From Phellopilus nigrolimitatus (Eukaryota > Basidiomycota > Agaricomycetes > Hymenochaetales > Hymenochaetaceae): DNA of 64,000 nucleotides. The notes beneath the pieces are model-generated. The model was not told the DNA's origin, searched no databases, and saw nothing but the letters and a program-made list of their open reading frames with translations. The stretch spans positions 310,001 through 374,000 of the forward strand of contig JAJOHG010000002.1 of the NCBI GenBank assembly GCA_021029095.1. The letters run 5' to 3'. The first letter of the stretch is position 1, and each line of letters starts with the position of its first letter. Made by a program: the position numbers and the translations under genes. Below are positions 1-64,000 of the stretch, piece after piece.

Positions 1-1081
1 CGTATAGGAGAACTCGGGCCGCTGGAACGGAGGATCCCATGTTTAACTACCAAGACGCAGATTTCGTGTAGCGGCTTCGTGCACGCCTGCTTCCCTTTTC
101 TTCGCCTACCATTGACTACCTTCTAATGTATCTTGTAGCGAAAAGTATGTAATTGTATGAACTGACTCAAACGGACGAACTTACATATCTGTGCACACTA
201 ATTTACTATGCCTCGTTTCGCGGTTTTTTGTTCATTTCAATGAAAAGACGGGGTCAGAACAACTACCAATTCAGATTAAGAAAAAGGTACTGAGGTTTGC
301 TGAGCCAACAGCACATGCTCATGTAAGTGCAATCATTTTTTTTTTGTGCTACCTAGACATACGTGGTATGTTAGTGCATGCTCAGGAATGAAATATCATT
401 TTCGCTGGTTGCGAGCTACGACTTCTGCATCATATAGACTCCCTCGCTTTTTATCCTCGTACCAATCTAATGACGACTGCTCGATTCTGTGAGTACCAGA
501 TTCGAGTTTTCCGTTTCTATACATCGGCAACAAATATGGACCTACACGCTTGATTGGCGCTTCGTTCGCTTAGCGCACGCAAATCGTTTTTCGTCTCCCA
601 TCGATGACCATCTACATACTTCGCCCGGCTGATCGACCATTATATCTACTGCCTGCTTTCTCTTCGAGTCAATCTATGTACTTGGCTAACAGGCATGAAC
701 CCTGAGGTGCTGCAAATGCTTCCGCTGCGCGTCCGAACGAATGCAAGATACACTGGTTGGGCACGCTCCTTCCGTGATACATTCTCTTGAATGTCGAGCG
801 CAGATGCCTGTCCGCGTCGGACTGCAAGGGGAGAGCTACGCCTTCTGTATTCTTTCTCTGAGAAGATACCTCTGAAGGCGCTTGGGCCCTTACAGAGTTC
901 TTATGCTCTAACGCGCAGTCGAGAGCCGCGCTCTGCCCCTTCCTCCCAAATTGTACCCATCAACCAATTGTCTCAGCAACGATTCTGTTTGACAACGGTC
1001 TGGATTAAATAAGGCTGGGGCTGGTGCCGGGCTGACCGACTGGCTGACCGTACTCATCTGTGACGCGCCGCGCCGATGAAG
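1..1081. other. intergenic, no gene recognised
   Basis: Short open frames exist here on both strands, but none shows a recognisable domain, signal peptide or clear exon-intron pattern. The right end leads into the promoter of secreted-array gene A. Confidence 0.5.
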
Positions 1082-1206
1082 TGACGTACCATCGGAAGCA
1101 AATATTTTTAGAGCAGCGTCATCGTCAGCCACCGGGCTGGCTGAGGCGGGCAGGAGGCTGGCTGGGAGGCGGGCAGAGAGGCGGGCATCTCCCGAGGAAT
1201 ATAAAA
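1082..1206 (+). promoter_or_regulatory. promoter of array gene A
   Basis: In order it shows a CRE-like TGACGTA (1082-1088), CGGAAGCA (1093-1100) followed by an AT-rich TATTTTTA, a GC-rich run of repeated GGCTGGC/GGCGGGCA and GGGAGG words (about 1133-1186), and TATAAAA at 1200-1206. The same elements in the same order precede several other array genes. The leader that follows is rich in CACACC and contains CTCTTTCAACAACAC, also shared with other members. Confidence 0.65.
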
Positions 1207-1370
1207 AGCGCAGCTTCTTGCTCGTTCAACCCCATCGCTCCTCCGCGACTTCCACAGCTATCTTCTTTGTCTTCGCATCCACACACCCACACCCACACCC
1301 ACACTCGCCAACCAACACACACTCTTTCAACAACACACTCTCTACATCTCAGTGTTTCTACTTGTTCAGC

Positions 1371-3830
1371 ATGCGCTCCTACGTCGTTGCCGCTTTCGTC
1401 TTCGCCATCCTCAGCGGTGGTAACTCTGTCCTCGCTGCCCCAGCCTCTCCCATTCCCGCCGGAGCACCTGCCATCCCGGTCCTTGGCTCGCTTCCGAAGG
1501 CACCTCAGCCGCCCCAGCCACCCCAGCCCCCCAAGCCCCCTGCCGTGCCTTCCGCCCCGGCGTTTAAACGCTACTACGACGACAGTGTCCGTCAGGATGG
1601 CGGTAACAACAACGTGATCAAGAAAACGGGAGTCGACATCCCTATACTTACTCCCTCTACAGGCGGGGAGAACAACAAGAACGGTCCAGGTCCCAGTAAG
1701 CGCTACGTCGACTACAGCTACAACCACAACGGCGGTGACAACAACGTGGTCAAAAACACGGGAGCCAAAGTCCCGGTTCTTAGCCCCTCAGACACGGATA
1801 GCTTCGACAAACGCTACATCGACGAGAGCTACAACCACAACGGCGGCGACAACTCGGTAGTCAAAGGCACGGGAGCCACGGTCCCTGTTCTTAGCCCCTC
1901 AGACAAGGATGGTTTCGACAAGCGCTACATCGACGAGAGCTACAACCACAACGGCGGCGACAACTCGGTAATCAAAGACACAGGAGCCACAGTCCCAATC
2001 GCTAGTCCCGAGTACACGCACGAAAAACGCTACATCAAACACTACTATCAAAATGGCGGTCAGAACTCGCTGATCAAGCTTGGGTCAGCCAAAGTCCCGA
2101 TCCTTAGTCACAAAGACGGAAAGACAGTCGAACGCGTCCGCGTCCACCGGAAGCCGAAGTCTGAACCCGTCCACGGTGATGTGGTGACCGAGTCTGAAGT
2201 CACCAACTCTGAAGACCCCAACGGCGAATGGAAGTCCTACCGTAAGGCACGCAGAGACGTAGACAACAGCTACAACCACGATGGCGTGGTCAGGGATACG
2301 GGATTCGCAGCTCCAGTCGCCAATCCCCCGCGAGGCGCGACCAGCCACACCGATACTCGCGTCTACGCACCGAAGAACGACAACGACCGTGGAGCACGCG
2401 TCAACGGCGATGCCTACAGCGCGCCATACGACAGCAATGCCGACTACAGCAGCAGGCCCTACGGCCACGCCGCCTACAAGCATTACAGCTACGGCAAGCA
2501 CCGCTACGTCGCCCCCCACAATGACGACAGCAGCCTCTTGGGCCTCAACTCAGTCTTAGGTGGTAGCGACGACGGCAACGTCTCCCGGACGCACAGGTAT
2601 GAAGTCCACCACAAGCGTGATGACGCAGACGACGATGGCGATGACGACGACGATGGCAATGACGACGACGATGGCGATGACGACGACAACGTCGAAGAAG
2701 TCCAAGAAGTCCACCACGATGACAACAACTCCGGCCCTCTTGCCAAGGTTAAGGTGCCAATCCAGGTCCCGATCCTTGCAGGCGCAACGCAGGCTGACTC
2801 CAGCTCTGGCTCCGGTTCTGGCACCAGTTCTAAAACCCGCCGCGACGACGTGGACTCATACGGGTACGACTATAGCTATGATAACTCCGACGACGTTGAT
2901 GGCAATGATGACTACAATGGAGACGCCGATGACACCGTTGTCCACGACGAAAACAGCGACAATGTCGACGACGAAGGCAACAACGATGTCGACGACGAAG
3001 GCAACAACGACGTCGACGACGAAGGCAACAACGACGTCGACGACGAAGGCAACAACGACGTCGACGACGAAGGCAACAACGACGTCGACGATGCACAATA
3101 CGACGACGACGCTGACGCAAACGATGATAACGTCAACGATGGAACCTATGTAGACCACGACGATGTCCCCGACGCAGACCACGACGATGTCCCCGACGCA
3201 GAGCACGACGATGTCCCTGATGCGGACCACGACGATGCCCCCGACGACGACAATGTCCCCGACGAAGACGACGACAACGAAGTTGACGATGATGATGACG
3301 ATGACGAAGTTGAGGACGTCGACGACGTCGACGATGACACCAACAACAGCGGCCCGCTCGCCAAGGTCAAGGTGCCGATACAGGTCCCAATCCTCGGAGC
3401 CGCAACAACCGACGACTCCGGCTCTTCGTCGTCCAGTCCTTCTACGACTACGACCACTACACCCGTTCCTCAGACCGGGTCTAAAACCCGCCGCGGTAAC
3501 TTGAAGCGCAGCTACGGCTACGACCACGACATCGACACTAGCAGCGAAACCAGCCCCGACACCAATGACGGGTTGGTTAAGGCTAAGGTGCCGGTCCAAG
3601 TTCCGGTCCTAGGAAGCGCAAACCAGGCCACTTCGAAGAGTGGCAGCAACAAGAAACGCGCCAACATTCATCGTGTATGTGGCCCATTCAGCCCCTGTCG
3701 CAACGGCTCGGCGAGATACAGCCAAGGCTCGGCGAGATACCGCCAAGGCTCGGCGGGATACCGCCACGGCTCGGCGGACTCAGCGGATACGAGAAAAAAA
3801 GCAGGTGTCCTCGACACCATCTTTAACTGA
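1371..3830 (+). CDS. secreted Kex2-type repeat protein, array gene A
   Basis: Single-exon 819-residue protein. The start is the ATG opening MRSYVVAAFVFAILSGG, a signal peptide with likely cleavage after residue 22 and the same start context as genes B-H. After a Pro-rich stretch ending in Lys-Arg at 66-67 come about five tandem units of roughly 35-45 residues, each with a Tyr-rich head, NGGDNxV(V/I)K, TGAxVPVLSPS and usually a closing Lys-Arg. The middle is Asp-rich (DEGNNDVD units). Two NNSGPLAKVKVPIQVPIL blocks and one SYGYDHDIDT block follow, then RVCGPFSPC, a GSARYRQ repeat and the C-terminal GVLDTIFN. Lys-Arg and Arg-Arg sites suggest kexin cleavage in the Golgi and release of several peptides. 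Fungal families with this layout include repellent (Rep1-like) surface peptides, pheromone-like peptides and RiPP precursors, and the sequence does not say which applies. The family itself is not one I recognise. Confidence 0.85.
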   Translation: MRSYVVAAFVFAILSGGNSVLAAPASPIPAGAPAIPVLGSLPKAPQPPQPPQPPKPPAVPSAPAFKRYYDDSVRQDGGNNNVIKKTGVDIPILTPSTGGENNKNGPGPSKRYVDYSYNHNGGDNNVVKNTGAKVPVLSPSDTDSFDKRYIDESYNHNGGDNSVVKGTGATVPVLSPSDKDGFDKRYIDESYNHNGGDNSVIKDTGATVPIASPEYTHEKRYIKHYYQNGGQNSLIKLGSAKVPILSHKDGKTVERVRVHRKPKSEPVHGDVVTESEVTNSEDPNGEWKSYRKARRDVDNSYNHDGVVRDTGFAAPVANPPRGATSHTDTRVYAPKNDNDRGARVNGDAYSAPYDSNADYSSRPYGHAAYKHYSYGKHRYVAPHNDDSSLLGLNSVLGGSDDGNVSRTHRYEVHHKRDDADDDGDDDDDGNDDDDGDDDDNVEEVQEVHHDDNNSGPLAKVKVPIQVPILAGATQADSSSGSGSGTSSKTRRDDVDSYGYDYSYDNSDDVDGNDDYNGDADDTVVHDENSDNVDDEGNNDVDDEGNNDVDDEGNNDVDDEGNNDVDDEGNNDVDDAQYDDDADANDDNVNDGTYVDHDDVPDADHDDVPDAEHDDVPDADHDDAPDDDNVPDEDDDNEVDDDDDDDEVEDVDDVDDDTNNSGPLAKVKVPIQVPILGAATTDDSGSSSSSPSTTTTTTPVPQTGSKTRRGNLKRSYGYDHDIDTSSETSPDTNDGLVKAKVPVQVPVLGSANQATSKSGSNKKRANIHRVCGPFSPCRNGSARYSQGSARYRQGSAGYRHGSADSADTRKKAGVLDTIFN
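2962..3090 (+). repeat. 24-bp in-frame tandem repeat (DEGNNDVD)
   Basis: About five near-identical copies of a 24-base unit (GTCGACGACGAAGGCAACAA plus four bases) inside gene A encode Asp/Glu/Asn-rich octapeptides. Copies differ only at single bases, so expansion looks recent and copy number may vary between strains. Confidence 0.85.
3702..3780 (+). repeat. 21-bp in-frame tandem repeat (GSARYRQ)
   Basis: Slightly more than three copies of a 21-base unit beginning GGCTCGGCGAGATAC lie near the 3' end of gene A, just after the cysteine pair. They encode a basic, Tyr-containing heptapeptide that contrasts with the acidic tract upstream. Confidence 0.8.
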
Positions 3831-3924
3831 TCCGTAGTCTTGTGGTCTTTCTGTCTGCCTGTCTGGTCTGTTCATTTTTGCGTTCTCAATGGTTCTTTAT
3901 CATGGATTGCCTGTACTGCCAGCG

Positions 3925-3985
3925 TGTATACCCGTGCTAGCGCTATCTCGTATAAACACTTTGATTGTGGAGTTCTACTCGATCG
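3925..3985 (+). terminator. conserved 3' flank of array gene A
   Basis: It contains TGTATACCCGTGCT, then CTATCTCGTATAAACAC and a GATTGTGGAGTTCTACTCGA block. The same succession follows the stops of the other array genes, preceded by TGTCTG-rich sequence. It is probably the 3' UTR and polyadenylation region. Confidence 0.5.
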
Positions 3986-4223
3986 TTCTCTAGTGTAAAC
4001 AAATGAGGTGAACTGCTTAAGCTCTGACCAATCGAACTTGAATATCGCATAGGCGCTGTTGAGGCGAACTCTATCATAAAGAGATCGACGCGTCGATCAT
4101 CACCTACAAAGCTAGATTTCGATACCAAATCCATCCTGGCCACGCTGGTGGCTAACCGTAAACTGTACTCTGGAAGAAAAGAAGCACAGACATTACATCT
4201 GCGGCCTTCTCCGTGGCCTTCGG

Positions 4224-4469
4224 CTAGCTATATAGATGTGTTCCGACCGCCGGGCTGACCTTATTTTTTAATGTCAATGACCTCCGACTCTCCGAGCACA
4301 TGAGATCCGCTTCATGTCGTCGGAAGTCCGTGAGCTGTGTGATTATCGACCCTAGGACGTTAAACGCCGCGAAATAAGCCTCGCTGAAGCAGGCATTTGT
4401 ATCAACATAGGGGCCCAATGGTGCTGTAAGCGAGGCGACATTTGCGACGAAATCCGAGGCGGTGGCCAT
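4224..4469 (-). CDS. small uncharacterised frame, possible gene fragment
   Basis: An 81-residue frame starting MATASDFVANVASLTAPLG. The part VDTNACFSEAYFAAFNVLGS faintly recalls the N-terminus of glycolipid transfer proteins (VDT..F.EA...F..LGS), but none of the later lipid-binding residues can be followed. It may be the first exon of a decayed gene. No downstream exon could be joined with confidence. Confidence 0.25.
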   Translation of the reverse strand: MATASDFVANVASLTAPLGPYVDTNACFSEAYFAAFNVLGSIITQLTDFRRHEADLMCSESRRSLTLKNKVSPAVGTHLYS

Positions 4470-4921
4470 TGGTGGGTTAGATTTGGGTAGGATTTATCTG
4501 ATTCAATATCTCAGATGGAGAGTGGAACAGTGAGCGAACTTGGATGAAGGCTCACGCTCGGGCCGCATGATGAAGACTGAACATACTATTGAAGCTTTCA
4601 AGTCAGAAGACATCCTTTGATATTATTTCGGGCTATGACTTCAGGGGAGGGACATTTATTATATACGACTTTTTTGTGTGTGGCTGACCTGCGTTGATGG
4701 CGTATCGCGGACTTCTGCGAGTCGGCTCCAGCTCCTTAGTTCTGACTACAGCTCAGATAGTAACCAAGGCGGATGATGTGTTTGTTAGTCGGATACCTTC
4801 GCTTCGCAAAAGAAGGACTCGACGTTCAAGTAATATACCAGCTCCCTGGAGGCGCAGCGCTGTCGCCACTCGTTTACCGTATATGGATTGTGTGAGTAGC
4901 CTCACCGCCTATCGAATTGAG

Positions 4922-6759
4922 TCAGCACACGTTCTCAATTAAAATAATATATACACACTTCGGAGCATCGAGTTTCCTGAAGGTAGAGAGAACAATGTCC
5001 TGGTCATGCCCCTGGTTCACATACTCCGCGCCTGAGCTCGAGTGCGAGCAGTCCAAAGCGCGCAAGTCTCCCCCGACGACGATTGCCTGGTGTCTAATAT
5101 ATTGCTTTCGGATGTTGAGCAGCAGCCGCTGGCTCCAAATACTCGCGTTTGCAATGGCGAACCCGACGAGGATTTCGACGTACTGCCCCTGCATGGACAT
5201 AGCATTAGTGAAACAGATACGACTGGAGGTAGTAAACGGAGACGTACACCGCCAATCAACCATACGAGCTCGTTCGCAAAAAAGGAGGCGAAAACGCTGA
5301 TGGTCCAAATGTGATATACTGAGTTCCGGTAGGAAAAAGGATAAAGTAAATGCGCAGCTTACATGAAAAAGAACAGCACCGAGTCGCGCACGAGGAAGCG
5401 GATCAAGCGGTTCCCCATCCTTGATCCTCGCCGCAGACTCCGAACGCCCTTGTACACGGCGAGGGAGAAAAGCAGCGCCTCATTCACGAGTAGCGGACTC
5501 CAGAACGTCTTGAATGCGTCCGTGACTATCCCTGGCGTACACATGTTCTGATTAAATGAGTCTCCATAGTGATGGAACGTGGCTGGGCAAGGTTGACGCG
5601 AGCGGGGATATCAGTGAGTCTTGTGAAGGCAAATACGAGAATCATTTCCTTTTACTCACCGCCCTCGACCTTCATTATTTTAACTGATATGCCAATCATA
5701 GCGCCAACCGTGCTCGCACACGAGATGATGAGGAGCACAACGATTGTCCAGCTCCGGTCATACATTGCGTAGAGCCGAAGCTGAAGCGTCACTAATCATC
5801 GTCATACGAGTTTGATTTTCCTGCGAAGATGTATAAGAATTGCGAAACGTACTTTCGGCAAAGGCAGCGACAATAATTCCTGCCACCCAGTTCACCCTGA
5901 TCCATGCAGTACCTAAACGTTGTCCCTCCGATTAATCGAGTGTCCAGTGCAAGAAAACCAATCCACCAACAGCTGAAGCATCTCAGCGTTTACGTCACCG
6001 ACAAGGAAGTTTAACTTACAGCTGTAGAACATGCCGTGTCAAAATGTGGATTACGCGATGATCAATCCAGACTCACTTCATGGGACATATTCGATAGACT
6101 CATAACTGGTATGCAAAGACTCGTCAGACGTCCTGTTTTTGAAGCATCCGATTGAACAAAGAATGCTCACCAATATTCAGAAAGCTGCGAAAGGACATAA
6201 ATCAGCTGTGTATGCCTAAAGTACACCTGGATACTCACAGAAGAGTAGCTAGTCCAAAGTATCGATTCTGAAATTCAGTGACAAGTTGCACAAGAATCAA
6301 ATCAAATTCTAGTCAGGAAGTAATGCGGTACGGACCAAGAAGAAGAGAACTTTTCCCGGGCCAAAGGCCGAGCCCTTGAACCGATATGTCAATGCACATC
6401 TTACCGTCGCAAAAAAGCCATGGCTGTACCTACCCACACCAATGTGACTTCCTCATCGAAGGTGATGACTATCGGAGAACGGTCGTCAGTAACGCGTCCT
6501 TCGAGTCTGGGTGTGGCGGGTTAACGCACTATAATCATAGATAAAGGCGGCGAGCGCGGATACTAGTATGTACGCGAAGAAAATCAGCATAAAGAAACGG
6601 ATAAAGAGGAGAGGTAGGTGGTGAGGAGGGGAGGGGGAGGGCCTGCTTACTGTTAACCCACTTCGATGCCTGTATGATTAGAAATGAGGCTTCCAGCGTC
6701 GCGAGCTCCTCGCAAAGGGCCGGCGATAGTCCTGCAGCTATACACGTCGGGTTGGCCAT
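4922..6759 (-). CDS. DUF6533-family multi-pass membrane protein
   Basis: Multi-exon gene. It starts MANPTCIAAGLSPALCEELA, and exons join through short introns to give ASKWVNISALAAFIYDY, IITFDEEVTLVW and GSAFGPGKVLFFLNRYFGL. This is the DUF6533 signature of a membrane helix, an acidic loop and a second helix ending in NRY. Further exons give GTAWIRVNWVAGIIVAAFAE, LRLYAMYDRSWTIVVLLI and IVTDAFKTFWSPLLVNEALL. The last junction uses donor GTACGT near 5250, a CACTAAT branch site and CATGCAG, giving WLIGG-GQYVEILVGF before the tail RLLLNIRKQY. Several hydrophobic helices indicate a plasma or internal membrane protein. These proteins are greatly expanded in Agaricomycetes and their function is unknown. 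It lies within the interval splitting array genes A and B and has a truncated paralogue at 7991-9300. Confidence 0.7.
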
Positions 6760-6869
6760 TTGGGGAGGAGGGCGAAGGCGGGGCTGCCTTGTACGCGCGC
6801 TGGAATCGATGGGCCCCGCAGGGACGAATATTTATATGAGAAATGCTGCCGGGCGTATTCAGCGACAGT

Positions 6870-7930
6870 TCTGATTTTCGAGGAGCTAGGTGTTCTCTGG
6901 AGTTCTTCTTCAGTTTCCTTCTTTTAATTGATTCAATGATAAGCTAGGTTATTCCATATGATATAGCTGTCTGCATCCAAGTTTCACAACCCTTCTAAGA
7001 GATCCGATGGCGAACGAAAATCTTCTACCGAGTACGGTTATAATTTTCGGCAGGCCTTATTGGGATTTTTTTTTGCATTGCAATGTTTGTCGATGCTATG
7101 CACTATGGCATGAGGAATGTTCTGCGCGGTATATAACTGGGCGCTGCCAAGAACATACTTCAAGAATTGATCTGGAGCATGGCCGTCGCGGCCTTGAGCG
7201 AGGAATCGAAGTCTGCTCCCCGCGGCACGAGTATTCATACATGTAGCCTATCCTTCACGGTGGTGATTTCTGGAAATATGACTCTTCAGGGTCAGCAAGC
7301 TAGGTTATCATTCTCTGGACTCACACAGGCGCGTGATCAATTTTCTTTCAATCGAACTCACCGACGTCGTCGGGGTGTGCTCTTTCAAGCCATCAGAATA
7401 GCTCTGGAAATTACTCGAACAACGGTCAGATCTAAAGAGTATCATGTGTGGCAGCTTGGTTGCCATGGTAATAGAAAGCGAGTGTGGATTCGGAAGCGAG
7501 TGGAAGGTAATCAAAGGTGACGCGTCTGGAAGTGTCTAAATCAGTAACTTATCCAGTCCGCCTGTAATGTGCGCCACCAGGAAAAAGACGCCAAAAACTG
7601 TCTATCAAGTACGTATTTTACGTTCATCATATGCGTCTAAAGCAAAGATTCTGCCGAATAAAACATTCATGTCACCTTTTTTGTGTGGAAAACGCGGACG
7701 GTTCCAATCTAGGGGTGGTGACCAATCTGTGGTTCCCGATAGTGGCACCCGCTGCCGATCATCTTCGGCAGTATTTACGTGCATTGATTCAAGGGTACCT
7801 CTACGCACCAAGACCTTTTGTATCTCGGTATGCAGTCGCTCTCTAGGTCGCAACAGCTCCAACGCTTGTTCTTTATAGTACAACCAGCACGTCACCTTAA
7901 GAGACCGATCTTATACATGCGCATAGCATT
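6870..7930. other. intergenic between the DUF6533 copies
   Basis: Unique sequence between two related minus-strand DUF6533 segments. Several short open frames are present without recognisable domains. Similarity between the flanking copies begins again near 7930. Confidence 0.4.
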
Positions 7931-7990
7931 GATTCGTATAAACCCCGCTCAAACACAATTTACCGCCTATTGAGTAGACGAAACTCTGAA

Positions 7991-9300
7991 TCAGTGCTCA
8001 ATAACATCATCTGAATTAGTGTATACACACTTGTAAGTATCGAGTGTCCTGAAAGTCGCGAGCACAGTGTCGTGGTCGTTACCTTGGCTCATTCCAAATC
8101 TCGAATGTGAGTAGTCGATAACGAGCAAGTCTCCCCAGACGGTGATTGCCTCATGTATCGCTTCCGAATGTTCAGCAACAACCTCTGGTTCCAGATACTC
8201 GCATTCGCGATGGCTAAACTGACGAGAACTTCGGTGTACTGCGGCTGCATTCTCGTTGAAGAGAGCTCGAGTCAACGAGACAGATCGGGTGGGTTGTCAC
8301 AGACGGAGAGGACACATACGCCACCAATTGACAACACGACCTCATTCGCGAGAAAGGTGGCGAAAACCCTGATGCGCAAGATGCGAATTTTCTTAAAATC
8401 GATAGGAAATGAGCGAAGGAAAGGTGCGGCGGCTCTCTTGAAGAAAAATAGAACAGAATTGCGTGCGAGGGAGCGGATCAAACAGTTCCCCGTCCGGAAT
8501 CCTCTCTCGGGAGGCCCTTGTACGCGGCAAGCTCAAAGAGTAGCGCCTCGTTCACGAGCAGTGGGGCCCAGAACGTTTTGAACGAGTTCGGGAGTGTCTT
8601 GCGGATGCACATGTTTGGGGGGAAATCGTCACCGTAATATAGAGATACGGCTGGGAAATCAGCCCGCGTAAAATATTCTCAAACACAAGATATGTCAGGC
8701 AGTCAACATGCCTATTGCGAAGTTTTACGCTAAAATTGTGCTTGTACTCACCGTCTTGCGCTTCCATTAATTTTAAGAGATACAGAGCATGGCAGCCACC
8801 GTGGTCGCAAACGACAAGACGAGGAGCACAAGGATCCTCCGGGTCCGGTCGTACATTGCATAGAGGCGAAGCTGGAGTGGCACTAATCATCGTTGTGTGG
8901 GTCTGAGTCCTCTCGAGAGAAGATATTAGAATGGCGACACGTACGTTCGGCGAAGACAGTGGAAATAATTCTCCTGCTATCCAGTTCACCCTGATCCATG
9001 CTGTACCTAAGCGACGCCCCTCGATCAATCAAGTTGGCAGCGCAAGAAGAACAGTACACCAACGACTGAGACGAAGTATACGTCTCAGAATTGAGGTCAA
9101 GACCATTGACAAACGGGAATTCGACTTACAGCTAAAAAGGGAACATATAATGTGAGAAAATGGATCGTGTGGCGCTCACCACACTCACTTCAGTAGATAC
9201 ATGTGGTAGACACATAACTAGAACACAGGCGACCCCTTGTCAATCCCCCATCCTTTCAACCAATCGACGGAACAGAAAAAGGCTGACTAGCGTTTATAAA
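7991..9300 (-). pseudogene. N-terminally truncated DUF6533 paralogue
   Basis: The segment parallels the 3' two-thirds of the gene at 4922-6759. It has matching exons LQLRLYAMYDRTRRILVLLV, GTAWIRVNWIAGELFPLS, FATFLANEVV and PQYTEVLVSLAIANASIW, and the tail RLLLNIRKRYMR. The last intron is conserved (GTATGT to GAATGCAG). The exons carrying the DUF6533 signature and start are missing: upstream of about 9300 the sequence no longer resembles the paralogue. The donor after the first surviving exon reads GTCAGC instead of GTGAGC. It is most likely a partial tandem duplicate that no longer makes a full protein. A new short start at about 9028 cannot be excluded. Confidence 0.6.
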
Positions 9301-10590
9301 ACTGCGAGAAAGCAGCATCTCAGCTAGCTCTGTGTCTGCCCTCATCTGCCGCAAAAAAAGAGTGATGTGCAGCCTCGTCCGAAACCCGATGTATTTGCAA
9401 ACTCTATCAGCTCAATGCGACAGTTGGTAGGGGGGACGGCCGAGCTGCCTTCTTGGATGGACTGGGTGGTCGACCTGCGCAGCACAGCGGCGTCCGGGTC
9501 GAGAGCGAACAGACGGACATGCAGAGTTTACTCCATAACGACAATGCACTACTAGTCGCGCACGCGCCTCTAGGCCCCAGCTCCCGATGTTCCTTTCAAG
9601 ACACCTGAGATGATCTCGTTGCTGGGAGCTGATGCGCATTGGAAGGAAAAGATACCGGTTGAAGCTCGAAACCAGATCTAAAGAGTTCCTTCCGGGATCT
9701 GCGCCTGGATCTAGCTATCTAGATTTATTTTAGAAGGTCTATTCAATCTTTAGGCCCGCTTGTAGTGAAGACCTGAGACACGCCTTAAGCTTTTGAATTT
9801 TGAGCATCGACGGAAATGGCAGAAAAGAGGTAAATACATCTTTTTCTTGTGCCTTCACTAAAAGGGAAGCTAGTTACCGAAATGGAAGTTGCAGTGCGTT
9901 ACTAAGCACACCATGTAAGGAAAGAGCTTGAAAACTCATGTCAGCAAATCGCCTTTCATGAACTCCAATTAGACGCCCTTCCGTTTCTGGTGGGAGACAG
10001 AGATATTGTAGTATTAGTAGGGTTAGACCTTGTATCACAGATTCGAGAGCGACCCCGGCAGAATCCATCAGAGCCGATCGCTGGCCAACCGTTGAAACAA
10101 TACAACTCAAATTCGACATTCATAATCCAGTCATCGCAGGGCTTGTCGTACATGTGTTCAACCATTGTTTCTCGATTTCATGCGAACTCTGCAGCGTCTA
10201 GCGCTGCCATTGTTTCAAGTTTTCAGCTATAAGAAATACGCGGGAACAGCAATTGCTGTTTCTTACGGCCATTTGGTAACCTTAGGGTGGTGGGACTTCC
10301 AGCCGGTAGAAATCATGATCTGCGAGTGACAAGAGTGGCAGACGCGTGTGCATTGTACATGTAGCTGAGGCTGACACCGGTGCCGTGGGCAAGAGTGGCC
10401 GGGCGTTGTAGCTGGAGGCTGACGTTAACACCGTGACTCGCACGGTATGGCTGGCAGCGGGAGCTCGATCGCGCTGGCTACACTCGTGTCGGAGGGGCAA
10501 AAAGCAATTCGGGCTCATGAAAGGAATTTGAGACGGTCAGAGGAAATGGTACTTTAGATAGATAAGATAAGATTCCTGGAATGGACCAAC
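9301..10590. other. intergenic, no gene recognised
   Basis: No supported gene. GCGCTGCCATTGTTTCAA near 10202-10219 also occurs near 17709, upstream of gene F, and a partial match occurs near 13374, upstream of gene C. The duplicated units therefore extended beyond the core promoters. Confidence 0.4.
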
Positions 10591-10594
10591 AGAG

Positions 10595-10771
10595 TGACGT
10601 AAAATGTTCGGAAGCAACTATTTTTAGATGCATACTGGAATGGAAGACGCGAACCCCAGTCAGCCATTGGTACTGTGCGGCTGGCTGAGCTGGCGAGGCT
10701 GGCGGGGAGGCTGGCAGGAAAGCTGGCAGAGAGGCTGACAGGGAGGCTGGATGGCCTCGAAGAGTATAAAA
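10595..10771 (+). promoter_or_regulatory. promoter of array gene B
   Basis: TGACGTA (10595-10601), CGGAAGCA (10609-10616) with a following TATTTTTAG, repeated GGCTGGC/GGGAGG words (about 10680-10750) and TATAAAA (10765-10771). Element order and spacing match gene A. Confidence 0.65.
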
Positions 10772-10900
10772 TGCCCCTCATTCTGCTCCTTTCTCCTTAT
10801 CGCTCTGCGACCAACATCCCCCACACACATCTACTATTCCTACATTCCTTCTACAACACATTAATAGCTCTGCGCCTTAGTGCTCGTATACTCATCCACA

Positions 10901-12877
10901 ATGCGCTCCTACGTCGTTGCTGCCTTCGTGTTCGCCATGCTCAGCGGCAGCACCCCCGCCCTCGCTGTTCCCACTGGGCTGCTTAAGTCCCCCGCCGCGT
11001 TCCCCGGGGCCGGCGCTCCCTCCCTGGCGGCGTCCAGACGCTCCATCGACAACAGCTACAACCACGATGGCGGCGACAACAACGTGATCGAGGGCACGGG
11101 AGTCAATGCGCCAATTGTCAGTCCCTCGTATAACGACCGCCTCGGGAAACGTCGAGCCTACGATGTGTACAGGCACGAGGGCGGCGACAATTCCCTGATC
11201 AGGAATGCGCCAATCTCCGTCCCAATCATCGGTACCACAGGCGATGGCGGGGCTAAGAACATCTACCAGCGCACTGTCTACGAGCAAGATGGTGGCGACG
11301 ACAACTTGGTCAGGAATGCGCCAATCCTCATCCCAATCATTGGTACCACAGGCGACGGCGGGGCTAAGAACATCTACGGGCGCACTGTCTACGAGGAAGA
11401 TGGTGGAGACGATAACTTGGTCAGGAATGCGCCGATCGCTATCCCAATCGTTGGTACCACGGGCCATGGTGGTGCGGAGGACTACCACTACCGGCGCAAT
11501 GTCTACGAGCAAGATGGTGGCGACGACAACTTGGTCAGGAATGCGCCGATCGCTGTCCCGATCGTTGGTTCCACGGGCCATGGTGGTTTGGAGGACTACC
11601 ACTACCGGCGTGCGGCGCGCAGCGTCGACCGCAACTACGTTCACGACGGCGGCGACAACTCCGCGCTCGACGGTCCGGTAGTCGCAGTCCCAGTCGTTGG
11701 TAGTGACCGGAAGTACCGGTCTGGGCGCCCCCACCGCGGCGAACGCACCGACGTCTATCAAAACGGCGGCAAGAACTCGATAGTCAAGACTGGGTCGCTC
11801 GCCGTCCCGATCGTTAGTCACGAAACACGCGCAGTCCGCGGTTGGAAGCGCGACGAGACAGTCTACCACGACCACGAGGAGACAGTCCAGCGCAACGACG
11901 ACTACGACGGCGACAATGGCGACGGATTGCCTGTGTTTGTGGCTGGCGCCGCCGCCGGATTCGCTGGCCAAAACAACGATGACGCATCCGGAGACCGTTA
12001 CAAGCGCGACGAGACAGTCACCCGCCACGACGAGACAGTCCACCGCTACGACGACTACGACGACGACAATGGCGACGGATCGCTTTTCCCTGCGCCTTTC
12101 GCTGCGGCTGCCGCCGGATTCGCTGACAAGAACAGCGATTACGCATCCGGAAACCGCAACAAGCGCGACGACACAGTCTACCACCACGACGAGACAGTCT
12201 ACGACGAGGACAGCGACAACGGCGACGAGACAGTCGTCTACCGCTACAAGTCCAGCGGTTACGCATCCGGAAACCACGTCAAGCGCGACGAGACAGTCTA
12301 CCACCACGACGAGACAGTCTACGGCGACGACAACGGCGACGCGACAGTCGTCCACCACTACAACAGCAACGACAACAGCGGTCCGATCGCCAAGGCTGAC
12401 GTGCCAATCCAAGTCCCAATTCTCGGAGCCGCGACCACTGACAACGCCGGGTCCGCTTCCAAGGAACGCCGCAATGTCTTGAAGCGCAGCTACGGCTATG
12501 ACCGCGACATTGACACTTCCGACGAAACCAGCCCCGACCCCGGCAACGGACTAATTGCCGCTAAGGTGCCGATCCAAGTCCCGATCCTTGGAGCCGCAAC
12601 CACGGACGAGAGCAAGTCGAGCTCCAAGCGCAAGCGCGACTGCGTAAGCGACGCCGAGCGCACATATTATCGCAACGACTGCTACGGCACTTACGTCAAC
12701 CAAGATGAGAACTCCAAGACGGTCGTCCGCCAGTACGATGCTAGGCCCACCGAGACGGTCGTCCACGAATACGATGCTAGGCCCACTGAGACGGTCTATG
12801 CGGGTCCAAGGCCAACGAACTACCGCTATGTAGACGACCACGAACAGAAGGGCGTCGCCGGCACCATTCTGTCTTGA
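10901..12877 (+). CDS. secreted Kex2-type repeat protein, array gene B
   Basis: Single-exon 658-residue paralogue of gene A. The start MRSYVVAAFVFAMLSG is a signal peptide ending near ALA. The mature region begins with an Arg-Arg site and at least six tandem units of roughly 40-50 residues with a Tyr head, (D/E)GG(D/K)(D/N)N, V(R/K)NAPI and xVPI(I/V)G. These are separated by Lys-Arg, Arg-Arg or single Arg. The middle has DETVYHHDETVY-type His/Asp/Thr units, each preceded by Lys-Arg. The C-terminal part carries two VPIQVPILGAATT blocks, LKRSYGYDRDIDT, the separated cysteines RDC and NDC, a repeated YDARPTETV and the end GVAGTILS. It resembles a multi-peptide precursor cut by kexin. The SYGYD-DIDT and VPIQVPILG blocks are nearly identical to A, so A and B are the closest pair among the large members. 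Confidence 0.85.
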   Translation: MRSYVVAAFVFAMLSGSTPALAVPTGLLKSPAAFPGAGAPSLAASRRSIDNSYNHDGGDNNVIEGTGVNAPIVSPSYNDRLGKRRAYDVYRHEGGDNSLIRNAPISVPIIGTTGDGGAKNIYQRTVYEQDGGDDNLVRNAPILIPIIGTTGDGGAKNIYGRTVYEEDGGDDNLVRNAPIAIPIVGTTGHGGAEDYHYRRNVYEQDGGDDNLVRNAPIAVPIVGSTGHGGLEDYHYRRAARSVDRNYVHDGGDNSALDGPVVAVPVVGSDRKYRSGRPHRGERTDVYQNGGKNSIVKTGSLAVPIVSHETRAVRGWKRDETVYHDHEETVQRNDDYDGDNGDGLPVFVAGAAAGFAGQNNDDASGDRYKRDETVTRHDETVHRYDDYDDDNGDGSLFPAPFAAAAAGFADKNSDYASGNRNKRDDTVYHHDETVYDEDSDNGDETVVYRYKSSGYASGNHVKRDETVYHHDETVYGDDNGDATVVHHYNSNDNSGPIAKADVPIQVPILGAATTDNAGSASKERRNVLKRSYGYDRDIDTSDETSPDPGNGLIAAKVPIQVPILGAATTDESKSSSKRKRDCVSDAERTYYRNDCYGTYVNQDENSKTVVRQYDARPTETVVHEYDARPTETVYAGPRPTNYRYVDDHEQKGVAGTILS

Positions 12878-13032
12878 GGTCTGTAGTTTCGTGGCCTTTC
12901 TTGTCTGCGGGGTGTCTGTTTCTGTCTCGTCTGTTCACTGCTGTCTGTCTGGTTCCGTCTGGTGTCCGTTGTTGTCTTGTCTGTTCATTGCTCTGGCTGT
13001 TTTCTTTTTTTTAATTGGGGCTGCATGTGCTG

Positions 13033-13100
13033 TGTATACCCGTGCTATTCGCTATTGCTATATTGCTATCTTAATAAATGCTTTGATTGTGGGGTTTTAT
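13033..13100 (+). terminator. conserved 3' flank of array gene B
   Basis: TGTATACCCGTGCT, then AATAAATG and CTTTGATTGTGGGGTTTTAT, parallel to the flank of gene A. TGTCTG/TCTGTC repeats fill the preceding 130 bases. Confidence 0.5.
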
Positions 13101-13109
13101 TCGATTGCG

Positions 13110-13740
13110 CTCTAGTAAGCTGGTGCCTGACATAAAACGCGATTATTATTTTTTGAAAACTCAGTCGTACTTGAATTCCGAATCGGCACCGGAAACATGA
13201 TCGACAGCAACGTGTTTACAAAGATCGGCGCGGAGATGGTCGACGCCGTCAGCCACCGGTCCGCCGCAAGAACACCGTCATCTGGAAGGAAGCAACATAT
13301 CACGGCTCGTTCCTCTTCTCTGCAAACGCCCAGCCACTTTTGTTCATTCTCAGTGCGATCTCTGCAGCATATCGCGCTGCCATTCAAGTCCGAACTGCGA
13401 GAAGTGCACGTGACCGGCGTTTGCGACGATCGCCGTCTCCTTCCGGGGGAAGGTGCGTTTACTTTCATTCTTTCTCCATTTCCTATCCCTTCGACATACT
13501 GGGACGACCCTCCCCCGCGCCATCCTGACGATCGTCTCTAAAATAAATCATAGCTTGGCCACTCAGTGTCTTCATAAGGAAAGGTTCAGCTATTCGTACG
13601 TCAAGTCATTGGTTACATATATTACCTGCTGCATTGAAATCTGTCGCGTCCAATCTTGCGTCCAATCGCTCTAGATCGTCTAGTCCATAATTAAAGCAAC
13701 ATGCTTTTTTCTGGACGGATCCGAACTGTACTCTAGAGAA
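13110..13740. other. intergenic between B and C
   Basis: No gene supported. It contains diverged copies of spacer sequence also present before F, G and H, including a CCATCCTGACGATCGTCTCTAA-like block matched near 17789. It is consistent with duplication of entire units. Confidence 0.4.
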
Positions 13741-13747
13741 ATATCTG

Positions 13748-13867
13748 CGGAAGCACGCGCAGATCCAGGATGCGAAGCAGCATCATTGTCAGCCTCAGCC
13801 AGCCACCGCTGAGGGCTGGCAGAGGCGGGCACTGCGGCTGGCTGACAGCGCCCCGAGGCCCTTAAAG
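13748..13867 (+). promoter_or_regulatory. promoter of array gene C
   Basis: CGGAAGCA at 13748-13755 and GGCTGGC/GGCGGGC words near 13810-13845 are present. A CRE-like site is absent, and the TATA position is degraded to CTTAAAG (about 13861-13867). The leader keeps CACTCTTTCGACAACAC. Confidence 0.5.
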
Positions 13868-13998
13868 TCCCTCCTCCCCATTCACCCCCCCTCCGCCTCC
13901 TTGCAACCTCAGCAACCTTCTCCACGTACGTCTACCCACACTCTTTCGACAACACACACTCTTTCCGTATCTCATCGCTCGCACCGCACCGATCCACC

Positions 13999-14663
13999 AT
14001 GCGCTCCTACGTCGTCGCCGCCTTCGTCTTCGCCATCCTCAGCGGGGGCACGCAGGTCCTCGCTGCGCCGGCGCCTCCCTTCTTCGGGCTCGGGCCCGTC
14101 GTCCCCGCGCCGGCGCAGAGCGCGCCTGAAGGCCGCCACAGCGGCAACGGCAATATACACCGTTTTGGCCCCAGAGAGGCACCGGTCGACGCGCCGATCG
14201 CGTTCCCGTTCTTTAAGTCTGCGGGCTTGGCCCAGGCGGACGGCGAGCACGGAGCGCGCCGCGGTGGCCTGAGCGGCCGCGGCGTCGCCTTCGAGCACGG
14301 CATCGACACGAGCCGCACGACTAACAACCCGTTCGCGGCGATCCCGCTCTTCGCATCGCCGAGCACCCAGAAGGCGGGAAAGACTGCGGCCGGAGCTCCT
14401 GGACCCGTGTCTGCGCCCTCGTCCAAGCGCCGCCACCGCGACCATAGGCACGACGGCCGCGGCAGACGCGGCCTTACATTCGAGCACGGCGTCGACACGA
14501 GCCGCGAGACCAACAACCCGTTTGCGGCGATCCCGCTCTTTGCGAACAACCAGAACGCGGGCAAGCCTGCCGCGGCGGCTGCTGTGCCCGCGTCGAAGGC
14601 CACGTCTAATCGCCGCCGCAGCGTCTACAAGCGCAATGATGACGATGACAACGATGATGACGA

Positions 14664-14711
<48 letters not shown>

Positions 14712-15004
14712 TGATGACGACGACGACTACGACTACGACTACGACTACGATGACGGCGACGTTCTGAAGCGCGATGGCTGTACCAGTTCCGGCGACGCCA
14801 TGCGACTTTTACCGCGACGACGCCTGCGTGAGCTCTGGAGACCCTGAGAGGCCTGCCGTAGCGGACTATCGCGTGGAGCACGACAGGCCCACGTACCATT
14901 ACCAAGAGAACTACGAGGGGGACGGCGTTGAAAGCCACGACGACTACGACCATGAAGATCATGCGCGTGAGGGCGTCTTCGGCTCGCTTCTGGATGGCCT
15001 GTAG
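13999..15004 (+). CDS. secreted array gene C, split by a +1 frameshift
   Basis: It starts MRSYVVAAFVFAILSGG, nearly identical to gene A. The mature part has two copies of a unit R-G-(V/L)-(A/T)-FEHG(I/V)DTSR-x-TNNPFAAIPLFA followed by basic sites (KRR, RRR, KR), then a long Asp/Tyr tract and KRDGCTSSGDA. The frame then ends at 14847. The family C-terminal half lies one frame over: skipping the A at 14800 gives CDFYRDDACVSSGD and continues to 15004, ending REGVFGSLLDGL. Alignment with gene B (RDC..DA..YRNDC) places the shift in the cysteine region. It is either a one-base insertion (mutation or assembly error) or frameshifted translation. No credible GT-AG intron bridges it. Confidence 0.65.
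14636..14755 (+). repeat. GAC/GAT microsatellite (poly-Asp)
   Basis: A perfect (GAC)14 run at about 14668-14709, flanked by GAT/GAC and TAC/GAC repeats, encodes poly-Asp then Asp-Tyr in gene C. Slippage here could change tract length by whole codons. Confidence 0.85.
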
Positions 15005-15120
15005 TTTATGTGCTCCTTCTGTCTGCCTGGTGTCTGTCTGCTTCTGCCTTATGACTTGTCTGCCTGTTCAACTGCCGTGTCCCGATGGTTCTGTATGTTG
15101 GATTCAACTTGGATGCATTC

Positions 15121-15190
15121 TGTTTATACGCGTGCTGTCTGTATCTCTGTATATACGCTTTGACTGTGAAGTCCTGCCCGACACTCTAAC
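15121..15190 (+). terminator. conserved 3' flank of array gene C
   Basis: TGTTTATACGCGTGCT then ATATACGCTTTGACTGTGAAGTCCTGCC. The same block order occurs as after the other array genes, downstream of the 15004 stop. This supports 15004, not 14847, as the ancestral end of the coding region. Confidence 0.45.
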
Positions 15191-15490
15191 AAGCTGGTGT
15201 CTGACGGTGTGAGTGCGAGTCTAACGTATGGCCCGGGAGTCCTGTCTCTTCAACAACTTCGGAATGGCCGTTCCGCCCCATACTGGAGATCATGTCTAAA
15301 GCACAAAGTGGAATCACTCAGGGTCATCTCCAAATGTAAAAGTAAAAACGCGTACTGAAATTCTCTCTTTTTCTGGACAGAAACTCTGAATATAATCGTG
15401 CAAGGCGAAAGAAAGCTGGGAAGCTGCTTTACGTAACCTACGGAGATCGACGGAACGATCGTCAGCCGCTGATCCGCCCCGACGATGCAG

Positions 15491-15591
15491 TGACGTATGC
15501 GCAGTGACGTATGGCGGAAGCAAAAGTGTCATCGCCAGCCTCAACGTCCTGCCACCGCCGCCGGGGCTGACAGCGCCTGAGGCCTATAAAA
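15491..15591 (+). promoter_or_regulatory. promoter of array gene D
   Basis: Two TGACGTA copies (15491-15497 and 15505-15511), CGGAAGCA beginning at 15515, and TATAAAA at 15585-15591. The leader has repeated CACACC and CTCTCTTTCAACAACACTC. Confidence 0.65.
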
Positions 15592-15764
15592 GGCCGCCTT
15601 TTCAGACCTTCCGTCCTCCCCATCGCCCCGCGACTATCACAACTATCTGCCCCTGCCCTCCGCATCTTCACACCCACACCCACACCCACACCCACACACC
15701 TCACCTTACACTCTCTTTCAACAACACTCTCTCTACACCTCAGCCCTCCTGCCCATCCACCACC

Positions 15765-16193
15765 ATGCGCTCCTTCATCGCCGCCGCCACCCTCTTCATC
15801 GCCCTCCTCAGCGGTGGCACCGCCGTGCTCGCCGCCCCGCGCGCCCCCGTGTCCGCGCCCATCTCCGGCGGGCCGCCTGCCAACCCCCTCGTCCTGCTCG
15901 GCGGGCTGCCGAAGCAGCAGCAGCAGCGCGCCAGGGCCACTATCCCGCTCCCGCTCGCGCAAAAGCGTGACTACCCCGGCCCCGGCGACGACCGCGAGGA
16001 CTCCGTCGAGCAACGCTACCCCAGCCCCTTCGCCAGCGACAGCAGCAGCTACAGCGACTGCACCGGGGACGACTGTGTCCAGTACGACGGTGTATACCAT
16101 CACGCAGACACGAACAGGCCCGTGGCACACACGGACAGGCCCGTGGAACACCATGCCGGACCCAAGAGCGTCCTCGGTAACCTTGTTGATTGA
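15765..16193 (+). CDS. small secreted protein, array gene D
   Basis: 142-residue single-exon paralogue. The signal peptide MRSFIAAATLFIALLSGG ends near VLAA. It is followed by a Pro/Ala-rich start (APVSAPISGG), a Gln run and AQKRDYPG, which contains the Kex2-type Lys-Arg. A Ser/Asp region holds the close cysteine pair SDCTGDDC. Two NRPVAHTDRPVEHH-like units precede the C-terminal PKSVLGNLVD. It is much shorter than A and B because the tandem peptide units are absent. Both ends and the cysteine pair are retained, which helps define the minimal family architecture. Confidence 0.8.
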   Translation: MRSFIAAATLFIALLSGGTAVLAAPRAPVSAPISGGPPANPLVLLGGLPKQQQQRARATIPLPLAQKRDYPGPGDDREDSVEQRYPSPFASDSSSYSDCTGDDCVQYDGVYHHADTNRPVAHTDRPVEHHAGPKSVLGNLVD

Positions 16194-16242
16194 TCCACAG
16201 CACGTGCGACCTTTCTGTCTGTATGGCGTTTATTTCTGTCTC

Positions 16243-16270
16243 GTCTGTCTGTCTGTCTGTCTGTCTGTCT
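16243..16270 (+). repeat. (GTCT)7 in the 3' flank of gene D
   Basis: Seven perfect GTCT copies lie just after the stop of gene D. Shorter TGTCTG runs occur at the same place after A, B, E and F, so this is an expanded version of a shared 3' UTR feature. Confidence 0.85.
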
Positions 16271-16328
16271 ATTAAACTGTTGCGTGCTGGATGGTTCTCT
16301 ATGGTGGATTGCATGTACTCTGTATAGT

Positions 16329-16400
16329 ATATACCTGTGCAGGCTTGCTATCTCTATCTCACATAAACACTATGACTGGCGCTCTACTCTACTCGATGGT
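16329..16400 (+). terminator. conserved 3' flank of array gene D
   Basis: ATATACCTGTGC, then CTATCTCTATCTCACATAAACACTATGACTGG and an ACTCTACTCGATGG block. It is a diverged but ordered match to the flanks of A and B. Confidence 0.4.
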
Positions 16401-16607
16401 TCTTCTGTAAGCTCGTGTCTGACGATGTGCGGTAGGAAGTTGGAACTCAGCGGCGGTGACGTATTCAAGATCGACGCAGTGATCGGCCACTTTTCTTTAC
16501 CGAGAAGTACACGTAAGTGCGCATTTTAACTGAAAGCCGAGACTCTGGACAAAACCTCGGAATTTGTTTGCTCAGGTCGCAGACGCTGTTGCCAGCCCCA
16601 GCCACCG

Positions 16608-16674
16608 CTGAGGCTGGCAGGGAGGCTGGCAGGGAGGATGGCAGGGAGGCTGGCAGCACTCGAGGAGTATAAAA
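16608..16674 (+). promoter_or_regulatory. promoter of array gene E
   Basis: Four tandem (G)GCTGGCAGGGAGG words lead to TATAAAA at 16668-16674. No CRE-like site or CGGAAGCA is seen upstream. The leader keeps CACTCTTTCGAACAACACTC. Confidence 0.6.
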
Positions 16675-16842
16675 TGCGACTCCTCCAGCTCCTTCCTCCC
16701 CATCGCTCCTCCGCGACTACCTCTCCCATCTGCCCTTTCCCTCCACATCCCTACACCCACACGCGCACTCGCCACCCTAAACACTCTTTCGAACAACACT
16801 CGCTCTACGTCCTCGCGCTTCTACCTACCCACCCAAGTCACC

Positions 16843-17322
16843 ATGCGCTCCTTCGCCCTCGCCGCGCTCCTCCTCGCCGTCCTCAGCGGCGCCGTCCCCG
16901 CGCTCGCCACGCCCGCGGGCCCCGTCTCCGCTCCCGGACCCGTTTCCGCGCCGGCCCTCCCCGTCTTCGGGAGCAACCCGCTCAAGGCGCGCACCTGGTG
17001 GCGCCGGCCCTGGTTCCGCGGCGGCGACGACCACTGGGGCCACAAGGGCGACAACAACGTCGGCAACGACATTAGCGGGAGCGGCAACAGCGTCACCGGG
17101 AACAACAACCACAGGCGCAGCGACGGCTACGTCGAGTGCGGCGAGCACTGCTACAGAGGCGACGCAGACTACGACGTCGACAATGATGGGCACGGCACCG
17201 ACTACGAGACACACGACGCGTACTATGAAGACGACGCCCCCGCGGCCTACGACAACGACAACGATAACGACGACGACGACGACTCGCACAGAGCCAGCAT
17301 CATCGATACCATTTTCAAGTGA
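16843..17322 (+). CDS. small secreted GDN/acidic protein, array gene E
   Basis: 159-residue single-exon member. The signal peptide MRSFALAALLLAVLSGAVPA is followed by PVSAPGPVSAPALPVFG. A Trp/Arg/Gly patch (RTWWRRPWFRGG) leads into HKGDNNVGNDISGSGNSVTG, a GDN/GNN pattern ending in NNNHRR. Then come the close cysteine pair ECGEHCYRGD, an acidic Tyr/Asp tail and the C-terminal SIIDTIFK. It is strikingly similar to gene F through the first 100 or so residues and in its flanks, so the two are a recent duplicate pair diverging in the acidic tail. Confidence 0.8.
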   Translation: MRSFALAALLLAVLSGAVPALATPAGPVSAPGPVSAPALPVFGSNPLKARTWWRRPWFRGGDDHWGHKGDNNVGNDISGSGNSVTGNNNHRRSDGYVECGEHCYRGDADYDVDNDGHGTDYETHDAYYEDDAPAAYDNDNDNDDDDDSHRASIIDTIFK

Positions 17323-17471
17323 TCCGTCGTTTCTGCGGCTTGGAGTCTGTCTGTTTGGAGTCTGCCTGTCTGCCTGTGTCTGTCTGTCTTCTTCTGTTGA
17401 ATGTTCTGCTGCGTTCTTGCCTGTGATAGTTCTTTTTAGTTTCTTTGTTGTGGACTGCATGTCCTGCCAAC

Positions 17472-17530
17472 TGTATACCCGTGCTCTGGCTGTCTCGTAT
17501 ATATGCTTTTTCTGAGGAGTTCTGCTCGGT
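17472..17530 (+). terminator. conserved 3' flank of array gene E
   Basis: TGTATACCCGTGCT, GTCTCGTATATATGCTTTT and TGAGGAGTTCTGCTCG, almost the same as after gene F. Confidence 0.5.
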
Positions 17531-17970
17531 CGCCCGCGCGTAAACTGGTGTCTGTTCATTAATGGGCAGTGTACGCAGAGCTTAGCCTTACGATCGGCGG
17601 TGACGCATTCAGGAATTAAGAATCAGATCGCCGGGGCGATCATCACTCTGCACCGGACTTCTCCATCGCATTTACTTCTCAGCGTGCACCTATCCCAGCA
17701 GTGTTCCGCGCTGCCATTGTTTCAACTGCAAGCTTCCGTCTTCCCGGACTAGGTGCACACTTGTCGGACCTCGGGATGACTCGTCCCGCACCATCCTGAT
17801 GCCCATCTCTAAATCTCGGTTCGGTACCACTCAAGGTCTTTTCCGAAGACTCGGATTTTTGTTTTCCAGATCCCTACAGACAGTCGCTTTACATTCGTGG
17901 ATGAAGCAACGGCGACTTGAAACTAGATTCACGCGGGTCGCAGACGCGAAGCGGGGCCATTGCCAGCCCC
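17531..17970. other. intergenic between E and F
   Basis: No gene. GCGCTGCCATTGTTTCAA (about 17709-17726) and the following block resemble spacers at 10202 and 13374. Confidence 0.4.
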
Positions 17971-17974
17971 AGCT

Positions 17975-18032
17975 ACTGCTGAGGCGGGCAGGGAGGCGGG
18001 CAGGGAGGCAGGCAGCCCTCAGGAGTATAAAA
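17975..18032 (+). promoter_or_regulatory. promoter of array gene F
   Basis: GAGGCGGGCAGGGAGGCGGG repeats and TATAAAA at 18026-18032. The leader is nearly the same as that of gene E. Confidence 0.6.
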
Positions 18033-18200
18033 TCCGCCTCCTCCAGCCCTTTTCTCCCCAACGCTCCTCCGCGACTTCCGCGACCATCTGCTCCTTCCCT
18101 GCACATTCCTACACCCACACGCACACCCGCCAATCTAAACACTCTTTCAAACAACACTCGCTCTACGTCCTCGCGCTTCTACCTACCCTCCTAAATCACC

Positions 18201-18713
18201 ATGCGCTCCTTCGCCCTCGCCGCGCTCCTCCTCGCCGTCCTCAGCGGCGCCGTCCCCGCGCTCGCCGCACCCGCGGGCCCCGTCTCCGCGCCCGGCCCCG
18301 TTTCCGCGCCGGCCCTCCCCGTCTTCGGGAGCAGCCCGCTCAAGGCGCGCACCTGGTGGTGGGGTCACCGCGGCGGCGACGACCGCTGGGGCCACAAGGG
18401 CGACAACAACGTCGGCAACGGCATCAGCGGAAACAACAACAGAGTCACCGGGAACAACAACCACAGGCGCGCCGATGGCGCCGTCGAATGCGACGGGGAC
18501 TGCTACAGAGGCGACGCCGACTATGACAGCGACACCGTTGACTATGATAGAGACGGCGCCGACTATCATAGCGACACTGTCGACTATGATAAGGACGACG
18601 TCGACTACGACGGGGACGACACGTACAATGGAGACGGCGAGTATGTCGCCCCCGCGGCCTCCGACGACCGTGTGCACCGTGAACCGGGCCTCTTCGATAC
18701 CATTTTCAACTGA
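18201..18713 (+). CDS. small secreted GDN/acidic protein, array gene F
   Basis: 170-residue single-exon paralogue of E. The N-terminal half is nearly the same (MRSFALAALLLAVLSGAVPA, ALPVFGSSPLKARTWW, HKGDNNVGNGISGNNNRVTG). The cysteine pair is ECDGDCYRGD. The acidic tail differs from E by repeated YDSDTVDYDRDG-type units, and the C-terminus is GLFDTIFN. The GDN/GNN stretch could form a short repetitive beta structure, which is inference. Position, strand and promoter tie it to the array. Confidence 0.8.
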   Translation: MRSFALAALLLAVLSGAVPALAAPAGPVSAPGPVSAPALPVFGSSPLKARTWWWGHRGGDDRWGHKGDNNVGNGISGNNNRVTGNNNHRRADGAVECDGDCYRGDADYDSDTVDYDRDGADYHSDTVDYDKDDVDYDGDDTYNGDGEYVAPAASDDRVHREPGLFDTIFN

Positions 18714-18862
18714 TCCGTCGTTTCTGCGGCTTGGAATTTGTCTGTTTGGAGTCTACCTGTCTGCCTGTGTCTGTCTGTCTTGTTCTGTTGGATGCTCCGC
18801 TGGGTTCCGGCCTGTGACAGTTCTTTGTAGTTTCTTTGCCGTGGACTGCATGACCTGCCAAC

Positions 18863-18925
18863 TGTATACCCGTGCTCTGGCTGTCTGTATAAACGCTCTT
18901 GCTGAGGAGGTCTGCTCGATCGCCT
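18863..18925 (+). terminator. conserved 3' flank of array gene F
   Basis: TGTATACCCGTGCT, CTGTCTGTATAAACGCTCTT and GCTGAGGAGGTCTGCTCGAT. Confidence 0.5.
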
Positions 18926-19192
18926 GCGCGTAAGCTGGAGTCTGTACGCGGAGTTCAGTCTTTACATATAGTAGTTCTCATGCGATCACTCGCGCACAAC
19001 TGCGTGGAAACACCGTCTTTCAGGAGGGGTTGCGCAGTCCACTTTCAATCCCTTCGTCTCCTCGGGTTGACTCGCCCTGCAACAACCTGGCGACTATCGC
19101 TGCATCATCGCTCGAGTCATTATTAAAGGCTCAGAAAGTCTCTCTATTGCAAAACACTGAGCAACACAGGCCCGAGGCTCCCAGCCACAATC

Positions 19193-19301
19193 CGGAAGCA
19201 GATTCGTGCACGTCGATGGTGCAGGCGCGGAGCGCTTTTATTTACAGCCTTGGCCACCGTCGCGGCTGACAGGGAGGCGGACAGTGCTCGAGAGCTATAA
19301 G
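19193..19301 (+). promoter_or_regulatory. promoter of array gene G
   Basis: CGGAAGCA at 19193-19200, GGCTGACAGGGAGGCGGACA near 19264-19283, and a TATAAG box at 19296-19301. It is nearly the same as the gene H promoter. Confidence 0.55.
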
Positions 19302-19434
19302 ATGCCGCCTCCTCCAGCTCCCTTTTCTCTTCGCCATCGCTCCTTTACGACCGCCCCTCCGCCCATCCTCCTTACGCGCGCGCGCGCACCGGCCAATCTA
19401 CACTCTTTCGAACGACGCTCTTTGCACACCCACC

Positions 19435-19896
19435 ATGCGCTCCTCCGTCGCCGCCGCCCTCTTCCTCGCCATCCTGAACGGCGCCATCTCCGCACTCGCC
19501 GAGCCCGTGCGCCCCGTCCTTGGTGGCGGTGCGCTCAGGGCGGGCACCTCCAGGCCCCGGCCCCGACCCCGGCGCGACGCAGTCGCCAGCGAGAGCCGCA
19601 ACGGCGACAATAGCGTCGGCGTGACCAGCTACGGGCACGGCGACGGCTTCTGCCGCGTCAGCGCCAGCGGGGCCGCCCCCGGCCGCGGGCGCGCCGGGGA
19701 CGGCAGCGACTGCGGCGCGAACTGCAGCGAGGACGCGGTCTACCCTAATGGCGATGCGGGCGGCTGCGACGATGGCCGCGCGGCCTTCGGGTCTGGGGAC
19801 TATCGCGGGGAAAGCTATCGAGGAAACGGAGAGTATGACGGGCCCGAGGACCATGACCGCCATGCGCAGGAGGGCGTCCTCGATACCATTTTATGA
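19435..19896 (+). CDS. small secreted cysteine-containing protein, array gene G
   Basis: 153-residue single-exon member. The signal peptide MRSSVAAALFLAILNGAISA is followed by an Arg/Pro run with Arg-Arg-Asp. Next come RNGDNSVGVTSYGHGDGFC, which keeps the GDNSV core of the family, a Gly/Arg-rich stretch and the cysteine pair SDCGANCSED. One more cysteine (GGCDDG), a Gly/Tyr/Asp tail and the C-terminal GVLDTIL complete it. The signal peptide has diverged from A-C but the same layout is retained. Gene H is its closest relative. Confidence 0.75.
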   Translation: MRSSVAAALFLAILNGAISALAEPVRPVLGGGALRAGTSRPRPRPRRDAVASESRNGDNSVGVTSYGHGDGFCRVSASGAAPGRGRAGDGSDCGANCSEDAVYPNGDAGGCDDGRAAFGSGDYRGESYRGNGEYDGPEDHDRHAQEGVLDTIL

Positions 19897-19998
19897 TCGA
19901 TTCGTCGTGTCTGCCGCCTTTCTATCTTGTTCTGTTGAGTGTCTTGCTGCATTCTGGCCTGTGATGGTTCTTTGTTGTGGACCGCATGTCCTGCCAAT

Positions 19999-20065
19999 TG
20001 TATACCCGTGCTTTGAATGTCTCGTAAAAATGCTTTTGCTGAGGAGTTCTGCTCGACCGCCCGCC
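19999..20065 (+). terminator. conserved 3' flank of array gene G
   Basis: TGTATACCCGTGCT, TGTCTCGTAAAAATGC and TTTGCTGAGGAGTTCTGCTC. No such block follows gene H. Confidence 0.5.
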
Positions 20066-20233
20066 CGTAAGCCTCTGTCTACGCAGAGCTCCCTTCATCA
20101 CCTCGGGATGACTCCTGGCGACTACCGCTACATCATCGCTCGAGGTCATTTCTAAAGACTCAAGAAGTTCTTCTATTCAACGTCATTATGCAAAGCAATA
20201 AGCAGCACAGACCCGAGGTTCCCGGCTACGAAC

Positions 20234-20342
20234 CGGAAGCACTTTCGTGCACATCAACGGTGCAGGTGCGAAGCACTGTTATTTTCAGCCTTGGCCACCG
20301 TCGCGGCTGACAGGGAGGCGGACGGCGCTCGAGGGCTATAAG
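20234..20342 (+). promoter_or_regulatory. promoter of broken array gene H
   Basis: CGGAAGCA at 20234-20241, GGCTGACAGGGAGGCGGAC near 20305-20323 and TATAAG at 20337-20342. The copy kept its promoter although the coding part is damaged. Confidence 0.5.
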
Positions 20343-20476
20343 ATGCCGCCTCCTCCAGCCTCCTCCCCATCGTTCCTTCGCAACCTCCGCAACCGCCCCT
20401 CCGCTCCCCTTCCCTACGCTTGCGCGCACCGGCCGATTTACACTCTTTCGAGCGACATTTGCATTACCCACCTACC

Positions 20477-20804
20477 ATGCGCTCCTTCGCCATAGCCGCA
20501 CTCTTCCTTTCCATTCTCAGTTCTGCGTTCGCTACGCCGGTGCTCCCCATCCTCGTGGGCGCACTCGGAGCGCGCCTTCTGGCCCCGAACCCGGCCTCGG
20601 CGCGACGGCGTCGTCAGCGAGAGCTGCAACGGCGACAACAGCGTTGGCGTGACCAGCTACGGGCGCGGCGGCGGCGGTTTCTGCCGCATTAGCGGGACTG
20701 GCGCCGACCGCGGGCGCGCCGGGAACGGCAGTGACTTGCTCGTTCTGCAGCTGTACCCGAGTTTGTTCGCACGTGAAGCTCCTGTTTTCCGGACTATAAC
20801 ATAA
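20477..20804 (+). pseudogene. array gene H, frameshifted and truncated
   Basis: It begins with an intact signal peptide (MRSFAIAALFLSILSSAFA). The open frame then runs into an Arg-rich stretch and stops at 20692. One frame over, the sequence reads RDGVVSESCNGDNSVGVTSY and GFCRISGTGADRGRAGNGSD, matching gene G almost residue for residue, so a small indel lies near 20600. After GNGSD the match to G ends: the cysteine pair, the C-terminal motif and the 3' flank are gone, and the shifted frame stops at 20804. This is the right edge of the array. Confidence 0.7.
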
Positions 20805-20842
20805 ATTAGTCTATCTCAAGCTTGTAATTTTCGAGTTATGTC

Positions 20843-21220
20843 TCACCTTCGTACTCCCAGAATTGTATTCACGTCTGCCTTAGTAGACGCCCCGTCCTCC
20901 TTGTCAATATCGGCCCGCTCACTCAAATCCCCTGCCTGCCTGCGGTTCTCCCGACTGCCTTCTGGCCCGTCCAACCTGGGGGAATCATCGGTGTCCATTG
21001 GTGTCGAGCCATCAGACTTTTTAGTACCGCGAGCATTCCGTTGGACGTGGCGAATGTTTGCGCGCATGTTGCGAACTTCCGCCGACGCGCGGATTTCCGC
21101 CTCCTTTCGCGATTTACCAACAGACACGACGCGTGTCGTCATCTTGGTATGACCGCGATGATCCCATTCGATGTAGTTCTCAATGAACTTTCTAGACAGT
21201 CTAGACTTGACCTCGGGCAT
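20843..21220 (-). CDS. uncharacterised small basic protein
   Basis: A 125-residue frame starting MPEVKSRLSRKFIENYIEWD, rich in Lys/Arg in its first half and Asp/Ser/Pro in the second. I recognise no domain. It may be one exon of a longer gene, since the region upstream of its ATG contains acceptor-like sequence. It could also be a chance frame. Confidence 0.35.
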   Translation of the reverse strand: MPEVKSRLSRKFIENYIEWDHRGHTKMTTRVVSVGKSRKEAEIRASAEVRNMRANIRHVQRNARGTKKSDGSTPMDTDDSPRLDGPEGSRENRRQAGDLSERADIDKEDGASTKADVNTILGVRR

Positions 21221-21729
21221 TAGAGTCTAGGAAAGCGTGAAAAGTGCCAGCAGAGAAGTGGTAGTGTGTACGTAGCATGTATGTCGAAGGGCGTATCTAG
21301 ACGCGCTCACATGACCGTGGTGATGTAGAATATTATTCGCAGTACGGAGACTTAGGCGCTAAAGCACCTAACTAGAGGGGTGGAATAAATATGTGGATTG
21401 ACCGTTTCGGTCGAATGCAGCAGAAACGACCGGTCCGGGCAAATCAGGATAGCCGGGAGTCTACTGCTCAAGCTTCAAGCCGTCCTCGTCGTTGTAGATA
21501 TTCACATTTATTTGATGTATTTCGTAGACAGGACGGTATACGCACGTCGGGCCCGTTGGGCATCGGTGTAACAGCGAGCGCGAGAAAATTCGCTCGACGA
21601 CGTCACCGTACATTTTACACATGCAACGTAAGACGCTTGCACTCCACCTCGCTCATCGCCAAATACCAGCGTAGCGGGAGGGACATAAATAAGACACCCG
21701 TTCTCGCCGCCACTCTCATCTGAGCAAGC

Positions 21730-23671
21730 ATGTTGTCGTTGTCGCGCACAGCGAGGAGCCCGCTCGTCGCCTCCGCCCTCCGGCGCGTGGGCCCGTCCAG
21801 CGGTGCTGCATTCGTGCACGCGTCCGCGTCTTCCCAGAGCCCCAGTCTCACCACCGGCCGTCTGCGCCCCCGCACCCCCGCGCCGCTCCCCGCACCCCCC
21901 GCCAGCGCACGCGCCATGTCCGGCCTCGCCGAGAGCGCGGAGCGCCCCGCGCCCGACAAGGTGCTGCTCGACATCGCGGACTACATCCACGACCACACCG
22001 CGTACTCGCCGCTCGCGCTCGAGACCGCGCGCCTGTGCCTCGTCGACACGATCGGCTGCGGGCTCGAGGCCCTGCGCTTCGAGCACTGCCGCCGCCTCCT
22101 CGGCCCCGTCGTCGAGGGCACCGTCGTCCCGAACGGTGAGCACCCGATCGCGGTTTCATTCTATTTCTTTTGGGCACGCAGTTTGACGTGTGTCGGCGAC
22201 CCGAAGGCACGAAGGTCCCCGGGACGAACTACCAGCTCGACCCCATCCGCGGCGCGTTCAACATCGGCACCGCCATCCGCTGGCTCGACTTCAACGACTG
22301 CTTCCTCGCCGCCGAATGTACGTGCCCTTCCCATCGATCGATCGCGCGCACCTACTCATCCACACATTCATCTGCACAGGGGGCCACCCGTCCGACAACC
22401 TCGGCGCGATCCTCGCCGTCGCGGACCACCTCACGCGCGCGGGGGTGCGCGCGCTCACCGTGCGCGACCTGCTGCACGGCATGATCAAGGCGCACGAGAT
22501 CCAGGGCTCGCTCGCGCTGCTCAACTCGTTCAACCGCGTCGGGCTCGACCACGTCGTGCTCGTCAAGGCCGCGTCCGCCGCGGTCGTCTCCTCTCTGCTC
22601 GGGCTCTCGCGCGCGCAGACCGCCGACGCCGTCTCGCAGGCGTTCGTCGACGGCCAGGCGCTGCGCACGTACCGCCACGCGCCGAACACCGGCTCGCGCA
22701 AGTCGTGGGCCGCAGGCGACGCGTGCGCGCGCGCCGTGCACCTCGCGCTGCTCGTGCAGCGCGGCGAGATCGGGCTGCCGTCCGTGCTCTCCGCGCCGAC
22801 GTGGGGCTTCTACGACGTGCTCTTCCAGGGCCGCCCGTTCGAGTTCCAGATCCCGTACGGCAACTACATCATGGAGAACGTGCTCTTCAAGATCGCGTAC
22901 CCCGCCGAGTTCCACGCGCAGACCGCCGTCGAGGCCGCGCACACGCTGCACGCGCAGCTCAAGGCGCGCGGCCTGTCCGCGGACGACATCCAGGCCGTGC
23001 GCATCCGCACGCAGCAGGCCGCGATGCGCATCATCAACAAGAAGGGCAAGCTGCACAACTTCGCCGACCGCGAGTGCGCGCTCTTCCTCTGTCCCTCATT
23101 CTTCTCCTTCTTCTTCTGCTAACCACGTCGATTCCAGCCACGACATCAACTACATGGTCGCCTACCCGCTCATCTTCGGCGAGCTCAATTCTGAGTCCTA
23201 GTAAGTACGCCATTCCCTTCCCCCAAAGCCAACCCACCTAACCCCCTTCCAGCTCCGACACCAACGCCGCCGACCCGCGCATCGACGCGCTGCGCGCGAA
23301 GATCACATGCGTCGAGGACACGCGCTTCAGCGCGGACTACCACGACCCCGCGAAGCGCTCGATCGGGAACGCGATCACGCTCACGCTCGCGGACGGCACG
23401 GTGCTCGACGAGGTCGCGGTCGAGTACCCGATCGGCCACAAGCGCCGCCGCGCGGAGGGCACGCCGCTGCTCATGCGCAAGTTCGAGAACCACATCAAGC
23501 CGCATTTCGACGAGGCGCGCCAGAAGGAGTGAGCCCCCTCCCATTCTGTTCGATCGGCTGTGCAGATCTGACGAGAACCGACTTTACAGGATTTTGGAAA
23601 CGGTGACGAACACGGAGACGTTCCTCGATCTGCCCGTCGACAAGTTCACGGACTTGTTTGTCAAAGCATAA
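21730..23671 (+). CDS. 2-methylcitrate dehydratase, MmgE/PrpD family
   Basis: Six exons by reading: 21730-22135, 22207-22317, 22380-23073, 23137-23200, 23253-23528 and 23590-23671, all with GT-AG introns of 51-71 bases. The product begins with an Arg/Ser-rich mitochondrial-type presequence. The PrpD helical core follows ([51 protein letters not shown]), and then the lid domain ([29 protein letters not shown]). Members dehydrate 2-methylcitrate in the mitochondrial methylcitrate cycle that clears propionyl-CoA. Related PrpD enzymes act as cis-aconitate decarboxylase, which cannot be excluded by eye. Length and motif order are typical. GC content is markedly higher than in its neighbours, as expected of a strongly expressed gene. 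Confidence 0.88.
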
Positions 23672-23779
23672 GGGCATCTTCAGGGATAGCATACTCGATC
23701 TGTCGACGATTCCTTAAACACAATCGATACTGAAGCTACGCATGTAAAATACATTTAAGAAAGGCATCTTTGTTGCGAA

Positions 23780-24180
23780 CGAGAATATGAATGACAGAAT
23801 CGAAAGGTTCCACTACAACAATTTACATGTCTTCATCTGAGCGACACAGAAAGAGCAGTGGGGAACGATATCAGAATAACGAAAAGCATGGAAGTGTACA
23901 AAAGGTTTCGCACCAGGCCAGCCAACAAGAAAAATGACATGAGACGAGCAAGTGAATAAGGAAAATTAGAGCGCAGGATAATATACGAATGGCAAAATCG
24001 ACAGAATTCCAGTACAACAATTTCCATGCCCTGCCCAAGGTGATACAGAATAACAGAAAGCACTAAAGAACAATCCCAATAAAAACGGAAAACGCAGAAG
24101 CGTACAAGAGGTTTCGCACCAGGAAGAAAGATAATTCGAGACGAGCGGGGCGAAGAAAAATTAGAGCAAGGAATAATTTA
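23780..24180. repeat. two diverged ~195-bp direct repeats
   Basis: Unit 1 (about 23784-23980) and unit 2 (about 23981-24175) share ordered blocks: CTACAACAATTTACATG versus GTACAACAATTTCCATG, CAGAATAACGAAAAGCA versus CAGAATAACAGAAAGCA, AGGTTTCGCACCAGG, GAGACGAGC and AAATTAGAGC. The region lies between the convergent 3' ends of the PrpD gene and the next gene. No coding potential is seen. Confidence 0.65.
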
Positions 24181-24271
24181 GCAGCAGCAGGACAAGCGGT
24201 TCCAGAGTCGAGACAGTAAAGGAGCATTACGGGTATCGCATGCAGAATAAAGTATCAAAAGGGGTTTGGCA

Positions 24272-26954
24272 TCAGTCCTTTCTGTGAGGCATCGAAGGAG
24301 GAGCGTTTCTCTTCGCATGATCGATGGCATTTCGATGATACGTCCTCGGCCTTTTCTTCAAAGTCGCCGTCGAGGAACCGGTCGTCTTCACATCAATGTT
24401 CTCGTCGTTGTATTCGGCTGAATTAGCGTCCTGCACCTTTCTCACTCCGCTCGTAGAGCCTGAGGGTAGCTTCACCCTGGCCTGCCGCTTCTTTTGCTTA
24501 CTGCCATGCATTTCAGATGTCCCTGCTCCGCGCTCGGCCGGAAGCCCGACGTCCTGAACCTGAGGACTGGGCTGCAGAGGTGTCCTATTATTGGCATTCG
24601 CAACTGCGGGACGAGGGCGAGCGAGGGTGGGGGTCCTATTCTTGACCGGCCTACTTGTCACCGGGAGAGGCTCAAATGCAGGTTTCAGCCCACGATACGA
24701 AAGAGAGTCGGCGGCCTCGCTACTTGCACTGCCGATGCTTGTCTCCTCCGGCACAGACGCGAGCTTTTTCTCGAGCAGACGAGTCAGCGGGATAGACCGG
24801 GGGTGGCGTCGGCCAGTGAGCGCATTTTCACGACCAGCCTGATACTCTTCAATGGAAGATCTAGGCGGCGGATAAATGCTGTTGATAGAAGCGGAATAAA
24901 TCTCGCGGTGGTGCATCGTGCTAGGATCCGAGATGCCTGGCATAACCATCGTCGGAGGAGGGAGCGGGGTGGCTACGATTCCTGATTGCCTTGTCGTTTG
25001 ATAAGAAACCAAATCATGTAGGTTGATGGGCATCTCAGGTTTGAGCGACGCGGGGCTGGAATTAATGATGGACCGAGTTCGAAGGGGAACAATGCAAGAA
25101 TGGTTTGGTTTCTCTCGAGCAGTAGGCATTACACGTACTTGATTACGATTCAGAGACGCAAGTGCCTCTAAGTCTTTTTGCTGTAGGATGAGTTGACGAA
25201 GCTGTTCCGACAATTCCTCGAGGCTAGCAGTTGGCGCGACGAGGTTCAAACCATGATTCTCGGACGTCCGTGGGTTCGTCGCGGGGATAGTTGCTGGAGC
25301 AGCCTCGACTATAATCGGAGTCATGGAAGACCAAAGAGGAGATGTCGAATCAGGTGGCGTAGGGAGAAAGCTTTGCGGAAGGCGTTTGTGTTGAGAAACA
25401 TCACGTTTAGAAACTCTAGTCAAACCTTGATATACAGATTCGCGGACATGCGATGGAGAGTGTATGTTGCTGTTCTGAAAAGAAGTCTCTTCAGACTTGA
25501 CAAATCCACGACAACGGCCAGCAGAGAATATCGGAGCCGAAGCATTGAGAGCCGTGTCGCCCTTGGAGTGACCATGGTCGTGGCTACCATTAAGGTGAAA
25601 AGCATTGTAAATTGAACGATCTTGTACCTCGAACAGGTTGCGTGCACATTGATCGTCGTGAGGCTCTGATAGAGTCATTTCATTCGATAGATCTGAGAAT
25701 GGAGGCATGATAGATGTGTTTGTCGGGATACTTGAGTCCGGTCCATTATCGGTGACGTCGTTGTAATTCAGCCAAAATTCCTCAAGGCCTCTAGAAAGAC
25801 GGTCGTAATTGTTGGTCCACTCCCCCAATGGCCGCCTCACGCGTGTTGAATGCGTGTCGAGACCGCTCCCCTGAATAAGAGGCTTTCTGACAGTCTTCGA
25901 CGGGGACTGATGTGATGGGGCATGCACATGTGAATCATCGTCGATCGATTCCTGTTCCCGCAATGTACTGGTCTCTGGTACATGTCTTCTCGGGGGTGAG
26001 CGAGGAACTCTTCTAATGGCGTCTGATAGGCGCGTTTGGTTATCCTCAATGCTTACTGCAGATGTCTGTCGGGAGCGATGGACAACCGGAGCAGAACTAC
26101 CGTCCTGAAGCCCCCAGATCAAGCCAGGTGCAGTCGAAGGCTCTTCAATAATCGTACCTTCCGCGCCTCTTTCGTGATATTCATAACTGTGGACTTCAGG
26201 AGTGAACGGAATAGCTTACGAGGGGCATCGCGCGTAAGGAAGCGACGCAGGACCATGCAGAGCAGGAATGGGTCGAGGTGGAGAGTTTGTCCACATAAGC
26301 CAGTCTGTAGTGATAATAGGTATTAGAAAAATTTAAATTTGATGATGCATACAAACCTTCATTGATATGCGCTTGCTTCCGAAGGAAATTGTCGGGAAGG
26401 TGGCATCTCTCTTCAATGATTTCGACGGACTCAGGTGTCGAAGGCGGAGAAGGAGTGTGAGGCAAATCTGGAGTGCGAGGAGAAACCTGAGCGCAGGAGT
26501 AGTCTTCAGCCAAAAAGCAAGGTGTCATGTTTAGCGTGCATTTGTCCGCGCAAGGATGATAAGGTAGGGCAGCTGGCATGGAGACAGTTCGAGAGCTTGC
26601 GAGAACGGAGCGAGCAATCTGACCCGAAACAGTATCTTGACCAAGCTGTTCTGGGAAAGAGACTATCCTGCGCTGCAAATGTGCGTCCATAGGAGAGCCC
26701 GAGAAGTGGATTGGACGACTGAATGGAAGTTGGGCTTTTACGCGGTTCACAGGCGTTTTCGGATAAATGCGCCTCGAGCAACGCGGTGTTTCGTTTTGCG
26801 TACTAGACAGTGACTTATCAGCGTAGGCGACGCATTTGAGGCGGTTGTGCGCTGGAAGGACCTTGAAGTTGTACGAGTCGTCGCTCTGGACGTGGGTGGC
26901 ACCGAGGGTTGGCGACGTTTGCACGCATGCATCAGCATAATCCGCATCCATCAT
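24272..26954 (-). CDS. large Ser/Pro-rich protein of unknown function
   Basis: Several exons. The first holds MMDADYADACVQTSPTLG and a long polar region ending in LRKQAHINE. A short exon follows (DWLMWTNSPPRPIPALHGPA, ARCPS), and then YEYHERGAEGTIIEEPSTAP leads into a long last exon ending PPSMPHRKD. An upstream ATG at 27041 is in frame but adds a very basic stretch that looks untranslated. The protein is low in hydrophobic segments and rich in Ser, Pro, Thr and Arg, so largely disordered. One coiled-coil-like segment (ASLEELSEQLRQLILQQKDL) stands out, and basic clusters near the C-terminus could be nuclear localisation signals. The PPRPIPALHGP block looks conserved, but I cannot assign a family. 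Confidence 0.65.
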
Positions 26955-27354
26955 CGTACAAGCAACGTTCTGCGATGCTAACGCAAAGAATTTGCGTCGG
27001 CAACAGCGACCACGACGTCGCGCTCGATGGTGGACGTTCAAGACAAAAGTCTAGAGACGGCCGACGATCGCAGTTTACAGTATCTATATTCCCACAGTAA
27101 GCGCTTCTATGCTCCCTTTTGTGAGTCCATCTTTCTGTTAAAAGACGTCTTTAAAAATGCCTGTTCTCTTACGAGTCTATGACCAGTTTGTGATAGCTTC
27201 TGACAGCGAGATACTTGATTTGAGCCGAATGCTAAGATATATCTACCTAGCCGCATCTTTCGCCCATGGGCGCTGAATTATGCCGCGCATGCCGACTTAT
27301 AAGTAAGTGAACTGGCTTGCATTCCGCAGCGCATCTCTTGCTTCTTCAACCAAC

Positions 27355-28302
27355 ATGGTCACCGAGCATAACCATACAAGCTTTCCTGAAGATATCCTTA
27401 GACTCATCGTCGAAGAATGCTTGCTTTCCTCTCAGCCTAACGCGTTCCGTTTCTTTCTTGTTTCATCCTATACTAAAGCATGGGCCGAGCCTCACATATA
27501 TTCCAAAGTCGTCTTGCGAACTCCTAAACAAATCACCTCCTTCATTTCCGCCTTGAACGGTGAATCACCCACCTCATTGCCTGCACAGCATGTCAGAGTC
27601 ATCTGGCTCCTCTGCGCCGACTCCTCCGAAAACGGAGGCCTTCGCGATGTTCCCGAAAAATGTCCCAATTTAATACACTTTGCCTATGACGGGCCAGATG
27701 CTCCATTCGAAGTTCCTTATGCCGAAGCCACGAACGCAGCGGAGTCCCCTCGACTTTCACGGCTGACGATATGTTCCCCTAAGCAAGTCGCAGTGCAGCA
27801 GGGTCACATGCCGATACCGTTCCAACACCTCACACATCTCCATTTTATCTGTCCAAGCAGCGGTGCTTATGACGAACTTGTTTTTAAACGTGTAGGCCAG
27901 CTGACCTCGCTCTCATATCTTCTCATTGAAATCACTTCTCCATCTGCCATGTATTGGCCCAATTCAAGCGCTCCGATTTTCCCTTCTCACACTGCTCAGA
28001 TCAGCCTCTACAACCAAAGACAGAGTCTTCGAGACCTTTTCTCTCGCATACCAACATTACGCTCGGTGATCGTAAAATCGGACTTTCCTGTGATGGGGCG
28101 GAGCAGGATGATACGAAGCGTTTTCGAAGGAGAGCCTCGTATAATCCTAAAGCTCAGGGAAACAATCGAATCAGATGAGGCGTATCTAGAGGGATCGCCG
28201 TCTTATGTTCTACCTGAGGACCAGGTTACTGCTTGGCATGATCGTTTACTCTGCTCATTGGAGGAAGCAGATGAGATGTGGAGCAGGGAAGATACTATTT
28301 AG
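27355..28302 (+). CDS. F-box-like protein
   Basis: Single-exon 315-residue protein starting MVTEHNHTSFPEDILRLIVE. This is an F-box-like segment (residues about 8-55: FPEDILRLIVEECL, FFLVSSYTKAWAEPHIYSKV) as found in the large Agaricomycete families of putative SCF ubiquitin-ligase adaptors. The rest has leucine-rich features (CPNLIHFAYDG, LSRLTICSP, QHLTHLHFICP, TLRSVIVKSDFP) and ends EEADEMWSREDTI. An upstream in-frame ATG at 27307 is possible. The downstream ATG matches the start of its paralogue at 39024-39941. The target is unknown. Confidence 0.7.
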   Translation: MVTEHNHTSFPEDILRLIVEECLLSSQPNAFRFFLVSSYTKAWAEPHIYSKVVLRTPKQITSFISALNGESPTSLPAQHVRVIWLLCADSSENGGLRDVPEKCPNLIHFAYDGPDAPFEVPYAEATNAAESPRLSRLTICSPKQVAVQQGHMPIPFQHLTHLHFICPSSGAYDELVFKRVGQLTSLSYLLIEITSPSAMYWPNSSAPIFPSHTAQISLYNQRQSLRDLFSRIPTLRSVIVKSDFPVMGRSRMIRSVFEGEPRIILKLRETIESDEAYLEGSPSYVLPEDQVTAWHDRLLCSLEEADEMWSREDTI

Positions 28303-29008
28303 ATTTTGAATGTAAGCACTCTAGCTCTAAACTTGCGTTGAAGATTATAATCAACACCAGTCACTCAGTGGACCTTGGTTTGGAAATCGAATTTTTAGCG
28401 CTGGAACTTGGAAATGCCGGACATTTTGGATCAGATTGTTACAACATAGGAATTATGTCGCATGTGCGCGGAGCCAAGGAAAAAATGCACGTATCAACAG
28501 GTATCAATCAAGTAGCAACGATTTTTCTGACTTATACATTTTAGAATGTACTACGTTGTGTTCTATAGAAGCAGGCATGGCACCTATGTATAACTAGTAC
28601 TACTAGTCTAGTAGTAATCCCTCCGGAACCTCCGAGGGTTTTCTTGCGGAAAAGTCCTAACCTCAGCCACAATGACTCGATGCTGGACGGCACCAAAACC
28701 CAGGCCGAAGTTTCCACCAAATACCGGTGCTGACGATGGCTTGGGACTCGTGTATGACAGAACTTGCTGTAAAAACGAACCAAAAGAACGAGCTGGATGC
28801 CTGAGAACAGCGGTTTATTATTATCAATGCTAAGACAGAGTAAGCATAGCGATAACGGCGAGTTTTTTTATTTTATTGAAAAAAAGTTCAGAGATGTCCG
28901 CATCGTCATACTAGTAAGAACACAAATTCAATGGCCATGGATTGGTTAAGTGGGAAATCGTGATAGGTAACTTGGAACTTCTTACCTCTGTTTAGTTTAT
29001 CAATACAC
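28303..29008. other. intergenic, no gene recognised
   Basis: AT-rich spacer between the F-box-like gene and the 3' end of the methyltransferase gene. Short frames only. Confidence 0.4.
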
Positions 29009-30743
29009 TCATTCTTTGCGCTTAAACAAATAATGACCGACTCCCCACCTGGAAAACATAAATGTAAGATACGATTTGGCCATGGAACTGTGTGACACTA
29101 CGCTTACTCCTCGCCTCCGTTTAATCCGAAAAACTCTGCACATGCAATGTAGAATACCCTGAACCTGAAGAGTAAGTGGGATTGGCATCAGTATGTACAG
29201 TATCAGTACGTGGGTAATGAAGAACGTTATTCTTAGTACCTATAGAAAGCCTTCCTACCTTCCACACCAGGGAGGCCGCTCGCTTCTGCATCGCGCGTAA
29301 GTTCTGCAAGTCCTTCTTTCGCATTACGGTCCTGCAGAAGTAGCCAGTCTTCCAACGTGCGTGCATAGTGCCGCCCGTTAAGGAACCAGCTGCGCACGAG
29401 CGTCACGTCAGACTGGAAATACAACTGAGACAGGAGATGATCATGAATCAGTATTTATTAATGTAATCGGTTTGAGGAGAAAAAAATAAAAATAAAATAG
29501 ACGAACAAATAGATCGTGCGAAGGCATCGTCCCACCCGAAAAGAACGTCTTCGCCATCCAACCATCATTCTCTTCGAAATGGTATGGCGTCGTTTTGTGA
29601 CAGAATATGTGCACAAATAGTAGAGATTCTGCATCACTATCTTCTGATTTCGGACGCAGCCACGTTGAAACTTTTCGCAGGAGAGCCTCGTAATTCTTCA
29701 TATGCTCAAACATCTTCGGGAGAAACCCGCTGTCAGACGTACGACAATCCATTGATGAAAGTTGTAGCTTGCCTCAATAGAAAGGATGCGGTTGAACCTG
29801 AAGAACACCTTTTACTCAGGCCGATACAATGGATTCTTAAAAAAAAAACCTACGTTCTTCCACCTGTGAAGTCAAAGACATTGACGTCCGCTGTAATAAT
29901 CTGGACTGGGGGAACAGATGAAATTTCTCATATCGAATGACACGAAAACATACCTCCACATTATCCAGTCCCCTTTCCTTAGCAACACCGAGTATATGAG
30001 CCTTCTGTGTACTCGAGTTGGACAGGCCTACAATGCGAGAGTGTGGGTATTTCTTTTCGGAATCAGTCATCAAAGGATAGGAAAAGCGTAAACTTTCATT
30101 CCGTCTCACCTGTGCGAGATATAAAGACAAGCTCCCCCAGCCTGTCAGAAAAAGTTCAGTTTGATTGTTGAGCTATCAAAATGCAAATGATATTACCGCA
30201 GCCTAAATCGAGCACATCTTGTCCATCTTTGAGCTGCGCCTTTTTACAGTAACTTTCCAGCATGAGCACCTCCGCCTCTTCGAGCGTCTCTTTTCCCGTC
30301 GGGTATAGGCAGGACGAGTACTTCGCATACGGGCCAAGGCACGAGAGGATGAACTTTGTAGGCACCTGCGACGAGGGGCAATCCACAAATTAATTTCGAT
30401 GGGCGTTCTGAGAAAGATGTTACTATGCTTGGACTCACCTCGTAATGCTGCTCATTCGCCTTCGCCGTCTTCTCCGCGATCGCGCCGCGCGCTCGCACGT
30501 CTGCGACGAAGTCCATCTTCGCTGCGTGGTTCGCTGCGAGCGAGCCGTGGTCAATCTCGCGCAGGCGCTGCCGACAGAGCGTGCGCACAGCGGGGCGCAG
30601 CACAAAATCTGGGATGAGACCCTGCCGCCGCCGTTAGCCAGCGTATTCATCCGAGTTCGTGACGAAGCCGTCGCTAGTACGGCACTAATAACGTACCTTA
30701 TCAAGGAGGTCATATCCAAATTGCTCGATCATCCCCGTCATGG
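29009..30743 (-). CDS. SAM-dependent methyltransferase, CFA synthase / coclaurine N-methyltransferase-like
   Basis: Many short exons. It starts MTGMIEQFGYDLLDK, and the next exon gives GLIPDFVLRPAVRTLCRQRL. The class I methyltransferase core follows: QDVLDLGCGWGSLSLYLAQ (motif I, SAM binding), YPHSRIVGLSNSSTQKAHI and VITADVNVFDF. The family-specific FNRILSIEMFEHMKNYEAL comes next, then HIFCHKTTPYHFE, FFSGGTMPSHDL and SDVTLVRSWFLNGRHYARTL. The end GEEWGVGHYLFKRKE is reached through a final intron. The relatives include cyclopropane-fatty-acyl-phospholipid synthases and plant coclaurine N-methyltransferases, and the substrate in fungi is unknown. One intron (29714-29772) appears to use a GC donor. 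Confidence 0.85.
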
Positions 30744-31614
30744 TTGTGGTCCTTGCTCAACTTCCCTTGCGAAGTTCGTCGGCGACAACGCGTCGGAGCA
30801 ACATCGCGACACGCGTTGCAACGTTGTCAACAGTCAGTGACAAGCGCCCGGCGCACGACGATCAACAGGATCGGCGATCAAAAAGGTTTCTAGCAATCTC
30901 GCATACTTGCTGTGACTGTACATGCTAGAGGGCTCTCTTCTGTGGATGCTTGAAGTATACGTTTAAAGACTTTTTCGAGCTTCAGGAGAAGAGGTTTGAG
31001 TCTGTCAGGCATGGCTCAATGATCAGATCCTAGCTTTGGAGCCATGGGAAAGGTAGTGTGAATAATTGCGGCAGCAGAGCTGCGAATAAGAACAACAAAT
31101 TCAAAAGCATCCCAATTCACGAAAGAAAACAAATACATGTATAACAGTAAATATTCTAAACAACAACCTTGGCGAGTTGGTGAGAATGATAGTTTTATCA
31201 CCAATCTAAATGCGAATAGAGTTAAGAGTCAATAAATGTTGTCACAACCAAGGGGAAATGAAAAGTTTCTAGAAAAGATGCAAGAGAAATTTTGGTGAAT
31301 ATGTGTGTGCGTTGGGGGGGATAATAAAATATGAAGAATCACGGTAATGCAATAAAGCAGCCTACTGATACATTGCCAGCGACGTCATAGCCTGGAGAAG
31401 ACACTCGGTAGGGTACACGCAGCGTCTGAAGAAGTGGAAGATAAAAGCAGAACGTGCGTCTCTCGCGGACAACGATAACAGTTGGGTGTGGGAGTCGACA
31501 GTATTAGAAGCGCGATAACGGGTCTGGCATGTGTGATTCGAAGGTGAGGATCACGAGGAAGCCGCGCAATACGGAATGGAGCACGATCAACGGAGTGAAG
31601 AAGGTCGTGGTACT
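30744..31614. other. intergenic, no gene recognised
   Basis: Spacer between two minus-strand genes, AT-rich around 31000-31380. Only short frames without recognisable domains. Confidence 0.4.
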
Positions 31615-32333
31615 TCATCGGAACCGCTTCCCCCGAAACTGCAGAGCCGCTTTCCCGCCACGCACTGTGCGACCTCTCGAAGACTGCGGGTCCGTCTTCA
31701 CTTCGGCACTATCGCTTCCCCGGCGCTTTCGCACTGGGATTGCGCTAAGCGACACGCCAAATGCGCGCTCCTCCTTTGCGACCACATTCCCACCGAACAG
31801 CGAGCCCTGCGGCCCAATAGTGCTGCGTAGGCGCTCCCGCAGACAATTCACACCGGACGTTTTGAGAGGTCGTGGCTGTGCCTTCGCATCTGCGTTTGCT
31901 CTTGCATCCACGCTCTCGCCCCCAGTCTCGACAGGCCCCGCATCGGTCGGGCAAGCGAAGAGCGTCTCCTTCAAGCGTGCCCAGTGATCCGCGACACCGA
32001 GCGCGGGGGTCTCAGGTGTCCAGTTCGACGCGGCTTCCGGGTGCGAGACATTGTGGGCGAGTACGGGGGTGCCGTCGGGCGAGTACGAAACGTACGGCTC
32101 AGTATAGCCTGCGCCGGAGAGTGCGCTCAGAAACAAGAAGAGCGCGCTATAAAAATATCGATTAGCAAGCAGACACTGCAAATAGACAGAAGTGCCCACC
32201 TCACGAACGCAACGAGCAGAGGCAGATTTGCACGTTTGAGACGGAGGAAAAGTACATGCAGAGCACGGCCCGCGCCGCGCACAGCGGAGTTGCAGATGTG
32301 CCGACTGAGAACAGCGGCGGACAAGACGGCCAT
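31615..32333 (-). CDS. uncharacterised protein with one membrane segment
   Basis: Two exons. The first encodes MAVLSAAVLSRHICNSAVRG and a basic stretch. An intron of about 50 bases (about 32152-32203) then joins NLPLLVAFV to SALFLFLSALSGAGYTEPYV, making a probable transmembrane or signal-anchor segment. The rest is polar: TPVLAHNVSHPEAASNWTPE, a Ser/Ala/Asp middle with two cysteines, then ERLRSTIGPQGSLFGGNVV and a very basic C-terminus (ALQFRGKRFR). I do not recognise a family. The join preserves frame across a clean GT-AG intron, which supports a real gene. Confidence 0.5.
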
Positions 32334-32837
32334 GCTCGCAGAGAGCGGGAGCGTCGACGACGACGGGGATGAAGATGGTAGGTAAAAAACAGGGATGACG
32401 ATTTTGTTCTTACATGTGGATCTACATTCCAGTGCAGCACAGTTCCGCCCTTATCGCCTCTTGTGATATGTTCGGCAAACAGAGATGTAGCACGCGCTAG
32501 CGGATGATGTGTATGTCCCTCTACTTACATAACCTGTAAATGGAATGAATAAAACACCTTTTTCCCCAGATCTTCGTTTCGGATTTACAATTGCATGGTT
32601 GCCAGAAATTATAGCGTTGTAGTTCTCGCAGATTCTCGATACGAGTCGGATATCTTGTAGTAGTACGTTCCTGACTTCCTGCAGTTGCCAAGGGTTCCTG
32701 GTTTCACTATACGGCCATTTCCGCCAACCGTGATCATCATCGGCTGCTTCCTTTTTATATACTTCAAGAGATACATCTTTGCTCTGATATTCAACTTACA
32801 ATAAACCATACCCAAAATTCTTCCACGTTATATTAGA
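32334..32837. other. intergenic, no gene recognised
   Basis: Spacer between the unknown membrane-segment gene and the 3' end of the isomerase gene. Nothing supported. Confidence 0.4.
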
Positions 32838-34318
32838 TCACACAATCGCACTCAGGTCAATATTCCCGCGTTCGTCGCGAACCGCGACACCTTTCTCGGT
32901 GACGATCGCAGTGATGAGCTTTGCGGGTGTGACATCGAAGCTCGGGTTATACACGTTCGATGCATCGAGGCCGGGTGGAGTCAGCATCACGGTCGTTTGT
33001 CGCGGCGTCTCCTCGGGCGGATACACTGCGCCACGCACGAGACATGCTTCGATCCACGGTCGCTGCTCGATCGGGATGCTTTCAAGGAAGTGCGGAGTAA
33101 GAGGGGAGGAAGAAGACGGGTTGAGCCGAAGTGAGCTGGCTTACCGAGAGCCGTCTGGGATCTCAAGATCGACAGTGCTGATTGGTGCTACGACGACGAA
33201 TGGGATTTTGTGAAATGCCGCGAGTACAGCAGCATTGTATGTCCCAATCTGTTAAGTTGTCAAAAGGCTTCTCCATCTCTCAAGAAAAGTAAACTCACTT
33301 TATTAGCGGTGTCTCCGTTCTTCGCTATGCGATCAGCCCCAACAACTGTAATGGTATCAGAAAGTGAACATGTTTAGAAATCATAGATATTTACCAACTC
33401 CGTGTATTTTATGGTGCTGGAATAATGACCCAACCATGGTATCGCAAATCATGACAAAAGGGGCTTTCAGTGACTGCAACTCGAAAGCAGTTAATCTGCA
33501 AGCAGATAATTTAACATTATTGTTGGAATAAGCTGGATGGAAACGACTGACCGAGAACCTTGGTGATAAGGAGCAGTCTGTGTGTAATATGCTTTCCCTA
33601 GCTGCCCGGTCTCAAATAGGCGGGTAATCAGACCTAATGCCGTTCCATAGCCCTAGAAATATCATGTCAAGCTGACGACAAGAAAAAGAAACATTAGATA
33701 TACTTACTGAAGTCGCCAGTGACCCCGTATTACACACAGTGAGCACGTTCAGTGCATTTGCCTCCTCCCCCGCGTCCTTCGTTGTCTTCACAAGCCACTC
33801 CGCACCGTGCTTTGACATCTCCTTGTTCCGCCCAACATCTTCATTTGCGACAGCGCGTCCCTCCTCAATGAGTGCCCGCGCAATTGTATGAGCGTCTTTC
33901 CCGGCCTGCACGCCTGTGGTGAGTACATTGGCCAGCCGTCGAGTCGCTGCGCCGAGATTGACCGCAGTAGGGCGCGCGGTATAGAGAAAATCCAGCTGTG
34001 GCTGAACATGGTCTTGAAGGGCCTCAGGCGAAGCTAGGAATGTGGGTGCCGGGGAGGCAGAGAAGGCGTGGGAGAGGGATGAGGAGAGAGAAAGCGCGGC
34101 CAGGGAGGCGATGGCTGGGGCGCCGCGAATCTACAGAGACGAGTTAGTCTGTAAGCATGAGGTCAAAGACGCAGTATACCTTCATCGTCTTGATGGCATC
34201 GTGCGCATCCTCGATCGAGTTGATTGGGACAAATTCTATAACATGCGGGAGGAGCAACTGGTTCACGATCTCGATGTCGTCGCCGCTCGTTCGAATAGAA
34301 AGCGGTAGAGTCGCCATT
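32838..34318 (-). CDS. MRI1: methylthioribose-1-phosphate isomerase
   Basis: Several exons on the minus strand. The start is [20 protein letters not shown]. The first introns join [12 protein letters not shown] to [15 protein letters not shown], the family substrate-binding motif. Later blocks are [36 protein letters not shown] with the catalytic-region cysteine, [15 protein letters not shown] with the catalytic aspartate, [20 protein letters not shown], and a C-terminus of [20 protein letters not shown]. The enzyme turns methylthioribose-1-phosphate into methylthioribulose-1-phosphate in the methionine salvage pathway and is related to eIF2B alpha/beta/delta. It is divergently transcribed from the RNase H2B gene with about 255 bases between starts. 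Confidence 0.9.
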
Positions 34319-34573
34319 TCCTGAGATACGCTTCACCACAAGATAAGATCTGGAAAGTTTGGATACAACGTCTTCGAAGGCGAGGACAGCGAGAGTGAAG
34401 GGAACGACGAGGTAGGCTTGAGGTTGGTCATTTAGAAGAGAAATTTCGTGATCGACGAGAAGTCTATGCGACTACCTCTTTAGGATTGAAATGCTTACTA
34501 AGTTAGTTCACTCGACCAAATAACGCGTCGCGTCGCGGCTGTTTGCTGTTCAAACGACCACGTACAACGAAAG

Positions 34574-35946
34574 ATGGCCACCCACATCGGTGTTCTTCCT
34601 TTGGGTATGCATTTAAACCTCCTGGAAGACAATTTAACTAATCCTGTCCTTTTAGATGTACTCGAATCCTTGACCATCCAACTAGACGAAAAACTTGGCA
34701 CGGACGCACAAGCAGCGTCAAGCTCTGGATTTTTGAGGCTTCCTCACCCCCGGACAGGTCTGCTCTAACATCTTAGCCTCTAACTGGAAAATAGAGCTGA
34801 TGCGCTGCTTAAGGTATCACGTCGTTGTTTTTGCCCACAAGATCAGCAAGCTCCGGAGCGTCTTCGATCCTCGAAATACAGAATGTGGCTCCGAACGCGA
34901 ACAGGAGCTGGTTTAATGGTGGAAATGTGATCTCTGGTACGTGTGCATGCATACCTGTTCTGTGATAGTCATGACCGATGATCAAATGTCAGATGGTAAT
35001 CTACTGTTGATGACACCGGTCGACCCAGCATTCTTGCTCCTACCGTTTTTGAAGGCAGTATCTCCGGTACTTATGTGTGTTAACTCTCAGACCAGTCCCA
35101 CACTGATTGATAAAGCAGCAGGATGGCTCAGCTGGAAACTTCCGAACACTTGACGACATTTTCGAAGAAGCAGCCGCAAAGCTATCGGAGTCCAACAAGG
35201 GGATAACCGATGCTTCGGAGGGCGTATCTACAAGCGATATCGTAGAATTGGGAGGACTGCCGTGTATCCAGGATGCGATGAGACGCATATGTGAATCAAA
35301 AGGTGTGCAACGTGACTATTCCCTGTATATTATGACCGACCCTTCCGTAAAACCATCAGACATCGCATCCGACCTTGTTGTGTACCGATACTCGCAGCCT
35401 AAATTCCTTGATTATCTGTTGAAGAAAGCGACGCGCCTCGGCCAGAGCGATATCATCGACAAGTCACGTACCCTTGAACGCGAGCTAGCGAAGGATGGAC
35501 TTATGGACGATGGGAAGGAGGAGCTCCTGCAGTGTGCGCAAATAGTCTATGTCCTCTGACTTTTTTAGGTCCTGACATTTTCCTTTGCTAGCTGGACGCC
35601 TTAAACTAGGCTGTGACCTTGTGTCTCAATACGTTTCACCAGAGATACACCAAGAGCTTCTCGGAAAGTTTGAGTGAGTCTTCTAACGAGGGTGAAAATA
35701 TTGACTAACGCCTTCGGTAGCTTCACTGCACTCACTGCTCATGTTGACGTGCTTGAGGCTGCGGCGTCCATACACGAAACGACGACTCCTGCAAACAAAA
35801 CGCAAAAAACTCAAGGCGAAGATCAGGACGGAAAAAAGCGGAAGGCGGCTGTTCAAGCATCGAAAGGCGTCGAAAAGCTAAAAAAGGCGAATACCAAGGG
35901 TATGGCGAAGCTCTCATCCTTTTTCCAGAAGACACCTAAAACCTGA
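34574..35946 (+). CDS. RNH202: ribonuclease H2 subunit B
   Basis: Multi-exon gene. The start MATHIGVLPLGMHLN is followed by a first exon set ending GFLRLPHPRTG, with ILEIQNVAPNANRSWF-like sequence next and then DGNLLLMTPVDPAFLLLPFL. The helical part reads FRTLDDIFEEAAAKLSESNK and GGLPCIQDAMRRICESKGVQ. YRYSQPKFLDYLLKKATRLG is the hallmark of the Ydr279p/RNASEH2B family. The subunit scaffolds the RNase H2 complex, which removes ribonucleotides and RNA-DNA hybrids in the nucleus. The C-terminus KGMAKLSSFFQKTPKT resembles a PCNA-interacting (PIP) box, as known for human RNASEH2B. Confidence 0.85.
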
Positions 35947-36060
35947 CCGAGGTAACCGATTCCTGGGTCTCGTTGAATTGATATACCATGTATTTTTTGT
36001 TTTATTTTGTTGTATGGAACATTTAGTTATGATTCAAAATATTGCAGTGTCGCAATTTTG

Positions 36061-38621
36061 TTAAATCTCTTTCCAAGGCAAAGAAGTGATCACTCCATCG
36101 TTGTGCTCCATCTTGGCCGCAGGATAGAGGTTCGGTTCGAAACGAAGGACGAGTACATGAAAGTGATTCGAAGTTTTCTTGTTTCCTCCGCTATCGCGGT
36201 ATGTGACCGAGCTAGCACCATCAGTTACGGTGCAGAACCGAACAGCACTCCAATATGCTCTGCCGCTTAGGAAAACGCCTGCAACATACTCCCTCTGTCC
36301 TTTCGAGTTCAGGAGTCGAGCCAGTACTGGATGATGTCCGCTTGCGACGAAGGTTGACGCCGGGGCGACTTCAAGCCACAAAGCTTCATGAGGCCCTAAT
36401 TGGAGGAGTCGCCAATCAATGGCATCGGAGCATTGGCACTGGAAATCTTGCCAGTCGCTCTGCTAAAGAATTTTCAGAAACGAGTCTTTGTACGGCTAAT
36501 TTGTTCTTGACCTACCGCGATAAGATGCAAATCATTGTCGTGGCATACGCCCTGATAAAGGCGAAGCCCTGGATACCCGAAGTTCAAAACAGAGGACGCG
36601 TCGATAGTGGTCAATTGTGTTGCAGAGTCGACTTCATAGAAACCAGCATGATCGAAATGCGCGATAGCATTCCAACAGTATCGATCGAATCTTCTGGAGG
36701 TTCTTATGTGCACTGCAGCACGGCTGCGAATCCCTTCGTCATTGCTATGGGAAGTACTTTAAAAAAATCTCAATGGAAAACGAAACAGAAGATTTACCTC
36801 TTGAGAAGCTCTACTAGCTGTTCGAATGAAAAGAAAAACCGTGCAGTTTGGGTGACTCTTTCTATATCCACTCGTTTGGGACGGCCAGATGTATCCGACC
36901 AAAGGGGACGTCTCTCAAGAAAAATCTGCCGCATCAAGACGTTTGCTGGACAAAATAAATTTTCCCACATCCTTGATAACAAATGCTCCTCAAACGGGAC
37001 CGCATTCAGATTTTCGCCGGCGACTTCCTCTTCAATGACTGCCCATAGAGCTAATGGTGGAGATAGGTCGTTTCTTGTTCCGAACAGCTCCACAGACGCG
37101 TTCACGCGCGAGACAGTATTCGGCAGATGCTCTGGAAATCTTGTAATTTTGTACAGAAAAGCGGACGTGAACATTATATCTCCCATCCATTTCTCTTTGT
37201 ATCTCACCGGTAGACAATGCGCAGAATATCTGCAGTCTCTTTCTGAATTTCAAGACGGTTGTCCCAGACAGAGATCCACATGTCAAGGACCATGTCAAGG
37301 CTTTCCCAATCCACATGATCAGATGGACCCGAGACTAGTTTTGTTAGTGCGTCAGAGACAACAGTAATAGCGAAACTTCCTTCTGACAGGTCATAATGAG
37401 CGAACAAGCTGTCATCGAGAAGGACTTCGAGCTGCCGAAGGACGAGGAACGACACGACTTCGTCACTTCAATGAAGAAATCAGTATCATTGCATCTGTTT
37501 GCTTCGAGAGGGGAAAAAAATATGAACGAACTTTAGGTAGGCAAGCATATGGCGGAGTGAGTTATTCGCAAACTCGTATCTGTTCTCGTTTGAGTGGAAA
37601 AAAGTAGCTAATGACTCGCTCAGACCGTTGACAGACACCTCAGTCACCGATATAAGAGCTTTGCGAGAGCTTGCTAGAAGAGGATCTATATCTGGGTCAT
37701 AACTAGAAAGCTCCAGCCGCGATGCAACGGCACCTAAGGAGGACGCCGCGTCGAGTCTGTTAAATAATTCCCGAATATACGGCTCCCTGACAGAGAAATC
37801 AAGTATTTCTTCCAACGCAACATCCTGACTCGACACGACTTGAGATCTATGTAGCAAAATCACATTTTAGATCACTCTTTGTCACATATTACATGTATAA
37901 GACGATATATACAGCCTCACCTGGAATACTTGAGCAACCTTCGACAGTCTCTTCTAAACTTTGCTTCGTCAGATGAGCGGACGAATTCCACCAGGCGGTA
38001 ATCGTGCAAACCGTCCTTGTATCTTTCAGTCCGTATCCGGTCCGCCCTTTCGAAAATTCGCCTTGACGCTTCAATAGGCCCATAACCGAATTTCGAAGCG
38101 AGGCTATTCAGTCGCGACTCGATTATTCCCCCCACCAAATCATATGCTAGTCCAAGAGTACGTCCCGCGCCCGGAAGATTAGGCGCCGTTGCTGTTGTAC
38201 TTATGGAGGAGATTGACGCAGCCTCCTCGCTATTATTCGGGAGCACTGTGGCTGGAGCCACCTGAAAGGCTGGGCGATTGTTCGTGCGTATGGCTCGCAA
38301 ACGCCCCGCCAGACGGTTAAGATGCGTTACGACCACTCTCCCAAGCCTGTCGTACACGATGCCGACGGTACGTCCTGCTCCCGGAAGATTAGGGGCCGTC
38401 GCATTCGTGGATAGTGATGTCCTCGACTCCGCTGGCTCACGTTCCCAGAAGACATTGTGGACATGCTGCACAGGGTCTGGAGTAGACATCAGAGCAAGTT
38501 GTCGGCAATGGGCTCGAATTTCCGGCGCCGGTTTCAAATAGGGAAAAGGGGCAGCGTCTATTCGTCCTAAAATTAACCATTCAGCTGATATTTGATCTTT
38601 CAAAATGAGCTTTGACGACAA
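36061..38621 (-). CDS. multi-exon protein of unknown function with internal repeat
   Basis: Exons join into one minus-strand gene, though exact borders are uncertain. It starts near MSSKLILKDQ. The first part carries two copies of a motif, ATAPNLPGAGRTVGIVYDRL and ATAPNLPGAGRTLGLAYDLV, each followed by a similar helix (HLNRLAGRL / RLNSLASKF). Further exons give EILDFSVREPYIRELFNRL, VVSFLVLRQLEVLLDDSLF, WMGDIMFTSAFLYKITRFPE, WENLFCPANVLMRQIFLER and AIAHFDHAGFYEVDSATQL. The C-terminal exon ends DGVITSLPWKEI. The composition suggests a soluble, mostly helical protein. I recognise no domain, and the last exon could belong to a separate short gene. Confidence 0.55.
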
Positions 38622-39023
38622 ATGATCGAATCAGGCCAGAGGCTATGTACAGAGTCCGTCTGTCAACCTTCAGGCTAGAAACATTGTGCTCTATGTGGGG
38701 TGATTAATCGGCTTTGTGGGCAGTGCAGATTCGGATAGACGAATGCACTTTTGTTGTACAAGGCTACACGGTTTCATATCAACGCTATTCAAGATGTGCG
38801 ATCTTCGATCTCCAACCTGTCTCGCGAACACGAATCATCAAGCCCGACTCGATCGCACCTATGTTTAGTTTAGTGACCATAAATATACGAGGGACCGAAG
38901 AGTTCATCGAATTCGTTTCGGCCACTTTTGTTATGTATGCAACTCTCTCATTGTCCCTGATGGGAAGAATGCAACAATGGATTGAGCTCAAAGACATAAA
39001 AGTGACGGTAGCATGACTCACAT
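38622..39023. other. intergenic, no gene recognised
   Basis: Spacer between two minus-strand genes. A 100-residue antisense frame overlaps the end of the F-box-like gene but shows no domain. Confidence 0.4.
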
Positions 39024-39941
39024 CTAGCTTGACAAGTTCCAACGTTTGTCCGCCTCTTCTAGCGCACGACAAGCTCGTCGATGCCACATCGCGACAGAGT
39101 TGTCAATGCCTTTGGAGAACATCTCGATGGATTCCATAAGATTGAATTCTTCGTACTGCTCAGGAGCAAACTCGAAAAGCACTGGCGGAACATCTCTAGA
39201 TGATGGCTGTAGACTGTCTCGGAAAAGCGAAGGCAAGGGTTCTGGGAGATCCGATTTCACGATTATTTCGCGGAGAGTGGAAATGCGCTTGTAAAAATTG
39301 CGCATAGTAGGTATCTTTGATACAAGTGACACTATAGAGCAAGGTATTTCATCTGAGGATGACGTGATCTCGAAGAGCAGATGCGTCAAGGAAGTCAAAT
39401 GAACTGCGTGAGCGTCGACAAATTCGTAGGTGGGACCGTCAGGGCATAAAAAATGGAGATGCGTTATGCGCTCATATGGAATAGGAAGCCCTGCAATATA
39501 ATTTGGGACTTCCCAGAGCATCGGCGAGCAGACGCTCAGCCGTGAAAGACGAGGGGGCAGTTCGCTATCGGATCGGATGAGAAAGGGAGCGTCCGCGCCA
39601 TCATATGCAAGATACGTCAAGTTGGGACATTTCGCGAGTACAGTGTGAAGATCCTGTACGGCATTGACAGCATCTGTGCAGAATATCCAAAGGTGTTCGA
39701 TATATTGTGCGGGTCGGCAGAATTTGAGCTCATGAGTTACAGCGTTAACGAAAGATGCGGCCTGCGCGGGACTTCGCAAGATGGCCTTCGTGTATAGGTG
39801 AGGCTTTGACCATGCCATAACACTTGATGAAACGAAGAGGAACTGATATGCAGTCTCTCTAGAGACCTTGGCACACTCTTCGACCACGATCCGAAGAAGA
39901 TCATCTGGAAGAGGTGGGCTACCAATAACTTGAGAGACCAT
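39024..39941 (-). CDS. F-box-like protein, paralogue of 27355-28302
   Basis: Single-exon 305-residue protein starting MVSQVIGSPPLPDDLLRIVV. The F-box-like segment (LPDDLLRIVVEECAKVS, FLFVSSSVMAWSKPHLYTKA) is followed by the same ordered blocks as the gene at 27355: CPNLTYLAYDGADAPF, PRLSRLSVCSPM, GLPIPYERITHLHFLCPD, LTSLTHLLFEITSSS, STLREIIVKSDLPE and a final RALEEADKRWNLSS. It is a diverged, inverted duplicate about 11 kb away. It is probably a substrate-adaptor-type F-box protein, with target unknown. Confidence 0.7.
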   Translation of the reverse strand: MVSQVIGSPPLPDDLLRIVVEECAKVSRETAYQFLFVSSSVMAWSKPHLYTKAILRSPAQAASFVNAVTHELKFCRPAQYIEHLWIFCTDAVNAVQDLHTVLAKCPNLTYLAYDGADAPFLIRSDSELPPRLSRLSVCSPMLWEVPNYIAGLPIPYERITHLHFLCPDGPTYEFVDAHAVHLTSLTHLLFEITSSSDEIPCSIVSLVSKIPTMRNFYKRISTLREIIVKSDLPEPLPSLFRDSLQPSSRDVPPVLFEFAPEQYEEFNLMESIEMFSKGIDNSVAMWHRRACRALEEADKRWNLSS

Positions 39942-40227
39942 ACTGCCTGCCTAGTTTCAGAACGAGCCGATTAATCAAAGCGCACTATGGAACTGTTTCA
40001 AAAAGCCTACTTGCTTTTCCTGAAATCTCTGACTTCTTCAAAAAGTTGTCTGATGTGTGTGCTGCTGGCCTGTTGCTCTGCAAGCTGCAAGACTCGACGA
40101 GTCCGACAGACTCCGACTGAACGCGGAAGCTATTTCTCTCATGTAATGGCTTCTCACGGCTACAACTTCTGTGGCGAGCCGGTGACATAATTTCAAGTAT
40201 TGTCCTCAATCTGTTTCTACACGCTGG

Positions 40228-42804
40228 ATGCAGGCCTCGCGATGCTGTCGTACAGCACAACGCCAATATAGAGCATGCTCTTCCCGCTCTATCACTGATG
40301 GCGTAGACCTGGACCGCTATAAAACTATTAGGAAGTTTTTCAGGCAACAACTCCACACTGCAGGTCCTTTCGGCGCGCAACTTGTGAACAAAAATGTATT
40401 CCAGCCTTTGTCGTTCGACGTCAACGCTCTGAGGTCTACTACGCTTACGCTTGTGACGTTGCACGCTAGAACTCGCTCTTTTCACTCATCACTGCGCCAG
40501 GAAGATGAAAAAGCGGATGGCCATGGACATCCGTCAGGTCCGGGCGAAGGAGCAAAGGCGGGAAAACACGAGGTGGAAGGAAAGCACACTCGAGGGGATG
40601 AGCACAGCAGGTATCAGCACCTCGAGAACTATTCGCGACTGTACCGCCGCCTTGCAATGTCTCTCCCGACTGTGCAGAGACCTACTCGGGATGACCTCCT
40701 GAAGGTCGCGACGAACTTCTGGCAGCGGTTTCGAATACGGTTCAAATGGTTTACCATTAAATCGTTCCGAAAGTTCAATGCGGATGACATGTCCGCGTTC
40801 ATCACCTGGTTTCTTATGAGTCAGACTGTTTGGATTCTGGTCGGAACGTGAGTCCCTCTGTTTTTTTGTGCAACTTGCTGATACGAATGGAACCTTTTTT
40901 TTGTTAGGACAACATTTCTCTCCGTTGTTTTCGCGACTGTCAATAGTCTTCGCCTGCAAAGTATGTTCTATGTCATACTTCTGATAATGCACAATCTGAT
41001 TACTCATTAGAGTATGTTGCTCGCGCTATAAGCGACTATTTGACCTCAGAAACAGGCATAACGATCATCTTCGAGTCCGCCATTGTTCCGAAGTGGAAGG
41101 ACTCTCGAATAGCTTTCAAGAACGTATACATCTCCAGACGTCCTTCGTCGTTAAGCGATGTATCGTATGCATTTGACCCGAATGCTGCTCACAGAGCGGC
41201 TGCGCGGTATGACATCGGCAACCATCCTGTCTATCATGGATTGGAGGATGAGCATCCCACCCCGCCACCTCCAGTTGTAGGGGACGTAGATTACGCAGTG
41301 TTCGATTTGACTATTGATTCAGTCGACGTAACGTTCTCTCTCTGGAGGTGGTTAGATGGTAAAGGGCTCGTTGAAGATGCAGTAATTAAAGGCGTGAGAG
41401 GTGTCCTCGGTGAGTAATGGCATTTGCAACTTTCGAAATCTTACGAGCTCTTCTTTGTGATAAGATCGTCGTTTTATTTACTATGATCCCGACAAGCCGC
41501 TCGTCCCCGCGGACTTTCGACATCCATCCCGACAAGGAGACTTTGAACTCGATTCTCTCCAGTTGGAAGATCTGCTCATCACCGTCTACCAGCCCGATGC
41601 GTTCCGTCCTTATACATTCTCGATCTTTCGTGCGGACCTGAGGACATTCAGAAAGCAATGGATGTTCTATGATTTCCTTTCCGCAGATAACGTAGTAGGA
41701 CAATTCGATAACTGCTTGTTCAGTTTACACAAACCGCAGAGCATAGGCCGCACGACAGAGCAGGATCTCAAAGACAGTCTTTGGTCGCGAATGGTATATA
41801 TTTATTTCTTGCTGAGTTAAAATCGAAGAGCTCACCGTAGTCGACTTTTCGAAGGCCCGGTTCCGAATCGACGGCGTCAACATTGACCATTTGCAACGAG
41901 CGTCGTCTATGGAGGGCCCCATCTCTTGGATTACCTCTGGCAAGTTCGACGCTGTTTTCGACATCCGGTTCCCACAGGCCACCGACGAGCATGACATCAA
42001 TGCGCTCCTTGGGGAAATCGCGGAGGCGATCACGAACGCAGCGTCGACACAGGCCGCGCGTCTTTTCGACCGCATCCCTGGTCAACGCGAGCTTGCGCAA
42101 CCCGCAATCTCCGCGCCTGAGGACTCGCGCGACGTCTCTATCGACACCACAGATGCGTTCCGCTTCGTGTCGATCGACATTGATTTGAGGTTTAGGGACC
42201 TGAAGGCGACGGTGCCCATGTTCACGCAGGACTTGTCTTATGTGAACAATGCATTAATACGACCGATCGTGGCGTTCATCAAGTAGGTGGTTTGACTGTT
42301 TGCCGAGACCTGCGTCTGACTTCTCGGAAGTGCAAACAAGACTCTCGTACCGATTCATTGCCGAGTTGTGAAAGATCTCTCCGAGTTTGACGGTGCCTGG
42401 ACGGTACGTGTTTATCTGTTATCATGGTAGACTTCGAAGCTTATAATTCTGGGTACAGATGTGGGAAAGTGAGTCATCCTGGAGATATTTGCGTTGAGAA
42501 AGGATGTCTGATGCTTTTTTTGCAGCTGGTCTTATGGACGAGATTGCATTGAAGGTATGTCGTACTTTTACCTTAAACGAAGCAATAAATTGACTGTGTT
42601 CGGCAGGTTTACGACGCCCTCGCGTACCACGTTACGCAGGCGAACTTCAACCGTCGCGTGCGGACAGTAAGCCTCTGGAGTCTACAGAAGACCGTCGCCG
42701 CCGCTCTTTCAGCATTGCAAACGGTGATGCGACCCATGTCTGTAATTCTGGACGAGCTGGAGCACACCGAGCCTCTGGTGGAGGAGGGAAACATCCTGAC
42801 GTGA
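40228..42804 (+). CDS. mitochondrial inner-membrane protein, MDM31/MDM32 family
   Basis: Many exons. The N-terminal region reads HARTRSFHSSLRQED, typical of a mitochondrial presequence. The true start is uncertain; an in-frame ATG at 40228 is used. Family blocks follow: NFWQRFRIRFKWFTIKSFRK, FNADDMSAFITWFLMSQTVW and TTFLSVVFATVNSLRLQ, which contain membrane segments. Next come YVARAISDYLTSETGITIIF, ESAIVPKWKDSRIAFKNVYI, LLITVYQPDAFRPYTFSIF and PQSIGRTTEQDL, and the C-terminal HVTQANFNRRVRTVSLWSLQ. Yeast Mdm31 and Mdm32 act in the inner membrane in mitochondrial morphology, nucleoid stability and phospholipid homeostasis. The final exon ends EEGNILT. Confidence 0.85.
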
Positions 42805-43226
42805 CCTTTGTCTCGGTGAAAAGTATTGTAGGCTCATCTATTACCGATTTGTGCGCTCCAATGAGACGCAACTGCGGTTTATGAACGTTCACGACTCTTC
42901 GATGCTGTTTTGCCGCTTTGCGCTGTCTTCCGTGCTCTTTCGTTAACCCAAATCAACTCTTTTTGGATGCCTTGCTTCCCTTGAATCCGAGTGATAACTG
43001 TTTGCCATTTTCATCTGGCACCGGCTCCAGTACTTAATGCATGACGCGAGACGCGCCCCTTTACGTGATCACGTGGTCGCGATGACGCTGCCGGAGAGTG
43101 ACGTCGATAATCTGCGCTCGCGCGTTTGCTCTCGAAGCCAAGATATACAGTCTGTGATCTTCGCTGGCGCTTGAGAGCCAGCCAACGTCGTCTTCACCAT
43201 CCTCCTCACGAACATCTTTCCGAAAA
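42805..43226. other. intergenic, no gene recognised
   Basis: Spacer between two plus-strand genes containing the likely promoter of the downstream gene. No coding signal. Confidence 0.4.
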
Positions 43227-44503
43227 ATGTTTTCTCGTGCCGCCGCCGCTCGTGCCAATGCTCATGCGCTCAGACGCGCCGCCGCGCGCCGTTCCGGCAT
43301 ACGTTTTCAGTCTTCGGTAAATGGAGTCTGTCAATGTTTGTAGTGAGACTCAGCTAAGCATTTACCATCATGCAGTCGACTGGATCGTCAGCGTCCTATG
43401 GCTCCTCCCATGTTGCCGCTGGTTTAGCTGGGGGCATAACCGTCGCTTTAGCGGGTGAGTAAAATTATACGCTCGTGTTCTTGGTTGATATTGAGCGGTT
43501 CCGGCAGGCTACGTCTGGTACCACACCTCCGGTCTCAAAACTGTCGTGCAGACATCCAAGGACGTAAAATCTTACGTGCAGACCGCGCGCGACAGCGTCG
43601 TCGCCAAGGCGAGCGAGACCGCGGAGAACCCAAGCCAGGCGCTCTCCTACCTGCGCGGCGTCGCGAAGCAGTACGCGGCGTTCATTCCAGGGGCAGCGAG
43701 CTACGTCGACAGCACGTTCGACGAGCTCGACGCACTGCACGGGGAGCACGGTGGCGAGATGGACGGCATCCTGAAGGAGACAATGGACGAACTTAGTAAA
43801 GCTGTGAGCGAGGGTGGCGCAAACACGAAGACCGCAGCAAGGGTATATGAGATAATTGGAAGGAGCGTTGGGAAGATGCAAGAACTTGGCAAGAAAGTGG
43901 GTGGAGATATCTTGGAGAAGAGTTCAGCAATAAAGGAGAAGCTCGGAAGCGGGTATGGGCAGTTGAAGAGTCTCGCGGAGAAGGCGGGCCCTGAGGGAAA
44001 GAAGGTCATGGACGAACTGTCAAAACAAGTGCGTTCGAGAGTTTCTGTCGTTTTAAAAACACATTAAAAACAAATTTCGACAGTTGAAGGAGATCTCATC
44101 TAATGGTTTGAACGAGGAGTCCCTGCAAAAGGCTCGTCAGCTTCTACAAGACAAAACAGGGCAACTTGGCAAGCTCGCCGAGTCCTCTGGAGGGGCCGCA
44201 CTCGATGGCGGAAGCGATAAGCTTCAGGCGCTGCTCAGTAGTGTACCTGGGGGAGAAGAGGTCAAAGCGTACTTCATTTCTTCTAAGAACACAGAATTGA
44301 CTCGTTGTCAACAATAGCTCAAAGAGAAAGCACCTCACTTGAAGGATATTATAAGTCTGGCGAACGATCGAAGCGAGGAGGCGAAGAAACTGGCTAAAGA
44401 AACCTTTCAGGACGTTTTGAACGTGCTGGAGGAGAAGGGCCGTAAGGCGAAGGAGCTGTCAGAAAAGAACAAGGACGATGCGGGGAAGAAGGCAAAAAAA
44501 TGA
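43227..44503 (+). CDS. amphipathic-helix protein with mitochondrial-type presequence
   Basis: The first exon encodes MFSRAAAARANAHALRRAAA with RRSGIRFQSS, an Arg/Ala-rich presequence. Short introns join STGSSASYGSSHVAAGLAGG to ITVALAGYVWYHTSG, one probable membrane segment. The rest is a long series of charged amphipathic helices: TSKDVKSYVQTARDSVVAKA, AARVYEIIGRSVGKMQELGK, KEKLGSGYGQLKSLAEKAG and KARQLLQDKTGQLGKLAES. It ends in a Lys-rich tail. Apolipoprotein-like or LEA-like helices are suggested by the pattern. I do not recognise a named family. Location on the inner mitochondrial membrane is inference from the presequence and single segment. Confidence 0.7.
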
Positions 44504-44689
44504 GACCGGCGGGCTCGATAGTGTACTTTTTTTTTGCTCCCTCTTCTATAGTAGTCAGATCCAAGTGTACTTGTAGCCCAAGATCTTGCACAAATATCAG
44601 AAACTTCGAAGACAGAAGCTACAGTTTTGCCAATTATGTAATTCTAACCAACTGCGTCACAACAGCAGTCCCGGCATAATGCGTACTCC

Positions 44690-44940
44690 AGATGGCAGAA
44701 ACTGGAAAAGGGCGAGAATGTCGCAGACTACATGCAGGCAAACTCTTGCACAGAAGATCTTAAGGCAGCTTGGGTTGGTGCCAACATTCTCGAAACTTTG
44801 GAAAGGCGATATCATTCATTTAGCGCGAAAAGGATTCTACAGCGTCAACTTTCGAATTTGATCCCGTGTGGTAAGATAGGATACGCTTCATTCATTCCGG
44901 ATGGAAAAGCTACTGATGTCGCACTCAAGATATGGTCAAC
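44690..44940 (+). pseudogene. decayed copy of the 3' end of glutamyl-tRNA synthetase
   Basis: The stretch parallels 47585-47805 inside the intact gene downstream. GGGCGAGAATGTCGCAGACT here matches AGGCGAGAATGTCGCAGACT there, and the segments ILETLERRYHS, AKRILQ and [13 protein letters not shown] mirror the GluRS C-terminal beta-barrel in broken frames. The rest of the synthetase is absent. It is a partial tandem duplicate left upstream of the functional gene. Confidence 0.7.
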
Positions 44941-45134
44941 AAGAGCGGAGACCTGGCGTACTCGGCGTTGCTTAGCTTATCTCACTGATGCATGTGCGAC
45001 GGTACCCATGGAATCAAATTGTTACTCTTGAATTTGCTCCGCCTTGTCTTTAGGCGCTCAATCTTTGTGTCGGCCGCTTATGCTTGCTTGTCCTATCTGT
45101 GTTTTATTCTCCACACACACCACTGTCATACACC

Positions 45135-47851
45135 ATGCCGTCTCTGACTTTGCCTATAGCCAGTAAACCTTTTCCATATGCTATTCTCGGGCTTTCCTTC
45201 TTCGTCCGCCAAAGACTGCGAATCACCGTCAAATTCGATTCCGGGATATTCGAGCCCGTGTTTCTGATCGAGGGAAACATACCAAAGACCTCGGAAAAGG
45301 ACATAATCGATGCTTTAGGTCGCGAGCTTCCACATGTTTCTACTTATGAAAGAGTGAGAAGCATGCAAACTTAAAGACTGCACTCGTCGCTTGAGATGTT
45401 CTTGTAGGAGCTTTGCTTCGCCGACGCGGACTTCAGTGTGTTGTTGACTGAATTGCAAAGATGCGAGGACTTCCTAGCCTTTCACGCTTTCTTTTGTCTG
45501 GACGACGTTGGTGTCAAAGATTGGATGGTATAGGGAGCTTTAAGAGGTGATTGTCCATGTTTGACTGGTAGGTTTCTGCTGTCAGGATATTAATCTCCCT
45601 TTTATAAAGGCTCAATCAAAGCTATGGGAATCATAAAGAACGGCAAATTTGTCCACTTTCATCGTTGGTTCTCCTTTCTGGAAAGCCTCGAATCGACTGT
45701 CGCTGCTCTAGCAGCACTCTCAGGTGCCCGCTCTCGCTCAGTATGTCCTGCTTTTTTCCAATAGCTTTTCGATAATTCCCGCTCATCGCTTTCAGTTCAA
45801 GAAGGACACCGAGGCCGCATCATTTGGATTATTCCTGTCGAATGCCGTCCAAGGTCACGTCGTCACCCGCTTTCCCCCAGAACCTAGTGGCTATCTCCAC
45901 ATCGGCCACGTCAAGGCCGCTATCTTAAACCAATATTTCGCAAAACAGTACGATGGGAAGCTGATAATACGCTTTGATGACACCAATCCAACTAAAGAAA
46001 AGGTGGGAGACTCAAGATATTGGCTTCAATAATTTACTCACAATCAATAGGAGGAATACGAGCACGCTATACTCGCTGATCTTGAAGAACTTGGTATCCA
46101 GGGTGATGTCGTCAGTTATAGCTCCGATTACTTTCCGCAGCTCTACGATTACGCTCTCAAGATGATAAAGAATGGAAGGGCTTACGTTGATGACACAGAA
46201 AGAATTAAAGTATGTCATCATTCTTTTTAGATACACCTCAATGTGCTAATTCGTTTAAAAGATGAACGGCGAACGCATGCACGGAATAGCATCTGACTGC
46301 AGAGACAATACTGTCGAGGAAAGTATCTCAAAGTTTGAAGAAATGAGAACTGGAACGGAGTTAGGAGTTCGCTGCTGCTTGCGAGCAAAGATTAGCGTCG
46401 ACAACCCTAACAAGGCGATGCGTGATCCCGTCATTTACAGATGCATTGACTTGATGCATCCGCGTACTGGGTATGTCTTCGGTCTCCGAGATAATACATT
46501 TGCTGATGCTCTAATGCAGTACGACGTGGAAGATATACCCTACGTATGATTTTGCATGTCCAATAATCGACTCGTTGGAGGGCGTGACCCATGCACTGAG
46601 ATCTAATGAGTATCGCGATCGAAATGCTCAGTACGCCTGGATGCTAGATGCTCTCGATTTAAGACACGTATACGTCTGGGACTTTAGGTGCGTTCATCGG
46701 ATGATAGTGCGGTTCCAGCTGACGGTTTAGTTAGTCGTTTGAATTTCGTTTATACTTTCTTATCCAAACGCCTTCTGCGGGACTGCCTCGATCGCGGGCT
46801 TGCCACAGGGTGGGATGATCCTAGATTCCCTACCTTCCGCGGTTTGTCGTTTTCTTTTCTTGGAGGCGAATATCATATCGATAACTATTTCCTCAAAAGG
46901 CATTCGACGACGCGGAATGACTGTGGAGGCATTGCGTCAGTTCATGATGTCCCAAGGCCCTTCACAGAATCAACTTCTTCTCGAATGGGACTCGATCTGG
47001 GCGTTGAATAAGAAAATCATTGATCCCATTGCCCCGCGTTACTGGTCAATATTGGAAGCGGATTTGTCAGTTTTTGAAGTCCTGAAACATCTTTCTTCTT
47101 CTTTCTGTCTGACTACTGAGCAGAGTTCGTGTGACTGTTCGAGGCATGTCTACGCCAGTGATCAAGTCAGTCGCAAAGCACAAGAAGAATTCTGGATTGG
47201 GAACAAGACAAATTTTCTATACAAATACCGTCATCATCGAGCAAGTCGATGCGGAGCTTCTGAAAGTTGGCGACGAGGTAAGAGGTATTTCCTTTGTTTG
47301 ACTTCGTTGCTACCAAGCGGTTCCTTCCCTACCTTGCTGAACTTCGATGATAGATTGTTTTGATGAACTGGAGTGTTGCAGTAATCCTTAACCTGAAACG
47401 TTCTGGCTCAGGTATTGTCACCTCGGCGGAGGTTGAGCTTCGTCCGGAGGGAGACTTCAAGTTATCTCGAAAAGTCACTTGGTTAGCTGACCCTGACCGA
47501 CTCGTTGACTTGGAGGAAGCCCAATCTCCAGCGGTGCCGATCACGCTGCTCGATTTTGATTATCTCATTACAAAGCAGAAATTTAAAAAAGGCGAGAATG
47601 TCGCAGACTGGGCAAATCCTTGCACCGAGTTTCGCGAGTCGGCTTGGGCCGATGCCAGCGTCTCCGAGCTTCGGAAAGGCGATATCATCCAGTTCGAGCG
47701 AAAAGGACTCTACATTGTCGATTCCAACTTCGATCCCGCAGGGAAAAAGAGAATGGACTTCATTCATATCCCGGACGGCAAAGCTACTGATGTGGCACTC
47801 AAGTTGGGAGCGACAAGTCTTACTCGTTCCACGCAGACACCTTCAACGTAG
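45135..47851 (+). CDS. GUS1: glutamyl-tRNA synthetase, cytosolic
   Basis: Multi-exon gene starting [19 protein letters not shown]. An N-terminal GST-like extension is followed by the class I catalytic domain, with [16 protein letters not shown] carrying the HIGH motif. Next come [55 protein letters not shown] and [15 protein letters not shown] with the KMSKS-type [24 protein letters not shown] and [20 protein letters not shown] follow, and the C-terminal anticodon-binding barrels hold [36 protein letters not shown] and [15 protein letters not shown]. Intron boundaries could be followed through most of the catalytic part. The LSKRLL version and some diverged blocks differ from the usual LSKRKL, so it could be a second copy. 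The enzyme charges tRNA-Glu in the cytosol. Confidence 0.85.
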
Positions 47852-48812
47852 ATTTAGAACGACGTTCTGGTTCTTGGCGAGTCTACGATATACAGGTCAG
47901 AAGGAGTTTTCTCACTATTTGTATATTAGTAATTATATAATATAATCAGCCACTGCATTTATTTGGTAATTTCAACAGAATTCACAAAGCAACGTTATCG
48001 GGCTACACCATGCACATCCTCACTAGCTATTATGGAAAAGAATATGCTGGAGTGCCTTGACTCTGTTTCCTTAGTGCATATTTTCCGGTGAGCCATTTCT
48101 TTTTACTTTTTTCACTTACAAGCTGTATGTGCCGCAAAGCGCTATTGTGGACACCGAGTTGTTCCTACCTCAATCATGGAAGAAATTGCCAACGCAAACG
48201 TCTAGCTTAGCCTTTAATTTCTCTTTTATACTACTGTATAGTACTGCTAAAACATGTATGACTGCAAAATACAGTAAATCTTTCTTCGAAAAGTTGTTTT
48301 CGTCTGATTTGATTGATTTCTATGTTTCCCAAAAAAACAAATTCCGCCCAAGCCGAAGATTTGGCCGCGTGACCGTGACATGTCACAGTGGTCGAGATAG
48401 AATGTCGCCTACCTTACTGGTGGCCGGAGTACGCTTCAAGCGAGTCAAGGTACAGCGCCACTTCATTGACTGCTAACGGACTGCATGATCCCTATGCTCG
48501 GTCGTTGCTAACACGGACTTGTACCGTCTACTGCAATTTGTCTTCTGTATCGATCAAATATTTGGAATTGCGAGTGCATCTACGAAGGACTGATAGATGA
48601 AATTTCATCAAGGTCACACCATTGGTTTTTGATTAGCCCAACACCAGCAGTTGAGAAAAAATTTCGCCTTCATAATCGTCTTTATTGTTGGATAAAGTTA
48701 GTGCATAACTATTTCAAAATATAATGATTAGACGGAAGACTGGATTGCTATAGCCCGTGTATTCATACAAACCAAGCAAAACAAATGATTTTACTCCGAC
48801 AGAGTTTTTTTT
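47852..48812. other. intergenic, no gene recognised
   Basis: AT-rich sequence between convergent genes. Short frames with no domain. Confidence 0.4.
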
Positions 48813-51229
48813 TTACTCTTCTTCAGATCCGCCGCCGCCACCCTCACCCTCTTCGTCGTGCTCCTCGCTTTCCCCGTTCTCGACAGTAGGGGCTTCAACC
48901 TTATCGACAACATCCATCCACTGCTTGTCGAACGTAGCTGCAGCGATCGCATCGCTACTCAGAGCGCTCCGTGCGTTTGCAATGACGCGCGCAGCCTCGC
49001 CACCGCGCCCATGACGAACGAGCCACCGCGCCCACTTCAGCGCCGCCACACCCTGTGCCGCCGGAGAAACCAGACGCCACTTTTCGAAGATCGTCTGCAA
49101 GGCTGTTTCGCTCTGCGCAGCAAAGCGCTGATCGTGAACAGTATCCTGATCGAGACCTTGTGCATAAACGTCGAACGCGGCGGCCCAGACATCCGCACTC
49201 GGTAGGTAAAGTAAGGCGACACGCTCAATGTCCTTGCCCTGCTCGCCCCGCGGATCCGGAACTGACTCTGCGCGCTGATATAAAAGGTGGATATAGCGCA
49301 CAAGGAGCTTCTCGGAGAGCATACTCGTAGGCTCGGCGCGTGTTTCCTGGAGCAATGCCTGTAACAGAGGAGTGCGTAAGAAATAAGACGGAACACTTGA
49401 AGAAAGATTACCTCGAGCGTCGAGATCTGCTCTTTCAAAGGGCGACTGGTTTGGTGGTCGAGACCCCAAAACCACACTTCGTCCCTCCTCGAGTCCGACA
49501 ATGGACCCTCCCCGACACCAACAGGGAATTGCTTCCTGGCCTCAGCCCATAGCTTTTTCCAGTCAGTATCCTCGCCGTCTTTCTCGCTCGCCGACTCTAG
49601 CTCGAGGAGAAACAGCCAAACATCCACAGCCTGTGGGGACTTCTTTGCATATTTTTTTGCGAGTTTGAAAAGCTTGGATGCCGAGGGTGGGTTCGAATTG
49701 TGCGGGGATTGTAAAAGACGAAGGTGCGTTGCTAGTAGAGAAGGCGAGCGGGAGGAAGAGCAGAGAGATTGAAGTGACGTGAGCAGGTAGAGGTTCTGAA
49801 AGGATGTAGCACTGGTGTCAACCAAACATTCATGACATATTGACAGTTCGGACATACAAGATGATCGTCAAGCCGTTTTTCGAACCATTCCTGTACGAAC
49901 TGCGCATATACGGACGCCATCTCTTCGCTGCCTCGTACACGAGCTATGTCCAGCAAATCTTCATTCGCACGCCGGAGTGCATCGGCAAGGGCTTCCCCCT
50001 CGAGCTCGGGTGTGAGAAAGCGCATCGCATAGAGCTTGGCTGCTTGCGCATTGGTTCTAGAGTCGGATTTTGAGGTAGAAGAATAAGAAGGGGGCGAGAG
50101 TAGCGTCAGATGAAGGAGGGCATGAAGATCGTCGAGGAGGGAACGGCGCAGGGATGGGGGACATGGATAAGTGGTAAGAACGGTGTGTATCGAGTTAAAA
50201 AGTTCAGGAGTCGGGACGGCTAAGGCAGAAGTCATAAGTATAGAAAAAAGAACTTAAATATGAGATTGTGTACCTTTCACCGCGTTTGAGATGACGGTTT
50301 TGACGAGGGCACCGTTCAATATATCCATCCGAGCCTTTTCATCGTCTTCGTCCATCCCCTCTGATGAAACGAGACCAGCTTTGGCCCCTTCTAGCCCACT
50401 CATCTCCACGTCCCGTTCGACTACGTCTTCCCGTGCCTCCTCCGCAACCTTTAAGCCTAGCACTCCCCATCTCCTCCTGAGTGCCTCCACAAAGCCCATC
50501 TCCATCTTCACATATTCTCTCCAAAGGTCCACGTTCTCGTTATTCATGCGTATCCCGCGCTGCAAAAGCACCCGCGCCGCGGCATGCGAGAGGTGTTTCA
50601 GCTCATGCGCCGCTGCGAGGACGTACAGCGACGGTACATTCGGGTGTAGTTGGAGCGCCCGGCCGCAGATACGCGAGACAAGGGCGCGCGCCTGTGCGCG
50701 TTGTGCGGCCTGGATATACTGCACCCAGAGCCCAACATCGTCCTTGAACTTTTTCAACGCGCGTTCGAAAATTTGAAACTGGCGGCGGACGAGTGCAAAG
50801 TCAGAGATGGTTGGAGGGCCTTTTGGTAGTTCTTATGCACGGCTGGCGTCAGTCAGATTACACATTCTGATAGTACTATGCAATGAAACCCACCGAGTCG
50901 CTCGATCCGTTTCCGTCGTAAAGCTTCCAGGCTCATTTCGTATGCAGCATAACGCAGGAAGTCGCCCTTCTTCGGTATGCGACGGATGAGCGATGTCTCA
51001 AATGCCGTCCTCTTTTTCATGATTTGCTTTATTTCAACCTTTTCGACGCTGATTAGCACTATAACTCTCCCAAGATAAGTTTAACGCCAAAGACCTGCGA
51101 GAAGACACCTTTCTGCACCAAGTCCTTCAGCTCGGCGAGCATCTACGCATTTTTTTTCTTTCAGAAATTTGGATCAAAATAATAGAGCAAGTCACTTACC
51201 TGCTCCTGCTGGAATTGCACCCTCTCCAT
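48813..51229 (-). CDS. UTP6: U3 snoRNP-associated protein, UTP6 family
   Basis: Multi-exon minus-strand gene. The start exon MERVQFQQEQ is followed by a short exon with LAELKDLVQKGVFS. IKQIMKKRTAFETSLIRRIP, then KKGDFLRYAAYEMSLEALRR and KRIERLGG is the UTP6 N-terminal domain. HAT-type half-TPR helices follow (IFERALKKFKDDVGLWVQYI, RICGRALQLHPNVPSLYVLA, ARVLLQRGIRMNNENVDLWR, ALKWARWLVRHGRGGEAARV). The protein ends in an acidic Glu/Gly tail. UTP6 belongs to the SSU processome that processes 18S pre-rRNA in the nucleolus. The start lies 198 bases from that of the divergent gene at 51428. Confidence 0.87.
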
Positions 51230-51427
51230 GATTATCTCTTTCTTCTTTCACTGGGACTGTATGAAATAAATGGATCGGTATGTTAAGCAAGAAATGAGGC
51301 TGTGGAGAAGAGATCTGAGCGTGAGAAGAACAGCGGTGGAATCGAAAGGAGCCTCCGACCAGACGCAAGTCAACCGCTTTCATCATCCACCAACGACGTA
51401 CCCGACGACGGCGACGAACGATAAGCA

Positions 51428-52874
51428 ATGCCTGTACACAAGACCCGTAATACTAACGGGCGACTTCATCAGCGCACACCTTCGGGTGGCAGCTCTAAAG
51501 TTGGTCTTAACAACTTGCAGTTTACCCAGAAGGACCCCATCCAGCCGAAACAGCAGCCACATCTCAAGAGAGTAGGACAGAGTGCAGTCGAGGTAAGCAA
51601 ACTTATCCTTTTCTGCTTAATTATTTATCTATTCCCTTGTGCCAAACCAACGCTTTGTGACGGATTTTCAGCTGCATCCCTCCCGTAATACTTCGCCTTT
51701 TCCGCGGCCAGCTCATCTCAACAACAACTCTCGTGTGCAATCGAAAGAACGGATCTCAACATTGCAGCAGAAGCGCGCACAGGCACCAGTTACGAAGAGG
51801 TCACAACCTCAGGCACATAAGGCTGGGTTTACGCTATCGCGGTCTTCGGATGAGACGGATGACGAAGAGTGGGTGTCTAGCGAAAGCGGCGCAGCAACGC
51901 CGCAGAATGACGATGACGATGAGGGTACGCGCGGGACTACACCGGTAGTTCTTAGAGGCGATCACATCGCTGGCGATATTAGCGAGAATGGGGACCATGC
52001 AGAAAATGGGGCAAATGAGCCGGCGACGCCTCGTGCAGATTCTGAATTGACACGCGTCGAAACTGCCCGACCAGACCAGGTACAGACACGGATGCAACCT
52101 CCTACTGTTCGCGTGCAGCCACAGTCAACACCCACATCTCCTGCGGCACCCACTCCTGTTGAACCACAGGAGGAGCTCCCAATACGACACACCCGCTCCG
52201 AGGCACCGTCACCAACACAACTGCGACAAAAGTCCGCATCCAAGCGACACCCCCTCATCCGGCAGACGTCCACTTACGGTGAAACCAAGGCTGAGATGCC
52301 CCCTCATCCTCTCATAAGAGGACCATCCTATCATGGCGCAGTGAAGCCAGCGCCATTGGCTCCTCTTACCGTGAATTCGGATGTTGCTCAGGTCCAGCTG
52401 TCCGCATCGCCGACAAGCACAAGGATCGGTAGCCGGCCAGACTCTCCTCTTTACCTGACCCAATCGTTCAGTTTAAAGTCTCCGTCGGAAGCTTCGACTG
52501 AGGGTCGTGACCGGCTGCCGTCGCGGAAGGGCTCGATTTCCTCTTTACATTCCATCGCAACTCTCCCGGCGCCTACTTCTGCTCGCTACGTCGGAAATCG
52601 ACACAAACAGGATCGCACACGGACACTGTCGACAATGTCAACATCTTCGTCTTCTGCTGCGCTGTCGTCACTCAACAAGCTGCCGGCCATGTCGAGACCA
52701 GGCACACCGCCGATGACTGTGCATTTTCCCTCAGAGAGTCGGCGTGATATCCAAGATGGATACCACCAGCTCTTGCCACCGCCTTACCTCGCCGCACATG
52801 CGACTGTGACTGCACGGTATAATCCGCTTCTTGAATGTTATGAACGAGTCATGCGCGCGAAACAGGGTCGATAA
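51428..52874 (+). CDS. Ser/Pro-rich regulatory protein, DUF3295/Mks1-like
   Basis: Two exons, 51428-51591 and about 51671-52874, with a GTAAGC to TTTTCAG intron. The start MPVHKTRNTNGRLHQRTPSG leads through QSAVE-LHPSRNTSP to SRSSDETDDEEWVSSESG, an acidic motif recalling DUF3295 proteins. A long disordered Ser/Pro/Thr stretch with repeated HPLIR-type motifs follows (KRHPLIRQTSTYG, PPHPLIRGPSYHG). The conserved-looking end is LPPPYLAAHATVTARYNPLL, then ECYERVMRAKQGR. DUF3295 includes relatives of yeast Mks1, which modulates nitrogen and retrograde signalling. The assignment rests on short motifs and is moderate. Confidence 0.65.
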
Positions 52875-54063
52875 AACGATTGTTATGTTATTTAAGGGCG
52901 TGATGTCGGTATGCACTCTAGTTTTCAATGAGCGGGCTTTATTGTTGACTTACGCTCGATAGAGCAATTGCATTTCTTGTATAGATGGAATGGACCGCCG
53001 TCTCAGTCATATTCTGTAAAGTTCAATAATTTATTTCGATGCAAGTTCAAGCCTTCAAGGTGAACGATGTACCGTATGTACATGTACGGGGACAGTTTTC
53101 CTGCGTAATTGATGCGATAACCTATCTTGCGATATATTGCGCTGGTCCGTTTGACGAGCTGGATCATCGGGTGACAGTAGTTTTTGTTGGCGTGGAGCAA
53201 TATAATGCCGTCAATCATAATTTCATGACCTCACCGCACTCACGGAATCAGCAAGTCTTATCAGGCGGAGAATAGTTTGAGCGATTACATACATGGCCTC
53301 GTAGCGGTTCCTTCATCAAAGCGACAGGCACTCTGCACCAGAACATTGACGCCTACCGTTGGACGGCCAAGAATTTTCTCTTATTACAGTTCCAAGGATT
53401 ATGTAAACAGTGTAGAAACCCTACTCTACTTAGAACTTCGCACAACACTGCGTAATGGGCGTATGAATGGTTTATGCGACTTGAGAAGTATGAGTGTGAG
53501 TCCTTCAGCATTTCCCTCAATTAACGCAACTGAATGGCGGATGTTTACTTCACTTCTCGCGAAAAATACCGTATTGACGTGTGAGAGTCTGAAGATTTCT
53601 TAAATCTACGACCGCGGAGAGTGCAGATGGCTTCCGCGCAGTTTGGCTTTGCTTTATTCAATTCATTGTTACTACGGCAATGTTCCGTCGCGGGATGCGC
53701 ACACAAATAACCTTTTCTTTGCAACTAGATCCCAAACCGTATCGGCCTTTGATGACTGACTCCGTGCTAGTAGCTAACCGAGCTCCTCTTCAATACAGAA
53801 GCCTCCGAGCGCCCATGCTTCTGAGACGTATAGAACGCTTTCTTCTCTGTACTTACCGGCGATGAGCGCTTCCATCCTCAAGTAATTTGCCACGGGAATA
53901 ATCTAGGTTTTCAGGGGCTGTGCCGTCTCACCGCTACTTATTCTTGGCTGGTTTGTCCCTGGTTTGTCTCCTTGCGCCTCTCAGCCACCAAGTATTTACT
54001 CCGGTCACTACCTATCACCATTACTTCTGGAGCTTTACACTCTGCGGAGCACAGTCTAAAATC
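52875..54063. other. intergenic, no gene recognised
   Basis: Contains a 108-residue plus-strand frame (53277-53603) and a few shorter ones. None has a domain, signal peptide or supporting exon structure. Confidence 0.4.
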
Positions 54064-55884
54064 ATGAGTAGTCCTGCACTTAGCCCTCATATATTTTCCA
54101 GCCCTCTTGAGGAAGACACGAACTCCGTAATATGGCAGTGCTTGAATCTGTTGCTCACGGGAATGTACATGTACGTCCTGAATCTCTGAACCATTCACAT
54201 CCTATCCTTGTTCTTTCGGTCTCCTAAATTTACGCTTGTGCATCTCGCTTGCTCATGGAACTGATTTGTAGATGGGAAATGTTATTGACGATGCCGTTCG
54301 ACCTGTCTTTTCTGACGGGAAAAAGGCAGCTGCGCTGGGCTCTCGTACGCCCCCTCGTCATCCTTGATTAAATGCAGCCATTAATTCAATGAAGGCCCCA
54401 TATTTTGTATGTCGATATAGCCAGTTAGGCTCACTTATTAGTTTGTGAGTGACATAGCAATGTTTTCTCATCCGTTGTACCTTCGTTGATCTTGTGTTTT
54501 CAGTCAAATAATGACATTAAATAAATCGCCAATAAACTGCCAAGGCGAGCCACCTTTCCTTACATGTCCATTGGGAATGGTGTAGTTTAATGCACCTCTG
54601 TCTCGCAAATGAAGCTTTGGCCATTATGTTGATAGTAAGTACAAGCTCCATCACTTACCGAGAACCGTATTTATTATAACTTCAGTTACAAGGCAATCTC
54701 GCCATTGGGTGCGTGTCGCTCTGCCTTGCGATCAGAACGTATGTCTCAGCTATGTGCTTTTACGCCCTCGAGAACTTGGAACTGATAGAGCGTTTGTTAT
54801 TCGAGACAGGATAGCCATCTGGATGCAAAAGAAAGTCATCCTAGCTATTCTTGGACTTGCTGGTCTCGTGCAGTGGGCACTTATATTTAGAGGTGAGTCG
54901 TTTTGTAACTTGTGCTGGACAAGTTCGTCGAAAAATACCAATAATCGTATCTTATGCTATGTTCTGATGAGCATCGTTGCAGATATCGCTATTCGGAGAG
55001 CCCATTGGGACGATCAGACTCGCGCATGTGTCATTGGTTCAGAATTTCCGACCGACCTGCTACTCATATATTTTCCATGTGAGTACTTTCGTGCCGTGAA
55101 GACTGGTTTTTACGATGACGGCATTTTTTCTCAATAGCTATGGCATTTGATCTTCTCGTCCTGGTTTTGAGCACAATTGGACTCTTCGGGGAAGGCTCCA
55201 TACGCTCGCAGCTCCAAAAAATGCTTTTTAGACAGGGTCTGCTGTACTTTTTGGCAGCATTCACTTCGAACTTAATCCCCGTGGTATGTGCTTGCTCGCG
55301 GACGATTACGCGGCCGTTTATAAACACGGGCTGACGATTGTGTTTCATAGATATTTGTCTTCTTGGGTATGGCCTGTGAGTACCTATGTTCCTCTTTGAT
55401 ACAGTTCTCAAATCTATACATATCACAACAGTTTTTGGACTAGTATTTACTGGAGTCGGTGAGTAATGCAGTAGATGTCTCATTCGGTATTGAGGTTCCA
55501 AGGTTGACCAAGTATCATCGCTAGCCTTGTTCGTTAGTGTTGTGGCTGCTTGCCGCGTGGTCAGGGAACTCATACTCTACTCTGAGCGTATGGGCAAGCG
55601 GTGAGCAGCATTTGAAAGCTCGAGCATGTCACGTTCTAAGGCGGCTTTCCGGAAGACGAGAGCTGGAAAATCGAACCACAACTCCAGCGAATGTTTCTAC
55701 TCAGCCAGATCAATTTTGGGATAAGCCGGCGACGGATGGGGTTCTTCTTTCTACGTCAGTGCTTGCTTATGCAACGTCTGATATTAAAACGCTGACCTAC
55801 CCGACTAATTCTCACGTGCATCTATATACGCCTCTACTCGGCCTGACAATTATGAAGAGTGGTCCTCCCATCGACCGCAACTGA
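54064..55884 (+). CDS. multi-pass fungal membrane protein of unknown function
   Basis: Multi-exon gene. The start MSSPALSPHIFSSPLEEDTN joins LLLTGMY to IWEMLLTMPFDLSFLTGKRQ, the membrane-helix plus W-E-x-L-x-T and TGKR pattern of an expanded Agaricomycete membrane family. Then come LQGNLAIGCVSLCLAIRTAF, IAIWMQKKVILAILGLAGLV, SMAFDLLVLVLSTIGLFGEG, MLFRQGLLYFLAAFTSNLIP and FVSVVAACRVVRELILYSER. A final intron gives a polar tail ending SGPPIDRN. About six or seven hydrophobic segments are seen. One or two exons around 54360-54610 could not be placed. It resembles the DUF6533 group in organisation but lacks its signature. Confidence 0.65.
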
Positions 55885-56684
55885 ACCTGAAATAGCGTCT
55901 CCGAGCACAACCAGAAGCATGAGGGCGCAGGACAACCGGGACGATATAGAGATGCAGGCTTCTCCAGATACAACATGATCGATGAACAAAAGTTTGTCTG
56001 CGCATTGCTGAATATGAATGAGTCCTATCTTACTTGCAATTCAAAAATGCTGAGAAGTCTAGGCTCGGAAGGGATGTAAAGCGTGGACTTGAATAATGAT
56101 ATTATTAGAAAAAGATAATTTATACCCGAATCTTATATGCAGATATAAAATTATCCATGTCCTTTTAAAACTTGACTCCAGTCCCCTTGCACGTTGGTTT
56201 CTCAATATAGTTCTTCAATTTCAGGGATCCACGAAGCTTAACCTTCCAAAAATAGCAAGTGATCGACGTCGTCATATGACGACGCGTACAGAACTCACGG
56301 ACTGCACGAGGACCAATTCTTCGTCCCCAACCACCATCTTCGGGTCCGCGATGTTCACGTTGCTGATGCGGCGCCACACTCACGCCGCCTCTCGTAGATC
56401 TATCTTCTCGAAAATGAATCTTTGTTCCCTAAAAGCACCAACGCAATATTGCGGAACGATCAACTACCGGTTCCTACACGTCACTGACTATTCTAGAATT
56501 TATGAATGAAATAAACGAGGCATCGAGTAGCTAACTGCAGACCTGCATCATGACGCAAGGCAGTGTATGACAGTGGAACCAAGTAGAGTTTCATGCAAAT
56601 ACTCGTATAAGTACCCGTCGAACTATGAGTTGGTTCTACCTCCCCACCTTTTCCCCATCTTTCCTCCCGGTGTAACTTTTCAAG
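55885..56684. other. intergenic, no gene recognised
   Basis: AT-rich spacer. A 137-residue frame (56096-56509) has no recognisable domain. The last 60 bases before 56685 are pyrimidine-rich, as expected of a fungal leader. Confidence 0.4.
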
Positions 56685-58070
56685 ATGAATTTTACGCTCC
56701 TCGCGGGTATTCTCATGCTCGCAGCTACTGTCACGGCGCAGAATGCGACATTTCTCGCACAATTTCTGCAGGAGCTCCAGAACCTTGGATTGACGTCACT
56801 GGCAAATGTTTCGTCGCATATTAATTCGACGTCAACAGGCCAGAGCTTGTTGAGCACTCTCGGGACAGGACCCCAGACAATATTTGCACCGAATAATAAT
56901 GCATGTACGTGTTCATGATTTTTTTTTTTTTTTTCAGAAACTCAAACAGTACCATTTATACCAGGGGCCGGCGCGTACTCTAACGTCACGTCTAGTTCAG
57001 AGCTCCTCGCTGAGGTTCTTTCGTATCATGTCGTTCCTGGAACTTTCAATGTTACACCCACGTACCCTAACACTTCTGTCGGTCGCACGCTTCTAAATGC
57101 TTCCGATCTTGTTTTTCTCGAGGGAAATAAACGGCAAGTGCTTGCGTGGGCGAATGAGAGTGATGGGAGGATATCGATATTGAATCAGAAGTTCGTAATT
57201 TTTCCCCCTTTTAATCTAACTGGGAGAGAACTTATATTATGTTTCTTTTTTCTTTCTGTTGTGTCTACAGCACGCCCGTTACCGTAGTCAACAGTACCAC
57301 CTTCGGGAACCTCACTGTGCACGTTACGGACGCAGTCATTGATGTTCCGGGAGAGTTCACAGCTGCTCTCGCCGCAAACAACCTCACTGCTTTTACTGCG
57401 GCGCTGCAGACTGCCTCGCTCCTCAACCCGCTTAACACCATCCATGGAGTAACGATTTTCGCACCTAACGACGCCGCTTTTGCCGCAGTGCAGAATCTGA
57501 CTGCCGCTGGTTCGAATGCCACTGTCCTCGCAAACATACTGAAGAACCACGTAATCAACGGCACGAGTGTGTACTCCGGCAACCTTCTTGCGCTTGGGAG
57601 TGGAAGCAACGAGACGACTGCGGCCGGCGAAGGCCTTGGCGCGTCGTTCAACAGCTCGGGTGGTTACGTGAAAGGTGGAAACGCGACCGCGAAGATAGTC
57701 ACACCAGACATCATCCTTTGGAACGGCGTCGTGCACATCATCGACACGGTGCTATTCAACGAGGCAAGCGACGCGAGCGCAGCCAGTTCAGCGTAAGAAA
57801 CATTCACACTACTATATACATTTCGGATCCTTATAACATTTTCCCCTTTGTTTCAGCGTTTCCTCCGCATCCAGGGTTGCGACATCCTCCGCGACCGAGT
57901 CCGGGCCGGTTGGATTCACGCCTTCGGCGACCTCTGCGTCTGGCTCGAGCAGCTCGTCTTCTGCAGCCAATGCGATGTCGGACTTGTTGTATACTCCGCT
58001 CACTCATGTAGGGATCGCGGGAGCAGTGAGCGTACTCGCTGCAACCTTTGGCGGCCTTCTTGTACTGTGA
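56685..58070 (+). CDS. GPI-anchored fasciclin (FAS1) domain protein
   Basis: Four exons. The signal peptide MNFTLLAGILMLAATVTAQ is followed by a first FAS1 domain (GPQTIFAPNNNA, ELLAEVLSYHVVPGTF, VGRTLLNASDLVFLEG). A second FAS1 domain follows (VTDAVIDVPGEFTAALAANN, GVTIFAPNDAAFAAVQNL, ILKNHVINGTSVYSGNLLAL, IVTPDIILWNGVVHIIDTVL). Next come a Ser/Ala/Thr-rich stalk and a hydrophobic tail (THVGIAGAVSVLAATFGG, LLVL), typical of GPI attachment. Many NxT/S sites are present. FAS1 proteins act in adhesion at the cell wall or surface. The first intron is awkward: the obvious acceptor after the T run makes a TAA codon, whereas TTTATACCAG at about 56961 restores an open frame. Confidence 0.85.
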
Positions 58071-59150
58071 TTTCTTGTCTTTCTCTAGGACCTTCTCGTG
58101 TGTATCCATTGGGCCTTTCTTCCTTTTTGTTTCTGTCTTGTGCGACGTCGCTCATGGAGATTTGACTGACAACGACTATTCACGAATTACGAGATTGACG
58201 CTGTGTTCGCTTCGAGTTATTGACTACGACAGTTGTACTTACGCTTTACAGAACGTGCGGCCTTCAAAATAATACTTACTTGCATCACTATCAGATAAGA
58301 TTCAAATAGATAGGCACATTCGATCTTATCGTAATTGAGTAGGCAGCTATGGTCTAGACTGAACTGTGGAGGCAAGAAGTGACGTCTTTGGCGAGTTCAA
58401 CTCCTTCAACTATTACCGTCTGAAGTGAAGCAGGAGTGTTTGCGACTTCAGGCACACCAATGTCGGAGGAACCAAGCTTCGGGTCATCAATGCTACTGTG
58501 CAACGGATCATCGACAAGCGCGAAGACCGCGAGACCAAGCGGCGATACAAACAAGGATAGTCTGCAAATAGAAAAGGAAATGGCGTAATTTGGAAATACG
58601 TACCATACAAAAACCGTGCCTGTTCAGCATGCGCATTGCTCTGGTACGAACCGGTGAGATTTAATTAACAGACAGCTACAAAGGGACCGGAGATACGTCG
58701 AAACACCTCCCGCGGCATGTTTTGTTTTGAGACCATTCAGGGGAAGCTGTCAGCTTCAAAAACGAGCATAATGAGCGTCATTCAGGTTCGGATGGACAAT
58801 TGAGCATTGGCAGTGCTAATGTTCGTAATCTCGCGAAGCTAACTTGACTGCGCCGGTTAATTGATGCGATTTTCGGCTTCTCAGCATATGCACAGCGTAT
58901 ACGTCTACCTCGTTCGAAAAAAAAAAGGAAAACAGTTCATATCGGTGATCGACGGACGTTGGCGTACCTGCGAGTAGCTTAACGGCAACGGTCAGCAGAC
59001 ATAATCTCGTCTTATAGACAAAATAATAGGAGCTACGATATATAAAAATAATTTGCGCGAATCCCAGAAGAATCCAACACTCCAGTTTCTAAAGGGAGCC
59101 AACTACTCGCAGACTTATACCCGCATTCTCAAGACGTCCGGACGGAAAAT
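58071..59150. other. intergenic, possible exon remnant
   Basis: A minus-strand frame (58354-58554) preceded by a good acceptor (TTTGCAG) reads LFVSPLGLAVFALVDDPLHS and ends LAKDVTSCLHSSV. No partner exons could be found, so it is not called as a gene. Confidence 0.35.
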
Positions 59151-60865
59151 ATGCAGTCGTTGGCGCTCGCGTTATCGGTTTTGTGGATTGGAGTCAAAGT
59201 CACTCGCGCCGTCGACCTCTCGTGGACGTCGGGAATATCTGGGCACCGCACCCCCGAACGGGATCACACATTGGCTCGGAAACCGCTTTGCTGCACCGCC
59301 CGTAGGTGATCTGCGCTTCAGAGCACCCGTAGACCCGCCCGCGAACGATACCGTCCAGGTCGCCGATGAGGTACGCTTGTAATCATTGCACGAAAATAGT
59401 TGATTGAACAAGCTATAGCACGGACAGATCTGCCTGGCCCGTCGGTACTGCATTCCCTGCTGCAGGGCAGTCTGAGGACTGTCTTTCCTCGAAGTTTACG
59501 CGCAAATGAACGCGTCCGTGACTATGCCCCTCTCCGTATATTTTTTCATCCAGGGTGGCGGTTTCAGCAGTAACCAAAACGCGGACTACAATGCACCCGT
59601 GTCTCATCACGGCGGCGGACATGGATCTCGTCGTTGTGACCTTCAATTATCGTGTCGGGCCGTACGGATTCTTGGCGAGCGAGGAGATACAGAAAGACGG
59701 AGATACCAACATCGGGTTGCTCGACCAGCGTAAAGTGCTTCAGTGGGTGCACGACCACATATCGAAGGGGAGCTTTGTGGCTTGACGCTTGACAGGCGAA
59801 AAGTCAAAGCAATCACTAACTGCAAATTTCTTCGCAGTTCGGCGGTGACCCAGGGCATGTCGTCCTTGCCCGCGATAGCGCCGGCGCGGAGTCGATCACT
59901 CTCCACCTTCCGCGTTTTCCGGGGAGCCGACATGACGCGCTCGTCGAACGAGTGGGATGTGCGAACGAAAACAACACCCTTGCCTGTTTTCGCGTAACAG
60001 ATACCAACATCCTACAGGGCAGTCATACTTCGATCCCTTTTCCTGGACGGAAGAACGCATCCTATTCTTCGCATAATCCCATAGTCGACGGCGACTTTCT
60101 TGTAAACTAACCGTACAATCTTTTCACGCAGGGAAAGTTTTTTAAAGTGCCTTCAGTTTTTGGGTAAGCCACCCGCGTCTTCCGTTCTCAGAAGTCGAGC
60201 AACTCTATTAATGAACTTAAAATCCCATCAGTGATGACACGAACGAAGGAACAATATTCACACCTTCGAATCTCAGCACTATCGCGGATATAGACAATTT
60301 CCTCTTGGACAACTTCCCTAATCTAAACGCAAGCATGCTCGACACCATTAATGAGTTGTATTCCCGGTCACTCCAATTCGCCAATCACAGCGCTTACATT
60401 TTTCTGCAGCGACTGCATACGGAGAGATGAGGTACATATGCCCCGGACAAATGTCCATCGCCGAATTGGAACTACCAGTAAGTCTTCCAAATATTGTTGA
60501 CATAGAAAGGGGGTTCTTTCTGATACCAGAACAGCTACAATGTGACAGATCCAGAAGACCAAGAAATAGGACTAGGCGTCTTCCACACGGTTGAAGTCAG
60601 CGCGATATGGGGCTCCAACAACACTGAGGGCGAAGCTCCCGACCAGATACCTCCAAGCTCCTATACGACCAGCAGATCGTACCCTTCATGCAAGGCTACT
60701 GGACAAGCTTCATACGGACGTTCAATCCTAACACGTACCGAGCACCTGGAGCGCCTGAGTGAAAGCAGTTTGGACATGAATAACAGAGGATCTTGCTTGA
60801 AACGAACGCGACAAGGAAATGGAGGCGTTCCCGCGGATCAGAGATGGAAAGGTGCAATTATTTGA
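59151..60865 (+). pseudogene. broken type-B carboxylesterase copy
   Basis: A tandem relative of the intact gene at 61744. The start MQSLALALSVLWIGVKV is a signal-like peptide, but the frame then shifts before GTAPPNGITHWLGNRFAAPP. Further breaks occur: the second exon meets a stop within the region equivalent to SEDCLFLDVYAP, and PVYFFIQGGGF-like and DLVVVTFNYRVGPYG lie in different frames. The nucleophile region reads ARDSAGAES, where the paralogue has GGDSAGAES. About 90 bases after HLP are deleted relative to the paralogue. GDFLVN is followed by a stop, and the C-terminal part shifts again. The repeated damage makes a working enzyme unlikely. Confidence 0.75.
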
Positions 60866-61028
60866 GAAGTACGTATCGCAATGGACCTTCAACAGTAGAT
60901 ACGTACTTTGATCCTCGGATGGGACATATCGACTCAAGAAGTATGTAGATTCCAGTAGATTTTTTCCCGGTTTGAGCTTTTGCGAGTTTCGGACTGGCAT
61001 AGTGGATCTAAGCAAGCTTGAGCATCAG

Positions 61029-61275
61029 AAAAGGGTTCCTCCTCCCCCCTCCCCCTCCCCAAAGAAGGAAGGCGATTTCGCCTGCGTAGCACATGGTGCC
61101 GTGTCGCCTCATCATTACATATGGTATGTCGCATGTGGTATGTTGCTTGTAGTATGTCGCATGATTATAATATGCAGCCAAAGCAAATATTTTGCACCGT
61201 CATACATTCTTCGACACCGTTTCTGTGTGAACAAGACGGACGAGAACTGCCTTCCTTTTTTAGGGGGGAGGGGAA
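61029..61275. repeat. inverted repeat, MITE-like or hairpin
   Basis: A C-rich arm (about 61040-61064, CCCCTCCCCAAAGAAGGAAG) is complementary to GCCTTCCTTTTTTAGGGGGG with following GAGGGG (about 61249-61273), separated by roughly 190 bases. The interior also has TATGTCGCATG twice. No coding sequence. Target-site duplications could not be defined. Confidence 0.45.
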
Positions 61276-61743
61276 GACTTTTCTGGCTCACCTATGTTGT
61301 CGTCATCGACGTCTTACTTTGTCGCTCGCAGGAGTCGTTTGCTAATCTCGGGCCCTCTCTTCCGAATATGCCGCACCAAAAGGGGCTGACGTAGTCAAGG
61401 GAAAGCGGCCCATGGGAAAGGAACCACCGGCGACATCAAATGGTCGACTTTGCAGAGCCAAAATTCATCTCCATTTACATAAGTAGCTGCGACGCGTCGA
61501 AGCGGTTCGCCAAATACGCCAATCGAATTATGTGACATGGATCTACTGATGTAACGTCGGCATTCTGCCCGACAAACATGCAAGTTTGAACAAAACAATT
61601 TTGCATCGCTTTCATATAAGAGCTGTCCCAGCGACCGACATATTCTTTGCACAATCGTCTTCTCAAGAAATCCACATATCTGAAGTGGCGCAAAAAACCA
61701 GAGAAGCTCCTCGCAGACTACCTTCTAAGAACTACAACAAAAC

Positions 61744-63563
61744 ATGCGCATAGCTCCGGCAATAGGAATTTTAGGGATTGGTGTTCATGTTGCATTCGGT
61801 GTCGCCCCTCTTATAGACCTCGGGAACACCAAGCATCTTGGTACCGCACTCCCGAACGGCATTACTCAGTGGCTCGGTATACGCTTTGCCGCCCCGCCAG
61901 TAGGCGACCTACGCTTCAGAGCACCTGCTGACCCGCCCGCGAATGATACCGTTCATGTCGCTGATGCAGTATGTAATGAACCAATTATATCCGAGAATAA
62001 CTAGCTGAACACATACTAGCACGGTCCGATCTGCTTGCCTGTCGGAACGGCATCCCCTAGTGCAAAGGAGTCCGAGGACTGTCTCTTCCTCGACGTTTAT
62101 GCGCCGACGAACGCATCTACGACAACACCCCTCCCTGTGTATTTTTTTATTCAGGGTGGCGGGTTCAGCGAGAATTCGAATCCGAACTATAATGCATCGG
62201 GTCTCATCACTGCGGGGGCCATGGACCTCGTTGTTGTGACCTTCAATTACCGCGTCGGGCCGTACGGGCTTCTGGCGAGCGAGGAAATACAGAAGAATGG
62301 AGATATCAATGCCGGTCTGCTAGACCAGCGCAAAGCTCTTCAGTGGGTGCACGACAATATATCGAAGGTGAGCTGTGATCCACCAAACGAGGATTAAAAG
62401 TAGCCACTGATTATTGCTTTCTTCGCAGTTCGGTGGTGACCCTGGGCACGTCGTCCTTGGTGGCGATAGCGCCGGTGCAGAGTCGGTCACTCTGCACCTT
62501 ACCGCGTATTCTGGGGCTGCGACAGATCTCTTCCACGCGGTCATTGCGGAGTCGCAGTCCTTCCCGGAAACATTGAACGTGCCACAAGCCCAGTTCCAGT
62601 ATGATACGCTTGTTAAGAGAGTAGGCTGTGCGGACCAAAGCGACACTCTCGCTTGCCTTCGCGCAACGGACATCAGCATCCTACAAGGCAACAATACTTT
62701 GATCCCTTATCCTGGACGGAACTATCCACCTCTGTTTTCGTACAACGTTGTAGTCGACGGCAACTTCCTTACAGACATTCCGTACAACCTTTTCAGTCAG
62801 GGAAAATTTGTTCGAGTGCCTTCGGCTTTTGGGTGAGCCATCTACGCTGTCATCCTAAAGAAACATTTACTGAAACATAGAATATTAGCGACGTCACGAA
62901 CGAAGGGTCGATATTTACGTCTAAAAACCTCAATACTACCACGGATATGAACAACTTTCTGCAAAACAACTTCCCCAATCTGACTTCCAGCATGCTCAGC
63001 AACATCGATGTACTGTATCCGCAGTCCACCCCGGTTCCTGGTTATGGACCTTATTTCTCCGCTGCATCGAGTGCGTACGGTGAGATGAGATATATATGCC
63101 CAGGTATATTCGTCAGCCAGGAGATAAACAAATTCAGAAGTCCGTCCCCGAACTGGAATTATCAGTGAGCGCTTCGAGTTTCGTTGACACAGACAAATCA
63201 TGACACGAGAGTAGCTACAATGTAACAGATCCTGATCAGGTAGCACAGGGTGAAGGCGTCCCTCACACAGTCGAAATACACGCAATATGGGGCCCCAGCA
63301 ACACCAACGGCGGGGCACCTAAGAGCTACTTCACGACCAACGCAGCAATCGTGCCCGTTATGCAAGGTTACTGGACGAGCTTCATACGGACGTTCGACCC
63401 CAACACATATCGCGCGCCCGGAACGCCTGAGTGGGCCCCGTTCGGAACTGATCAGCAGAGGATATTGTTCGAAACGAATGCGACAAGGATGGAGACCGTT
63501 CCCGCAGATCAGGCGAGCAGATGCAATAACTTGACAAGCATGGCCGTGGACCTTCAACAGTAG
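61744..63563 (+). CDS. secreted type-B carboxylesterase/lipase
   Basis: Multi-exon gene starting MRIAPAIGILGIGVHVAFG, a signal peptide. The alpha/beta-hydrolase carboxylesterase family is shown by LPNGITQWLGIRFAAPPVGD, SEDCLFLDVYAP (family signature) and VYFFIQGGGFSEN (oxyanion hole). The nucleophile elbow is GGDSAGAESVTLH. The acid is probably the Glu of DVTNEGSIF, and the histidine that of GVPHTVEIHAIWG. Length (about 520 residues) and motif order match fungal secreted esterases acting on carboxylic esters or lipids outside the cell. It follows a broken copy at 59151-60865 in the same direction. The C-terminus is ASRCNNLTSMAVDLQQ. The exact substrate is unknown. Confidence 0.85.
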
Positions 63564-64000
63564 ACACGTATTTTGAATTTCTGTTGGGACATTATCAATA
63601 TCGACTCTAGAGGACGTAGATACTAGTAGATCTTTAATTCGGTTTAATTTATTTGAGGACGAAAGCGAGAGCGGAAATGCATAATAAACACTGCAGCTGA
63701 GCTTTCCTAGTAGACTTGAGTTCAGAACATCGTGGTTACTGTCGTCGAGGTCGTCGCGCTTTTCCCAACTCGAATTTCACATGGCTCGCAAACGGAAAGG
63801 GAAGGCGCTATGCGAAAAAGGAAAAATAGGCAGCATCAAAAAGCCGAAACAGGCCGAAAGGGTCTCCGCTCAGCGCTCAGCGCTCAGCTTCTCGCTTCGC
63901 GCAGCACTACAATCGTGGCGGTTCGCCATTCCCCTCGACTCGAGTTCTAGCGTCGGTGACAGGAAGTTTGGTGATCAAAGCTCCAACAAACCACACCGCC
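63564..64000. other. intergenic, no gene recognised
   Basis: Contains a short 9-base tandem repeat (GCTCAGCGCTCAGCGCTCAG, about 63869-63888) and a 72-residue frame without recognisable features. Confidence 0.4.

What the first reader, a model, noticed from the sequence alone, without database searches (positions are those of the whole stretch)
1082..20804. Array of eight secreted paralogues with fixed ends and wildly variable middles
Genes A-H all lie on the plus strand. They share a near-identical signal peptide (MRS[YFS]..A..[FL].A[IM]L.G), a Pro/Ala start of the mature chain, GDN motifs, a cysteine pair and a C-terminal hydrophobic motif. Lengths run from about 140 to 819 residues and the middles are repeat-driven. 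I do not recognise the family. This looks like a fast-evolving secreted peptide system made by tandem duplication of whole transcription units.
Basis: partly seen in the sequence, partly recalled or inferred. Interest (0 to 1): 0.85.

Follow-up and report, generated by a model that had tools for sequence, protein, structure and literature searches.

The report
Tandem array of secreted peptide precursors
In a wood-rotting fungus, a row of duplicated genes shares the same switches and the same protein ends but carries different middles, and the longest ones look like precursors that the cell would cut into many small secreted peptides, a known type of fungal product in a family not matched elsewhere in this search.

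Summary
The window is from Phellopilus nigrolimitatus (Hymenochaetales). Seven secreted paralogues without visible introns, plus one relic (H), lie head to tail at 1082-20804. All eight start with an MRS[YFS] signal peptide. Upstream and downstream DNA and a C-terminal motif are shared beyond shuffled controls in most pairs, so duplication of whole transcription units is supported. A second haplotype (contig C95) carries the array. Coding indels mostly keep frame, allelic dN/dS is below 1 in each gene, and one gene-conversion tract links E and F. The middles of D-G do not align with those of A and B. C is frame-broken in the window but open on C95; A is the reverse.

A and B meet the published criteria for Kex2-processed repeat proteins (KEPs); C has only two similar units; D-G fail. 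A's core unit is 37 residues including KR.

Best reading: a lineage-restricted KEP array making secreted linear peptides, in build nearest to Ustilago Rep1/Hum3 (surface-active coat peptides). Processing is inferred; function is not shown. Interest is moderate: orphan KEP families and expansions are known.

The parts
1082..1370 (+). upstream region of gene A, presumed promoter and 5' leader (TATA-like box, GAGGCTGGCAGG-type 12-bp repeats)
1371..3830 (+). gene A, 819 aa, secreted precursor with 11 [KR]R sites (3.4 expected); allele on C95 has a 1-bp frameshift
1572..2030 (+). gene A: GGDN cassettes, four KR-delimited units of 35-44 aa (37-aa core, 111-bp tandem repeat)
2619..3659 (+). gene A: acidic region with three VPIQVPILG-type cassettes ending at dibasic sites
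10590..10900 (+). upstream region of gene B, presumed promoter and 5' leader
10901..12877 (+). gene B, 658 aa, secreted precursor with 13 [KR]R sites (5.2 expected)
11042..11851 (+). gene B: seven GGDN cassettes, some separated by a single Arg instead of a dibasic site
11852..12472 (+). gene B: four DE/DD-TV-type units, 40-62 aa, KR/RR delimited; the last also holds a VPIQVPILG motif
12488..12631 (+). gene B: final DTS/VPIQVPILG unit, KR delimited
13999..14847 (+). gene C, 282-aa open frame in the window; two KR/RR-delimited similar units; the C95 allele is open for 332 aa
14804..15003 (+). C-terminal part of gene C in a shifted frame (family C-terminus GVFGSLLDGL)
15765..16193 (+). gene D, 142 aa; the only member found in the protein collection (P0001, with a different 3' gene model)
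16843..17322 (+). gene E, 159 aa; its C95 allele carries a gene-conversion tract from F matching window 16837-17091
18201..18713 (+). gene F, 170 aa
19435..19896 (+). gene G, 153 aa; on C95 a 2-base difference at the end shifts the stop
20477..20804 (+). H: relic of a G-like copy; 71-aa open frame, then the homologous part in another frame; no shared 3' region

Best explanation
[quoted passage not shown] Its long members (A, B and, less fully, C) have the build of Kex2-processed repeat proteins, probably grown by internal amplification of cassettes. Proposed mechanism: the signal peptide sends the precursor into the secretory pathway; kexin in the late Golgi cuts after KR/RR; carboxypeptidase trims the basic residues; about ten linear peptides per precursor are exported (9 of 12 fragments in A and 7 of 13 in B are 35-75 aa). 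Ten of 12 A fragments have one short V-P-[IV]-hydrophobic motif beside a polar, Tyr/Asp/Asn-rich part. The short members D-G are exported nearly whole, carrying the same ends and cysteines. Shown: sequence architecture, shared flanks and ends, frame conservation, P-domain coding in the genome. Inferred: signal function, cleavage, export, direction of evolution and peptide function. Most likely function (about 35%): peptides that assemble on hyphal or fruit-body surfaces, as Rep1 repellents do.
For: [KR]R sites are enriched over composition shuffles in A (11 vs 3.4, p=0.0002), B (13 vs 5.2, p=0.0004) and C from C95 (9 vs 2.6, p=0.0008). A and B each give 11 usable fragments; A has similar groups of 6 and 3, and B a chained group of 9 (three unit types by eye); both exceed the 15% length rule (criteria read). 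In A the ten VP motifs fall one each in 10 of 12 fragments (p=0.0003). Kexin-type P-domain coding occurs on two contigs and DPPIV_N (Ste13-type) on two. Frame-keeping coding indels and pooled dN/dS 0.44 (p=8e-7) indicate real, constrained frames. Gene conversion between E and F: 22 consecutive informative alignment columns in the C95 allele of E, 16 of them base differences and the rest gap columns, matching window 16837-17091, against 4 scattered single columns outside. Rep1 (652 aa; Kex2 peptides of 35-53 aa plus one of 228 aa; amyloid-like) and Hum3 (828 aa; 31-36-aa repeats) are close in build (passages of PMC4617103); six fragments each in A and B are 34-55 aa and A has one of 217 aa.
Against: D, E, F and G have no significant dibasic enrichment and fail the KEP criteria. 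The one-motif-per-fragment rule does not hold in B (6 of 13 fragments, p=0.73) or C (3 of 7, p=0.51). Hydrophobic blocks within single fragments are mostly not significant (p<0.05 in A 1 of 10, B 2 of 9, C 1 of 4, the C case being a poly-Asp fragment with no hydrophobic block), so amphipathy is weak. There are no expression, peptide or knockout data. AlphaFold2 models are of low confidence (F pLDDT 42; B N-terminal half pLDDT 45 with repeated beta strands), and no fold match reached E 0.001. No sequence of Rep1 or Hum3 was available for comparison. The P-domain hits were not checked to belong to a full kexin.
Confidence: 0.7

Rival explanations
1. Intact acidic, disordered secreted matrix or wall proteins. 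The dibasic sites are incidental or cut little, and the cassettes act as a multivalent chain (metal or polysaccharide binding, or tyrosine cross-linking).
For: Very acidic stretches (one A fragment has net charge about -81), Tyr/Asp-rich repeats, four members without Kex2 enrichment, a disordered low-confidence model of F.
Against: Dibasic sites are enriched in A, B and C and sit at unit borders in A and B; in A the unit period equals the site period.
Confidence: 0.2
2. Signalling, antagonistic or defensive peptides aimed at other organisms in dead wood, diversified by competition, rather than coat peptides. This shares the KEP processing of the best explanation.
For: Paralogue diversity and gene conversion. 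Vogt et al. saw no apparent phenotype for knockouts of six KEPs in Coprinopsis under axenic conditions and suggest biotic roles (PMC9769878: introduction, first part of results and discussion read).
Against: Allelic dN/dS is below 1 for each of seven genes. Many predicted peptides are long and acidic, unlike typical short cationic antimicrobials (recalled). No enzyme or receptor partner was recognised, though only selected open frames of the window were scanned.
Confidence: 0.3
3. A dikaritin-type RiPP cluster: Tyr-containing cores are cyclised by UstYa-type enzymes after Kex2 cutting.
For: Kex2 repeats with Tyr in many units; the genome has 17 UstYa (PF11807) matches.
Against: None of the 17 lies on C112 or C95. 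Similar units are about 35 aa or longer. In Umemura's survey such neighbours accompany 103 of 1680 basidiomycete KEPs (passage of PMC7329392).
Confidence: 0.05

Closest known systems
Kex2-processed repeat proteins (KEPs; Le Marquer 2019, Umemura 2020, Vogt 2022)
   Same: Signal peptide, several similar units between KR/RR sites in A and B, no Pfam domain; lineage-specific and multi-copy types are known (one Peniophora strain has 20 copies; passage seen).
   Different: Only two of seven non-relic members meet the definition. Short non-repeat paralogues share flanking DNA, signal peptide and C-terminus. A carries two and B three unit types by eye; the survey found 77 of 1193 KEPs with two types and 2 with three.
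Rep1 and Hum3 repellent-type precursors of Ustilago maydis
   Same: Total size, unit length, Kex2 borders and, in A as in Rep1, one fragment of over 200 aa (PMC4617103 passages).
   Different: No sequence comparison could be made. Amphipathy here is weak. Here the genes form an array with short members.
Chaplins of Streptomyces (PF03777)
   Same: Resemblance recalled from memory only: GN/DN followed by VPVxVPV-like motifs in surface amyloids.
   Different: No match of PF03777 in this genome at E<=10; none of the 14 control genomes was over the cut-off either, so the search had no strong positive control. None to A or B in Pfam at E<=10.
Dikaritins (ustiloxin-type RiPPs)
   Same: Kex2-cut repeat precursor.
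   Different: No UstYa match on either contig of the locus; units (about 35 aa and more) are much longer than ustiloxin B, a cyclic peptide of five residues (passage of PMC7329392, gives the gene cluster; the residue count is partly recalled).

Membership tests
KEP (genes A and B) | N-terminal secretion signal, no membrane protein | tested here: inconclusive
   Typical signal peptide by eye (MRSYVVAAFVFA[IM]LSG...LA). SignalP and TMHMM were not available; no Pfam match over cut-off.
KEP (genes A and B) | At least 4 fragments after cutting at KR/RR, C-terminal piece dropped | tested here: met
   A 11, B 11
KEP (genes A and B) | At least 3 similar fragments, at least 15% of the protein | tested here: met
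   A groups of 6 (25.6%) and 3 (18.3%); B chained group of 9 (52%). Similarity by shuffled local alignment instead of FIMO
KEP (gene C) | At least 3 similar fragments | tested here: not met
   2 similar fragments in the C95 copy
KEP (genes D, E, F, G) | At least 4 fragments | tested here: not met
   1, 2, 1 and 1 fragments
KEP (genes A and B) | Kex2 protease in the organism | tested here: met
   PF01483 over cut-off on contigs C79 and C555; whether each belongs to a full kexin was not checked
KEP (genes A and B) | Actual release of peptides | not testable with these tools
   needs mass spectrometry
Rep1-type repellents | Kex2-bordered units of about 34-55 aa in a precursor of about 650 aa (drawn) | tested here: met
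   B 658 aa with 6 of 13 fragments of 34-55 aa; A 819 aa with 6 of 12
Rep1-type repellents | Amphipathic units | tested here: inconclusive
   p<0.05 in 1 of 10, 2 of 9 and 1 of 4 fragments of A, B and C
Rep1-type repellents | Amyloid-like, surface-active fibrils | not testable with these tools
   needs synthetic peptides
Rep1-type repellents | Sequence homology to Rep1 | not tested
   no sequence at hand; paper PMC2666566 not held
Alpha-pheromone-type KEPs | Ste13 signature XA/XP after the Kex2 site | tested here: not met
   0 of 11 post-site starts in A, 1 of 12 in B
Dikaritins | UstYa/DUF3328 gene beside the precursor | tested here: not met
   17 matches in the genome, none on C112 or C95
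Chaplins | PF03777 domain | tested here: not met
   no strong positive control
Hydrophobins | Eight-cysteine pattern (as in the abstract of PMC2253510) / Pfam match | tested here: not met
   2-4 cysteines; no hydrophobin model among the Pfam matches

The most novel reading that the evidence does not exclude
The array is a living series of KEP birth. A compact secreted protein with a fixed promoter, leader, signal peptide and C-terminus (D-G type) was duplicated, and some copies acquired and multiplied Kex2-bordered cassettes (C, then B and A), while gene conversion moves the variable GDN-bearing part between neighbours. The released GGDN-VPIL units stack as beta-arch fibrils: a fungal coat made of many non-identical peptides that converged on repellents and chaplins.
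Probability: 0.25. Interest if true: 0.65.

Novelty: new variant of a known kind. Interest (0 to 1): 0.45.

Why it matters
KEPs are widespread in fungi and mostly of unknown function. Here Kex2-repeat precursors and short non-repeat proteins sit side by side with the same flanks and ends, in two haplotypes, so the steps from a plain secreted protein to a multi-peptide precursor could be reconstructed. A and B taken alone would be just two more lineage-restricted KEPs.

Tried and rejected
Homologues elsewhere: B alone (none at E<=0.001), a six-row alignment of D, E, F, G and the C95 alleles of E and F (only gene D's own record from this species) and the N-terminal parts of A, B and B's allele (none at E<=1). 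C was not searched. This is weak evidence of absence: only about 8000 best word-sharing candidates were scored each time, and none of the searches returned a record of A, B, E, F or G themselves, so gene models of such genes are evidently missing or different even for this genome. No fungal nucleotide collection beyond this genome could be searched.

Chaplin membership (a resemblance from memory) was tested and not supported. Dikaritin maturation was tested and not supported. Solved structures: no match for A3 and one at E 0.47 (Ninjurin-1, taken as chance) for A2, both at E<=1. Foldseek with the B model: 126 matches at E<=10, none at E<=0.001; in the 50 rows shown TM is at most 0.22, not taken as evidence. 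Gene-like stretches on the minus strand between A and B: no Pfam match over cut-off to the open frames tried. Very fast allelic evolution: not supported. Weak genome matches away from the locus: 2 with G and 8 with C at E 0.001-1; some carry stops, most with C cover its poly-Asp region, and one with G (C243, E 0.83) does neither; not followed.

Choices in counts: E was left out of the C-terminal test (close to F) and H was not used. C was taken from C95 in protein tests because the window frame is broken. Noncoding indels were counted in the six intervals A-B to F-G; the C-D interval begins at the window's early stop of C and so includes C's shifted tail. The G-H interval (38 indels, 33% substitutions), H, the two 5' blocks and the right flank were left out. 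27 of the 46 noncoding indels are in the very diverged B-C interval; without it in-frame noncoding indels are 2 of 19. The VP motif was defined after looking at the sequences, so its raw excess is not an independent test. The informative-site count for E/F includes gap columns unless stated.
Full report
Source and setting. The window is positions 310001-374000 of a contig (C112) of a 56.4-Mb genome in 635 contigs; C112 is 2,267,646 bases long. The one annotated protein found from the array is named Phellopilus nigrolimitatus, on a contig of exactly that length; the species is a Hymenochaetales basidiomycete, listed as saprophytic on gymnosperms with a 56.7-Mb genome (passage of PMC10410303). 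To the right of the array lies an MmgE/PrpD-type gene.

The genes. Eight plus-strand starts give open frames of 819, 658, 282, 142, 159, 170, 153 and 71 aa. Whole-genome searches with B and F match only here and on contig C95. Searches with G and C do so for every strong match and add 2 and 8 weak matches elsewhere at E 0.001-1. A's upstream DNA matches only these two contigs (8 matches). C95 is a 50.9-kb contig, read as the second haplotype: it matches in three long blocks at 95-97% identity.

Are they one family? The upstream 330 bp match at z>=5 in 24 of 28 pairs, and the downstream 330 bp in 20 of 21 pairs among A-G and 0 of 7 with H. The upstream alignment shows a TATA-like box in seven of eight (C is the exception) and a pyrimidine-rich leader. 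The C-terminal eight-residue motif is significant when small offsets are allowed (0 of 2000 random sets reach it) and less so without offsets (39 of 5000 with E, 374 of 5000 without E). A Pro/Ala-rich block after the signal peptide is reached by 1 of 100 shuffled sets. In contrast, cassette profiles from A and B do not find D, E, F or G, and C only weakly. So the ends and flanks are shared, and the middles mostly cannot be aligned. GDN[NS]V, defined on A and B, recurs in E, F and G with chance 0.1-0.3% each; E and F are not independent.

Are they real genes? Indels between haplotypes keep frame in 7 of 10 cases inside A-G and in 7 of 46 in the six intervals counted (Fisher p=0.0012). Pooled allelic dN/dS is 0.44 (64.5 synonymous and 94.5 non-synonymous changes, p=8e-7), with A 0.28, B 0.65, C 0.31, D 0.16, E 0.40, F 0.50, G 0.91. 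A neighbouring open frame (gene status untested) has 0.51; a PrpD exon with only four changes gives 0.34. Three frameshifting differences exist: one in A (C95 broken), one in C (window broken), and one at the stop of G; each could be a null allele or a sequence error. H is decayed in both. On C95, E carries an unbroken run of 22 F-type informative columns (16 of them base differences, the rest gap columns) matching window 16837-17091, nearly all inside its coding region and flanked by E-type sites, with only 4 single F-type columns elsewhere among 220: gene conversion.

Kex2 architecture. Dibasic [KR]R sites are about three times (A, C) or two and a half times (B) as frequent as expected and not significantly enriched in D-G. 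In A they border units such as 37-aa Y-x-x-x-SYNHNGGDN-[NS]-V-[VI]-K-...-A-[TK]-VP-[VI]-...-KR. By the published KEP rules (methods section of PMC6339444), A and B pass the fragment and repeat tests, C has only two similar fragments, and D-G fail. In A each of ten VP motifs has its own fragment (10 of 12 fragments, p=0.0003), but B (6 of 13, p=0.73) and C (3 of 7, p=0.51) do not show this; in B some GGDN units are separated by a single Arg. Vogt et al. report products that appear to come from cuts after single Arg in some KEPs (first part of results). Kexin-type P-domain coding is present on two contigs, DPPIV_N on two, and UstYa on neither contig of the locus.

What it may do. By architecture the nearest characterised systems are Rep1 (652 aa; 10 peptides of 35-53 aa and one of 228 aa; amyloid-like surface fibrils) and Hum3 (828 aa; 31-36-aa repeats) of Ustilago maydis, as given in passages of PMC4617103. 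A low-confidence AlphaFold2 model of B's GGDN region shows strands repeating with each cassette (pLDDT 45, pTM 0.48), while F is nearly unstructured (pLDDT 42). Repeat proteins tend to give such models (recalled), and no fold match was significant, so this is a hint only. Amphipathy is weak fragment by fragment. I put coat or assembly function at about one third, signalling or antagonism about the same, and unprocessed matrix protein at one fifth.

Novelty. Umemura counted 7878 KEPs, 2560 of them stand-alone without homologues (abstract passage), and noted expansions such as 20 copies in one Peniophora strain, so an orphan multi-copy KEP family is not in itself new. What I did not see described in what I read is a tandem array in which KEPs and short non-repeat proteins share flanks and ends. 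This rests on paper searches and on reading parts of three KEP papers: methods and passages of PMC6339444, passages of PMC7329392, and abstract, introduction, the first part of results and the discussion of PMC9769878. It is not a full literature check. The search for Hymenochaetales with KEX2 and secreted gave 0 papers in the held library.

Noticed in passing
window 10695-10750, 16610-16656, 17981-18015, 1133-1187: 12-bp tandem repeats of the GAGGCTGGCAGG type just upstream of the TATA-like box in genes A, B, E and F; possibly a shared regulatory array with copy-number changes.
   Followed up: partly
window 4900-6900 and 8000-9500, minus strand: Two similar gene-like stretches between A and B, about 77% identical over some 320 bases (5649-5970 and 8741-9063), apparently multi-exon with hydrophobic pieces; no Pfam match over cut-off to the open frames tried. 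By memory they recall fungal seven-helix membrane proteins.
   Followed up: partly
window 16177-16200 (gene D): The public gene model of D (P0001) seems to remove an implausibly short intron of 24 bases and so skips the conserved C-terminus (one search read); the annotation of this locus looks unreliable.
   Followed up: partly
window 12878-13998: The B-C intergenic stretch differs between haplotypes by 11.7% with 27 indels, far more than the A-B, C-D, D-E, E-F and F-G intervals at 1-4%; an old allele or imported segment.
   Followed up: no
window 19906-20557: The G-H interval and the 5' half of H are very different between haplotypes (33% in 19897-20476), as if one haplotype had a different copy there.
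   Followed up: no
window 14641-14761: A GAC/GAT run encodes a poly-aspartate stretch in C that differs in length by 9 bases between haplotypes.
   Followed up: partly
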